From Lycium barbarum (taxonomy: Eukaryota; Streptophyta; Magnoliopsida; Solanales; Solanaceae), in the NCBI RefSeq assembly GCF_019175385.1, contig NC_083339.1, positions 28,921,637-28,985,636 on the forward strand: 64,000 bases of DNA. The letters run 5' to 3'. The position numbers were made by a program, and so were the translations under genes. Position 1 is the stretch's first letter, and the number at the start of each line of letters is the position of its first letter. Below are positions 1 to 64,000 of the stretch, piece after piece. The notes beneath the pieces are model-generated. The model saw nothing but the letters and a program-made list of their open reading frames with translations. It made no database searches and was not told the DNA's origin.

Positions 1-1929
1 GAGAGACCCGGTCTTCGATGATTCCAAAAGAGGGAAGCATTCCGGGTGGGGGATTGATAGTTGGTTACTGCTACCAACATGTGGTTATGAGAACGATCTC
101 AATAAGATTGATAGTTGGTTGCTACTACGAGCATGTTGTTATAAGATGATATGTATTCCGAGGGAGATTTATAGTTGGTTGCTGCTATCAACAAACGGGA
201 TCTGGCTCTTAGGGGAAACGTCATCTATGAGTTTGTCATCATCAACAAGGGGAAAAATGATTGTGACACACTCCATGTTTTGATGATTGTCAAACTGTGC
301 AGAACCAGAGAGGGACCCGGTCTGCAATGTGTTCTCTCCGTACATCCCACAGTCTCAAGGAACAAATTGATATATGTGGGAGAGATATGTAAAAAAAGGG
401 AAAGGTGAAAGGGGGAAGAAGTCTGTAAGCTGCGCAAGTGAAGGTCGGATCCGCAGGGGGAACAAGTGGGATCTGGTTCTTAAGAGGAATATCAAGTATA
501 TGTTTGTCATCATCAAAAAGGGGGAAATTGATGCATTATGCTATATTATGTTTTGATGATTTGACAAACCTTACTCAAGGAACCAGAAAACAACTATGCA
601 TCTTACGGTCTGAGCTTCAGGGGAACAAGTGAGAAGGCAATTTGAGCTTCAGGGGGAACAAGTGAGAAATCTGGTCCTCAGGGGGAATGCATTGTATGTT
701 TCTTTGTCATCATCAAAAATGGAAAAATTGATTAGTTATGGTACCTTATATTTTGATGATTTGACAAACCCTAAGGAACCCTAAAGAACCAGATCTCTCT
801 CATGTGCTGCTATGTTGACATGCTCCTTGAAGAAACAGATGCAATCAATCTCACTACACAAGCTTCAGGATATGTCCATATACTTAGGACCAGATATGTT
901 TTTAGAGGGACCAGATGAGATCAGGTTCCTAGTATGATATGTTCATATATGAAGGACCAGATATAGATTCAGAGGGACCAAATGAGACCAGGTCCCCAGC
1001 TATTGCTTGGTCAACTGTACAACTGTGAAGAGACTGACATTTCAGTAGTGTAGCAGCAAAGCAGCGGAGTTATTGCAGCCCGTTCAAGAACATATAAGGG
1101 ACTAGGTACCTCCAGATGAGAGACCAGGTCCCTGGAGCGTTGAAAAGTCAAATCTACAACTGTAAAGCTGCCGACAATGTAGCAGTACAGCAGTGCAGCA
1201 GTAATACAGCAGCAAAGGACCAGTATGGGTTGTCACCTTCTCACCCCATTCCCTGTACATATACAACACCATGCTCAAATAAAGAAGTATACTTGCATAA
1301 TCCAAAAATTGCTCCATACAAAGTGCAAGTCTCCACCTTTCAAGGTGTTCCTCAAGAATACATCCTCAGCAACCCGAAGGACCACGTCCAGAACTGAAGA
1401 TGTTTAGGTCCTTAGGTTGTTGAGCCTTTGTTCTTTTATGCTTAAACTGTAAACCTACTATTCTATAAAAAGAAGTTATTTGCAGGTGTTCTAAATTCTC
1501 AAGGTTTCTTCCAAAATCTCTTGAGTGGTACACTAGGATAGAGCTATCTTAGTTTTATTAGTGTGTGGCTAGAGTTAGTCATTGTGGTGAATTCTGAAAG
1601 GGTGCCTTTGAGTGGTACACTAGGGTGGGGTGAGTCTAGGGGTATTAGTGTGCTTGGCTAGGGGTAGTCAAGTGTGAGGGTTGCATAAGCACTATTATAA
1701 GGGTGAAGGATTATGGGAATTAACTTCTAGCTTGCAATAGAGTTGTCACCTGAGTTTGCTCGGTTAGTGCAGTTGAAATCATACCAGGGTAGGTCGTGGT
1801 TTTTAATCCCTTGAGCAAGGAGTTTTCCGCATAAGAATCTTCTGTTGATTTTTGTACAACACTATATAAGGGAACTGGTACACAACCAAGTCCCTCATAT
1901 ACTGTTTGGTTGACGCACAACATCTATCA
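1..1929 (+). repeat. Copia-1 5' LTR (left edge cut by the window)
   Basis: Homologous to 2922-4838. It ends CTATCA directly before the primer-binding site. Three internal modules near 233, 503 and 703 repeat the purine-tract/LTR-start junction. A stretch rich in GCAG/ACAG triplets lies at about 1150-1215. TATA-like sequences are seen near 1463 (TATAAAAA) and 1863 (TATATAAG); which one drives transcription cannot be decided. The short ORFs here are not protein-like and are not annotated. Confidence 0.9.
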
Positions 1930-1931
1930 AT

Positions 1932-1943
1932 TGGTATCAGAGC
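1932..1943 (+). other. Copia-1 primer-binding site (initiator tRNA-Met)
   Basis: TGGTATCAGAGC lies two bases after the LTR terminus. This is the classical plant Copia primer-binding site, complementary to the 3' end of initiator tRNA-Met. It fixes the orientation (plus) and the LTR end. Confidence 0.95.
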
Positions 1944-1970
1944 GGGTTATTTCTAAAAGGTTAACACCTA

Positions 1971-2275
1971 GAAATGATCGTCATCATGGTTAGTTCATCA
2001 AACCGAGAGAAAAGAGAATCTATCACAAGACCACTAGGATCCAATAGAATAATATTATGAATGGTGGAAGGAAAGAAGGCATAACTCTATCATGGCTGAG
2101 GATCTAAAGCTGTGGGACATCATTTGTGATGGCCCTTATGTTCCTATGAAGAGTTGTGAGGCTGGCTCTATGGTAGGTCCAAAGATTAAGAAGAAACCCA
2201 ATGACCTGGTCCTCGGAGAGGAAAGAAGACTGGAGTGAGATGAGGCAGTTAAAAAAATGTGTTTTTTAATAGTGA
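1971..2275 (+). pseudogene. Copia-1 gag N-terminal remnant
   Basis: Conceptual translation, with frame changes, gives an M-A-E-D-L-K-L-W-D-I-I-C-D-G-P-Y segment. This matches the start of gag in plant Copia elements, where a W-x-x-W-K-E-R-M-H-type block is followed by W-D-I-I-x-D-G-P. The fragment is broken by stops and shifts and then joins material resembling the low-complexity linker of pol, rich in P, E, A and T codons, at about 2340-2520. Most of gag, protease, integrase and reverse transcriptase is missing. It is certainly non-functional. Confidence 0.7.
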
Positions 2276-2633
2276 CCGCTCAAAGCATAAAACTGAAAGA
2301 GTGGATAATTTCCTCTCACTCAAGGCCTACTAAGATTCAGGTGAAGTAGAGAAATGAAGAAGATGCAGTAGAATCTCCAAAAGGCGCGGTGGAACCCAGT
2401 CCCTATGCTGCAGAATCGCCAGAAGACACAGAGGAACCTGCTCCCTCCATTACCCCACTTGAAGCTGAACAGTTGATGCTATATCAAGCACCCCTAAGGT
2501 TAGAAAAATAAGTGAAACACTCATATGCTTCAACAAAGAAGTGGATGTCAGGCCTCTGAAGATGTCAATGATTGACCAAACATGAATGAACTTGGTCCCT
2601 CTATCACTCTATTTGCTGAAAGCTGATTTTGCA

Positions 2634-2728
2634 AGAAAGAGGACCAAGTAGTAGACATCTTCACCAAGGCACTAAACAGTGAGCGCCTTGAAAGAAATTG
2701 CTTGGAGTTGGGCGTGTCAGCTAGTTGA
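2634..2728 (+). pseudogene. Copia-1 RNase H C-terminal remnant
   Basis: The reading frame gives K-E-D-Q-V-V-D-I-F-T-K-A-L, then R-L-E-R-N-C-L-E-L-G-V and a TGA stop. D-x-F-T-K-A-L is the conserved tail of the Copia RNase H domain, where the polyprotein normally ends. It lies about 150 bp before the 3' LTR, as expected. Its upstream partner domains are deleted. Confidence 0.85.
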
Positions 2729-2862
2729 CCATCCACAAGTTCCCTCAATGATTGGCTATTCTTTCCACTTTTCGATGATGCCAAAAAGGGGAAGACAATA
2801 AAGGGGGAAACGAGAAGAGAGTGGAAGAATGTGCGAACAACATCTCCAAGATTTTCATCATC

Positions 2863-2880
2863 AAAAAAGGAGAAACTAAT
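2863..2880 (+). other. Copia-1 polypurine tract
   Basis: Purine-rich run AAAAAAGGAGAAACTAAT immediately before the 3' LTR start TGATATG. It sits in a TTTTCATCATCAAAAA context that is repeated several times inside the LTRs. Confidence 0.8.
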
Positions 2881-4838
2881 TGATATGTTTCAATGATTGT
2901 CAAACTTGGAAGAACTAGAGAGAGAGACCCATTCTTCGATGATGCCAAAAGAGGGAAGCATTCCGGGTGGGGGATTTAGAGTTGGTTACTGCTACCAACA
3001 TGCTGTTACGAGATAGATATCAGTAAGATTGATAGTTGGTTGCTGCTACCAACATGTTGTTATGAGATAGATCTGTATTCTGGGGAAGATTTATAGTTGG
3101 TTGCTGCTACTAACAAACGGGATCTGGCTCTCAAGGGAAACATCGTCTGTGAGTTTGTCATCATCAAAAAGGGGGAAAATGATTGTGACACACTCCATAT
3201 TTTGATGATTGTTAAACTGTGCAGAACCAGAGAGGGACCCGGTCTTCAATGTGTTCTCTCCATACATCTCACAGTCTCAAGAAACAAATTGATATATTTG
3301 GGAGAGACATGTAGAAAGGGTGAAAGGTGAAATGGGGAAGAGGTCTATAAGCTGGGCAAGTGAAGGTCTGATCCGCAGGGGGAACAAGTGGGATCTGGTT
3401 CTCAGGGGGAATATCAATTATATGTTTGTCATTATAAAAAAAGGGGAAATTAATGTGTTATGCTATATTATGTTTTGATGATTTGACAAACCTTACTCAA
3501 GGAACTAGAAAATAACTATGTGTCTTGTGGTCTGAGCTTCAGGGGAACAAGTGAGAAGGCGGTCTGAGCTTTAGGGGGAACAAGTGAGAAATCTGGTCCT
3601 CAGGGGGAATACAAAGTATGTTTCTTTGTCATTATCAAAAAGGGGGAAATTGATGAGTTATTGTACCTTAGGTTTTGTTGATTTGACAAACCCTAAGGAA
3701 CCAGATATATCATGTGTTGCTATGTTGACATGCTCCTTGAAGAAACAGATGCAATCAGTCTCACTACACAAGCTACAGGATATGTTCATATATGAAGGTC
3801 CAGATATATTTTCAGAGGAACCAAATGAGATCTGGTTCCCAGCAAGATATGTTCATATATGAAGGACAGATACAGATTCAGAGGGACCAGATGAGATCGG
3901 GTCCCCAGCTATTGCTTGGTCAACTGTACAGTTGTAAAGAGACTCACATTGTAGCAGTGTAGAATCTGAGCAGCAGAGTTGTTGTAGCCCGTTCAAGAAC
4001 ATATGATGGACTAGGTACCTTTAGATGAGAGGCCAGGTCCCTGGAGCGTTAAAAAGTCGACTCTACAACTGTAAAGCTACCGACACTGTAGCAGTACAAC
4101 AGTGCAGCAGTAATACAGTAGCAGAGGACTGGTATGAGTTGTCACCTTCTCACCCCTTCCCTCTACATATACAACACCATGCTCAAATGAAGAAGTATTC
4201 TTGCACAATCTGAAAATTGCTCCATACAAAGTGCAAGTCTCCACCTTTCAAGGTGTTCCTTAAGAACAGAGCCTCAGCAACTCGAAGGACCAGGTCCATA
4301 ACTGAAGATGTTTTAGGTCCTTAGGTTGTTGTGTCTTTGTTCTTTTGTGCTTAAACTGTAAACCTACTCTTCCATAAAAAGAAGTTGTTTGTAGGTGTTC
4401 TAAATTCTCAAGGTTGCTTCCACAAGCTCTTGAGTGGTATACTAGGCTAGAATTAGCTTAGTTTTATTAGTGTGTGTCTAGAGTTAGTCACTGTGACGAA
4501 TTCTCAAAGGGCGCCTTTGAGTGGTACCCTAGGATGGGGTGAGTCTAGGTGTATTAATGTGCTTGGCTAGGGGTAGTCTAGTGTGAGGGTTGCATAAGTG
4601 TTATTGTAAGGGTGAGGGGTTAGAGGAGTTAACTTCTAGCTTTCAATAGAGATGTAACCTGGGTTTGCCCGGTCAGTGGAGTTTAAATCCTACTGGGGTA
4701 GGTCGTGGTTTTTAATCCCTTGAGTAATGAGTTTTCCATATAAAAATCTTGTGTTGATTCTTGTACTGCACTGCATAAGGGAACTGGTATACAACCAGGT
4801 TTCTCATATACTGTTTGGTGGACGCAGAACCTCTATCA
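2881..4838 (+). repeat. Copia-1 3' LTR
   Basis: 1958 bp, TGATATG...CTATCA with 5-bp terminal inverted repeats TGATA/TATCA. It aligns to the 5' LTR throughout. Modules resembling the purine tract plus LTR start recur near 3154, 3425 and 3624. The sequence immediately after it, GTCAT, leads into unrelated DNA (CACTA-2). Confidence 0.9.
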
Positions 4839-5079
4839 GTCATGATATTCATTAAGCCATACACATAAAAAATAAATCAAACTATGGACCACGTGGATGT
4901 ATAGGACATGTTTTAGGACCATTTTGTCTATCTTAGCTTATTCTGTTGTATTCTTTTGAAAATAAAAAATATAGGAAACAAGAATATGAACGAACATCAA
5001 CAAATTTATAAGAGACATCAATAAAGAAGAACAAGCACATAAGGGTAAACTGTCAGTAAACCTCATTTTCCATTCCCTT

Positions 5080-5296
5080 CTAAAGATTGGTCTCACTAAT
5101 TTTATTCTCAAGTTGTTGTAGCTCCTTGAGAATGCTCAAGTTAAGTTCCCACTTGGCCAAACCATGATCATCTTTCAAAAAAGAAACCTGCAAGAGGAAG
5201 TTCAGAAAATTTACAAATAGAGTTAAGAGGGGAGGGTCTGCACTTAAATACTTGCTCAAACCTATCGTACATCCAATCTCGCTCTAGATTTTCCAT
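5080..5296 (-). CDS. Small spliced ORF (50 aa), function unknown
   Basis: On the minus strand an ATG at 5296 opens 15 codons (5252-5296; M-E-N-L-E-R-D-W-M-Y-D-R-F-E-Q). A GT at 5250-5251 and an AG at 5188-5189, preceded by a pyrimidine-rich stretch, bound a 64-bp intron. Joining the exons keeps one open frame for 35 more codons, ending ...K-I-S-E-T-N-L and TAG at 5080-5082. The D-W-M-Y-D-R-F block faintly recalls the short D-x-W-M-x-x-R segment at the N-terminus of CACTA TNPD-type transposases, but the rest does not obviously continue that domain. It could be a captured host-gene fragment, a last-exon relic or chance. No expression evidence exists in the sequence. Confidence 0.3.
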
Positions 5297-6352
5297 TTCC
5301 CCAATTTAATATTGAAAAAAAAGGACAATCAGAGTGTTCACTAGCAAAGGCTCGCAGCAATAAAAAATTAATAATGAAAGTATGTGCACTAATCAGCACA
5401 ATCAAGACACGTCTATAAGCTCTATGAGCTGCTCCCCTTCACAAATGAGAAAACAACAACAGGTTTTGTTATTGCAAATTTATTTCATTTTTACACGACA
5501 AATCACATCCAAGTCTTTCTCAGTTACATAGAACACAATTTAGGATATAAGAATCTTATTTAAAAATGACAAATTAATTAGAAGGTTGACACTATGATAT
5601 TTGAAGAATTTAACCTCATGCCACCTGAAGGCAAGGACACCACAATCTCCCCCTAAGCAAGGATAGAACCACATTATTTAACCTCCCTACCCATAAAGGC
5701 AACCATCTTTCTATAGAGCAGGACTAGAACATAAAGCTAAACTTGCAGAACAATAGATCTATTAAACATGAGAAGTTCATAGCATAACAAGCTATACCTG
5801 AGTCGCTTACATCAAGAATCAATCTCTTCCAGTATACCTGATATGTGGAAGCATCTAATTGCCATATCTATATTGAATAAACAAATCCTTAAACATCTGG
5901 AAGTCAAAGATATCATTTGTTAGTCACAATTCCTACCAAGTCCAATATACTATGTTTCAAGTTACATGCCCAAAACTCCCTCTAAAATTAGTATTCACAA
6001 GATCCAAATTGCAGTAATCCATCAAACCTTTTATTTCAGATTTATCTAATTTACAGATATGAAAGAAAATATGACTCTATGAAGTACCAGTCCAACATTC
6101 AAAAGAATATAAAATTGCATATTGGACAAACACGCACAGAAATATACCTATACAACAATGTACATTAAGTTGGCAAACACTCACATAATAGAGTTGAGGT
6201 GTCGTTCTTCATCAAATAGTAAACTTCCTTTTTTCCTGAAATTGGTAACATGTTATATTCATTAGCACCCCAAAAAGAAGGCTTGATATATCATATCTAC
6301 AAGTACATCCCCTAACAAAAACTTATAATAAGGCCAAAAAGTCTAGTAATGA

Positions 6353-6368
6353 TTCCGCATCATCTACT
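6353..6368. repeat. LINE target-site duplication, left copy
   Basis: TTCCGCATCATCTACT, 16 bp, identical to 12853-12868. It adjoins the A-rich 3' end of the minus-strand LINE. Confidence 0.95.
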
Positions 6369-6393
6369 TTTTATTTTTATTTTTAATATTTTT
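6369..6393 (-). other. LINE 3' tail
   Basis: T-rich on the plus strand, hence an A-rich tail on the element's own strand, directly abutting the left target-site duplication. It consists of A4-6 runs separated by T rather than a pure poly(A). Confidence 0.8.
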
Positions 6394-6927
6394 ATCAATT
6401 ATATCAATAGGACATGCCTATTGATTTGTTTTATTAATCATCAAATAAAAGTAGAAGTACAAAGATCCAGAAAATCCAAAATAGGCAAAAATAAAGGAAG
6501 AACAAAAATAGTAAAAAAAAAAAGAGGTCCAAAAATGAAAGGAAATAGGACTGTTGAGCTTGTTGCATCCTTGAACTCTTGTAATGATATTTGCCTTCTG
6601 TGTACAAAATTTCCATCAATGCTGCCTGATGTTGCTGATGCTGTAGAATAATAAGAATTATATAAGCTCCAGCTGCAGTTGCATTACCTCTGATCATCCT
6701 AACTTCAAAGTTCTTGATCTGATAGTTGGATAATGCTCTTTGTCTAGATTCAGCACTCTTCTACCTTGAGAAGGAAGATCTGTGTATTGCTTATATTCTA
6801 CTGATCCTAGCAGAATGGATTAGTTTGCAATATAATCTGCTAGACTATTTCCCTCCCTCTTTACATGTTGAAATTTAACCTTACACATTGTCATCAGCTG
6901 TTTGATGTCTTCTACTATTACAATAAG

Positions 6928-9900
6928 CTGCTATGGAATTTCCCAGGTTCCTTCTATGATATTCTTCATCACCATGGAGTCTGTCTCAACTAGTACCTCT
7001 TGTATGTTATTTGCCACACAATGATAGATAGCCTCTTTGATTGCCACAACTTCAGCTTCCATGTTAGTTATCTCATGAATCTCCTTTCCTTCTGCATATA
7101 TCAGATCACCAAGTGAGTTCCTCAAGCAGTAGCCATATGAACTCCTCCTTGGATTGCCTTTACTTGCACCATCTGTATTGTATTTTATCGTACCATCAGG
7201 GGGTGGATCCTAATAGATGAACTGATAACTCATTCTAGGCCTGATCTCTTCCAAGTACTAAATCATAGCAGGTAAGTTTAATAGGAAGGTCTGCAGTTTG
7301 GGATAAGATGTTTGCAGTAATTGCCAAAGATATCTGTTGATCTGGTAGATTAGACCACTGAATCCCATTGTACCCCCATGTTTAATGATGTTTCTTCTCC
7401 TCCATAGATTCCAGATTATGATTGCAGGGATTGCATGAATTATAGGCCTTAGGATGGGTCTGCAGCACTTTGTCCACCACTTTGAAATCATATATGGAAT
7501 ATGATGTCCCACCAGTTGAATACTTGCAAAATTAGCAAACATTCTCCACAGTTTTGAGGCTGTAGGAGAGGTTAGAAAAAGATGTGACATTGTTTCTTGT
7601 TTTGGTTCTGTGCAACACCAGAATTTTGATGCCAATTGTATTCCTCTTCTGCAAATTACATCATCAACTGGCATTTTATATCTCGAGGCTCTCCAAAGTG
7701 TAAATGAAAACTTAAATGGAAGGTGTTTCCTCCACATCTGATTATAGATATCCATTTTCACTTCTCTATGCCTCACATACTCCCAAGCACTTTTGACTGA
7801 GAACCTTCCATTTTTTTCCAGTAACCACCAGCTTTTGTCTAGTTCATCTCTTCCTTGAAGGGGGGGGGGGGGGGGGGGAATAGTCTCTATCACATGCTTC
7901 ACATACTCTTCAGGTATATATTGAATAACACCTGTGCATTCCATCCTTCTGTACTGGAAAAATTCTGCACTTCTATTTCCTCCTCCAAACTATCCTCAGG
8001 TAGGACATGATATAATGCACCAAGATTTGTCAAACCAGAAGCTAGAATCCCCTTTTTTCACTTGTCACCATATCTGATGCTCCACCAGTTCCCTTACTAC
8101 TACCAACTTTCTCTAGCTAGGAGATGCCCGTTTAGCTTGTGCAATCACAAGATGAAGCTTTTTGCAGTATTTGTTTATCATGAAAGAACTCCACAATGAA
8201 GGCTTTGTTCTGAGTTTCCACCATAATCTACAGAAAAGGGCACTTGATACTTCAAATAGTGATCTGAACCCCAGTCCACCTTCATCTTTAGGCAATGACA
8301 GCGTTTCCCATTTGACCCAATGTACACCTTTCTTGTCACCAGTGTTTGACCAGAAAAACCTTGAGAAAATACTATGCATTTGTCTGATCACACCCTTTGG
8401 AGGGTTCATTTCTAATAATAGGTATACAGGCATGCTTTGTAATGTATGAGATATCAGTGTTGCTCTTCCACCATATGACAATAGTCTTCCTTGCCATGCA
8501 TTTACCCTTTTGGCAATCTTTTTCAGAACTGTATCATAATGTGAAATTTTGTTCCTACTGTAGAAAATTGGGCAACCAAGATATGTGAATGGAAAGAGGC
8601 CTTGCCTAATACCTATCACTTGTTTTAGCCTTGACACCAAACCACTCTGCACCTTTTCATGAACATAGAAGGCACTCTTATTCAAATTTACCAACTTGCC
8701 TGATACCTTCTCATATCTATTTAGCACTCTCATAATCAGTTTTACTGAATATTGGTCAGCAGAGACAAAGAGAGTTGTGTCATTAGCATATGACAAATGA
8801 TTAATTCTTGGACTCCATTTTGGCGTACCATACTCCACAAACCTTGGTTTTTTATGCAATGCATTTAGTCCTCTTGATAATGCCTCAACACCTAAGATGA
8901 AGAGGGTAGGGGATAGAGGATCACTTTGTTTAACTCCCCTTGATGACTTGAAAAAACCATGTGCTTGCCCATTCAACAGAACTGACTACCAGTTGTTTGA
9001 TAGTAGCCTGAACACCATGTCAATTAGCACCTTACTAAAACCAAATTTCCTAAGCACTTTGGTGAGGAAGATCCAAGAGACTCTATCATATGCCTTGGTC
9101 ATATCCAATTTAACCACCACATTTGTTGTTTTAGTTCTCTTGTTTATATCTCTGAAAATCTCCTGTGTGAGTAGTACATTCTCCATGATACTCCTTCCCT
9201 TCACAAAAGCTGATTGATTCTCAGAAATCAAACCCGGAAGCAGTTTTACTAATCTTTCATGCAGTACCCTTGAGATGACTTTGTTTGTAAAATTACTGAG
9301 ACCGATTGGTCTCAGATCTGAGAAAATTTGCATCTGCCCTTTCTTAGGGATAAGAATCAGATTTGTATGAGTGATGAATCTTGGTAATTCTTACCCCCAC
9401 AAAGAATGCCTTCACCATATCCACCACATCTAGTTTGACTATCTCCCAAGATGATTGAAAGAACAATCCTGTGAATCCATCAGGACCACAAGCACTTTCT
9501 CCATTCAAGGCAAAAACATCTTCTTTGACTTCTTCTTCATTTGGTAGCATCTCCATGGTATGATTCTGATCTTCTATGACTAGCGTAGGGATATTCTTTA
9601 GTAAACCAAACTTAGAAGGAATTCTATCTTCTTCAAACTGCTTCTGATAACATCTAACTACTTCTTGTGAGATCTCCTCTTGATTGGTTAGCCAATTTCC
9701 ATTAGCATCTTGGATATTATCCACTCTAAGCTTCTTTCTCCTCCCTTTTACATAAGCATGGAAGAACTTTTAGTTTGTATCCCCATCTTGAAACCATGTT
9801 AGTCCTGACTTCTGTTTTCCAATACAGTTCCTCCCAATGTAAGAATCTACTAAGGTCCGTCTGCACCCTATGTAGTCTCTCTCTATTCTGTATTGTTGGA

Positions 9901-10848
9901 GATGATTCAAACTGCTCCTCATGGACTTTAATTACCTCTTCCAGTGATGCAATTTGTTGAAAAGTATTGCCATATGTGTTCTCACTCCAAATTCTCAATG
10001 CATTCTTCACCTTTTTGAGCTTGTGATAAAACTTGGTAAATGGATTTCCTTCAAAATCTATACACCAGTGTTGCTTGATAACCTCCTGGAAACTCTCATG
10101 TTGGACCCAAAAATTCAAGAACTTAAAAGGCTTTATGATCACCTCAGTAGTTGTGGAGAACTCAAGTTCCAAAGGAGAATGATCAGATCCCTTTTTTATC
10201 AGATGAGTTACCTTCATGATGGGCATTACATCTAGAAATTTATCATTACAAACCATCCTGTCCAATCTTTTAAAAATGCATGCTTCTTCAGCTCTTCCAT
10301 TCCACCATGTATATGTGCTACCTACATATCCAAGATCCTGTAGACCACAATTTCTGAGACAATGATTGAAATCTGCTACCTCATTATACAAGACTGGTAG
10401 ACCTCCTAATTTTTCCTCTTCTGTAGATATGACGTTGAAGTCACCTCCCACCAGCCAAGGTAAATCAAAAAGATTAGAAACCTGGCTAATGGAATCCCAA
10501 AGCATTCTTCTTTCTCCAGCATCACAAGAGGCATACACTACTGTTAAGACTATATTATAGTTTAAACTTTGGTGAAACAGCTTCAAAGTAATCTGCTGTT
10601 CATTGTCTATCTCCACTGAACCCTGAACATCCTCTGAGAGGAATAACCAGATTTTGCCTGAGATATTGACAAAAGCTGTTTCCATACCTAACTTCCTTCT
10701 AAATCATTCTACTTGTTTAGCATCTTCAAAAGGTTCCATCAGACCAATAATACTGTATCTGTTTCTTCTATTCAGATTAGTTAATCTCTCAAAAGGATTA
10801 TTGAGTATTAACTGATATGATGTTCCACAATAAGAGCTTATTCATCAT
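6928..10848 (-). pseudogene. LINE ORF2: endonuclease, reverse transcriptase, RNase H (broken)
   Basis: The start is placed at the Met of M-N-K-L-L-L-W-N, the usual opening of plant L1 ORF2 (10845). The apurinic-type endonuclease follows, with V-Y-A-S, G-G-D-F-N-V-I, T-Y-T-W-W-N-G, K-R-L-D-R and S-D-H-S-P-L motifs (10685-9726). The RT spans about 9700-8500 with E-N-Q-S-A-F-V-K-G-R, K-L-D-M-T-K-A-Y-D and G-V-K-Q-S-D-P-L-S-P. The catalytic box reads Y-A-N-D instead of Y/F-A-D-D, so the first catalytic aspartate is lost. A zf-RVT region (7944-7258) and an RNase H-like domain (7125-6931) close the ORF. At least four stops or frameshifts separate these blocks, including one beside a G-run (7860-7878). 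Length and order fit the plant L1 family. Confidence 0.93.
7860..7878. repeat. Poly-G run within LINE ORF2
   Basis: About 19 consecutive G on the plus strand, in the proline-rich stretch between RT and zf-RVT of the LINE (proline codons on the minus strand). A likely site of slippage or assembly error; its exact length should not be trusted. Confidence 0.9.
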
Positions 10849-10851
10849 GAT

Positions 10852-12760
10852 TAATATTGAGGCTACCTGCCTATTTGATACTAGTTTGATAGGGGGAACA
10901 ATTTCCTTCTTTCCTTCTTTTACTTTTGAGTTTCTCATTTGCCTTGTCTGTCTAAGAGAGAGATCTGCAGGTCTTGACACTTGATCAATTTGAACATTGA
11001 GCAAATCTTTCTTAAGCTCCTGATCTTTTATTTCTTGAGAGGGATTACTTCTTGGAGTCTTTGGGACTGATCCACCAGGCTCCTTTGGATGATTACTAAG
11101 ACTGATATCTAAGGATTGCTCTTCAGTTCCCTCTTTTTCTGTCTTGTCCTCTTTCCACTTATCATGTTCACCCTTTTCCACCACTGATTCCTGGCTTGTG
11201 CTACTACTTTGCCCATTTGCCTCTTGCCCCTCTACTGATTCTGCAGGCTTTCCATCTGTCTCTACTACTTCTGTACTAATCTTGACTGTAGTATTATTGA
11301 TGACCTGATCTCTCAGTTGTTCAATATTGTATCCCCCCTCATTGATCTTTGAGCAATTACTTCCATCTTTATCAACTATTAGAACCTCCTTCTGATAGTG
11401 CTACATACTTTCTGACAGTTCCACTTGATCTTCAGCAGGAACACTACTTTTTGCTTGTTTACCAAAAGATTTTCTACCCAAGGTTTTGTTGATTCTTTTT
11501 CTGCTTCAGAGTTTTCTTTGTCTTGTTTCTCCATATTCTCCAAGTTTATTTCCTTCTCAGTTTGTTCATCAAGGACTGCAAAAAAATTGTTAATTTCCAC
11601 ATCCTTTCCAACATCATCAGCCTGAGAATTATTGATTCTGTTATCCTTTACTGTCCCCCAACCATTAATCACTCCTTCATGCTCCACCCTCTTGTTCATA
11701 TTCTCTTATTTCCTCTTCTGTGCCCTTTCATTCTTCCTTTTGCCATGATTCCAGGTATCTTTTGTTGGTACTTCATTATTCACTGCTTTTTTCCCTTTAT
11801 CCACCACAAGACTTGTGCATGTAGCTTCTTTTGCAACCTGCCCATTTTGTTTCATATTTACATCAGTAACACTTGTCTCTGTATGTTCTTCATCCTTACT
11901 CTCCTTTGCTAGTTTTAAATCTAGATGAAGTACAAAGCATTCCTTCTCATTGTGTTCTTATAGCCTGCATGATTTACAATACTTTGGCATGTAATCATAT
12001 TTAATATCAATCCAGTTTGCAGTGATCTCTCCAGTGCCCGACCTTTTCATGCCAACATTAATTCTTTTAGGGAAGTCTTTTAACAAATCAACCTCTACCT
12101 TCACCTTTGCACAACTAGGTCTAGACTTTTCCTTTGTTGCCATATCAACATGTAAAGGTTTCCCTACTGCTTTAGCCATTGTAAAAATGATTCCTTCACA
12201 AAAAATTTAGAAGCTCATGAAGGAAAAGATATCCATGCAATCGAGGTTTCATATTCCGAATGGAACCAAGGTTCCCATTTTTGCACTCTCATCTGGTAGA
12301 AACCATCCTTAGCCTTCCAGTACTACGCAAGTTTGGACATCACACGAATATAGTCTTCCATGGATGATAATCTGAGGAGAAGATGTCGTTCACACAAGTA
12401 TCCAGTGGGGCACTCAGATTTTATCTCGCATTGAAGAGGGATTATTTTGCGTAGTTCTCCAAGTTCAAGCCATCCATATGAGAACTTACCTATCACTGCG
12501 TATTGAAGGTTCTCTTGTATTATCATTGCATTCACTTCCGCTTCATCCCATAACACCATAGGCTCACCATGCACATACGTTAGAGGTTTCTCTTGAATAG
12601 GGTTTGGGTTAGGTTTTATAGTGGTTGTTTCAATCAAAGGCTTTAATATCTGGGCATATAGATGTTTCGGTGGTGGTTCTTCTGGAAGCCGATGCTGGTC
12701 ACCGCCAGGTAGGGGTGGCCATGCACCAGCAGTGGCCGTAGCTATGCCGACGTCAAACAA
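10852..12760 (-). pseudogene. LINE ORF1: nucleic-acid-binding protein with CCHC knuckle (broken)
   Basis: The ORF opens at 12760 (M-F-D-V-G-I-A-T-A) and runs to 12323 with a D-E-A-E-V-N-A-M-I / F-S-Y-G-W-type region, the N-terminal half of the DUF4283-like domain of plant L1 ORF1. It continues after a frame break at 12179-11958 (G-K-P-L-H-V-D, W-I-D-I-K-Y-D). A zinc knuckle C-x2-C-x4-H-x4-C follows at about 11970-11930, with a TAA stop between the second Cys and the His. Downstream, 11699-11379 and 11184-10850 are charged, Lys/Glu-rich and disordered, as usual for the C-terminal half. ORF1 normally coats the LINE RNA. This copy cannot encode a full protein. Confidence 0.85.
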
Positions 12761-12852
12761 CAGGGTTTAGGGTTTGTTTTTTAGGGTTGAGAGCTTTTTT
12801 TCGTTTCAGGCTCCTGGTTTCTTTGGTTCACTTTGGTGTTTCATTTTTTTCC

Positions 12853-12868
12853 TTCCGCATCATCTACT
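12853..12868. repeat. LINE target-site duplication, right copy
   Basis: Identical 16-bp copy of 6353-6368, at the 5' end of the minus-strand LINE. Sequence just right of it resumes CACTA-2 interior DNA. Confidence 0.95.
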
Positions 12869-14033
12869 AACTGTTCTTTACACCAAAAATAAAAAAGAGA
12901 AATGCAGGAACTCTTGATCTTTTGGATTGAACTGCTCTTGCCTTCAAAACATCTAGCATTCATCTCTTTTCAAATAGTCACAACAACAACAACATACCCA
13001 GTAAAATAGTAAACCTCCTTAACTCAATCAAATAAGAACAGTTCACTTGAACTAAAGAACGAAGTCAGATTTCCCGATTAAAAACCAAAAAGTGAATCTC
13101 AACATCTAGAAGCAATAGAACTCCATTTTTTCAAACTCAATCAATAGAGCCAGAGGTAAAATACAGTTTTGCAGTAGGAATTCTCACACACAGAAAAAAA
13201 ACTCAGTTGCCAATTTCATTAAAAAAAATATGGATGTCAACACCCAACTATAAGTTATATCTAACTTTTAAACAGAAAATTAGATACGACCACCACAATA
13301 GAAGTATACGTAAAAGCAAAAGAAATAGCTTCAAACACATTTCTTTAACACAATGACACACGCACATATCAAAATTGTCTTGTGATCAAAATGCACAAAA
13401 GCTTAAAGGTTGTCCCCCTTGATTTTGTGTTTTTTTTTTTTTTTTTACAGTTGATCGTTTACCTTGAAAGTAAAACAAAACTAGTCACACCAGAAGCCAT
13501 TTACAAACATGCACTATATTCTCAGCAAAAGGTACAAGGATATGAGATTTTAAAATAAAAAGAAAATTTATCATGGTCGAAATCAACAGTTTTTATCAAG
13601 GAGATAACATGTTGTTATTGAAAACTAAGAAGGGGGGAAAAGGAAACCGATGATCTGAACAAAAATCCCCATGGCTACAACACCCCAAACCTATAAATGT
13701 AAACCCTAACAAAATGAAATAAGAATAGACACTCTAATACTAGCCATAGTTAAAAACAAATTGCAGAAAAACCTAATTCCCTTTCTCAATAACTACACTA
13801 TGCGAGGAAAATCGATGGTGGTACCTCATGGTGACGAGTATAGTGAAATGAAGACAACATAAATACTAGCAGTGCAGTATTGGTACCAATTGGCCTCAGC
13901 TTGACAATATAGAGGGGGGGGAGACGTAAGAGACAAAATGATCCCTAGATCTGCGTAGAAGAAAGATAGAGAGCGAATCTTGGTACAAAAATAATGTTGG
14001 GTAAAATGTTATTAACTGGTGACCTAGCAAAAT
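12869..14033. other. CACTA-2 interior, no gene seen
   Basis: AT-rich, with many short purine and pyrimidine tracts. A CAACAACAACATACCCAGTA-like segment near 12985, often seen in dispersed Solanaceae repeats, is present. A T18 run lies near 13430. No reading frame with protein character was found on either strand. Confidence 0.5.
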
Positions 14034-14411
14034 TTATTTTAAATACTTTTGAAAAATACTAGCGACGGATAGTTCCGTAGCAATTGCTTCTAATATATTT
14101 TTATATTTTAATTATAACTAGCGATGGATTAACCGTTGCTACTCTATCCGTCGTTAATGTTTAATCAATTTAGCAACTACAAACTATTTGTCGCTAATTT
14201 CATAGCTAAAATGCACGCGCCAAAATCTGACGCCAAATTCAATGACGGATTTTATTTTTCATTGCTAATTTGTTGCTATACTATATCCTTATGGTTTTAT
14301 TTTTTATTTCGCGACAGAATCATGATTCTGTAGCTAAATCCGTCGCTATTTTGCGACGGAAAATTAGTTGTCGCTAAATTCCGTCGCGAAACGCTGTTTT
14401 TTTTAGTAGTG
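14034..14411. repeat. CACTA-2 right subterminal repeats and terminus
   Basis: Repeated GCGACGGA, TAGCGA and CCGTCGCTA motifs in both orientations, ending in AACGCTG-T8-AGTAGTG. The same end design occurs at both ends of CACTA-1, so the two elements are one family. In CACTA elements such arrays bind the TNPA-type protein. The 3 bp after the end are ATT. Confidence 0.85.
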
Positions 14412-14466
14412 ATTAGTCTATTTTGATTAAAAGTGACTTTTTGAGTTCATTTGTTTCAATTGGACT

Positions 14467-14604
14467 ATGGAGACATCTTCTACTGAAGTTTCATGTTCCA
14501 TGTGTGGTGAGATCTTTGTGAGTTCGTTTGCATTATATGTACCTAGAACTTGCCCGGAATGTGTTTCAAGGAAAAATCCTAGACTAACTAGGTTTGAAAA
14601 ATGA
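14467..14604 (+). CDS. Small CxxC...CxxC protein ORF (45 aa) in the Gypsy-P 3' region
   Basis: ATG at 14467 to TGA at 14604. The peptide has two Cys pairs, C-S-M-C-G-E and, 17 residues later, R-T-C-P-E-C, followed by a basic tail ending L-T-R-F-E-K. The spacing is that of a small zinc ribbon, so a metal-binding, possibly nucleic-acid-binding role can be guessed. It lies in the 3' stretch of an Athila-like element, far from any pol, with no recognised promoter. It could be a remnant of a larger protein or chance. I know no family for it. Confidence 0.3.
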   Translation: METSSTEVSCSMCGEIFVSSFALYVPRTCPECVSRKNPRLTRFEK

Positions 14605-15545
14605 TGTTACGCCTTCCTTGGACCATTTTTATGACTTAAATTTTCTACCCTTACATATTTTCCTTAGTCAATCCCTTTTGAGCCTTTAAGCTTTTCTTTG
14701 ATAACTATGTTACAAGTTTTTCCCTTTTGTTCTTCAATTGATCTATCTCTTGGTATCCTACCTCCCTAAGTGCTTTGAAAGTGCAAACTAGGTTAAAATC
14801 ATAAGTTTGGGGGTGATGGTTGGAAAAGTGTGATGTGAGAGTTACTTTAAAGGTGAAAAAAATTTGGAAACTTCTTTGTTATTTTGAAAAAAATAATTAT
14901 AATAATATTAAAGAGTTGTGAATAAAGGGAAGACTAGTTGGTGAAATGAAAATGAAGAAAACGGTGGAAAAATTTGAAAGGAAGCGTGCTTTGATTGTTG
15001 CAAATTGTAGTGCTTAGGGAGGTTTTGAGTCACTATTACCCAAATTGTGTCCCACCTTAACCAAAAACCTACATTAAAACCCTTTATGCCCTCATTGATT
15101 TTGAACTAAGTGTATCTACATTAGTGGAGAAATATATGATATCCTATTTGCATTTTGAGTTGCATTTAGATTGGGATTCTCTCTTGATTGTGAGGGCACA
15201 TAAAAATTAAGTGTGAATTTGATCCAATTTTCAATTGTGAGGAATGAACAAAAGAAAGTCGTTTGTGATAACAAGGCAAATATTGAAGCTTTAGTGTCAT
15301 GACTTGGTTGCTATTTTGTTACACCTCGGAAATTTCCCCGTGAACGTACAACGAATAGACTAACGAAGACTACGGGTATATGATGTTTGAATATGAAGGG
15401 AATGACGTTTGACGACCCTAAGTAAGATCTCAAAGGCAATTGTAATAAGAGATAGGTTATGCTCCACAATGACTAATCATAGGTTTTGAAAATGTGAAAA
15501 AAAAATTGAAGATTTGCATTTTGGCCAGTCGGTTGTAAAATGAAA

Positions 15546-15765
15546 TACGGACCGTAAAGTGGTATACGGCCCGTAAACTGCCAGGCTGTATTCCAACTTA
15601 CAAAACTTCAACTTTCTGCTAAATGTTCAAATGGTTAAATACGACTTGGAATACGGACCGTAAATTGAAATACGGCCCGTAAACTGCGATCGTAAATCAC
15701 AATGATCCTTAGCAAACCTTTATGGTTTTGATATGATTAAATACGACCACGAAATACGGCCCGTA
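15546..15765. promoter_or_regulatory. Palindrome cluster TACGGnCCGTA in the solo LTR
   Basis: Five copies of the 11-bp palindrome TACGG(A/C)CCGTA at 15546, 15565, 15652, 15671 and 15755, mostly followed by AACTG or AATTG. They lie about 230-450 bp inside the LTR and 50-280 bp before the TATA-like TTTTAAGTCATTAAAAGG. CG dinucleotides in both arms stand out in AT-rich DNA. Confidence 0.8.
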
Positions 15766-17282
15766 AACTGGGTTTACGACCACTATACACTTCAGCTACT
15801 ATTCATTCCGGATAAGATTTTAAGTCATTAAAAGGAGACCCAAGCTCATGAAATTCATTTCATCTCCACGACATTTCTCTCTAGAAACCTCTAGAATATT
15901 CTACACTCTTCATCTACAAGAAAACAAAGGAAATCAAAGATCAATATCAAGAATCCAAGTGAATCAAGTGTATGAAACTCATCAAAGTTCATCTAAGTCA
16001 AGAAATTTCAAGAGAAGCAAACTAGGGTTTTGGTGCAAGAAGAGTAATACCACTCAAGGCTTGTTCCGACAACATCTAAGGTAAGTTTTATGGCATTTAC
16101 ATGTTATTTAGGATATGGAAGAGTTGAAACACTTAGATTATAGAAGGATGTAAGAAATGGGTCATGAAAGTGTGAATAGTAGCAATGTTGAGTAAAGGTT
16201 GGAATTGAGCCATGATAATTGATAAATTGTGATTATAAAAATGCTATGAATGACATTTAGAACATGGAATAAGTATCCTATGTGAGAAAAATGCAACAAT
16301 GGACCATGGCCATGATTATGGAGAAATTGAAGACAAATTATGAAATACGGATATTGTAAACGAATGATGAGTGTTGTCTATCATACTGAGAATGTTGTTA
16401 TGAATATTTGAGAGCTGATATAGAATGTGGGAAGAGTTGTATAAAAAAAGGAAATGCTGCCCAATTTTCCCTGGAAATAGTCACGCGTTCTTATAGTCGA
16501 TTAACTGACGTTGATGTGAATTCTCTTGAAGGTAAAGGCGCGAATATTGAAGAGGAACGATCAAGCGATAGAATAGCTAAAGGAAAAGGTATGTAAGGCT
16601 AGTCCTTTCTTTCCAAGGCGTGAATCCTATGATATGATATTATTTCCCTACATTTTCATGGCTTCCTTATATTCCGGAACCAAGAGCCTATGTTCATGGA
16701 TAACCACGTGAGATAAGGATAAGAGACATGTTACGAGCACGATAACGGAGATGATAAGCTTAAGACTAAAGATTCTAGAGTTCACGGTATAATGTTTAAA
16801 CAAAGCTAAAGACATTAACTACGATCTATTGGTAATGCTTGATGTATACACTCACCTTATATACTAATTCCTTCAAGGTGAGGCGGAATACCTATGAATG
16901 CTCCATAATGTAAGCGGGGGCTCTCGACCTTGCGTCACCCCGACATTGTTATAGATTATTCATAAGCCTCAATGCATGTCCTATGACCAATATTTCGAGA
17001 AACTACGAGTCTATGTTCATAAAGGATTTCATGTGAGATAAAGGTAAGAGATACGCTATAGAAATGATAATGGAAATGATGAGCTTAAGTCCAAAGATTA
17101 TAAAGACTATCATACGATACTTATACGAAATTCGTGCTACGAATATGATGTGATTTTCATAGATTGTATTTAAATTTAAATGTGTGCATTAATGAAAGGT
17201 TACGATAAGCCTATGAGATGTATATTATGGCAATGATAATGATGAGATATATTGGTCCTTGTATGATGCATGTGATATGGCC

Positions 17283-17420
17283 GAGCCACTACGTGGCCAA
17301 ATACGGAAGATATGTATGTGATATTGTGGAGCCACTACGTGTCCAAATACGCATACTGTCGAGCCACCACGTGGTCGATTATGGATATTGTCGAGCCGTA
17401 CGTGGCCGAATACGGATAAT
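17283..17420. repeat. Minisatellite with ACGTGG cores in the solo LTR
   Basis: Four imperfect units of about 32-45 bp, beginning GAGCC(A)C(T/C)ACGTGGCC and ending AATACGGA or similar. Each unit carries an ACGTG core, as in plant G-box elements. It lies downstream of the presumed transcription start. Confidence 0.75.
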
Positions 17421-18566
17421 GTTTTATGTGTACGAGAAGCTACGGTACTACGATGATGAATTATATGACATGATGATGTATACGCTATGATGGTTCATGT
17501 ACGACGATTATGTATATGTGATATATGTATGAAATGTATTCATCCTTAAAGGTCGCGCAGGTTTTGCCTTCACCTCATGACTTATGATTTCTCTATTATG
17601 TTTGTTTCATTCATGCCTTACATACTCAGTACAATATTTGTACTGACGTCTGTTTTCTTTGGACGCTGTGTTCATGCCCATAGGTAGACAAGGAGACGGC
17701 GCAGACCTTTAGGAGCTATCGGCAGATTTGCAGAAGCACTCCATTATTCCGGAGGTGCTAATCGGGTTCATACTTTTGTGTATATATATATGTAAAGTAT
17801 TTTGGGCACGACGGGGTCTTGTCCCACCCATATGTCTATTACTTTAGTAGAGGCTCGTAGATACGTATGTGTGGGTTATATGGTCTCACAAAGTCACTAC
17901 TGTATATATGTAGATATGTGTACATTATCTTTTGATAGCGAAAGGGCTTATGTATATAAAAGTATTTATGTTCTTTAATGAAAATGATTTTCTTATGATT
18001 ATGAGTTTATGAACGAAAAATGAGGCTTAATAAGTATGATGAGTAGTAGAACGAGCGGTGCTCGGTGGTCAGCCCCAGGTACCCGTCACGGCCCCTAGCT
18101 GGGTCGTGACATATTTTGATTAGTCTGGTGTTTGAAGCACTAGAAGTTAAAAAAAAAATTGATTAGTTGGTGTTAATATGCTTTGGATTAATTGTTGCTA
18201 CCAATCAAAGTCATGTGTTTGTGCTTAACGTAGACTTTTTGACTTGGTATGATGTTGGTGCACTTTTGAATGGAGTCCTTTGAAGGAAATTGTATGATTT
18301 GATTTGCTTGAGGACAAGCAATAGTTTAGGTTTTGGGGTTTGATAAGTTGGTATTTTACCAACTTATCTATTCTTTAATCTTAGATTTTTGCTAAGTTTG
18401 ATTGATAGAATAGTGCATTTAATGTCGTTTCCTTCCATTTTACAAGTTTTTATGTGAATTCGAAGTGATCGGGAAGCAATCAAGTGAAAAGAATTCAAAA
18501 AGAGGACAAATTAAAGAAATGAGAAAAATGACTAGAAGTGCAAAAATTGTACAGTTTTGTAATTAT

Positions 18567-18785
18567 TGTTGTAAAATAAAATTGTATATTAAAATTAAAG
18601 AGCAACAAAAGGCACAAAGAGAGAGAGAGGAAGAAAGGAACTAAGTATAGTACTTTATTTCATGATTTTGAGTTGTATCTTTCATCTACTACATAGGACT
18701 ATTTATAAGATGTAGTTACTTGGAGGGAAGAGTTTTCTACTGTGCAAGTGGCCCCGCATGGACATCCACTTGTTTATTCACAACA
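18567..18785 (-). repeat. Copia-2 3' LTR
   Basis: 219 bp, TGTTGT...ACAACA. It contains a short AG microsatellite and, on the minus strand, a TATA box (TATAAAT, 18701-18707). Compared with the 247-bp partner, nearly all the length difference lies in the AG run. Confidence 0.92.
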
Positions 18786-18797
18786 CTCCCCCTTGGA
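18786..18797 (-). other. Copia-2 polypurine tract
   Basis: Plus-strand CTCCCCCTTGGA abuts the 3' LTR. On the element strand this is TCCAAGGGGGAG, a typical Copia purine tract. Confidence 0.8.
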
Positions 18798-18965
18798 TGA
18801 CCATGTAAAAGAAAAATTCTAGTGAAATAAAAGTACTATACATAGTTATTTGTAATACGCATTGCTTGCTGCCTCATTAAAACCTTACCAGGAAAACCCA
18901 GTGGGATAAAATCTTGGTTAAAGGAAAAAAAGTGCAGCGCGTATTTACTCCCCCTATTGGAAACA

Positions 18966-20037
18966 TTACTTAATGTCTCGAAGATGACGCATTCCAATCT
19001 TGTATATTAGCTTCTCAAATGTTGAGGTTGGTAATGCCTTAGTGAACAAATCTGCTAAATTATCACTTGAGAGAACTTGTTGAACATCTATTTCACCCTT
19101 CTTTTGAAGATCATGAGTAAAAAAGAATTTTGGTGAAATATGTTTTGTTCTGTGTCCTTTAATGTAACCTCCTCTTAGTTGAGCAATGCATGCAGCATTA
19201 TCTTCGTATAATGTTGTTGGAATATTCCTCTTCAAAGGAAGGCCACATGTTATTGATCTCAACCAAACGCATTCTCGACTTGCTTCATGCATGGCTATTA
19301 TCTCTGCATGATTTAAAGAAGTAGCAACCATAGTTTGTTTTGTTGAACGCCATGATATAGCTGTACTTCCACATGTAAATAAATAACATGTCTGGGATCG
19401 ACCTTTATGTGGATCGGACAAATATCCTGCATATGCATAACCAATTAGTTGTGAATTGGATTCATTTGAATAAAACAGTCTCATATCAATGGTCCCTCGG
19501 AGGTATCTGAATATATGCTTAATACCATTCCAGTGTCTTCTTGTTGGGGAAGAACTAAATCCTCCTAATAAGCTTACAGAGAAAGCTATATCTGGTCGAG
19601 AATTATTGGCAAGATACATTAATGCCCCAATTGCACTCAAATATGGTATTTCAGCACCAACAAGTTCTTCATCATTATCTTTATTAATATCAAGTGATCT
19701 CACAACCAGTGGGGTACTCAATGGATGTGCGTTATCCATGTAAAATCTCTTTAAAATATTTACAGGATATGTTGATTGATGGACAAATACTCCATTTGTA
19801 AAATGTTCAGTTTGTAGACCAAGACAGAATTTTGTTTTTCCAAGGTCTTTCATTTCAAATTCCTTTTTCAAACATTCTACTACCTTTAGAAGCTCTTCAG
19901 GAATTCCAATAATATTCAAGTCATCAACATATACAAATATTACGACAAATTCTGATCCACACCTTTTCATAAAGACACAAGGACAAATTGGGTCATTTTT
20001 ATACCCTTCTTTCAACAGGTATTCGCTAAGGCGATTA
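18966..20037 (-). pseudogene. Copia-2 RT (C-terminal half) and RNase H
   Basis: An open frame of 349 codons from 20015 to 18966. It carries the RT catalytic box F-V-Y-V-D-D-L and then the L-M-Y-L-A and R-P-D-I-A-F-S-V blocks. The RNase H part follows (Y-E-D-N-A-A-C-I, T-K-H-I-S-P-K-F-F) and the closing D-L-F-T-K-A-L-P-T-S-T-F-E-K. Its N-terminal half lies beyond CACTA-1 at 27404-27850, and the frame meets cleanly at the TTA insertion site. These domains copy the element's RNA into DNA and degrade the RNA. This half looks undamaged, but transposon insertion has separated it from the rest. Confidence 0.95.
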
Positions 20038-20470
20038 CACTACAAAAAAAAAAGCGTTTAGTGACGGACATATTCCGTCGCTAATCAGCATATATCTGTT
20101 GCTAAACATGTGTTGCGACGGATTAGCGACGGAATGTCGTCTGTTACGATTTTGCGCGTTGCTAACCTATTAGCGACGGAAAAATGAAATTCGTAGCAAA
20201 CTTAGCGACAGAGTAGTGACGTATGAGATCCGTTCCACATTATAGCAACGGATTATTTTGTTGCTATTGTTATGAATTCCGTGACTAATTTCATATTTCA
20301 TTTCGTCGTTTTAGTAAATTAGCGATGAAAACCATTGTTGCTAATCCGTCGCAAAATATTTGAATTATTTGTGCCTGCATTTAGCGACAATCTGTAGCCT
20401 ACTGTTTTCCCTCTTGCAACGACCAAAATCCGTCGCAAATCTGTCACAAATATGTTTCTTCCGATTTTTT
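20038..20470. repeat. CACTA-1 left terminus and subterminal repeats
   Basis: CACTAC terminus followed by about 400 bp dense in GCGACGGA, CCGTCGCTAA, TAGCGACGGA and GTTGCTA variants in both orientations. Such arrays are the binding sites of the TNPA-type protein in En/Spm elements. Confidence 0.9.
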
Positions 20471-20711
20471 TTTTTAAATACACCTGTTGAAACATACTAA
20501 ATACAAAGTAATAAATACCCTTAAAAATAACTGACATTCACATAAAATAATATTTATAAAAAAGATTCAAAATAAATAGCGGAATCCTAATCGTTAAGTC
20601 CAAAACACCGACAACACCAAGCTATCAACTACCAAAAGAACCCACACATCCATCAAGTATTGTTAGTGCATAATTTTGTTCTTTCCAACAAAAAGCAGAT
20701 AACATAAAAAA

Positions 20712-21140
20712 CTAATGCATGGGTGAAGGACTACGATCATTATCAGAAACTAAAGGATCAACATCATCAACGTTAGAAATAGTAGGAGGAGGCACTATGG
20801 GTGTCACAACTGATGGTTTGTCGATAGGAGTATTTGGATGATGTAATGGTGAAAAAATCACTCCGCGTGCCTTCTCAATAAATAAAGGAAGCAAGCGATC
20901 AGTCAGTGTAGGAATCAATCGCATCACTAACTCCTCCATATTTTCTGTCGGTGCTGATTGAGAAGTTGAAGGTGCTGCTGATGCTGAAGATTAAAGCCAG
21001 AATTGACGCAAAGATTCGACCCATAATAACTTTGTGCTTGAGATCCAAGATCATATATTCTTCTCTTCCTTGTTCCCCCAGCAGCTTCGTAATATGCTTC
21101 ACATTGATCAATATCAGACTAAGACTGTGATTTTTCCCGT
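20712..21140 (-). pseudogene. CACTA-1 TNPA-like protein, C-terminal exon remnant
   Basis: Minus-strand translation gives C-E-A-Y-Y-E-A-A-G-G-T-R-K-R-R-I-Y-D-L-G, then S-Q-A-Q-S-Y-Y-G. This resembles the C-terminal block of plant Ptta/En/Spm transposase proteins, where A-G-G-x-K-R-R-x-Y-G-L-G-S-x-A is typical. A frame change near 20940 leads into E-E-L-V-M-R-L-I-P-T-L-T-D-R and a Ser/Pro-rich tail ending at 20712. TNPA-type proteins bind the subterminal repeats and bring the element ends together. The upstream part of the protein lies near 24570-25100. Confidence 0.7.
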
Positions 21141-24100
21141 AATACTTCTTGATATCTTTCCTGTAATAAGTAGTGAAATTAAAACATCAAGAATACTAAT
21201 CAATCAATTTTTACCAAATAAAAAGAGAAATGAATTCCAAAGATAAGGGAGCAGATATTTATCCATTTTTCGTTGGAATTGAAGTCTCATGATGACTAAC
21301 GAAAAAGAGTTTCATACAACTTGTATATAAGTGATCATATAAACTGTCTCATAGTCAAGTAACAGAACATGAAAATAAAGACAATTAGAGTTCCTAAACA
21401 ACAAATGTAGTATCATGTTCAAAATAAGAAAAATATTTAAAGTAAGCATTTGAGTATCAACATGAGGCAGCTCTTTCCAACAACCTTAGACTAGTAGTTT
21501 TTTACCTTTGAACTTGCTCAAGTATAACAATTTTATCTCCAGCCCAACATCAACTATCTATAGTAAAACCGTAGCAACATATATACAACAACAATTCTCC
21601 CCAAGTAAGGCATCATGATGTGGCCATGAATAAGTGCAACTGCTTATCTTTATCACACCAGTAATTATGACAGTTCAGCATCTAGCATATAGCAAGTGTT
21701 CTCAAGATCAGCATCTAGCATTTTAGTATTTTTGCACTGCATTTTCTGTATTTCTGCACTGCGTTTTTATATTTCTGCACTGTAGTTTTTGCTGCATTGC
21801 GTTTCTGTATTTCTGCACTGCAGTTTACTATTTTCTAAACTGTGTTTCAGCATTTCTGTAGTGTTGTGCTTCAGCAGTGATTTTTTTATGCATTACATAT
21901 TTGTATTTCTGCACTGTATTGCAGTTTCAGTATTTTTGCACTGCATTTTTTGCATTTTCTGCATAGCTTTTTCAGCATTTCTGCACAGTTTTTCAGCATT
22001 TCTGCACAGTTTTTCAGCATTTCTGCACTGCGTTTCAGCATTTCTGCACAATTTTCAGCATTTCTGCATAGTTTTCAGCATTTCTGCACTGCGTTTCAGC
22101 ATTTCTGCATGATTTTCTAAACTGCGTTTCAGTATTTTTTTAGTGTTGTGCTTCAGCAGTGATTTTTTTCTGCACTGCGTATTTGTATTTCTGCACTGCA
22201 TTTTTCGCATTTCTGCACAGGTTTTCAGCATTTCTGTACTAAGTTTCATCATTTTAGTACAGTATTTTTAGCATTTTTGCACTGCATTTCAGCATTGCCA
22301 CACTTTTTGATAAAGCAACTTCATGAAGGCCACACTTTTTGATAGTTAAGGCTTAGTTCAAAATGGAACAACAAGTAACAACAAGTAACCTTATAGCACA
22401 AGTACCCTTAGTTCAAAATGGAACAGCAAGTAACCTTATAGCACAACAGTTCCAACACCAAGATATGTAGGAGCTTAATTCATCAGATGTAATGGCGAAA
22501 TCACAAATACAACAGCAGCCCATAAAATGTAGCAGCACATGTCCTAATAGTGAAACTATTAGGCCAAAATGCTATGGCAAAAACCAAGCAACCATTTAAT
22601 CTCAATTCATTACCGATCATAGAAGCCAACTGTAGGTAATGGCCAAGCAGCAAAACAACAAAGTGTAAAGACAGGAGTCGTTAAAATTCAGAACTGCACA
22701 ACCATAACACCTTAGTTCTCAAAATAGAAACCAAGTGCAGCAATATGTTCTCAGTGCAACAACACTCAAAAGGATCTCAAGGTTGTCCCAACAATGAATT
22801 TAAAAGTGCCACAACAGCCTTTAAGACAGTACACCTTGACAAGGAGATGTAACAGCATAGCACCCTTGATCCTAACAGTGTTTTATACAACAGAAGGTTC
22901 TATTTTCTAGGCAGTAAACTCAGGAAATTTTTGCCTAAACCTCACAAGATTTTGTGCTCTCGGTTTTTAGATTCATGCTTACCTTCTTTAACTTTCGAAT
23001 TCACAGTCTCAAATAAACTTGTGTAACTTGAAGAAAAATTTAGTGGCACTACACAAAAAGCTTCAAAAGAGAGTTTTTTTTTCCTGAGAATGAAAAGCTT
23101 CAAAAGAGAATTACGCAGTACAAACCTGTCGTTTAAGCAGAACAGACGGCTACTACTTCACTTCCTCAAAGAAAAGATATCAACAAAAGGCAGATTTTAT
23201 GGTGAAGTCTAAAAGTTGAATATAGAGAGCAAAGTAATAAAAGAAAGGATATGTAATTCTTTCCATGCTTAGTTCAAGAGCCAACCAAATTCAAAATTCA
23301 TAAACAATGTACATGGATTGCATACATATATCCCATTTGTAAAAATATAAAGCAGATTAAAGGAAACATATGAAAATATATATAAAGATACCTGGAGATG
23401 GCTTGCCACATTCCCTCTTGTAACTCCTTCAACATTCATCAGGTCAAAATCTTCTTACGGACATTAGAAACAGGACGAAAAAATTAGTCCATTAATATGG
23501 AAGTATCCATATAATAAAAGATACACAAAGACTAACCACAGTGATGCTAAAGAAAATCACCTCCACTGCATAAATAATTAACTGCTGCAACAAGCTTCCT
23601 ATGAAGCTCTATGTGAAGCTTTCATTAGGAATCCCTGTGAAACTTTATAGACCAAAAACATTGCAGGATTTTCATTGCTTGCATCTTCTTCATCCTTCCT
23701 TTTCTTATTAAGATTCCCGTTTGATCTGCTTTGCTTGAAAGTTGTGCTTCTCACCTCTTCCTCCTATTTGATAAGGCTTGTCTTGATTGTTAGACTTATT
23801 ATAACTAACTGCAATGTTTCAGTCTTCTGTGAAATGGTAAAATTAGAAACTTGTTTTATATTTCCCACCTACAACATATTTTCCTGCATTTTGAACCAAA
23901 GCTATTTGATAAAAGAACAAAATGAAGATTGTGTCCGTTTAATAAAAGCCCCATCCAATCTTTCTGCTTCATTCAACTTAGAAGGTTAGCTACTTGAGCT
24001 ATGCTACAGGCCATATTTGTTGCTGGAATAGATAGCACAAGTTTTGCAGATAAGACGAGCAATAAATCTGTCATACACTCTAATCAATCCATTAGGAACA

Positions 24101-24569
24101 ATATTCAAGAAGAGAAAATAGACGTCGGTTACACAAATGCATAAGTTACCCATATCCTTCAAGTGATAACAATTCCCAAGATAAAGTTACATAATTCAAC
24201 AATCTCTCACCCAATTCGTCACTCATATCCTTCAAGTCATAATAATTCAAATTGATAAGTCGCCTCACTATTAATAAGAAAAATAACATAAAATGTACAG
24301 AATAGCAGTTGGGATCAAACATTCAGTATCAACAACACCAACACCAACATATTCACAATTCAGAAAAGTACTATGATAAAATATTCAAGTACAAGAACAG
24401 TACCGTGAGAAGATGGAAAATTCTCAGCAACATTATGTCCTCTAAACAACATTTGTGGTGATTGTTGTACTCGCTCATGGCCATTGTTGGCATCGGGAAC
24501 CTAAAAACATTAATACGTTAGATAACGTTATTTTTGTAAGATTAAAATTTCAATAAATGACTCCAACAT
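21141..24569. other. CACTA-1 interior: large intron-like region
   Basis: AT-rich DNA between the two TNPA-like fragments. It holds the CTGCA-rich minisatellite (21727-22290) and, at about 22310-22460, short repeats of the form AAAATGGAACAACAAGTAACCTTATAGCACAA. No coding region is recognised. The cDNA-like frames through the minisatellite are repeat artefacts. Confidence 0.5.
21727..22290. repeat. Minisatellite with unit TTTCAGCATTTCTGCACTGCG
   Basis: More than 20 imperfect copies of a unit of about 18-22 bp centred on CAGCATTTCTGCAC. A larger block (CTGCGTTTCAG...GTGTTGTGCTTCAGCAGTGATTTTTT) is itself duplicated near 21840 and 22125. CTGCAG-like half-sites recur in both orientations. It lies between the TNPA-like exons, hence probably in an intron. 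Confidence 0.85.
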
Positions 24570-25100
24570 CTAAGATCGACTTACCTGGTCATCTGAAACT
24601 CCATTGATATTCTGCTGAGCAGTTAACTCATTAAGACCATTTCTGCTCATGGCTTTTCTCACCCATGCTAATTCAGATAGTAACTTCTCTTGATTTTGTT
24701 TCACCAAACTTAGTTCTTCATTTTGTTTTCCATTTATGTCCTTTAACTTTGTTACCTCTTGTTCTAACCTTATAAGAAATAACATCTTATAAGATTCATG
24801 TATCATAAGATAATAATAACTCCTTATCCTCACAAACTCTACCAATTTCTTCTTTTCTCCTTTGTCAAAGTATCTCCAATCAACTATGTTTAACGGCGTT
24901 AATTCTGGATTTCTAGCGACAAATCCTAGAAAGCTCGCAAACTTGCGACCTTATTTTCTAATGGCTTGGTTACGACTATTGAACTGCACAACAATTGTCT
25001 TTCCTGGAGGCAATTTCCAAATATCTTTTACTAATGTGGGCCCACGAACCTTCCTTTTTTCCGAAGTACCTAAGATGAAAAAGATTCAAAGGTCATGAGT
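24570..25100 (-). pseudogene. CACTA-1 TNPA-like (Ptta/En/Spm) protein, core fragment
   Basis: Minus-strand reading from about 25075 gives K-R-K-V-R-G-P-T-L-V-K-D-I-W, then K-L-P-P-G-K-T-I-V-V-Q-F-N and, after one stop, G-R-K-F-A-S-F-L-G and D-W-R-Y-F-D-K-G-E-K-K-K-L-V. This is the characteristic R-G-x-T...W-K-L-P-x-G block of plant Ptta/En/Spm transposase proteins. It then passes, with part of the usual domain missing, into a coiled coil (L-E-Q-E-V-T-K-L-K-D...L-L-S-E-L-A-W-V-R-K-A) ending at 24570. The internal stop and the deletion make it a pseudogene. It belongs with the C-terminal piece at 20712-21140. Confidence 0.82.
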
Positions 25101-26867
25101 TAGTTGAAGTCATAAACTATACATTAGTTATGGTACTAAATATATTACCACATATGTCACCAAGAAACAAACAGTATGGAGAGGCCAAGCTTGGAATACA
25201 GTTTCAGTAGAGAGTAACCTTTAACCGTCAGCAGCATGTTCAAAATATTAACTTAATCAAATCATATATCGACTCTTTAAGACTAAAGAAACTATATAGT
25301 ACAAAAAATGATTTCCAACAGAGTCCATGCATATTATTTCTAGTATCAAGAATATTAATGATCTGTATACATATTACAGCCCATACTTCAAATCTTTCTA
25401 TTCGTAAGACATTAAATTTAAAAAGATTGAGCCATAAATCTTATTCTTAAAGCAGAACCGCGCACCTAACAGGAATAAGAAATAGCAAATACCTTTGTTG
25501 AATGCTAAATGAGGAGTGCTTTGGCAGCAGATCATGAAATCTTTTAAGCTGCTGAATAAATAACAATTGACTTTTGGTCTTAACATGTATGAAGTATCAG
25601 GCTACGAGGTCAGTAGATTGAACGTTTAATTTAAAAAATAATTGCCATCAGTCAGAGATCATCAAAATGATTTAACAAAAATAAATAAACTTTATTTTGG
25701 AAATCAGAACTCGCCATAGTTGAACATCACAAAATCACAAATCGACTTAAACTCAAGTTGTGGATACCTCGTAATCAAATTTCTTTGACAAAAAAGACCA
25801 AAAAGTGAACGAGATGAATGATGCCCCTAACAGTCTTGAAGCTTACATGAAATAGATCGAGAGTGAGAATATTGAGACAGCAGCAGAGCTCGAGCAGCGA
25901 AAACCAAAATTATCATCAATAAGAAAAATGCTTAACTTCCAATTCAGTGGTGTATATGTGTAATTTTGAAAGTGGTAGGTGTAATTTCTCTTTTCCAAAC
26001 CCGAATCTAATGTCTTTCTAATTTTAGATTGACTGTCAAACCTCTAGATGGATTCTTTCTTAAACTCCTAGATAGGCTATCTTCAAATTACAGTATTATT
26101 TTTCTTTGAAGGTGTTCTTTTTGACTCTTAGCTTGATCATGATAAAGAGTCTACCCACCACGCCATGAAAGGCAACTAAAGATTGAAGGGTCTGCTTTCT
26201 TGCCCACAAATTACATTTACACACTACTTTCTTGTTTTTTTTTTTTTTTTATAAAAATGTCAAAATAATTCAACTCAGATTATTAGCCTTACAAGAACAA
26301 AACCACAAGAATTTGATATATGTTCCCACAAAATCTAATTTAATGGGATGAGTAGTCCATTATTTAATTTCACGGACCCACCATTATTTAATTTCACAAA
26401 CCCACAGGCTTTATTGACCTGCTAACCTAAAATAATTAGAAAACTAATACTACTAGCCAGTTTCCTCGTTCTTGCTTTATCACACACATAACTTAAAAAA
26501 TCCATAACAAAATTCTTCTCTTAATTCTTCTCTAACCCAACAATTAAACTTCAAATAAATTATAAACCCAATAGTTTTTCAAGACACCCAACTTCGATTT
26601 TAGCAAGAAAACACTTAACGACGCTCTGTTCTTTAGATAATAAGCAAAAAAACACAGATTTCTTAACTTCTATTTCAGATTTAATGTCAGAAAACACAAA
26701 GAAAGAGATAAAGAAGAAATAAATTGCCCATAAAACATAGAAAAAACAAAACATACATGTCCTTTAGATAAAAGATGCAGCAGAAGAAGAGAAAAATGCA
26801 ATAGAAACCCTAGATTCACATTATTTTGATCTAAATTCACAATTTCGCACACTCTCTCTCTATATTG

Positions 26868-26871
<4 letters not shown>

Positions 26872-26913
<42 letters not shown>
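26872..26913. repeat. (CT)n microsatellite in CACTA-1
   Basis: About 21 CT units near the right end, where the minus-strand TNPA-like transcript would be expected to begin. On that strand it reads GAGAGA, common in plant 5' leaders. Confidence 0.9.
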
Positions 26914-26919
<6 letters not shown>

Positions 26920-26984
26920 GTTGGGTGTGTTTGAAGTGAAAGGAAATAAATGAGTGCCCTAGGATATATCTTTATTTTAATATT

Positions 26985-27403
26985 TAATGACGGACTAGCG
27001 ACAGATTTTATATTCCGTCGCTAAATAATACATTGACTTCTTTTAATAATTAATATTGCAACGAATTTTTCCGTTGCTACGAATATATATATTTTTTGGA
27101 GAAAAATTGAAAGGTCTGGCGATGGATTTTCCGTTGCTGAATCCGTCACTACATAAAAATAAAATTTGTCGCGCCTCTTCTGTTGCTAAATCTGTAGTGA
27201 AATTTAAGGCGCCAAAATTTCGTGCTAATAATTAGTGATGAAATTCAGTTTTCGTTGCTAGTCCGTCGCTATATAATGAGATAAAATTTTAGTTGCTTTT
27301 CTTGCGACAAAATGAGCATTCCGTAGCTAATCCGTCATTAATTAGCGACAGAATATGGTCTGTCGCTAATATTCCGTCACTAAACGCTGGTTTTTTAGTA
27401 GTG
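26985..27403. repeat. CACTA-1 right terminus and subterminal repeats
   Basis: Dense GCGACAGA, CCGTCGCTAA and CCGTTGCTA variants ending in TTTTTTAGTAGTG, inverse to the left end. Followed by TTA, the target duplication. Confidence 0.9.
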
Positions 27404-28217
27404 TTATACAACATGCGCCCTGATTGTTTTAATCCATATAAATATTTCTGAAGCTTTATTGAATAATTTTTCCCTGAATCTTTATATGCTTCAAGCATTT
27501 TGAATCCTTCAAGGATTTTCATAAAAACATCATTGTCCAGGTTTTCATGAACTGCTAGATTTACAAGATATCTGAAGGTGATTGCATCCACCACAGGAGA
27601 ATATGTCTCCGTATAATCAATGCCAGGTCTTTGAGAAAATCCTTGTGCCACAAGTCGTGCTTTATATCTTACGACTTCATTTTTCTCATTTCATTTTGGC
27701 ACAAAATCCCATTTGTACCCCACTGGCTTTACACCTTCAGGTGTTCGAACTATTGGTCCGAAAACTTCGCGTTTTTCAAGCAAAGCTAATTCAACTTGAA
27801 TTGCATCTTTCCATTTTGGCCAATCATTTCTTTATCTACATTCCTCGACAGAGTTTGGTTCAAGATCCTCACTTTGGTTGCATTATTTCAACGGCAACAT
27901 TATAGGCAAGAACATTATCAACAATTACATCATTTCGGTTCCATATTTTTCCTGAGGAGACATAACTTATTGAGATCTCTTCATTTTCATTATTTTCAGG
28001 TACCTGAACCTCTTTCGAGGTTTTATCAGTTGCTCTTCTTGAGCAACCGCCTCATCATTTTGATTATTTGCTCCTTTTTGTTTTTTGAGGATTTTTATTT
28101 TTGGAACCGATCGGTCTACCACATTTTAAATGTGGTTTAGACTCATTTGACTTAATTGATTGTCCTACCGGGGCATCAACTCGAATTGGAGCATTAGCAG
28201 ATGGAATATAAGATTTA
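27404..28217 (-). pseudogene. Copia-2 pol: linker and N-terminal half of RT
   Basis: Reading from the MITE towards CACTA-1, the minus strand first gives the integrase-RT linker with G-R-P-I-G-S-K-N-K-N-P, a standard Copia block. The RT start follows (G-V-K-P-V-G-Y-K-W, Y-K-A-R-L-V-A-Q-G-F, Y-T-E-T-Y-S-P-V-V and L-Y-G-L-K-Q-S-G-R). It stops at the CACTA-1 border inside ...M-L-Y-N. One stop occurs between W-D-F-V-P-K and N-E-K-N. The protein resumes at 20037. Confidence 0.9.
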
Positions 28218-28479
28218 GAGCCTGTTTGGATGGGCTTATGCCTATAAGCTGCAAACAGCTTATAAGCTAAAAAAATAAGTTGGGGTAGTCTAACTTATTT
28301 TTTTTGGCTTATAAGTTGTTTTCAGCTTATAAGCTGATTTAGATAAGCTAAGTCAAATGGGCCCAATTATTTTTTTGAGCTTATTTTAAGCACAAAATGA
28401 CTTTAAGCTGCACAGCCAAACACTCAAAAAAATCTTAAAACAGCTTATAAGCAACTTATAAGCCAATCCAAACGGGCTC
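28218..28479. mobile_element. Tourist-like (PIF/Harbinger) MITE in Copia-2
   Basis: 262 bp with terminal inverted repeats GAGCC(T/C)GTTTGGAT...ATCCAAACGGGCTC, flanked on both sides by TTA (28215-28217, 28480-28482). The ends and the TTA target fit Tourist-like MITEs. The interior is rich in CAGCTTATAAGC palindromes. It has no coding capacity and lies between the integrase and RT parts of Copia-2. Confidence 0.9.
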
Positions 28480-28482
28480 TTA

Positions 28483-29518
28483 GTAATCCTTGATAGGTCA
28501 GTGAATGCATCTGGCAGTTGATTTGCAACATTTTGCAAATATATTATCTTTTGAACTTCAAGTTCACATTGATTTGTACGAGGATCTAAATGAGATAATG
28601 ATATTGCATTCCGATTTATCTCCTTTTTCAGCTGCTTATTTTCTCCCCCTAATATTGGGTGTATTGATTCATTAAAATGGCAATCAACAAATTTTGTTGT
28701 AAATAAATCTCCAGCCATAGGTTCCAAATATTTTATAATAGAAGGAGATTCATACCCAACATATATCCCCAACCTGCTTTGGGGACCCATCTTTGTGCGT
28801 TGTGGTAGAGCTATTGGAACATATACCGCACATCCAAATATTCTGAGATGGGAAATATTCGGCTCCTGATCAAAAGTCAATTGTAATGGGGAGACTTTAT
28901 GATAACTTGTGGTCCTAATCCTCACAAGAGTTACTGCATGCAAAATAGCATGACCCCATACCCAAATGGGATGTTTGTTCTCATAAGCATTGGTCTAGCA
29001 ATTAATTGGAGGCGTTTGATTAATGATTCCGCTAGACCATTTTGAGTATGAACATGAGCAACCAGAAGCTCAACTGTTATCCTAGTTGATATACAATAAT
29101 CATTAAAAGCTTGGGATGTAAACTCACCAGCATTATCGAGGCGAATTGTCTTAATTGCATAATCTGAAAATTGTGCTCTTAATCTTATTATTTGAGCAAG
29201 TAATCTCGCAAATGCCAAATTGCGGGTTGATAACAAACACACATGTGACCATCTTGTAGATGCATCTATTTAAACCATATAATGTTTAAATGGTCCACAT
29301 GGTGGATGAATGGGCCCACATATATCACCTTGTATATGTTCCAAAAATGCAAGGGATTCAACCCCAACTTTAATTGCTAATGGTCTAGTAATTAATTTGC
29401 CTTGAGAACATGCACCACAAGAGAATTCCTTGAATTGAAGAATCTTTTGGTTCTTCAAAGAGTGCCCGTATGAATTCTCAATTATTTTGCACATCATATT
29501 AGAACCGGGATGGCCCAA
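28483..29518 (-). pseudogene. Copia-2 GAG-pre-integrase and integrase
   Basis: The pre-integrase block starts at 29518 (M-G-H-P-G-S-N-M-M; C-G-A-C-S-Q-G-K), then D-I-C-G-P-I-H-P-P-C-G with the first catalytic Asp. After a stop near 29270 come W-S-H-V-C-L-L-S and I-R-L-D-N-A-G-E-F-T-S (second Asp). The third catalytic residue is in H-T-Q-N-G-L-A-E-S-L-I-K-R, a variant of the usual N-G-x-A-E. The frame then continues via F-G-C-A-V-Y-V-P-I and G-I-Y-V-G-Y-E-S-P to the Tourist-like MITE. Integrase joins element DNA to the genome. At least two stops or frameshifts make this copy inactive. Confidence 0.92.
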
Positions 29519-29828
29519 CCGGTCATGCCAAATATAAAATCATTTGAGTTAGTAAACTTGTGGTTTACTATGGCATGTGTTTCAACCATGCCAATACTTG
29601 TATAGTATAAGCCGAAAGAGAGAGTGGGTAATTTTTCGAGCACATATTTCTTACCCGATATCATTATAGTAATATAAAGATATCAATCTTTTCATCATCT
29701 GTAGTCTCAATATGATAGCCATTTTGGCTAATGTCTTTGAAACTCAGTAGGTTTCTTTGAGACTTACTACAATATAATGCTTCATTAATTGCCAAATTTA
29801 TTCCTCCGGATAATAATAAATTAGCTTT

Positions 29829-30116
29829 TCAGGAGCCTTCAATTAATCTTGTACTTCCAGATATTGTAATAACATTGGCTTCTTTCATCACCAAATAAGA
29901 GAAGTATTTCTTATCTCTTAAAATAGTGTGTGTTGTAGCACTATCTATAAGACATATATTATCATAATTGATCTTTGGTCCAACTGATGACTGGGGAATT
30001 TCCATATTCTTCATAAAAATAAAAGGGACATTATAAGAAATGTGAGAACAAACAACTTTAGGAAACTGCACTAGAAATGTAGAAACTAGTAAGACATGAT
30101 ATTTTAGGAAATACAC
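29829..30116 (-). pseudogene. Copia-2 aspartic protease region
   Basis: Contains I-C-L-I-D-S-A-T-T-H-T-I-L-R-D-K-K-Y-F, the aspartic protease active-site segment in the D-S-A-T-T-H form usual for this Solanaceae Copia lineage. I-S-G-S-T-R-L-I-E-G-S and a stop follow. The protease would cut the polyprotein. Frame breaks separate it from gag (30201) and integrase (29518). Confidence 0.85.
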
Positions 30117-30200
30117 TTAAGAAAAACAAACTAGTGATAAACATAAAAGTAAACAACAACTTTTCTCATAGTACTATTCCCCAGTGAGATGATTAGTTCT

Positions 30201-31252
30201 TCACTCAATAACATCATAGAAATCTTTAGCTTCTAAATGAGTAATATTTGAGGGGCTTTTAAAATTATCATCTTTAAAAGCAAGATTTGCCTCAATATCG
30301 TCATGTTTGTTTGAGGGAGCTGCTTCATCATCATTATTACAAAAGGTCAAGTGTGCTTCCATGTTATTTTCTCTCTCTCTTTGAGAGAGGCCTGATAAAG
30401 CTTGACAAAATGATCGGGCGTACGACAAATATATTCCCAATGACCTTTCATACCACATCGGTGGCACATATTAGCTTTACCTATTGAAGGATTATTTTGA
30501 GAACCCTTATTGGTCTCTTGTTTATTCTCACCATGATGACAATAATTATGACGTCCCCTTTCACGTCCACGTTCATGATCATGGCCATGACCACGGTAAT
30601 TATTTTGCCTTCTTTCAGGCTTATCATAACCTGTTGCTGCATTCACTTCAGGGAATGGAGCAGACCAGTGGGATGGGATTCATGATTTTTCATTAATAGA
30701 GTATTATTCTGATCAGCCACAAGTAGGCATGAAATTAAATCAACATATATTTTTGAACCCCTTTTCACAGTATTGTTGTTGTAGCAACACATTTGAAGCA
30801 TGAAAAGTGGTAAAAGTTTTCTCCAGTAAGTGTTCATCAGTGATAGTCTCTCCACACAATTTTAATACAGAACTTACTTGATGGATAGCAGAATTATAAT
30901 CAGTTACAGTTTTAAAATCTTGGAGCCGGAGATGCATCCAGTCATATCGAGCTTTCGGTAATACCGTCAGCTTTAGGTGTTCATATCGATCCTTCAAATT
31001 ATTCCACAATTCAAGTGGATCTTTCACAGTTAAATATTCAGTTTTTAATAATTCATGGAGATGATGATGAAGGAAAATCATAGCCTTCGCTTTATCTTGA
31101 CTTGATGATTTATTTCCCTGTTTAATAGTATCCCCAAGACCTTTAGGGTCAAGGTGAATTTCAACATCAAGGACCCATGATAAATAATTGTTTCCGGTAA
31201 TGTCAAGTGCCACAAATTCAAGCTTTGATAAGTTCAACATAGTAGCTATCAT
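30201..31252 (-). pseudogene. Copia-2 gag
   Basis: The start codon at 31252 lies about 460 bp from the primer-binding site. M-I-A-T-M-L-N-L-S-K-L-E-F opens a UBN2/DUF4219-like gag (Y-L-S-W-V-L-D-V-E-I-H-L; L-W-N-N-L-K-D-R-Y; Y-D-W-M-H-L-R-L-Q-D-F-K-T-V). Two frameshifts near 30740-30650 break it. A Gly/Arg/His-rich segment then leads to a CCHC knuckle, C-H-R-C-G-M-K-G-H-W-E-Y-I-C, and H-F-V-K-L-Y-Q-A-S-L-K. Gag forms the particle and packages RNA. Confidence 0.92.
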
Positions 31253-31713
31253 AGAAGATAAACGAGTTAGTTAAATACTTTTGGAGATATTAATTAGACT
31301 ACATATATAGATTAATAAAATCATACCAATAGAGGAGCATATCTATAATTTTAAAGTGAACAGTAACTGTCCCCAAGCATCAAAAAGTGGGAACTATTCC
31401 TTGATAATTTTTCGTTAGGGACATGAAGATTTTAACAGTGTTTCATAAGAAAATAATAGCAAGCTTAATCTTTAGAAAATACCATGTCAACTTAGTTAAT
31501 GAATAAAAAGAAAACTGACCAATAGAACATATAAAAGAAGACAGAATGAAAATTCAAAGCAATCACAAATTAAAAGATATGACTATGTTTATACTGTGTT
31601 ACGAATAAGGAACACCATTTACCCATTAAAGTAAAATCTTGATTTGTGAAAAATAAATAGATATAACACATACCTTAATACAACTGAATTTTGGCGGAAT
31701 TTGATTAGAGTTT

Positions 31714-31726
31714 CGTGCTGATAACG
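31714..31726 (-). other. Copia-2 primer-binding site
   Basis: On the element strand CGTTATCAGCACG directly follows the 5' LTR. The TATCAGCAC core recurs in many plant Copia elements. The exact primer tRNA was not determined. Confidence 0.65.
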
Positions 31727-31771
31727 TGTTGTAAAATAAAATTGTGTATTAAAATTAAAGACCAACAAAAG

Positions 31772-31817
<46 letters not shown>

Positions 31818-31973
31818 GAAGAAAGGTACTAAGTATAGTACTTTATTTCTTGATTTTGAGTTGTATCTTTCATCTACTACATAGGACTATTTATAAGATG
31901 TAGTTACTTGGAGGGAAGAGTTTTATACAGTGCAAGTGGCCCCACATGGGCATCCATTTGTTTATTCACAACA
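31727..31973 (-). repeat. Copia-2 5' LTR
   Basis: 247 bp, near-identical to 18567-18785 except for a much longer AG microsatellite (about 31780-31818). TATA box TATAAAT on the minus strand at 31889-31895. Confidence 0.92.
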
Positions 31974-32897
31974 AATATGAAAAAAATTGGAGAATTATAA
32001 AAACAAGACTTGGGGTAAATTACTCTCATCTTTGGCCATATTTTTCAAGCTTGGAGAGCTAGGGTTCATCAACCAACACCTTGGAAAAGAAGATTGAAGT
32101 GTTTTAATGAGAAACTCTTAACCCTTTCTTCAATTCATTGTTATGTATTGCATATTTAAGTGTGTTGTATTTTATTCTCTCACTTGAATCTTGTTTATGA
32201 GAATATTCATTATCAAGCGTTGAATTAAATCTCTTGTTTTGCTTATGTATTGAACTATTTTTATTTCTAATGAAGTGGGTCTTTGTTTCTTTAATTAGTC
32301 TTGTTCTTTAATGTTTCTTATGAGATTAGATAACCCTCGGACTAGCCCATTTACTTCGATTTGAGCTCAGAAGAGGAAAATTGAGGTTGGGAAAGATTAA
32401 TTAACAAGGATTTGGGGGTTTAAACCCTATCTAATAACTTGAGCTAGGAATAGAAAAGTTAACTTGAGATTCAATTGGTTATGCTTAGTATCACACTCTA
32501 AGGCTTGGAAAATCTTAGGGTGAAATTCATTGATTTGGTTGGAAGACTTTCAATGAGATTTTAAAAATCATTATCTATTAACCGAGACTCGCTCTTAGTT
32601 ATAAAATCGTGAAATACATTGGATCGTTACTTGAAATTAATTTCCCTTGTATCCTTGCTTATGACCATTAATCATTTTACTTGCTTTTTAGATTAGTTTT
32701 ATCTTTGTTAGATTTTAAATCAATAATCAATATTGAAAAAGTGTTTGGCTTAGCGTAGAAAGTAATAATTTCTTAATTGCTTTGATCACCTATTATATAG
32801 TTCCCTTTGGGATTCGACCCCGACTCATAGTTGGGTAAATTATACTGCATACAACTGTGTACACTTTCTCTTTGAGGAGTGGATTTGGACGTTGTCA

Positions 32898-33214
32898 AAA
32901 GCACTTTTTTTTAATATGTTTGCCATTATAGATAACGAACAGTAAAAAAGGGAAAAGGACAACAATTATATTTAAAGGCAAATGCTTTTTATTTTTTGCC
33001 TATTGTAATCTTTCTTTTCTAAATGAACAAAAACACTTAGTGTTTAATTTATTTTGTTAATCTTCTCAAATTCATATTTTGTCTATGTCATTGACATGCA
33101 GATGAACCATAAACTTCAAAATTTTCTTCTACTGACAATATTTTGAGCTAAAAACGTATTGTTCCTGATTCAAAATTTTACAAAGAGAAATTGGTATCAG
33201 TGTCGATTTTAGGG
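32898..33214. other. AT-rich spacer, nothing recognised
   Basis: Between the Gypsy-P LTR end and the duplicated block. T-rich and A-rich runs only; no ORF or repeat signature. Confidence 0.5.
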
Positions 33215-34600
33215 TGAAGCTAATTACTATTATATATAAGAGAAGATCCCAAATTTTGTAGTCCTCAAATGTTGTTGCTACACATAGCTTTATTTTGTCT
33301 GTTCTTTGCCTATTAAAATATTACTTTTTGAACTCATTCTTTATCTTAAGTCAATTTTTACGTGGGCATATGTAATTAGTGTAGATTAAATTGTAGAAAC
33401 TTTTTGTGAATTTTTTCGTGCTCTTTACTTATTTCGGTTCATATTATATGGTATTTTGAGATTTTATATTTGATCCGAATAAATATTCTTTTATATAATT
33501 GAGAAGGTATTAATAGTTTTTTTTTTAACCAAATTTCCCATTATTTATATAAGTGAATTTTTACATAACCAAAAAATTATAACTATATATAAGGGAGGAT
33601 GCAATCTGTAGTTCTCACAAGAATTTTAATCCTATAGTGTTGCTAGATGTGGTTTTGTTTTATCTTTTCCTTGTCTATTTTCATTTTTTGGACTCATTCT
33701 TTATCTTAAGTCAATTGTTATGTGGGCCTATGTAATTTGTGTAGGTTGAAGGAAAAACATCACTAATTGTCAGCCCAATCCAAACTAATTACCCGCCCAT
33801 TCCCCCTTCCAAATTATTTTCGCTTCTGCCCAGCCCAACCCAGACTAATACCCGACATGCCCCCCTTGCCCAAACCCCTTCCTCCATGATATCATCGCAG
33901 TATATTTATATATCAAGATGGTATCATGGAGGACTGAGAGAAGGACTGAAGTAGTCCTCCGTGATAACTTCTCATTATATTTATATACCACGATGGAATC
34001 ATGGTCCTGAAGAGTGTCTCCTTAAAGGAGAAGCAGTCTTCCATGATACCATCACGGTATATGTATATAAGACGATGGTATCATAGAGGGTTTTTTCGAG
34101 AAAAGTGTTTCTTTTTGAATAAATGAACATGATAGAGGACTAAGAGAAGGACTGAAGCATCTTTCATGATACCATCTCAGTATATGTATATACCTTGATG
34201 GTACCATGAAGGAATAAGAGAAGGATTGAAGCATCTTTCATGATATCATCTCAGTATATTTGTATACCATGATGGTATCATAGAGGACTAAGAGAAGGGC
34301 TGAAGCATCTTCCATGATTCCATCTCAGTATATTTATACCATGTTGGTATCATAATTGTGGGGCATCTCGGATAAATACTTTTGATTTTTTTGGGGGTAA
34401 GAAAGAAACGGGAATATGGGCGGGTAATTATTTTGATTTGAAGGGGCATGCGTGATCTTTTCCCTATATTGAATTGTAATAGAGTAACTTTTGGTGAATC
34501 TTTTCTTGTTCTTTATTAATAGTTTTTGTTTATACCAAATTTTCCAATATTTATATAAGTGAATTTTTATATGACCAAGAAATTATATTAAGTAGGTACT
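33215..34600. repeat. Tandem duplication (~0.35 kb), second copy split
   Basis: 33215-33580 and the pair 33585-33750 plus 34469-34600 share sequence throughout. Examples are CTCATTCTTTATCTTAAGTC, TGTGGGC(A/C)TATGTAAT and ATTTATATAAGTGAATTTTT. The first copy shows the uninterrupted site, so the 0.72 kb between the two halves of the second copy is a later insertion. Confidence 0.85.
33751..34468. mobile_element. TIR-bearing insertion built of hairpin repeats
   Basis: The inserted block starts GGAAAAACATCAC and ends GTGATCTTTTCCCTATA. The ends are imperfectly inverted and share a further inverted TAATTACCCGCCCAT motif. TTGAA flanks both sides. The middle (about 33887-34360) holds six units of about 75 bp, each with arms ATGATACCATC and GATGGTATCAT separated by AT-rich DNA, so each can fold into a hairpin. 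One unit is interrupted. It resembles a non-autonomous DNA transposon or foldback element with no coding capacity; the superfamily is unclear. Confidence 0.65.
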
Positions 34601-35512
34601 AAAGGTAATTTAATAAAAAACGCTTCTTACTTTCTAGCCCAGTCTAAAAACGCCATATAATATGAACTTAAAGGATTATTAAATTACCCTTTACATTATT
34701 TATTATTATATATATTAGCAAAATTTGGGCAATCATGGAGCCACATTATCCTTTTCAATAGGAGCATTTATTAGATCTTACTAATTACTCTTGCCCCTGT
34801 ATTGATTTATGTGTTATTTTTCATTTTTTCAGAGTCAATTTGACTAAATTATCAAGCTAAATTGAATTAGATCAACTTAATATTTTAAATTAAAAATACC
34901 ATAAATTGAAATTTTAACTTTTAATTAATATTTTTAAGGATAAAATATATATGAAGAACTAAATTGATTCTTGACGTTCATTTAATGAATTTACCTTTTT
35001 TTTTCCTTGATTTCGTCTAAAACTAAGGTTAAATCACCACATTTAGCTAGCATAAACTATTGTTACATGAAATATTATGAGTGAAAATAAAACTTAATAA
35101 ATACTAGAAAATCTATTTCTATCTATAAGTTCGAAAACTATATGCTCATAGATTTATAAAAATGCCAATATTTTCCATTATGATTTTCATCGAGTTGTAA
35201 TTATTTTACATAATTTAAATTATGTTACTTTACAGAATGTTGAGTCACTTGTGTCCTTTTGGTATTTGATAATTTTTCTGCCAAACTTCCTTTCTCATAT
35301 ATAGTTTTTTGTTTTAAAAATTATCTAATAAGTTGACTATAGAACATTAATAATAATGAAGACTTATTAACAACACAAATTTAATGTGCCACTGAATTAT
35401 TAATTATTTAGTAAGAAAATAGATATTAGATTATATTTTTTTAAAATTAAAATACAATTACATTTATATCTGAGTATTTTAAAGTAAAAAGCATAGTGTT
35501 TTTTATAATGTG
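34601..35512. other. AT-rich stretch without recognised features
   Basis: Very AT-rich DNA upstream of the RNase T2 relic. The first exon of such a gene, with its F-T-I-H-G-L-W-P motif, was looked for on the plus strand and not found. Confidence 0.5.
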
Positions 35513-35513
35513 G

Positions 35514-35515
35514 AG

Positions 35516-35542
<27 letters not shown>
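35514..35542. repeat. (TA)n/(TG)n microsatellite before RNase T2 copy 1
   Basis: About 14 TA units, then TGTGTGCGTGTGTGTG. The corresponding position before copy 2 also has a TA run, so it probably marks the end of the former intron. Confidence 0.9.
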
Positions 35543-35551
<9 letters not shown>

Positions 35552-35556
35552 TGTGT

Positions 35557-36030
35557 GTGGTTGAACAAGGACAAGAAGTTGGAATCAGATCTGAAAACTA
35601 TTTGGCCTAACTTGAAAGCTGGCAAAGAAAACAGAAAATTCTGGAATTATGAGTGGAGGAAACATGGACTTTGTTCAACTGGGCTCTCCCACTTAGTGCT
35701 TACTTCAACACATCAATATCGGTATGTGACAAAATGATTGCTGCAAATAAAACAACAATTTGTGTGACTACATGCTTCAAGGAGGAGTTAAATCATCAAC
35801 AATTCGTAGTTATACCAAGCAAGACATAACCAGTGATGTCCAAAGTTTGGTTGGTAATTAAGAACAATGATGTGTACATCTCATGCATGACAAATGGAGG
35901 TCATATTCTACTGAAAGAGATATACATTTGTTTGGACACTACGCCGCAGAAGTTTATTTCATGCCCAGCAAGTACTGATCCCAGAAGATGTGGGCAGGCC
36001 AGGTCCAGCATTATAATTCCAACTAAGTAA
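35557..36030 (+). pseudogene. S-RNase-like (RNase T2) relic, copy 1, second exon only
   Basis: Translation gives L-N-K-D-K-K-L-E-S-D-L-K-T-I-W-P-N-L, then F-W-N-Y-E-W-R-K-H-G-L-C. The latter is the second active-site motif of RNase T2 enzymes (F-W-x-x-E-x-x-K-H-G-T-C, here with L for T). After a 1-base deletion following K-H-G-L-C-S-T the frame continues P-L-S-A-Y-F-N. A TAA comes after I-P-S-K-T. The C-terminal part runs E-I-Y-I-C-L-D-T-T-P-Q-K-F-I-S-C-P, then R-R-C and a stop at 36028-36030, with the cysteine pattern of S-RNases. The exon with the first active-site His is missing. The exon start just after an AT-rich intron-like stretch matches the single intron of S-RNase genes. Confidence 0.8.
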
Positions 36031-36204
36031 TGTATAGTCTTAATTAAGGTCCTGAGTTAGTGGTTGGTCATACGTGTGCCAGGATACACGTGCGGCGCAT
36101 GAGATTCACGTGTGACGCCCGTTGAAGCTAGTTTTGTTGAATATGCTTGAGACCTCTTATTAAGATTTGAATTTAGGCCACCAGTTCCAGGTGGTGCGGC
36201 GGTC

Positions 36205-36395
36205 AAAGACGGATCTAGTTTGTAATTTATGTACTACGTGAATCCAATAATTTTGTCTCAAATTTTTATATGCAATATAAATTCATTAATATCTATTAAT
36301 GTTTGAATGTGAACCCAGTTATTATTGTACGTTAACTTGAAATTTCCTTAGTAATTTATGAACTTCTAATCTTGAATACACCTCTGGTGACGCTA
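36205..36395. repeat. Possible short dispersed element
   Basis: AGACGGATCTAG...CACCTCTGG frames about 190 bp of AT-rich sequence. The start resembles a common Solanaceae short repeat whose members begin GA(C/T)GGATCTAG and end CCTCTG. Recognised from memory only; no target duplication was established. Confidence 0.25.
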
Positions 36396-36627
36396 TGAGA
36401 TAGGATGGATGGTGGGAGTGGGGGAGGAGGAACATAGTTCGTCCAATAAAAAATGTGATTAACAAGGAATATGTAGCATATATATCGTGCACTTCTAATA
36501 ATTATGCGATCTCCTCATAGAAGAAGAGAAATGTAAAGATAGATAAAAATGAGGCAGCTGGGCTTATGTTTATTCTTTCCTTTTAAATTACTAGTGCTTA
36601 CCAAGTTTGTCAATGATTCTCATCACT

Positions 36628-36631
<4 letters not shown>
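36396..36631. other. Spacer between the RNase T2 relics, nothing recognised
   Basis: AT-rich DNA with no ORF or repeat signature, leading into the TA microsatellite before copy 2. Confidence 0.45.

Positions 36632-36669
<38 letters not shown>
36632..36669. repeat. (TA)n microsatellite before RNase T2 copy 2
   Basis: About 19 TA units, followed by CTTTGCATAG, which has the form of a 3' splice site immediately before the RNase T2 exon. Confidence 0.9.
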
Positions 36670-36671
<2 letters not shown>

Positions 36672-36978
36672 TTTGCATAGTTGAACAGGGACAAGAAGTT
36701 GGAAACATATCTAAAAGTTATATGGCCTTACTTGAAAGCTGAGAAAGAAGATCGAGAATTCTGGAATTATGAGCGGAGGAAACATGGACTTTGTTCAAGT
36801 GCGGCTCTCCCACTTAGTGCTTACTTCAACGCTACGGTAATTTTTGATGTAGATCGATCAATCCCGCCCTGTTCAAGTGATCGCCCCGCCTTAATGATTG
36901 TTCGTAATGGGCCTACCATTTAACGTACGTATGTCATGTAGTTTTTCATTTTGTACCTTTGTCGTCCCTCATCCGACT

Positions 36979-37129
36979 NNNNNNNNNNNNNNNNNNNNNN
37001 NNNNNNNNNNNNNNNNNNNNNNNNNNNNNNNNNNNNNNNNNNNNNNNNNNNNNNNNNNNNNNNNNNNNNNNNNNNNNNNNNNNNNNNNNNNNNNNNNNNN
37101 NNNNNNNNNNNNNNNNNNNNNNNNNNNNN
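36979..37129. other. Assembly gap (151 N)
   Basis: Run of N. Sequence on either side belongs to RNase T2 copy 2 or an insertion within it, so the true gap size and content are unknown. Confidence 0.99.
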
Positions 37130-37261
37130 TAATTAACAAAATGAATGCAGTAAACACAAATAACAATCTGTGTGACTACTTGCTTTAAGGAGAAGTTAAG
37201 CCACCGACAATTCGTAGTTATACCAAGCAAGACATAACATGTGATGTCCAAAATTTGGTTG

Positions 37262-37886
37262 GTTTTATTTTTTTTAATAAAGCTTACCTGCAGTGAAGAG
37301 TAATGTTGTATTGATATCAGGGGAGGAGGGCTAGAACATACCCTCTATATAGCATTACAACTATGATTCAATCACCCCAAAAGTGAAGGTATGCCCAGTG
37401 GACATATTCCTTCCATCCTAGCAAAAAATATCTATATATTCAACTAACTCTAAAATTAGACTTATGATACCTAGTCCTAAGACTTGGCATTTTCCATTTA
37501 CCTAATTGAAAATGTCCCTTAGATACATTAGGGAGCTGATCAACAGAGAAAAACATCTTGTTGTGGTTCATGTTAGCAGCAAGTATGGCCAAAGAATCTG
37601 CAACCTGATTTCTTTGTCTAAAGTTGTGAAGGAAAGTGACATTGTTGTTCTCTAATACTCTCATGGTTCTATCAATGATCATCTTCAGTTTGAGATTGTT
37701 TGTAGCCTTTTCCTTAAGCCTGTTAGCAATCACTTGAGAGTCAAGTTCAATTGAAAATAAGTGTATTCTTGGAGTGTACACAATTTCCCACCAAACTCAG
37801 CGGCTAAGGCTTCAACAGTATTGTTACCGTTGCAATGTACACCTGTGGATAAGCCCATATATAAGATTCCCATTTGAGTCCCTTAC
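37262..37886 (-). mobile_element. LINE 3' fragment with RNase H domain, inserted in RNase T2 copy 2
   Basis: The minus-strand frame 37781-37440 reads F-S-I-E-L-D-S-Q-V-I, then N-N-V-T-F-L-H-N-F-R-Q-R-N-Q-V-A-D-S-L-A. This is the RNase H-like (RVT_3) end of a plant LINE ORF2 with its E-x-D-S and N-x-x-A-D-x-L-A motifs. The left end is T-rich (A-rich tail on the element strand). It is 5'-truncated to about 0.6 kb. The uninterrupted site is visible in copy 1 (GGTTGGT/AATTAAGAAC). Confidence 0.8.
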
Positions 37887-40364
37887 TATACGTCCAATAA
37901 AACAACGATATGTACATCTCATGCACGATAAATGGAGGCCATATTCTTTTGAAAGAGATATAGATTTGTTTGGACACTCGTTGCATAAGTTTATTTCATG
38001 ACCAACAAGTATTGACCCAAGAAGATGTGGGCATGCCAAGTCCAGCATTATAATTCCAAGTAATTTATAGTCTTACTTAAGGTCCTGAGTTAGCGGCTAA
38101 CCATACGTGTGTCGGGAACGAGATGAATGTGTGACATACACTGAAGTTAGTTTTATTGAATATACTTGAGACCTCTTATTAAGTGTCACGACCTGTTTTT
38201 GGGCTCGTGCGGGCACCTACCTTCCCACCTTGGTAGGCGAACCCTCTCGTTTATACAACGCTTTAATCACATAACTTTCCTTTCAAAAGCATTTGGAAAT
38301 TAAGAAAAACAGCGGAATTTCATTTATAAGTACTAACTCGAATGTTACATAATTTGACAATACATTTTTATAGAATCGATACAAATTTTCCTATGACCTG
38401 GTCTAGACTAATATAAGAGCAACTAAGTAAATTTCAGAATGACATCATATTCTAAGACTCAACCTCCAATCCCGAAATGAAATGGGAGGAGGCCTTCCAG
38501 ACAAGCATCGCATAACTTCCGCATATACTTCGATAAATCACCTGAAACAATCTACGCCCAAAAGGGTGTAGCAAGTGCAATATCAGTACAACCACACGTA
38601 CTGAGTAAGTATCATAGGCCGACAACGGTTAGTAGTACATATCGGTAAAGAATTTCACGAATAATGATGATAATCACTAAATCAAATCACATATTCCAAA
38701 GTAGTAGATCACAACTTCAATATAACTTAAGTCACAACTAATCTTCAGTGCATTATAAGTTGGCCCAAACACCTATACCTATTCTCAACGTCTTTACGTC
38801 CACCTTGCTTGACACTATACACTACGAGTCTTAGACTAATTTAACAGGCACAAGTCAACAGTATAAGTCACAAGAATCGAGTGTAGATGTTCATTGTTGC
38901 CTATGTATAGCACTTAAAACCCATATGATAAGTCTGAGTATATCTGATACAACCAATCATACGCTGTAGTCATCACAATACGATCATTGCAACCGAATCA
39001 TCACAACAAAATCATCCCAATATAATCATCTTAAACATCTCAACCAATCATAATGCAATGAAATGCGATAATAGTATGAATGCGATGCCATGCCATGCCA
39101 TGCCAATGAGGTGTACACATGCACTCCGAACGAAAATATCGACGTCTCGGTAGCACAACCCAGCGTTACTCGCGATGTCTAAGTGCCACCCGTCCCGAAT
39201 ATTTTCCAAACAGACAGACAGGACCCTGGCTAATTTCTCACAAGGGGATTCTCACCGGCACCACCCTAGAGGACCCGTGGAGCCCATGCACTAACAAACG
39301 ATTCTGGAATAACATCGGAATCGTCCATGCAACAACGATGCCCGAATATAACCATCGGACATCGGCCTCCTCACAATCACTTAAAAGAGTTATCAAATAT
39401 TAGTTTCGTAAATCAACGATTCCGAAATTGAACCTCGGACATCAGCCTCCTCACAATCACTCAAGTAAATGAGTTTACCAAGTATCAGTTTCATATAAAC
39501 AACGATTCCAGAATGGATCTTCAGACATCGTCCTTTTCACAATCACTCAAGTAAAAGAGTTTATTAAATATCAGTTTCGCTCTTTATCAAATATCAGTTT
39601 CACTCAATCAACGATACCGGATCATCACCGGATATCGGCCATACATGATAAATATGAGAGAATGCGTGCAATGCATATGTCAATCACCAACAGTCACTCT
39701 CAATATCACAAATACCACAACGGTTATGTCAACAACGTATCACATTACAATACCAATAGTGGGTATGCCAACATATATCAATAACGCAAGTACCAACAGT
39801 GGGCATGCCCACAATATATCCAAGTACAAATACCAACAACGGTATGTCAACCCTATCCGAACCAGGACAACAAGCAGAATTTGATATCTACCAACTACAT
39901 ATGGCATCAACCCAATACAATTGAACAATTAAACACACATAATGGGATGGCTAGCCCTAACACGCATCAAGTCAATCATTTAACATACGACATTACCATT
40001 TCCCTAATCAGCATATTTGCTTAGGATAAGAATCTCACCCTACACTCGAATCACTCGTCACCATCTAACTAGGATATCATTCACTATCGTGATTCATTCT
40101 ATATTCCCTGCTAGCGCTTAGATTCACTACAATAATCTCATCGATAGGCATAATTAGATTCCGTCAATTACTTCCAAGTCACATAAATCCACGGATAATT
40201 AATAAGGCCACATCAATACCTAAGGAGTCTACAGGCCACGAGGCCGAACAAACATGTCATACATAACAATTCCATCCTAAGATTCCATCCCATATCTCCA
40301 AATTTCTATACATGCATTCTCCATTTCTTCTACACAACAATACGAAAAACTAACCGGAGTCTAT

Positions 40365-41702
40365 TGATACTCCCAACTTACACCTTTAATATCAGGAGTA
40401 AGCGGTCGTTGTCAAATATAGAACCTGTCGAATCCCACAGAGAATACAATGAAGAAATATACTTATTAAGTGTAACAATCAACTATTAGTCTATATCTCA
40501 AGGGAGAGGGGAATATAATAGTAATTGGGTTGTTGTTTGTTCATAAATGACTAAGAGTTGTGATAAGATGTAAACTATTGGTAAAAGGGACTAAGGTTGT
40601 GGTTCCATTGGAAAGTAATGTGCTTGGGTATCAATTCAACTTATTCATATGCCTAGATGTATTAAACCAAGGGTCACGTGAATCTTGCTAAAAGTTTTCC
40701 AACCAAATTAGCAAATTTCATCCTTGGCTTTTCCAAGCCCTAGAATGTTTTATATGAGAACACCCATTTAGCCTCAACTAGCTTTCCTATTCCTAGCTCT
40801 AGCTATTAGATGGATTTAATGACCCAAATCGTTGCTATTAACTCTTTTCCTAACCTCTACTTTCTTTTCCAAGCAAAGTAATGGTAATAAGGCACAAGTA
40901 ATGTTGCACACCATCACAAGACATTAACGCACAAAGAGTTAATAAAAAACACCATTAGCATATAAATGAAGTATAAATATGAAACCCAATCACATAACTA
41001 ACACATTTGGTCCCACAACCTTAGCTAATGAGTTTAGCCACAAATATTCATTAAAAGTAAAGCAATAGTAAAAAGTGTATTCATAAAGCTTACAAAAGTA
41101 TTGAATGGAGAAGATGACAAAAGCAAATGAATCTCTTAAAAGCTTCACCAACCAATAATAAATGAGCTCCACAAAAAGACAACTTAAAAATTTGTAGAAT
41201 AATGAGTCCAAAACCCTAGAAATCTATTTATATACTTTCCAAAACAGGAACAATTTCTAGACAAAAATACCCCTGCGCATCTGGTGCAAATCGCACTTGG
41301 TGTCGCATGTTGCACCAAAGTTTCGCAGGTACTGCATCTTCAAGCAGCTGTGGTGCAACATCTGCTGCATCAGGTGCGACTCGCATGCACCACATGCGCC
41401 TCGCAGGTGGTGCTCACATATGCTGCACCACTATCTTCAGTTCTGGGCATTTCTGTCATCAGATGCTGCAGCACCCGCGACTCGCATGCGGTACATGCAA
41501 CTCGCATGCGGTACATGCGACTCGCAGGTGATGTTTTGGTTCTCTTTATCTTGTTTTTGCTTCATTTTGTCTCAAGTTGCTTCCAACACTTGTTAATCTA
41601 CAAATCATCACAAAAACATGAGAAAGGACATCAAAAGTACTTGTGGATTCATAGATGACTAAGCAATTGGCATCGAATGCGCCGTAATTTCACGGCACAT
41701 CA
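40365..41702 (-). repeat. Athila-2 3' LTR
   Basis: 1338 bp; on the plus strand TGATACTCCC...GGCACATCA. Nearly collinear with 52369-53719. TATA box (minus strand TATAAAT) at 41226-41232, preceded in transcription order by a TGCGAnTCGCA cluster at 41275-41535. It lacks most of a 27-bp palindrome present in the other LTR. Confidence 0.92.
41275..41535. promoter_or_regulatory. Palindrome cluster TGCGAnTCGCA upstream of TATA, Athila-2 3' LTR
   Basis: Repeated GCGACTCGCATG, GCCTCGCAGGTGG and GGTGCAACAT-type motifs, many as odd palindromes around TCGCA. They lie immediately upstream (in element orientation) of the TATA box, and are GC- and CG-rich against an AT-rich LTR. Confidence 0.8.
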
Positions 41703-43671
41703 ACACCCCTAAACTTATACTTTTGCTTTTCCTCAAGCAATTAAAGAAAAACTATAATGTATGATTATTGCTAAGGTACTACAGTGATGAAAGTAATCAG
41801 TTAAACACACCCATTTAAAATATGATTTCCCCTCCCTCTTGTTGCCAAATATGGTGCATTTCCTCAAAGGTCGAGCATTAACTAACCGCTTCACTTGGTG
41901 ACAGAATGTTATTCTAGCTTTTAAGGGAATGGCTTCAAATTATGCGTCAAGAAGTAATTCTTTCATTAAGCTTAGTAATTCACACGCCCTCACAAAAATA
42001 CCAAAGAAAGTCCCACACACACATATTCACAAATAGCAACTCGAACAAAAGACGAATAAGGAGAGAACAACTCATACTCATAAAGGATGATGTACAAGTA
42101 CACAAATGTGATGCCATAAGCTTGCCCTTTAAGTATTTCTCCACTAATATAAACACACTTTGTTCAAAATCAACTAGGACTTGCGGGTTATAATGAAGGT
42201 TCGGGGTTAAGGTGGGGTGTATTTTGGGTAAGAGTGACTTGACGTCTCCCTAAGCATTTTCGAACACGCTTCCTTCACCTAATTCGTCCCGTCTTCATCA
42301 TTTAAGAATTTACCGCCCATTAGTACCTCCTTTAGCCAACACCATTATTACCTCCCTAGCTTCCCCATTTATTTCTTAAGTCACAACTGTTATTTACACA
42401 CTCCTGTTCACAACTACACATACAATCTATATGTACATATACACACCTTTTTATAAATATATATATATATATACATATACACTTTTTTTTAGTGTGCCCT
42501 TTAACTTTCCATCACATACCGCACCATTTTTTGCCAACCACCACTCCCAAACTTAGGCGTTTTTGCCTATTTTAGCATATTTGAATTACTTAGGGAGATA
42601 GGTTTCCAAAAGATAAGTAAACAAGGGACAAAAAGGGACAGGGCTTATCACTAGGTCGAACTAAAAGAAAAGAAAAACCAAGTTAAGGCTCGAAAAGGGG
42701 TTAACTAAGATAGATATGCAATGGGTAGGAATATTTAGGTTTAGTGGCGATCCAAAGAAAGCCTAATATCCTTTTTCAAACAAGTGTAGTTTAGGATTTC
42801 GCCTTTAGACACTTTTCGAGCAAGTTCTAGATCACAATTATGTACAAGATTAGAACAATAACATCTCACAACACATGGCATATGGATTACTTGACTATCT
42901 TCTAATTACTTCTCAACCCATCATTCTATGCTTTGCAAAACAACTACGTCACCAAATGAGTCATGTTAGTGTTACTTCTTCCCTCTAAGTACATATGTAC
43001 TAAAACAAAAAAAATGGGAGGAGTATTATTAAAACAAGATGGAAACAATAATAAGATGAGAACATTTATGCTATTAACATATCAACCATCACTATCATAC
43101 TTGGCAAGGAAAAACTAGGAGTACGCAAAACATAGCAACAAAATAAAACATGAATCATGAGCTATTCCACCTCTAACAAAAGAATATGCAGTGTCCCCAA
43201 TGCATCAAAATGTAGTACAAGAGATGAGTAGCTCACAAAGGACGCATCAGGCATCCGGTGGTGTCTGATCAGCAGGAAGGACTTCCAATAGAGGCACTAT
43301 CAACGGGGCCATCTCAGCACTACACCCCACCGTCACCGCTGGCTCAGGTGTCACTATATCAGGGCCTACGGACGAGGGTAATAGCATATTAGCTGGGGGA
43401 GCGGCCGATGAACTGGCCTCACCTGCTCTCGGGGATGGGGTGCCCCCTTAACTCTCTACTCGCCTCAAAGGACTGTTACACGGCCACAAATGTGTCAATA
43501 TCGTCCCCCGAAATACTAGCAGCCTATGCTGAAGCACGTGCCTCTCTCGAGTTGTGTGCTCTGTTGCACCAGCGTGAGGGTCACTCTCAAACTCCTCTTC
43601 AGACTCTTCTCACTCTCCTTCTCCTCCTCTTCTTCTTCTTCCTCATTTTCTTCTTCTTCCTCAGCCACCTC
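41703..43671 (-). other. Athila-2 purine tract and long 3' untranslated region
   Basis: The purine tract on the minus strand is TATAAGTTTAGGGGTGT, next to the 3' LTR. About 1.9 kb of non-coding DNA follows, with a TA/TACA microsatellite near 42460. It is similar in organisation and in short blocks (CCCAACTTAGGC) to the equivalent region of Athila-3 (58093-59758). No protein-like ORF was found. Confidence 0.7.
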
Positions 43672-45235
43672 CTAAACTCCTTTCCCAGAAGGCATGGCAG
43701 GTGTTGTGGGCCTAATGGAGAATAATGATGCACCGGATGGTACAATGGGTGCACTGAGCTCAATGTATAAAACTTTCAACACCCGAATATCCTCCTTGAC
43801 CTTTGCCAGGTCTGCCCGAATGGCTGGGAGTCCTCCTTCACCACTTCCCTCAATCCGCTCTAACCGAAGATCGATCTGGCGTACATGCTCCGTAATTTTG
43901 TCCTGCTCATTTTGAATATCTGTGACAGCCTGAGTATATGGTGCCATCGCTGCGTCAATAGCCTCTTTTACAAAATTAGGAAGCTACTCTACCAGCCAAT
44001 TTACCTTAGCATCCGTTGCCCGAAGCACTCGTATACCCTTACTAGAAACACCATGAGCTGCTGTGATGGATGGTGGAATGAGAGAAGAGGGACCTGTAGT
44101 GGAAGATGGAGCACTTGGAGGGTCAAGCCCCGTAGCGGGAGGCATTGAACTAGGAGTTATAGCATCATCATCTGTGGCCAAGTCCTCGAGCTCAAGAATA
44201 TGAGCATCATCATCTCACCCACTTTCTCTTTCTAGTCCCCGGTTCCAACTTGGTGTAATATATTGTTTGGTCAGCCTTTAACATTTTGTCCACCCGAGGA
44301 ATATCACGAACCTTCTTTCTGTGGCATAATTCAGTGATCAAGCAAGGAAAAGGGAATGATGTTCCCTTTTGAGTGGACTTATTATTAATATCATCTCTAA
44401 TAATTACCCCCACATTGACGAGGTACCCGGACATGAGTGAAGCAATGAGAATACATTTTGCAATGGGTATGTCGGTGTTGTTCCTGGAGGGAATCACCCG
44501 CAATGATACTAGTGATAGCTAAAACTTAGGTTCGTGCTTGAAAGTGTTCTTCTCAATGGAGATAGATGGATCTAGCCATGGTGGAGTCCCTGAGGCAATC
44601 ACTGAAGCAACCCACTCTTGTTGTTCCTCCGGGTTCTCCATCCTTAATTCATATTCAAAATTCACCGGAGACCAACCTTCAATGGGGTCAGTTTCTCTTC
44701 GCTGCTCATAAATGATGGAAGCTATGGTATCGGCAGCGCAATCAATATCCTTTCCCCGAACCGGAATCCAACAGAAGTGTTCCACATTGTTTTTGGTTGG
44801 TGGCGCGAGATTTTTGCATTTAACTTGGCCGCATAAAATTCCATCACAAGGGCAGGGCAATATTCAGCCGGTTGCATGAAATAGGTCCATCTCAACGCCT
44901 CGAGCTTACGGATGATGCCCGGGCATTGGTCCTGTAGACCATTCAAAGTGACCCTCTTTTCTACAATGAAGCCCCGGACTGGATTTCCATCGGGTTTAAT
45001 AACACTCCAAGCCTTGTACAGGTACCTGGATCCAGGCATAGTGAACCTTTGCTCCACCGCTTCCCTCCTCTCACTTCTGTTGATGGCATCCTCGGGCTCA
45101 GGTGAGGAAGTCTCATGCGTCCCCTCTTCAGACAGGGGGACCGGATCCTCAGGTGACTTTTCCTTTCTTCTAGAGGTGGACGCTTGTCGTGTTGCCCTTT
45201 TCCCTCCACCTTGTGCTTTATTTGTTCGAGCCATC
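43672..45235 (-). pseudogene. Athila-2 extra 3' ORF: putative plant transposon protein (PF20167-like)
   Basis: The ATG at 45234 lies one base after a splice-acceptor-like TTGCAG. A basic, low-complexity N-terminus (A-R-T-N-K-A-Q-G-G-G-K-R) is followed by W-T-Y-F-M-Q-P-A-E-Y-C-P-A-L and V-M-E-F-Y-A-A-K-L. After a frame break come C-W-I-P-V-R-G-K-D-I-D and E-W-V-A-S-V-I-A-S-G-T-P-P-W. Next is I-P-S-R-N-N-T-D-I-P, then V-N-V-G-V-I-I and F-P-C-L-I-T-E-L-C. F-Y-A, V-R-G-x-x-I and the closing L-I-T-x-L-C mark the family I know as 'putative plant transposon protein'. A Ser/Pro-rich stretch and a coiled coil (I-R-A-D-L-A-K-V-K-E-D-I) finish it at 43672. Its role is unknown. Position after pol is that of the env-like ORF of Athila, but no membrane segment is obvious. 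Confidence 0.75.
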
Positions 45236-45530
45236 CTGCAAGTCACACAAAAATATACCCACTATTTATGGTGCTCTTAAAGTAAAAAGAAAGAAGCAAG
45301 GCAAAACATAGGAAAGCAGGGTTGCATCACCTGCGAAACACCACATGCAAGTTGCATGTATGGCATGCCACTCGCATATAGTGTCGCAGGTGCTGCATAA
45401 TTTGAACTTCCATTTTGTTCTTCACTGTCAAAACCTGCTGCGGCAGGTGCGATTCGCATGTTCAACATGCTACTCGCAGATGCTGCACGCAGGTGAAGCA
45501 TTGAACACATTTTTGTTGAAGTTTTTTTTA

Positions 45531-45587
<57 letters not shown>

Positions 45588-46178
45588 ACACATATTCACA
45601 GGCAATCACATTTGTATACACACAAGACCATACTCATGTAACTATTTCCCTTAAGCAGGTTGTCACCCCGTCTATCATTGGGAAAAACTATTTAATCATT
45701 CGGTCCAATGTTCGATGGTCATCCCTAATAAAAGACAATGTTAATTTTACAATTCTGAGGGCATCATGGGTCCTATTCTATAGGTAATGTGCTTTGGGTA
45801 CACAATAATTCCCCAAGGTTGGCAAATGATCACACTTCCATAAAATCTAAGCACACAAAAGGCCATTTAGGCATTTCATCAAACAAGTTGTGAACATTCA
45901 TCAACAATCAACTATTACGATAATGGGTACTCAAGAATTCCCCAGTTGTCACCTAATTATTCATCAACAAACACTTTTTTAATCAACCTAGTAGGACTAC
46001 ACAAGCATGGGTACTTAAGAATTCCCCATTGTTCATCAATTCCCAACAACCCACACAATGCACAAGATAATTCTTCACCAAACTAACTAATTACAATAAG
46101 TGGAATGGAATGGCAATGACATGGATTGAAGCATTTCTTAGGCATCACTTAATGTAAAGAATAGTAGAGTGTTCATAC
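45236..46178 (-). other. Predicted leader intron of the Athila-2 extra ORF
   Basis: Minus-strand donor CTCAAG/GTATGAAC at 46178 and acceptor TGTGACTTGCAG ending at 45236, one base before the ATG. The 943-bp interval contains a palindrome cluster (45325-45495) and a TA microsatellite (about 45545-45580). Predicted from consensus only. Confidence 0.45.
45325..45495. promoter_or_regulatory. Palindrome cluster within the Athila-2 leader intron
   Basis: CACCTGCGAAAC, GCATGCCACTCGCATA, GGTGCGATTCGCATG and CTACTCGCAGATGCTGCA: the same TGCGAnTCGCA/GCAGGTGCTGCA vocabulary as the Athila-2 LTR cluster, just upstream of the extra ORF. Confidence 0.75.
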
Positions 46179-46439
46179 CTTGAGAGTTGATGAAAGTTAG
46201 CACACTTGAAAAAGCTTTACCAAAATGAATTAGAAAAAAACCCTAGTTATGATTTGTGGAGTGATTAGGAATGATTGGAGTGATATGGGGTGATGGAATG
46301 ATATAGGAGGGAAGAGGGAGAAGGAGGACAGGGAAAAGGAAGGGACGTAACTGATAAAACCATCTGTTACGTTCCTTTTATTTAAAATTTAAAAATAAAG
46401 ATGAGTCGGGTCGACAACTGTCCCGTGAACTTCTCACTT

Positions 46440-46620
46440 ACCTGCACAACATGCAACTCGCATGTGGTGCAGCATGTTGAACATGCGAATCGCATGTTGT
46501 ACATTTTTTTCGCACCTGTTGACAGAGAATGTGGCCTTCTTGGCCTGCAATTTCGCACCACCTGCGAGATGCAGGTGCTGCAGCAGGCATGACATGCGAG
46601 TGGCATGTGCTTAGCATGTT
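46440..46620. promoter_or_regulatory. Palindrome cluster between Athila-2 pol and extra ORF
   Basis: CATGCGAATCGCATG, GCAACTCGCATG, CACCTGCGAGATGCAGGTG and ACATGCGAGTGGCATG, the same motif set as the LTR. In element orientation it precedes an AT-rich TATA-like stretch (46371-46405) and a C/T-rich leader (CTGTCCTCCTTCTCCCTCTT), suggesting an internal promoter for the extra ORF. Confidence 0.7.
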
Positions 46621-46806
46621 ATGCCTGTTGACAGTTTCCCAACTCTTCCTTTTTGTGACACAACTTACTCCTACACACTTAAACACACATCAAAAACATC
46701 ACGAAAGTTAAAAAAAAAAAAAAACAACAAACACATAAAAATGAAAACTTGGGTTGCCTCCTAAGAAGAGCTTGATTTTACGTCGCAGCACGACGTTGGT
46801 ACCTTT

Positions 46807-48204
46807 TCATGGCTCATTAAGGAAGAATACCTCAATAATCTTTGCTTCAATCTGGGATCCCAAGTAATGCTTCACCCTTTGCCCGTTCACCTTGATTTTA
46901 TTGCCACTTGGGCAAACAAGTTCAATTGCTCCATGTGGGAACACTCGGGTTATTTTAAATGGGCCGGACCATTTGGATTTCAACTTTCTGGGAAACAACC
47001 GGAGCCTTGAGTTGAACAACAATACACGATCCCCGAGGCTAAATTGTCTTTGCAAGATCTTCTTATCATGGAAGTGCTTCATGTGGGTCTTGTAGAGTGA
47101 AGAGCTATCACAATCTTTAAGTCGAAATTTATCAAGCTCATTAAGTTGTTCCATCCTCAAGTTTAAAGCGTCACCCCAATCTAGGTTCAACTTTTTCAAG
47201 GCCCACAATTCCTTATGTTCAAGTTCCATCGGAAGATGATAAGCTTTGCCAAATACCAATTGATAAGGAGACATGCCAATTGGTGTCTTGTAAGTCATTC
47301 AGTAGGCCCATAGAGCATCATCCAAATTCTTTGACCAATCGGTCCGATTAGCATTCACTGTTTTAGAGAGTATGCTCTTGATCTCCCTATTTGAGACCTC
47401 TACTTGTCCACTTATTTAGGGATGATATGGGATGGAAAATTTATGCTTTACTCCATACTTCTCAAGAAGAGTCTTGAATAACCGGTTGCAAAAATGGGAG
47501 CCCCTATCACTAATGATTGCCCTTAGGGTTCCAAACCTTGAGAAAATATGCCTCTTCAAGAATTCGGTGACACTCCTTCCTTCATTATTAGGGAGCGCAA
47601 TGGCTTCCACCCATTTAGACACGTAGTCCACCGCCATAAGAATGTACTTGTTGTTGTAGGAACTCACAAATGGACCCATAAAGTCAATGCCCCATACATC
47701 AAATAATCCAACCTCAAGAATCGGTGTCAGCGGTAGCTCATGACTCCTTGAGATGCCCCCATGCCTTTGACATTGATCACAGGCTTTCACAAATTCATGT
47801 GCGTCTTGATAGATTATTGTCCAATAGAAGCCACTTTGAAGAACCTTAGCTGCTGTTCTTGAGCTACTATGGTGTCCACCAACTAGTGATGAGTGACATG
47901 CTTCGGTGATGGGCATCATTTCTACTTCGGGTGTGCACCTCCTTATGATGTTATCAGTGCAAACCCGAAATAGAAATGGCTCATCCCAATAAAATTTCCG
48001 GGCATCACTCAAAAACTTTTTCTTTTGGTAGAAGTTCAAATTCTCAAGCATGATGTCACTTGCGTGAAAGTTAGCAAAATCGGCATACCAAGGGATCATG
48101 TCATGTGACCCCGCCATTACTTGCTCATCTGGGAATGACTCATTGATTTCCAGGCCAGCCAATGGACGCCCACCTTCTTCAAGACCAGATAAGTGGCCCG
48201 CCAC
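46807..48204 (-). pseudogene. Athila-2 integrase
   Basis: Zinc-binding H-H-C-C part (G-G-H-H...C-D-Q-C-Q-R-H), then the core D-D-E: G-I-D-F-M-G-P-F, I-I-S-D-R-G-S-H-F and [11 protein letters not shown]. The C-terminal end contains [15 protein letters not shown] and a K-W-S-G-P-F module usual in Athila integrases, stopping at 46807. Stops lie near 47416 and 47300. An ~1.4-kb stretch with all catalytic residues present but frame-broken. Confidence 0.93.
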
Positions 48205-48209
48205 TTAAT

Positions 48210-48660
48210 TTTCACAGCCCTTTCTATCTTTGACTTCAAAGTCAAATTCTTACAGGAGGATGACCCAACGTATCAACCTCGGTTTCGCATATTTCTCTGC
48301 CATGAGGTAACGTAGGGCTGCATTATTAGTGTAAAAAATAACATGGGTTCCCAACAAGTAAGCCCGGAACTTCTCAAAAGCAAACACAATAGCAAAAAAA
48401 CTCTTGCTCGGTGACAGTGTTATTCATTTGGGCATCGTTTAGAGTCTTGATTGCATAGTAAATTGGGTAAAAGATTTTATCACGTTTTTGGCCAAGAACA
48501 ACCCCCATGGAAAATCCACTTGCATCACACATCAACTCAAATGGTTGGGACCAATCCGGAGCAATGATGATGGGAGCAGATGTGAGTCTCTCTTTTAAGC
48601 CCTCAAATGCCTTTAAACAAGCATCATCGAATACAAACTTCGACTCCTTGTCTAACAATT
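48210..48660 (-). pseudogene. Athila-2 RNase H
   Basis: D-D-A-C-L-K-A-F-E-G-L-K-E-R-L, A-P-D-W-S-Q-P-F-E-L-M-C-D-A-S-G, then Y-A-I-K-T-L-N-D-A-Q and T-E-Q-E-F-F. This is the Ty3/Gypsy RNase H start with its D-A-S metal-binding Asp and T-E-x-E block. The frame breaks near 48374, after which K-Y-A-K-P-R-L-I-R-W-type sequence leads to integrase. Confidence 0.88.
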
Positions 48661-48675
48661 TTCATAGAGGGTTAG

Positions 48676-49710
48676 CTATTTTCGAGAAATCCTTGATGAA
48701 TCTTCTATAAAACCCGGCATGTCCAACGAAGCTACGAACACCTTTGACGGAGATTGGGGAGGAAGCTTGACAATAACCTTAATTTTAGCTTGATCAACCT
48801 CAAGCCTATTTTCTGAAATCTTATGTCCCAAGACAATGCCTTCTCTAACCATGAAGTGACACTTTTTCCAATTTAGAACCAAGTTCGTCTCTTCACATCT
48901 TTTCAATACTTGGGCAAGATTCTCCAAACATTCATCAAAGGAATCCCCCACCATGGAAAAGTCATCCATGAAGATTGCAATGGATTCCTCAACCATGTCA
49001 GAGAAAATAGACATCATGCAACTTTGAAAAGTTGCGGGTGCATTACATAGCCCGAAGGACATCCTCTTAAAAACAAAGGTCCCATAAGGACAAGTGAACG
49101 TGGTCTTCTCTTAATTCTCGGGAGCAATAGTGATTTGGTTGTACCCGGAATAACCATCAAAAAAGCAATAATAATCTCTTCCTACAAGCCTATCAAGCAT
49201 TTGATCCATGAATGGCATTGGGAAGTGGTCATTTTTGGTCCACTTATTCAACTTCCGATATTCCATGAAAAACCCTCAATCCGGTAATTGTGCGAGTGGG
49301 AATCTATTCATTTTTAGTATTTGCAACCACGGTGATTCCACCCTTTTTGGGCACGCATTGAACCGGACTCACCCAAGAGCTATCTGATATAGGGTACACA
49401 ACATCAGTATCTAACCACTTGATGATTTCGATCTTCACAACCTCTTGCATAGGAGGATTTAACCTCCTGTGATGTTCAACGCGTGGCTCACATTCTTCAT
49501 CAACTTGAATTTTATGAGTACAAATACCGGGCGGAATCCCATGGATATCCGTAATACACCACCCAATAGTTTTCTTGTATCTTCTCAAGATTACCATCAA
49601 TCTTTCTCTTTGCTCATCCGTCAACCAGGCGGAGATAAACACGGGTAATGTGTTGTTAGGTAAAAGAAACGCATACCTCAAATGTGAAGGAAGAGGTTTG
49701 AGATCAAAAG
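48676..49710 (-). pseudogene. Athila-2 reverse transcriptase
   Basis: Begins with L-R-Y-A-F-L...L-P-V-F-I-S-A and G-W-C-I-T-D-I-H-G-I-P-P. Next W-V-S-P-V-Q-C-V-P-K-K-G-G-I-T-V. After stops near 49300-49070 it continues with F-G-L-C-N-A-P-A-T-F-Q and the catalytic box I-F-M-D-D-F-S. Then G-H-K-I-S-E-N, ending at 48676. The catalytic Asp pair is intact. It converts element RNA to DNA. Gene order and motifs are those of Athila-like Gypsy elements. Confidence 0.93.
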
Positions 49711-49989
49711 TAGGAGCCTCAATAATTGAGGGCTTTGCGGGAGGAGTTGTTCGGTTTTGTAAATCAAGATCAAGCTTCTTTGGATTGTGGTAATATGACC
49801 CCAACCCAATCAATGCATTAACCGTCTCCTCAAACTCTTCTTCATTCTCCCCCTCATAGTTCATTATCACCGCCGCTAACATATCACCCATATTCTCATG
49901 CTTAACGGTTGTGTCCATGGTTTCATCAATTGTATCAATAACCGACACAACACTCATATCCGCCGGTTGTTTCATTGACTTGCAACTAT

Positions 49990-50330
49990 GGAAAGTGACC
50001 TCTTTATCATTCATTCTAAATTTTAGATCGCCCCTCTCCATATCCACAGGAGCACACCCCGTGGCCAAGAAAGGTCTTCCCAAGATTATGGCACCTCGAA
50101 ATCAACATCACAATCCAAGATCATGAAATCGACTGAAAAAATGAATCGATCAACTCTCACAAGCACATCATAGAGGATACCAACTGGTTTCTTCAAGGTT
50201 CTATCTGCCATTAGCAATCTCATTGTTGTGGGTCGGGGAATGCCCAAACCCAACTTGTTAAAGATAGCGAGCGGCATCAAATTAATGCTTCCTCAAAGAT
50301 CATATAGTGCTTTGGTAAATTTATACATCC
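49990..50330 (-). pseudogene. Athila-2 aspartic protease
   Basis: A-L-Y-D-L-stop-G-S-I-N-L-M-P-L: the expected D-L-G-A-S active site has a TGA in place of the first Gly codon and Gly for Ala. Downstream are L-L-M-A-D-R-T-L-K-K-P-V-G-I and V-D-F-M-I-L-D-C-D-V, then G-R-P-F-L-A-T-G, the usual Athila protease continuation. A second frame break lies near 50086. It cannot be active as read. Confidence 0.88.
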
Positions 50331-52310
50331 CAATCGTGCAAGGAATGGTAAAAGCTCCTGGTTCTTTCTTCTTTTGAACCAAGGCCTTCGTCACAATAGA
50401 GCTACAATGATGTGTAACTCCCACAGTTTCAAAACTAGCATGTCTCCTCTTGGTTACAAGATCTTTCATGAATTTAGCATAACCGGGCATTTGTTCCAGA
50501 GCTTCTACCAAGGGGATGTTAATTGAAAGCCCTTTCAATCTCTCAATGAACTTGAGAAATTTTCCATCATCCGCTTTCTTTAACAAACATTGAGGAAATG
50601 GAGGAGAAGGTTTCGGAACGGGCGATAAATCCCTTGGCAACTCCTCCACCGCTTCCTCACCTTTTGAAGTTTCATCAATTTCCGGACCATCTTCAACAAT
50701 TTTAGGCTTTTCAATACAAACCCGTTTCATCTTTGGAGTAACTTATTCCTCAACAACGATGGGTTCCTTAAGGATTTTCTCGTCGTCGACCACCAAATTA
50801 CTTCTCACTAATTTCTCTCCCCCAATTGTCTTGCCACTCCTAGTAGTGATTGCATGGAATTTATGGTCACCATCATTCTTTGGATTTGCAACCGTATCGC
50901 TAGGGAGTGTGCCCTTTTGTCGTTGGTTGAGAGTGGCTGAGATTTGGCCAAGTTGCGACTCTAGTTGGTTGATGGACGTTGAATGAGAGCCTATAATTTT
51001 CCCTAAGCTTTTCATTTCATCCCTTGTTTCTTTGCAAAAGGAATCGGTTGACTCCACCTTCTGCAAAACTCTTGATAGCATATCTTCCATTTTAGAACTA
51101 GCGGGGTCGCTAATGGATGGTTGACTCAAAATAATTTGGTTTCCTTTCGATGGGACATAAGGATTTGAGCTTCAGTGGTTGTTGTAATTGTTGTTATAAT
51201 CCCCTTGGTTGTTGTTATAACCACCTTGATTGTAGTTATACCCACCTTCATTGTTGCCCCGCCAATGAGAATTTCCACTATCTTTGTTCGAACCTTGATT
51301 CCCTTGACCTTGCCGCCAAGATCCTTCATTAGGACCTTGGTAGTTCGAACGGGAACCCCCCGCTTGATTGTTGATAAAATTGGCTTCCTCCTCACATACT
51401 TGGAAGCAATGCTCGTCCATAGAATACCCTTCACAAGATCCTACCACATTTATTCGCTTGGCGCCTCCACCCAACACATGTTTCGTGAGGAGATCCATTT
51501 GTGTAACCAACTTTGCCATGGTCTCATCTCTCACTTCTTCCTTCTTCATTGTCTCCCTAGATAAGACAATTTTCGAAGGATCTCCTCCATCCACTTCCGT
51601 CTCCCTAGTGTGCCAAGCTTCATTGGTATCAATCAATTTATCTAGGAGAGCACTCATCACCGCATAAGAGTTTTCCATTACAGAACCACCCGCAATATTA
51701 TTTGCTACCGACTTGTTGATAGTATCAAGTGATCAGTAGAATGTTTGGAGAAGAACACTATCGGGCAACCCATGCTTTGGAAAACTCTTTATTTTCTTTT
51801 TGAGATGAGTCTAAGCCTCATGTAGAGCCTCGGTCTGAAGTTGACGAAAGTTGTTGATTTCGTCACGGAGTTGTAACATCCGGGAAGGAGGGAAGAATTT
51901 CTTAAGGAATACTTGAGTCAACTCCGCCCAAGTAGTAATAGAACTAGCTGGAAGATCATCCAATCATGCGGTGGCTTCACTCGTGAGAGTGAACAGGAAG
52001 AGCCTCAACTTAACCGTCTCGGCGGAGATATTTGGATGCACATTAGTGGTGCACACCTCAAGAAAATTCTTTAAGTGCCTATTCAGGTCATCCGTTGGTA
52101 GACCCCCAAATAAGTCCTTGGTGTTGAGCAGGTGCAACATAGTATAGTTAACAAGGAAACTCCCGTGTCCTCAAACTGGAGGTGGGCGAATAGCAGCTGC
52201 ATCACCCGGTTCCAAAATCATTTCATCTTCATCCGTATTATCACCTATTGCACCTGAGCCAACACAACAACAACAAACAAAATAAGAAGAGAAATAGAGA
52301 CTAAAATTAG
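50331..52310 (-). pseudogene. Athila-2 gag and gag-protease linker
   Basis: From about 52310: S-A-E-T-V-K-L-R-L-F-L-F-T-L, then T-T-W-A-E-L-T-Q-V-F-L-K-K-F-F-P and Q-L-R-D-E-I-N-N-F, the retrotransposon gag core. At 51678-51172 a region with D-G-G-D-P-S passes to an Asn/Gly/Tyr-rich tract (N-Y-N-Q-G-G-Y-N-N-N). Then a coiled segment (51129-50743; I-N-Q-L-E-S-Q-L-G-Q-I-S) and a Pro-rich linker (50730-50331; M-P-G-Y-A-K-F-M-K-D-L-V). At least four stops and frame changes. Gag packages the genomic RNA. Confidence 0.9.
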
Positions 52311-52344
52311 AGTTTTACACTAATTGGTAAATTTCTAGACCGTA

Positions 52345-52362
52345 TTCCCCGGTAACGGCGCA
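52345..52362 (-). other. Athila-2 primer-binding site (tRNA-Asp type)
   Basis: Minus-strand TGCGCCGTTACCGGGGAA lies a few bases after the 5' LTR end. It matches the Athila-type tRNA-Asp site (TGGCGCCGTTGCCGGGGA) with two changes. Confidence 0.88.
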
Positions 52363-52368
52363 TAAATT

Positions 52369-53719
52369 TGATGCGCCCAACTTACACCTTTAATATCAGG
52401 AGTAAGTGGTTGTTGTCAAATATAGAACCCAACGAGGTTAGGGTCAAATCCCACAAAGAATATAATGAAGAAATATACTTATTAAGTGTAACGCTTGACT
52501 ATTAGTCTATATCTCAAGAGAGAGGGGGAATATAATAGTAATTGGGTTGTTGTTTGTTCATTAATGACTAAGAGTTGTGATAAGATGTAAACTATTGGTA
52601 AAAGGGACTAAGGTTGTGGTTCTAATGGAAAGTAATGCGCATGGGTATCAATTCAACTTATTCATATGCCTAGATGTATTAACCCAAGGGTCATGTGAAT
52701 CTTGCTAAACGTTTTCCAACCAAATTAGCAAATTTCATCCTAGGCTTTTCCAAGCCCTAGAATGTTTTATATGAGAACACCCATTTAGCTTCAACTAGCT
52801 TTCCTATTCCTAGCTCAAGGTATTAGATGGATTTAATGACCCAAATTATTGCTATTAACTCTTTTCCTAACCTCTACTTTCTTTTCCAAGCAAAGTAATG
52901 GTAATAAGGCACAAGTAATGTTGTACACCATCATAAGACATTAACGCATGAAGAGTTAATATAAAACACCATTAGCGTATAAATGAAGTATAAATATGAA
53001 ACTCAATCACATAACTAATATATTTGGTCCCACAACCTTAGCTAATGAGTTTAGCCACAAATATTCAATAAAAGTAAAGCAATAGTAAAAAGTGTATTCA
53101 TAAAGCTTACAAAAGTATTGAATGGAGAAGATGACAAAAGCAAAGGAATCTCTTAAAAGCTTCACCAACCAATAATAAATGAGCTCCACAAAAAGACAAC
53201 TTAAAAATCTGTAGAATAATGAGTCCAAAACCCTAGAAATCTATTTATAGACTTTTCAAAACGGGAACAATTTCCAGACAAAAATACCCCTGTGCATCTG
53301 GTGAGAATCGCACTTGGTGTCGCATGTGCAACCTGCGAGTCGCAGGTTGCACCAAAGTTTTGCAGGTACTGCAACTTCAAGCAGCTATGGTGCTGAATTT
53401 GGTGCATCAAGTGTGACTCGCATGCACCACATACGCCTCGCAGGTGGAGCTCGCATGTGCTGCACCACTATCTTCAGTTCTGGCCATCTCTGTCATCAGA
53501 TGCTGCAGCACCTGCAACTCGCATGCGGTACATGTCACTCGCAGGTGATGTTTTGGTTCACTTTAGCTTGTTTTTGCATCATTTTGCCTCAAGTTGATTC
53601 CAACAATTTTTATTCTACAAATCATCACAAAAACACGAGAAACGACATTAAAAGTACTTAAGGATTCACAAATGACTAAGCAATTGGCATCGAATGCACC
53701 GTAATTTCACGGCATATCA
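52369..53719 (-). repeat. Athila-2 5' LTR
   Basis: 1351 bp; plus-strand TGATGCGCCC...GGCATATCA. TATA box at 53243-53249 (minus-strand TATAAAT). The palindrome cluster lies at 53290-53555. Differs from the 3' LTR by scattered substitutions and by a palindrome near 53326-53352. Confidence 0.92.
53290..53555. promoter_or_regulatory. Palindrome cluster upstream of TATA, Athila-2 5' LTR
   Basis: Same vocabulary as the 3' LTR cluster. It includes a perfect 27-bp palindrome at 53326-53352: 13-base arms starting GTGCAACC, with TGCGA-G-TCGCA at the centre. It begins ~40 bp upstream of the TATA box in element orientation. Confidence 0.85.
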
Positions 53720-54404
53720 TCTACCGAAAGGAAACCATAACCTACCTCATGGACGAGCAGGTTCCACGAACATCCAATGACACCTCAATTAATTACCACC
53801 GTGTAATCCATATGAATAGCTCAGAGACAACCATGAGGCCCAAGAGTAGAATTCACCTTTAGGACCCTTTTTTAGGACTTCGAAATTGCTAAGGTAGATA
53901 TGGAATTTTATCCTACCTAAAAGTTCACTATCACAATGCTAGTTGGTCAATCAACCCTTATTTAGGACATTCATGACCATATCCAAGTCACTTGTTTGGT
54001 CAAATTGCCATTTTAAGCTTGTTTCAAGAAACCCATTTTCAAGATCTAAAATAGAGACCCCTAAGTGTTTTAATAGGGTAGGTGAAGGATTAGGTTGGGG
54101 GATCATGTTAGGATGATAAGGATAGAAAAATATTCCAAGGACTTTATATCAAGAAGGACAAGGGTTCATCATTTTGGAACTTGAGAGATTTGAGATTGCC
54201 ATTTATGACTCTAGACAAGGATCCTTAATGAGAATCAATATTGGGAGAATGGATGGAAGAGGTTAGGGAAATAACCTTTCCCAAGAAAGTATCATTTTTT
54301 GCTCCAAAATTACTCTAAAGGCGATTGGACTCTCTAGGGTTTTGAGAAATGAAGTTAATTCCAAAAATGTCACTTAAATAGGTAGGTGTACCACGGCCAA
54401 CACG

Positions 54405-54505
54405 CCGCTATGGCGGTTGAGCAGTCATATGCGGTTACTGCTATGGTGGTTGGTATACCGCTACAGCGGCACTACTGTAGCGTCCACGCGACCGCTGTAG
54501 CGGTC
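54405..54505. promoter_or_regulatory. Palindrome cluster CCGCTAnnGCGG in the chromovirus LTR
   Basis: CCGCTATGGCGG, CCGCTACAGCGG, CTACTGTAGCG and CCGCTGTAGCGG within 100 bp, about 165-265 bp inside the LTR start and just before CTATTTAAGTG (minus strand: CACTTAAATAG lies on the plus strand at 54372). Same relative position as the cluster in the solo LTR. Confidence 0.8.
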
Positions 54506-54669
54506 TGGCTCTATTTGTTTGTTCACACCTATATTGCTTACGCGATGCGCACGACGATCTTGGTTTGGCTTGAAAGGTTTCCAAGATGCGAGAAGGTGGA
54601 GACATCGTTAAGCCCCATAGTTTTTGCCTTCTTTAGAATTTCACAGTAACGACGAAATGGGTCGTTACA

Positions 54670-54930
54670 TCAGATACCAATTGAACAACCGTTCGTCCCC
54701 GAACGGTAAGGGAGCGAACCCATTCTAACGGTGATACGTCGAATGGCCAAGACTTACTAGTATCATCTTACCCTCGTGTATTCGAGTCCGACCGAGAGGA
54801 ATAGGTCAGATAGCGTAGTCAGGGAACTCCTTGTGACTTACATAATTTGATGGAATTGCCGGGTCCTCATGGCAAGGTAACTCAAATGCCGGGGTGACTT
54901 GTGAGAGGTCCACTGCGGGACATGAGGCTT
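54670..54930 (-). other. Chromovirus internal remnant
   Basis: Minus-strand CCGTTCGGGGACGAACGG followed by TTCAATTGGTATCTGA directly before the LTR start. The C-G-G-G-G-A-C-G-A block is common at the end of chromovirus internal regions. No open frame with pol or chromodomain motifs is visible, so most of the element is missing. The right border with the plus-strand fragment is not sharply defined. Confidence 0.45.
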
Positions 54931-54959
54931 GAGTATACCCCCAAAGTTTCAAAATTTTC

Positions 54960-55140
54960 ATGGGCGGAAGTCGTAACTGCCTTAGCGGCCATATTACCGC
55001 CAGGACAGCACCGCTACGGGGCCAGACTGGCCGCTATAGCGGTACCTCGAGATATCAAGGGCACCGCTATAACTTTCCCTATATCGCCCCGGCGTAGCTA
55101 CTGCAGTGGCCCCGTCACCGCAACGGCAGCCCTACTGCAG
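54960..55140. promoter_or_regulatory. Palindrome cluster upstream of the plus-strand extra-ORF leader
   Basis: CCGCTATAGCGG (55031-55042) and variants CCGCTACGGGG, ACCGCTATAAC, TACTGCAGTGG and CCTACTGCAG, followed by the TATA-like TTTTAAAGG and a C-rich leader. Equivalent in position to the Athila-2 cluster at 46440-46620, but with a different motif. Confidence 0.7.
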
Positions 55141-55411
55141 AATTTTAAAGGACCTCAGTCCCTTCTTCCTTTTATTAACTCCCGATCCCACTTCGAAAAC
55201 CCCTCTATATTCCTCAAAACTCCTACTCCCATTTCACACCTAATCATACCACAACTCTAGCAACCATCCCCTTTCCCTACTAAACTCAATTTAGCCTCCT
55301 CAATCACTCACTTTTTCGTACCCACAAGAAGAGAAGAAAGAGAAGAAGGAGAGAAAAAGAAAAGCCAATACAAGGAATCCATCTCCCCCTACCATTGCAC
55401 TATAAGATCAG

Positions 55412-56122
55412 GTAAAATTTTGTTTCCCTCTGGCTTCATAGTTAATCAATCACCACTGCACTCTAAACAACAACTCAAGGGTTGGATTTTGGTAACACTA
55501 GTTGGGTTTCTGAACTTTAGGTAACTACACAATTTGGACCAATTTTTGGAGTAATCTGAACTAATTAATCGTTAGGATGGTCTTCCCTTTGCACTTAGCG
55601 TGATCATAACACAGATTTGAGGCACAAAACTTGAGCACAGTAAAGAAAAATTCTTGAAATAGATTATAGGGTTTATCAAGAATTTTGGGCTAGTTTTTTG
55701 TTAGAATAGCACCCAAATGGGTTTTAAACTTCATGCATACTGGTTTTTTCCCCGATCATTGCTTCAAAACACGTTTTTAATCAAAAAATTATAACTTGAA
55801 ATTTGGGAATTTTGGTTCACTGCTCGATAAGGTGATACCGCTGCAGCGGTACACTGGCCGCTACAGCGGCACCGCCGTGGCGCTCAACAGGCCGTTATGG
55901 CGGCTCACCCCAAACATTACTGACCACTGTGGCGGTCTCCTTTCCGCCATAGCGGTATCGCCATGGCTGTCTGCAGGCCCGCTGTGGCGGTTATTGCAGG
56001 TTCTGCATCAGTGCAGTCTGCGGTTAGGCACTCGTTTACTCAATTTTTCGCTTTGATTCTTGTTAAATCGACACACAATTGATAAGTCTCGAGAACTGAC
56101 ACGTTTTTAAATTTTCTCGCAG
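55412..56122 (+). other. Predicted leader intron of the plus-strand extra ORF
   Basis: Donor ATCAG/GTAAAATTTTG at 55412 and acceptor TTTTCTCGCAG ending at 56122; 711 bp. It contains a CCGCTAnnGCGG cluster at 55835-56005. The exon beyond the acceptor is open. Predicted from consensus only. Confidence 0.5.
55835..56005. promoter_or_regulatory. Palindrome cluster in the plus-strand leader intron
   Basis: ACCGCTGCAGCGGT, CCGCTACAGCGGC, CCGTTATGGCGG, CCGCCATAGCGGT, TCGCCATGGC and CCGCTGTGGCGG: a dense run of the CCGCTA-type palindrome in the middle of the predicted intron. Confidence 0.8.
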
Positions 56123-56619
56123 GCACAATAGCTGAACACGGGGAACAAGTACCTAAAATCCAAGGGGCGGTGCCCCAAAACATAGAAGTCCCTGCTTACG
56201 AGAATCTTCCCACTCGCCAGAGTAAACGGCTACATCTGGAACAGAGGTCCATGCCTTTACTATTGGAGCGGGTGTTTGACATGACCAATATGGAGAGGCG
56301 GGCTCTGGATTTCTGGAACAGGTTGGTGCCAACCAAGTGGACTCGCTTGGTCCGAAACCCAGGGGATTACAATGAGTCATGGGTCAGGGATTTCTATACT
56401 ATGCTGCCTTCGGTAGACGAGGATACCCCTAGCCCGGTGATTATAATAAGGGGTACTCTCGTGAAAGTGGGGGCAAGGGCTATCAACCGAATTTACAGGC
56501 TAGATGATCATCCCGAGGAGCCTTATAAGGAGAAAGCGGCGGAGAAGGATTTGATGTGGTTGGCCACCCAGTTGGTGGAGGCAAGTGATATACCAAAGGT
56601 TCCCTGGGCTCATAGTGGG
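56123..56619 (+). pseudogene. Plus-strand extra ORF: putative plant transposon protein (PF20167-like), truncated
   Basis: Open from the splice acceptor to the Athila-3 insertion point (165 codons). Motifs are N-L-P-T-R-Q-S-K-R-L, R-A-L-D-F-W-N-R-L-V-P-T-K-W and W-V-R-D-F-Y-T-M-L-P, then I-I-I-R-G-T-L-V-K-V-G, A-I-N-R-I-Y-R-L-D-D and D-L-M-W-L-A-T-Q. It is homologous to the extra ORFs of Athila-2 and Athila-3 through the F-Y, R-G-x-x-V and I-N signature. The first Met in the open frame is M-P-L-L-L-E-R-V-F. It is cut by the LTR of Athila-3, so the C-terminal half lies beyond the window if it survives. Confidence 0.75.
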
Positions 56620-58092
56620 TGATACACTCAAATAACACCTATGAGTGGTGTAGAGCAGTCGTTGTCAAATATAATAACCCAAACAAGGTTGGGGTCGAAT
56701 CACACAGGGAATATGGAGAGAAAAGGGTACTAATTGTATGCGATACTAGTCTTTAAAGGCTTTAATCCTATTCCGAATAGTTTGAAATATTTGTTGTGTA
56801 ATGTAATTGAAGACTTTGACTTGAATTGTACTTAATGCAAGAGAGAGACTAAGGTTGTGTTCCCCACTTTGATTAGATATTATGCTTCAGGTTTCAATGT
56901 GATATACTTCTAATGGTTGTTCTAAGAGTATGCACTTGATCTCTTAAGGACTTCCTAACGTTTCCCAACAGTTAGGCCGTATTTCCTCTTTATGATTTTT
57001 CCAAATGTAAAAGAGTTGAACTTGAAGAGCAACCAATAATGCCAATTAGACTTGTTCTTATCCCTAAGTTAGTCTATTAAACGAGGGTTAACGCCCCGAG
57101 TCATTGTCATTCAATCTTACCAATACTAACTCTCTTTCCCAAGAAAAGTTAGTATAATGGCTTAGGCTAATGCTTGCAATCATTACCCACGCTAACGCAC
57201 AAAGATATAATAAATACCAACAACCATTATGCATATATCAATAATAGAAACCTATTCACATAATACCCATCATAGGGTCCACAACCTTAGAATTAAAATT
57301 AGTTACTCATCATTTTGGTTAACCAAGAAAGCTTAAAAGTTAACACAATGTACTTACAATGCTAATACAATGTGGAATGAGGGTGAAGTTGGTGCTTTAA
57401 ATGCTCCAACCACTTCAAAAATATCCAAGGCTTAAAGTTAATGCTCTAAAAGATCAGAATGAATGTTAAAAACTTAACTTTAAGTATTTATAGGGCCAAA
57501 AATCGCGCCAAAGTTCTGGACAAAAACACCCTTTCGCGGCATCGTTATGGACCGTAACACAAGTTACGATCCGTCCTTCGGTTCCATCTTTTGTCGGCTC
57601 GATATAGGTCAACCGTTACGGCTTATTGTGACGAACCGTAACACAGGTTACCGTCTGTATCTTCCAGCGGATCATGGCTTCAGTGTTCAGTGAGCAATGC
57701 GTTACGCCATGATGTTACGCCCTGTAACCTGCGTTACGGACCGTCCTTCTGGGCGTAACATGTGACACTACTTCGGCTTCTTACTGGAAATTTCCTTCAT
57801 ATTACGGTACACGTTACGGCCCGTAACATGAGTTACGGACCGTCCTTTATAGCGGCACGTATCTGGATCTTCCTCTCTGGGTACGGATCACGTTACGATC
57901 CATAACTCAAGTTACGGACGGTCCTTCTGCTCCAAGTTGTCCATTTTTCAGCATTTCTTATCATTTCCATTCCTTAGTCAACCAACCCTACAAAACACCA
58001 AAATAACATAAGAAACGATGTAAAAACACTTAAAAACAAGCAACACTTCTAGTGAAAAAGACATAAAATGTGCCAAAATTCACGGCACATCA
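56620..58092 (-). repeat. Athila-3 3' LTR
   Basis: 1473 bp; plus-strand TGATACACTC...GGCACATCA. It ends like the Athila-2 LTR (ATTCACGGCACATCA) and its purine tract on the minus strand is AAGTTAGGGGTGT. TATA box (minus-strand CTATAAATA) at 57486-57493, with a palindrome cluster immediately upstream. Confidence 0.9.
57535..57930. promoter_or_regulatory. Palindrome cluster GTTACGGnCCGTAAC upstream of TATA, Athila-3 LTR
   Basis: A full 15-bp palindrome GTTACGGCCCGTAAC lies at 57813-57827. AGTTACGGACCGTCCTT and close variants recur near 57562, 57732, 57831 and 57910. The cluster spans about 400 bp ending 40 bp from the TATA box. Confidence 0.85.
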
Positions 58093-59758
58093 ACACCCCT
58101 AACTTAAGCTTTTGCTTGTCCTCAAGCAACTACAACAAGACTCACTACTAACACACGACATCTAGCAAAATAAGAATGCCTACGGTGGTTTTGGCATGTG
58201 TTTCTAACACACACTCTTCAATCCAAGAAAAAATATTGGGCTCTTATCCACGTCCTATTTGTGACACAAGACGCACATTTTAGAACAATTGCAATTCACT
58301 ATGAAATCTCAATTAATGACACAATCATAGTATGGGAGTCTCTATGTATATGAACTTCAACTTCCGGAAAGCCAGTTACTTCGCAATCTACAATCCTTAC
58401 GCCCTCACATAGATCAAAGAATGTCCCAACACACATATTTACAAAATAAATGGGACAAGAGACTAAAGAGACAGAAAGACACTCACACTCACAAAGAAAT
58501 TTACATACCATACTTGCACATACCATAGGCTTGCCTTTATTTTCCATGCCTTCAACTTTGAACAATTTGACTGTGATCACATTAGGACTTTTAAGGCTTG
58601 TCACATTGGCTTAGGGACGGGTAGGATAAGTATTTGGACAGTGGTGACTCACGCTCCTTGACACTTCATTTTGACTTCATTCACCTTTTTTCCTTTTATT
58701 GTTGACCCTACAGCTCCGGCGTGGATTTATTTAGAACTTATATATCTATATACATATACATATATATATATACACACACCATTTTTTAAGTCTATTCTAA
58801 CCACACCGAATCATGCCCCGCAATACTCACGATCACCCCCAACAGACATTTGGCCTCATTTTCCACATCTTTCACTTATCACCCCCAACTTAGGCTTTTA
58901 CCCTCATTTTCTGCATATTTCGCTTATCACACCCAACTTAGGATTTTAGTCTATTTTGTCATTCTTTAGTATCAAGCAGGGACTTGGTGCCAAATGGGTT
59001 TATTCACAGAAGGGGTGTAGGTTAGTTAATGGCTAATCAAAGAAAAAGTCTATACGCTCAAAATGGAAGACTAGGGATCATTTTCTGTACAGGCTAGGCT
59101 CATTTAAGATGAACATGCTTTGGAGTCAATACAAAGAAAGCCTAAGATCACTTCACAATCAAACTCTCCTTCGAATTCACGCACGACCAACCGGGCAAGT
59201 TCTAGATTACAAGCATCATACACAAATAGAAACTAAGAACTCACAACACAATGGCATAAGGATTGTTTTAATACTCTGACTTGACTTCCGTTTGAAGATT
59301 TCACACACATGGACACCCTTTATTTGCAATGTCATTAAAAGAACCATATATGTCAATATCAACAACCCATTCTTGATGTACATCACAAATTATTTTTCGG
59401 AGGGATATCATTGACTCGTAAAACACTTTTAGATATGCCAGAAAACACGGACCACCACCACTTAAGTCATCCTTACTTTACTTTTAATTAAACATCCTAA
59501 ACATGCCAGGTTCAACATAAAATAACACTTTTTGGGAAAAGAACACATGGCAAAGAACAACCGAAGAAGGTCCTAAACACATAATTAATATCACAATTTA
59601 AGATAAAAACAATACCAAAAAAAACAAAAACAATATCCGATACCAAAACGATACCAACAATACCACCGATTACCCTACACCCCCAACTTAGAAACATGCA
59701 TTGCCCTCAAGGCCTCTATATAATCCATCAATAGAATGTAGGGCCACCCTAGAGCGCA
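58093..59758 (-). other. Athila-3 3' untranslated region
   Basis: About 1.7 kb without coding potential. A segment CACCCCCAACTTAGGCTTTT is duplicated within 58835-58945. A TA-rich microsatellite lies near 58745. Organised like 41703-43671. Confidence 0.65.
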
Positions 59759-62700
59759 CTAGGCACTTGGATCTGCTGCAGCATCATGAGGTTGGATAAC
59801 CTCAGAGGTAGGAACAATGGTGGTATCAGGCTTGCCAACACTAGAAGTCCCAGTCTCAGTGGGTGGAGCAGAAGTATGGTGAGCCGACTCAATGGGATGG
59901 GCTGAGCTAGAAGTCGCTCCAGTGGTGTCAGAACTCAGCCGGGACTCATGTCGGATCTTCTTCAATGTTCGCCACTCCTCTTCCTCATTCTGTGGGCGCA
60001 AGGCATCAAACAGATCAAGACTCTTGAGAATGGGATCAAGGTTTTCATCATCTAGCGTGACTCTCTTGCGCCTCCCTTTAGCCAAACAGTGGGTATCCTC
60101 TTCCAACTCCTCCTCTTTCTCCTCATCAACCGTTTTCTCGATCTCATCATCCCCAAGTTGATTCTGAACCTGCTGATATAAGCTTTGTACCAACTCTGTG
60201 TGTACTTTCGGAATCTGGTCTGTCACAACAGCCACTTCCTGTGCCTTCAATTTCTGAACATCATCCTTTAGTGTCCGCAACTCACTCCGAACAGTCCCCA
60301 ATTCCACAGCGGGGTGTGTCTTAGTCAGCTCCGTCATTCTGTTCTCAATACCATCTATCGGAGAGTGGATCTGTAGGTGGTCATCTTCTATCTGTTCTTT
60401 TATCGGCCTTAATGCTGCATCAATAGCCTTTTTTGTGTACAATTTCAGCTCGGTCATGAGCTGCTTGACCTGTCTATCTGTTCTATCTGCTTGCAGGACC
60501 ACTCCCCAAAATTCTCTCGGTTGAAAATCATCTTTCTTGCAAGTTCGGGTGGGACTCCCGGTATGGGCTGAGCTAGTGCTGGGCTCGCTCCAGTGGAAGA
60601 GGTGGGACCACCCGAAGTAGATGGAGCTGGAGCTGGCATGGGCTGTGGAGCATAGTCTGCCGGTGGAGCCTCAGAATCTGTAGGCTGACCCGCAGCAGTT
60701 GCCTCAGCACCCATGATAGCTAAGGGTAGAACATCTGATCCCGTTGGCCCCTCCGGCACATCAGAAGACGAGGCAGATGGCATTGTACCTTGGCCCAACA
60801 TATCATCTCTGCCCTTTATGATGTCATAGATACTCCTGGCAATCATACTGTGGTCAATAAAGGGGAGGGGTTCTAGTTCCTCGCGCAGGCATAAGAACGT
60901 GAGCAAACATGGATGAATCAGGGAAGTGGCTAGTTGTGTGGCTCTCTCCCGGAGATCTGCGGCTACCAGTCTTTCGATGTTGATCTTATACCTCGACATA
61001 AGGGCAGCCACAAGAATAGCTCTGTCCGGAGTCAAATAATTATCTGGTTGGGTAGGAAGGATGCGGAACAGAACAATCTGCCACCAAAACTTTGCCTCAG
61101 GTGTGAGGGTATTTTTCTAAATCCTCGTAGTGGCTGTCAACTTTGGCACTATTGCCCATTCGGGATCTGCCGACCGTGCAATCACTGAGGCTACCCATTT
61201 TCTGACTGAGATTGTATCTTTCTGTGCAATTTTGTAGACAAACTCTCCTTCTTCCGCCGCTGTAGGCTCAATATAATCTTCCCCGAATAGTACTTTACTG
61301 ATGGTCATCAGAGAAACATCAATCACTACTACCTCATTCATGGCCGGCACTTGAGTTGCGCGCAGCCCTTTTTTCTATGCTTTGAATACAGCAGCCCCAT
61401 AAGAAGCGTAGAATTCCCGAACAAGAGTCGGGATGTAGGACCCCATAGGGTTTTTCAAAAACTCTAAGAGAAAAGACATGTTTTAACCCCTGAACTTGGC
61501 ACGAAAACTAACTTTAGCAACTAAACTTAACTTCTATTTATTTACCTCCCTTAACAACTTACGTTTCAATTATTTTCCACCCTAAAAATATAATACCACT
61601 CTCACAATGGGAGGTGTATTACACTCGCGCCACGTCATTGCCACGTCGTTGCCATATCATTGCCATGTCAAAATTACCAACACATCATTTTTTGTTTTTC
61701 TTTTCTTATTTTTTTTCTTTCTCTTTCTTCTTCTTTCTCCTTATCCTCACCCTACTTTTATCAACCACCATGCCGCTGCTACCGCCGCTGCTACCGCCAA
61801 CGCCGCTATTGCCGCCTCCGCCACCGCAAAACATTAGACGAACTGCCCTTAAAACAAATCATCACCATCATCTTTAACCCACACCCACCACCACCACCAT
61901 CATCTCCCCACCAAATTTCATCAAATTCCTTAAAAGAAAAAAAAATCACCACCACCATCTTTAACCCACATCCACAACCACCACCATTTCTAGCAAACCC
62001 ATTTCTTCCACCACTATTATTAGCAAACTCATTTCTTCCATAACTTTATTTTTGAAAGAAAATCAAAATACCCACATCCACAACCACTACCATTTCTAGC
62101 AAACCCATTTCTTCCACCACCATTATTAGCAAACTCATTTCTTCCATAACTTTATTTTTGAAAGAAAATCAAAATCAAAATCAAGAAACCAAAACATGGT
62201 GAAAATGAAAAGCAAAAGAAGCAGTTGGGGGAGGGGGGCTGTGGCGGGGGGGGGGGGGGCTGTGGAGTGGGAAGAAAAATAGCTGGGGGTGGGGATGTGG
62301 CAGGGGGGCGGGGCTGTGGCGGGGGGGCGGGGCTGTGGAGTGGGAAGAAGATGGTGGGTGGGGTTGCGGAGGGGGAGGGGGATTGTGAAGAAGATGGTGA
62401 TGGTTTTTATTTTTATTTTATTTTTTAATTGTATAATGTTTATTTTATTTTTTAATTGTATAACCTTTATTTTATTTTTTAATTTATAATAATATATATA
62501 TATATGAGCGGGTCCACTTTTTTTGTTTTTCACTCTCTTAAATTTTTTTTTTGCCACGTCAGTATTTAGGGTGGAAAACAATTGAAACGTAAGTTGTTAA
62601 GGGGGGGGGGGGGGGTAACCACTTTTTTTGTTTTTCACTCTCTTAAATTGTTTTTTGCCACGTCAGTATTTAGGGTGGAAAATAATTGAAACGTAAGTTG

Positions 62701-63332
62701 TTAAGGGGGGGGGGGGGAGGGGGGTAAATAAATAGAAGTTAAGTTTAGTTGCTAAAGTGAGTTTTCGTGCCAAGTTCAGGGGTTAAAACATGTCTTTTCT
62801 CAAACTCTAACTTATGGAAGCGGAGAGTGTCACGGATGCCCGGATATCCATCAAGACCATCGAAGCTGACGTTCTGTTCCTCGAAAATACTTCTCTTCGG
62901 GCCCTGCCCCTCATGCATTTCTAGCTCACACCCTTTTTTGTACAGTTCTTCAGACCCCTCTATAGAAAACCGGAGATCCTGCTCATACACAGCCCTCATC
63001 CGGAATTTAGTCTCTCTTCTTTCCTGCTCGCGCTCTTGTCCGCGCTCCTCCGCAGTAGGCTGTCTAATGGGTGGTTGTGGTCGGTGAGGTGGTGTGACAG
63101 CCTCCCTAGGTCTACTATGGTTTGACGAACTAGAAGAACTCTCCTCATTAGACGAGGAGGAACTTTCGGATGGTGAGGCCGGCCTGCTAGGTGCAGCGAG
63201 CTTCTTTGTAGCCCTTGTGTCTTTGAGTTGATCTTCATCGCGCAATCGTGAGGTTACTTTGCTTGCACCGCGACCTTTTCATCTGCCGGCAACCTTGGGT
63301 GCAACCTTCTTTCCTTGCCTTGGGTTACCCAT
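59759..63332 (-). pseudogene. Athila-3 extra 3' ORF (PF20167-like), split by a Mutator-like MITE
   Basis: The ATG at 63332 lies two bases after an acceptor-like TTTAACAG. The N-terminus is basic then Ser-rich, with one early stop. It reaches F-D-G-L-D-G-Y-P-G-I and R-F-H-K-L-E-F at the MITE. Beyond it the frame resumes with G-S-Y-I-P-T-L-V-R-E-F-Y-A-S, then a stop, V-R-K-W-V-A-S-V-I, N-Y-L-T-P-D-R-A-I-L and L-T-F-L-C. A Pro/Ala/Ser-rich spacer and a coiled coil (R-T-L-K-D-D-V-Q-K-L) follow, with an acidic tail ending at 59759. Removing the MITE and one target copy keeps the frame. Same domain order as Athila-2. Function unknown. Confidence 0.75.
61468..62801. mobile_element. Mutator-like MITE with long TIRs and G-rich interior
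   Basis: 1334 bp starting GAGAAAAGACATG and ending CATGTCTTTTCTC, with inverted repeats of more than 100 bp. It is flanked by the 9-bp duplication AAACTCTAA (61459-61467, 62802-62810). Long TIRs and a 9-bp target are the mark of Mutator-like elements. In the right TIR a ~105-bp block containing poly-G runs is tandemly duplicated. The interior has CCACCA-rich DNA, a ~115-bp tandem duplication (about 61960-62170) and a very G-rich stretch (62225-62390). No transposase ORF; non-autonomous. Confidence 0.9.
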
Positions 63333-63419
63333 ACCTGTTAAAGGCAAAGTTAGCTATGATACACAAGAAGCTTTTCAATTATACAACTTATTGGTTGAAG
63401 TTCAGGACTTCAATTAGCT

Positions 63420-63765
63420 CATGCACCGTAACACGGTCGACGGAATGTCGATGGTGTTACGGGTCGTATCTTCAACTGTAACTCATTTGATTCATTTATA
63501 ACACAGGAAACGTAACACGTTCGATGGACCGTCATACGTGTTACGGTCCTTAACAACTTACCGTATCGTGACCCAAATTTCCAGAAACTTTTGTGGAAAT
63601 CATAGGTGTTACGGTATGATGTTACGGACCGTCAAACGTGTTACGGTCCATAAGACCTCACCGTAACTTGACCAAAATTTCTAGAAAGTTTTTATGAAAA
63701 TCATAAGTGTTACGATGGGGTGTTACGGTCCATAACGCACGTTACGGCCCGGAACACTGAATGTC
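63420..63765. promoter_or_regulatory. Palindrome cluster upstream of the Athila-3 extra ORF
   Basis: GTTACGGACCGTC, CGTGTTACGGTCC(A/T)TAA, GTTACGGCCCGGAAC and CCGTAACACGG variants. Same vocabulary as the Athila-3 LTR cluster and placed, as in Athila-2, just upstream of the splice-acceptor-like sequence before the extra ORF. Confidence 0.8.
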
Positions 63766-64000
63766 GGGCAACATTTCACAGATTCTCAGAGTAGCTAAAT
63801 TTTCTCGTCTAAGCACGAGGCCAAGATTTTCAAATTTATGCTCCTTGGGGTATGGTGTAAAACACCAGTTGATCCCCTCACATACCTCGGGTTACTCAGA
63901 CTTCACCCGATTTTATCCAAGTTTTCTTTGAAACCTTTTATCGAACAGTTGGCGAGCAAACCAATTTAGTAGTTTCACGAATGAAACTTTCAATCGGGAT
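63766..64000 (-). other. Athila-3 leader region, edge of window
   Basis: Remaining sequence without recognisable coding. By comparison with Athila-2 it would belong to the leader intron of the extra ORF; the donor was not located. Confidence 0.35.

Follow-up and report, generated by a model that had tools for sequence, protein, structure and literature searches.

Palindromic repeat motifs (RMs) have been described in the LTRs of Sireviruses, which belong to the Ty1/copia superfamily, with a CGG-CCG core in all but one (Bousios et al, 2010; PMC2829016). As described in the available part of that paper, each element has its own consensus, located upstream of the TATA box, and a second cluster lies upstream of an extra gene only in elements that carry one (77 of 79 linker copies), while four elements without the gene have copies in the LTR only; its authors treat RMs as a Sirevirus feature in comparison with classic Ty1/copia elements and could not identify an internal promoter. 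RMs are a close Ty1/copia precedent for the arrays that we report here, which are likewise element-specific CGG-CCG palindromes clustered in the LTR and upstream of an extra gene, but which occur in another superfamily, and neither an intron position nor a spacing rule appears in the available text (PMC2829016). Our literature search found no extension to Ty3 elements, no intron position and no spacing rule.

The U3 region of tobacco Tnt1, also a Ty1/copia element, contains variable repeat boxes, cis elements that differ between subfamilies. These resemble the present arrays in their variability and differ in superfamily, and we know of no internal copies. Tnt1 LTR variability is mentioned in the accessible part of PMC2829016. 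The earlier note had compared the arrays with VANC proteins of VANDAL transposons, which is an analogy. Like our arrays, the VANDAL motifs are short, non-coding (including introns and termini), different between relatives and expanded in tandem; however, the VANC21 motif YAGTATTAY is not a CG dyad, VANDALs are DNA transposons, and binding and demethylation have been shown for VANC whereas we infer binding here (PMC5735166, in part). Ty3 elements of the Retand/Grande type also carry an extra gene between pol and the 3′ LTR, as do our elements, one of them in antisense, and a promoter of the gene's own is named in the title of the Grande paper by Gomez-Orte (2013), cited in PMC11963269. Their accessory domain is PF04195 instead of PF20167, and their tandem repeats are not described as CG dyads in the available portion of that article (PMC11963269).

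The window, by which we mean the whole 64-kb stretch of DNA analysed, contains the following elements:

15317..18111, plus strand: solo LTR, TATTT at both flanks; relatives have internal gag-pol
38184..40366, minus strand: element F 3′ LTR, second part, ending in GGTCGTGACA
40367..41702, minus strand: Athila-2 3′ LTR, 90.3% identical to the 5′ LTR over 1363 columns
43230..45246, minus strand: Athila-2 extra ORF, broken by stops; PF20167 in two pieces (2.1e-17 and 9.4e-5)
46807..52376, minus strand: Athila-2 gag-pol region; integrase, H2C2 and RNase H domains and a reverse transcriptase (RT) piece
52361-52346, minus strand: Athila-2 PBS-like GCGCCGTTACCGGGGA, recorded with the 5′ LTR
52377..53719, minus strand: Athila-2 5′ LTR, from LTR-LTR alignment with the 3′ copy
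53725..54669, minus strand: element F 3′ LTR, first part (TGTAACGACC...), continuing at 40366-38184
56123..56622, plus strand: element F extra ORF, first part (PF20167, 2.2e-13), cut by Athila-3
L031:7465-7692: continuation of the element F extra ORF (PF20167 profile positions 107-177, 9.3e-9)
56622..58092, minus strand: Athila-3 3′ LTR, 92.2% identical to the 5′ LTR at L031:5971-7399
59750..63335, minus strand: Athila-3 extra ORF (PF20167), split by an insert (61468-62801)

Athila-2 has a candidate target-site duplication (TCTAT/TCTAC, one mismatch), and we take both its layout and its RT piece to be Athila-like. As in the Athila lineage, Athila-2 and Athila-3 have a sense PF20167 ORF between pol and the 3′ LTR; the Athila-3 match is a single piece at 1.9e-8, under Pfam's cut-off, and the insert in this ORF has an 84-nt inverted repeat. 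The solo LTR is presumably of chromovirus type. The carriers are not Ty1/copia Sireviruses, judging by the integrase and RNase H matches and the Athila-like layout of Athila-2 and the Retrotrans_gag, Ty3_capsid and SH3_Tf2-1 matches of solo-type elements.

The earlier note had reported CG palindromes upstream of the TATA box in both Athila-2 LTRs (position a), between pol and the extra ORF (b) and just before that ORF (c), and they are indeed present, together with arrays in the other elements:

15535-15790: solo LTR array, class TACGGnCCGTA, 10 TACGG half-sites
41270..41540, minus strand: Athila-2 array a, 3′ LTR, class TGCGA/CATGCG; TATA downstream at 41234-41224
45325..45490, minus strand: Athila-2 array c, within the predicted leader intron of the extra ORF
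46440..46620, minus strand: Athila-2 array b, followed downstream by a TATA-like box (46386-46374) and a CT-rich stretch
53295..53560, minus strand: Athila-2 array a, 5′ LTR; TATA at 53251-53241
54385..54525, minus strand: element F array a, class ACCGCTA, directly upstream of TATA-like CCTATTTAAG at 54382-54373
54975..55135, plus strand: element F array b, on the promoter side of the antisense extra gene; TATA-like boxes at 55143 and 55204
55825..56015, plus strand: element F array c, within the predicted leader intron
57530..57945, minus strand: Athila-3 array a, class GTTACGGnCCGTAAC; TATA at 57493-57484
63415..63760, minus strand: Athila-3 array c, within the predicted leader intron 63885-63335

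One reading of this layout had to be redrawn. A plus-strand fragment had been described with a third motif at b and c; that motif is present, but the fragment appears to be part of a minus-strand LTR element, F, with an antisense extra gene. The cluster at 54385-54525, previously taken for position b, lies in the LTR of element F, and the true b is at 54975-55135. We assign this LTR to the 3′ end because it lacks a flanking target-site duplication. For Athila-3, whose layout had been followed as far as the window reaches, position b and the second LTR lie beyond it and carry the element's own motif.

Each element keeps to its own palindrome letters, with very little sharing from one element to another. 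Counted on both strands of the ten clusters (borders in the window set by eye), TGCGA half-sites number 9, 10, 7 and 6 in the 5′ LTR, 3′ LTR, b and c of Athila-2, zero in the five Athila-3 and element F clusters and one in the solo LTR; the 10 of the 3′ LTR were reached by none of 1000 shuffles. TACGG occurs 10 and 10 times in the two Athila-3 clusters, not in Athila-2, and 0, 1 and 0 times in element F, where CCGCTA is found 3, 5 and 2 times (none in Athila-2, one in one Athila-3 cluster). The same within-element pattern emerges when the top CG 5-mer of each cluster is tested in the others against 1000 dinucleotide shuffles, although the element F clusters are weak for any one exact 5-mer, with best counts reached by 41, 110 and 26 of 1000 shuffles. 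There are exceptions to exclusivity: CGCTA, the 5-mer of element F b, abounds in two CACTA-like subterminal arrays as well, GCGAC from these arrays reaches 4 in one Athila-2 LTR, and TACGGnCCGTA, the Athila-3 core, is also that of the unrelated solo LTR. Dyads are mostly imperfect in Athila-2 and Athila-3, while five are perfect in the solo LTR.

These differences had been said to arise within homologous surroundings. At the DNA level this holds for part of the LTR, the 3′ UTR and pol; the ORF is homologous by its Pfam domain only, and blastn at E 1e-3 finds nothing in the b and c regions that matches between elements. Arrays that cannot be aligned and that differ in letters and lineage share one spacing. 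Among 227 dyad spacings 83 are 19-20 bp, none is 13-18 bp and one is 21-22 bp, and 35 of 38 arrays contain a 19-20 bp pair (null maximum 17); two solo-type LTRs show this spacing too. Two points count against it: when any spacing may win, the count of clusters in the window gives 143 of 5000 at two mismatches, 18 at three and 51 at four, and spacings within one array are partly copies made by tandem duplication, as in Athila-3 c, which repeats at 101 bp.

Could such arrays arise without selection, by tandem duplication and gene conversion that homogenise CG-rich micro-repeats in each element? The two LTR arrays of Athila-2 differ by two 20-bp indels, so that whole units have been gained or lost since insertion, and internal tandem repeats exist. 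However, the arrays adjoin promoters, the common spacing spans different letters and lineages, and an unbiased CG k-mer scan at set thresholds, which recovers eight of the ten clusters (missing Athila-2 c and the 54385-54525 cluster), finds only one other region in 64 kb, near 20 kb. We consider this explanation very improbable.

An array precedes a TATA or TATA-like box, at short distance, in all four Ty3-type U3s of the window (Athila-2 in both LTRs, Athila-3, element F and the solo LTR). Position b likewise precedes a TATA-like box, apart from two class I b stretches in which none was found, and in all three units of the window c lies between the best-scoring donor and acceptor:

46178 (donor) and 45236 (acceptor), minus strand: predicted Athila-2 leader intron, each site rank 1 in its unit
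55412..56122, plus strand: predicted element F leader intron, each site rank 1

At 14 of 30 loci in the genome an AG followed by ATG within two bases is among the three best acceptors. Both kinds of site, TATA box and splice site, are predicted here from general consensus motifs and a splice matrix.

Palindromes in the genomic RNA might instead form hairpins that serve packaging or give rise to small RNAs, as reportedly proposed for the LTR palindromes of maize Sireviruses. Each of the ten clusters folds better than its shuffles (sense z −2.4 to −7.7), and since five control stretches range from −2.5 to +1.3 the two ranges overlap. A centre of 1 nt does not allow complete hairpins to form and suits a DNA dyad better than an RNA loop, RNA needs no fixed 19-20 bp spacing, and the arrays are placed in front of TATA-like boxes and within a predicted intron. 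A role at the RNA level thus seems distinctly improbable to us.

The observation is real and extends more widely than first noted. We surveyed 30 of 6302 first-look PF20167 candidates in the window's own genome; selection was by profile score, which leaves degraded copies under-represented. An array lies upstream at 25 of the 30, a 26th holds a neighbour's array, and no clear array was found upstream at four; in the downstream 1.5 kb the signal equals background. Exact CGGnCCG, the core of most classes (from which Athila-2 and element F deviate), occurs 59 times in the 30 upstream regions, one with the neighbour's array, against once downstream. The earlier note's own refuting case, LTR and internal motifs that disagree, was not borne out: they agree in the outer half of Athila-3 and in 12 other PF20167-bearing elements, for which the match of upstream and LTR class was reached by 2 of 20,000 permutations, with classes I-III named after the loci had been seen; for b, agreement is clear in six of eight. 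Two apparent contradictions fell away. The upstream array of L051, seemingly the sole clear mismatch, belongs to a solo-type LTR that abuts the locus (75% over 238 and 67% over 421 columns); blastn checks for foreign flanks covered L051, L061, L053, L042 and L048. The array at L032:7451, which had seemed at odds with the Athila to its right, has a flank that resembles another minus-strand LTR, which we take to be of chromovirus type and which has no blastn match.

What reads the code? The earlier note left the choice between the extra ORF product and a host factor. A VANC-like system, in which the PF20167 protein binds the dyads of the element that encodes it and counters silencing while code and reader co-evolve, would explain why motif class follows the extra-ORF tree, with 8 changes where shuffles average 18 and none of 200 comes down to 8; Athila-2 is placed in the set containing class I despite a best identity there of 59%. 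The ORF tree, however, also tracks the whole element, and class agreement could persist from common descent. Element F, with no gag or pol match in the seven pieces scanned, keeps its antisense PF20167 gene and matching arrays in the LTR and around the gene. According to the available part of PMC11728184, a nuclear signal is predicted in the PF20167 protein of an active sunflower Athila. In the model of an intact extra ORF product a long C-terminal helix could dimerise, but mean pLDDT is 50.7, a low confidence, and a PDB fold search found no match, DNA-binding proteins included. PDB sequence and other protein searches, and searches for relatives in viral_contigs and genome_contigs, gave nothing informative, and a Sirevirus-motif scan of viral_contigs returned 22 loci with a single site each and no arrays.

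The solo-LTR family weighs against PF20167 as reader. Three of its elements, chromovirus-like, contain gag, accompanied in one by protease, RT and integrase, and of their ten listed ORFs the eight scanned with Pfam have no PF20167 match. They have the same kind of LTR array, as judged from LTR matches spanning the array region, and no internal array, though two of the three have short internal regions only; the additional upstream cluster is found at 25 of the 30 loci with the extra gene and in none of these three elements without it. The extra ORF product is therefore not the general, let alone the only, reader, since arrays are not confined to PF20167 carriers and their kin, and TACGGnCCGTA recurs in Athila-3 and the solo-LTR family. 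Self-recognition is in our view unlikely, and a host factor fits better.

We think it reasonably probable that the arrays are promoter-associated sites for a dimeric nuclear factor, probably host-encoded, that serves the LTR and extra-gene promoters. The tendency of each element examined to keep one spelling at every site points to a shared kind of DNA-binding switch. Judged from sequence, the dyads, mostly with a CGGnCCG core and often paired at 19-20 bp or about two helical turns, would be bound in pairs upstream of the LTR TATA box in each element and, in PF20167 carriers, also upstream of an apparent internal promoter (b) and in the predicted leader intron (c). If one protein switched both promoters together, the arrays of an element would therefore have to share their letters. 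Because the arms contain CG, binding could be methylation-sensitive, and the reader would most likely be a host factor family with several specificities.

More tentatively, several LTR lineages may share a promoter code of fixed geometry and variable letters, mostly CGGnCCG pairs at 19-20 bp, read by diversifying dimeric factors, with one spelling across LTR promoter, accessory-gene promoter and intron. In this way elements may evade one another's regulation and divide the regulatory space among themselves, with the PF20167 product as a modulator of the same switch in its carriers. A cis code that is legible from sequence, with a geometry that can be measured and classes into which copies can be sorted, is directly testable and bears on how plant retrotransposons escape or invite silencing and on what their accessory genes do. 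If true, a single promoter design would unite Ty1 Sireviruses, Ty3 Athila and chromovirus-like elements.

The window (C3:28921637-28985636 of the species' own 1.67-Gb genome) is DNA of plant type, rich in transposable elements, and the two Athila-like elements, Athila-2 and Athila-3, both carry an extra sense ORF with the Pfam domain PF20167. The plus-strand fragment of the earlier note does not look like a piece of an Athila element and is better read as an LTR element, element F, that bears an antisense gene. Its PF20167 coding exon starts on the plus strand about 1.5 kb to the right of F's minus-strand LTR, the gene is cut by Athila-3 and it resumes at L031:7465 (profile positions 107-177) in the fetched sequence beyond the window end. 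At L031:9150 lies an LTR end matching that of element F, adjoined on the minus strand by the PBS-like TTGGTCAGAGCC. From this layout we read F as a single LTR element whose internal DNA amounts to about 3.7 kb and whose PF20167 gene runs in antisense; one of seven scanned pieces matched PF20167, and none of the seven gave gag or pol.

Elements and arrays in the window and in L031
40367-53719, minus strand: Athila-2, LTRs 90.3% identical
from 56622, continuing beyond the window end, minus strand: Athila-3, LTR pair 92.2% identical
L031:5971-7399: Athila-3 5' LTR
starts 54669 (TGTAACGACC), ends 38184 (GGTCGTGACA), minus strand: element F LTR, interrupted by Athila-2
L031:428-753: Athila-3 array b, centre spacings 19, 76, 19, 80, 20, 83, 19
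about L031:6870-7243: Athila-3 5' LTR array, spacings 19, 65, 19, 67, 19, 79, 79, 19
about L031:8684-8850: additional array of element F, in F's own class, spacings 21, 34, 33, 20, 34

Several further features were observed in these stretches. The extra ORF of Athila-3 contains a 1.3-kb insert (61468-62801) with 84-nt terminal inverted repeats that are 98% complementary, and window positions 1-4611 hold a direct duplication with an offset of about 2.9 kb (88-91% identity in the blocks listed). An Athila-type LTR remnant at 32376-32550 is 75% identical to the Athila-2 LTR across 177 bp; its promoter side was not found. Imperfect hairpin units, poor in CG and built on ATGATACCATC/GATGGTATCAT arms, occupy 33880-34357, the last three being about 74 bp each. 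Beyond the window end, a further LTR of Athila type, bearing sites of class II (TCGACGG), at L031:9601-10000 and L032:1-986 lies inside F's right-hand LTR, and L032:7451-7750 holds a AAATACGGnCCGTATTT array whose setting, we presume, resembles that of a further chromovirus-type LTR.

Do the letters of the short CG-containing palindromes (dyads) identify the element that carries them? The GTTACGG arrays predicted for position b of Athila-3, between pol and the extra gene, and for its second LTR are both present in L031. Half-site and 5-mer counts bear out the proposed agreement of letters within an element; the proposed exclusivity between the three elements is near-complete, with exceptions. 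Two CACTA-like subterminal arrays contain the 5-mer CGCTA of F's array b, with four and five copies, and GCGAC of these arrays occurs four times in one Athila-2 LTR. These GACGG/GCGAC repeat arrays, adjoining CACTA-like ends at 20040-20300 and 14040-14410, mostly differ from the retrotransposon arrays. Scanning the 64 kb in 250-bp windows for CG 6-mers (at least 5) and CG 5-mers (at least 7) recovered eight of the ten clusters we had defined, including that of the solo LTR, with a single additional region near 20 kb; the array at position c of Athila-2 and element F's LTR cluster fell below these thresholds.

Class agreement extends to other copies. A PF20167 profile search of the genome gave 6302 first-look candidates, of which 150 were scored and 30 loci examined, and each was labelled from the 1.5 kb upstream as class I (CATGCG, 6 loci), II (CGTCGA, 13), III (CGTAAA/CGTCAA/CGTATA/CGTAGA, 7) or none (4). 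The class III label of L051 was rejected, as its array belongs to an abutting solo-type LTR, so that 25 of 30 loci remain with an upstream array. Within 1.5 kb downstream, the best CG 5-mer count was 3-4 in 29 of the 30 (L062 lies outside this count). For 12 loci, the upstream array was compared with the LTR position within 5 kb downstream: the top 6-mer was identical in five (L035, L036, L057, L058, L061), and the class was shared with a different top 6-mer in four (L043, L053, L055, L056). L039 carries a class II array of 10 sites at the matching position, though a second array 2.8 kb farther scores 11; L033 has a class I LTR array and an upstream array too weak for a class call; L051 mismatches, its upstream array being foreign. 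Permuting all 12 loci gave agreement as good in 2 of 20,000 trials. At position b, class was clearly shared in six of eight fetched loci and weakly in one (L078), with no class call for L079.

Motif class also follows the phylogeny of the extra ORF. On a maximum-likelihood tree of PF20167 domain DNA (33 rows; stars mark 8 of its 30 inner branches) the labels require 8 changes, against a shuffled mean of 18, and none of 200 shuffles was as low. Athila-2 groups, in a starred set, with rows that are of class I or have no label, although its best identity is 59%; Athila-3 and element F are weak sisters of class III (82/74) and class II (87/83), respectively. The tree program flags F, Athila-3, L042 and Athila-2 as long branches, and their placements are therefore unsure.

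Most arrays share a spacing. With two mismatches allowed, 13 of the window's 34 dyad spacings fall within 19-21 bp, and with three allowed 21 of 49 do; every one of these is 19 or 20, an excess unmatched by random placement in 5000 trials. A 19-20 pair occurs in 5, 7 and 8 of 9 clusters at two, three and four mismatches, counts equalled in 143, 18 and 51 of 5000 simulations in which any spacing may win. Of the 227 spacings measured in the genome sample, 83 are 19-20 bp, a single one is 21-22 and none is 13-18; 35 of 38 arrays (a set that includes L051's foreign array) contain such a pair, against a null mean of 6.4 and maximum of 17 in 2000 simulations. Pairs recur at intervals of roughly 80-107 bp, and because of duplication within arrays the spacings are not independent. 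Exact CGGnCCG occurs 59 times upstream and once downstream of the 30 loci, with TCGA (class II), TT[TG]A (class III) and, based on 8 arms only, CATG (class I) as the commonest arms outside the core. Athila-2 uses TGCGAnTCGCA and element F ACCGCTATAGCGGT, so the core is common, not universal.

A TATA-like box lies behind b in Athila-2, F and Athila-3 and in six of eight fetched b stretches; the other two, both of class I, end shortly past the array. CT-rich sequence then follows in the window elements and class II stretches. Array c is enclosed by the best-scoring predicted donor and acceptor in all three units (rank 1 of 96/73, 47/62 and 63/42), and among the three best acceptors AG is followed by ATG within two bases at 14 of 30 loci; in L039 and L049 the acceptor sequence is the same but the ATG is absent. 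From these signals we read a putative separate transcription unit of array, TATA, leader exon, array-bearing intron and coding exon.

The two Athila-2 LTRs differ by 0.101 substitutions per site before the array, 0.085 within it and 0.046 beyond it, and two 20-bp indels lie inside the array. CG-to-TG/CA differences account for 4 of the array's 21 substitutions and for 11 of the 42 beyond it, so the array is no focus of CG loss. Array RNA folds better than shuffles, as is bound to be the case for palindromes, and this does not discriminate between models. The PF20167 protein model, built on a 15-sequence alignment (mean pLDDT 50.7), shows a domain made up largely of helices at about 75-345 and, at 461-527, one long helix; no fold match emerged among the 46 PDB entries listed (best E 1.5).

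Are the arrays tied to PF20167? The LTR family of the solo LTR, presumably chromovirus-type, has 6868 first-look candidates; the 40 that were scored and listed are at least 89% identical along almost the full length of the 632-base query, which takes in the array region. Three LTR pairs (L083, L084, L085) all enclose gag, and L085, the fullest, also protease, RT and integrase; L083 and L084 are short internally and may have lost genes. PF20167 had no match among the 8 scanned of 10 listed ORFs of the three, and their best CG 6-mer count of 3-4 per 300 bp indicates no internal array. Searches of open-licence papers, among them PMC2829016, PMC5735166, PMC12859917, PMC12844716, PMC11963269 and PMC11728184, listed no arrays of CG dyads for the LTRs of Athila or chromoviruses and no rule of pairs set 19-20 bp apart. 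Since the three solo-type elements have neither a PF20167 match in the scanned ORFs nor an internal array, LTR arrays do not appear to need PF20167, and internal arrays accompany the PF20167 gene. PMC2829016 describes this pattern in Sirevirus; the carriers here belong to another superfamily.
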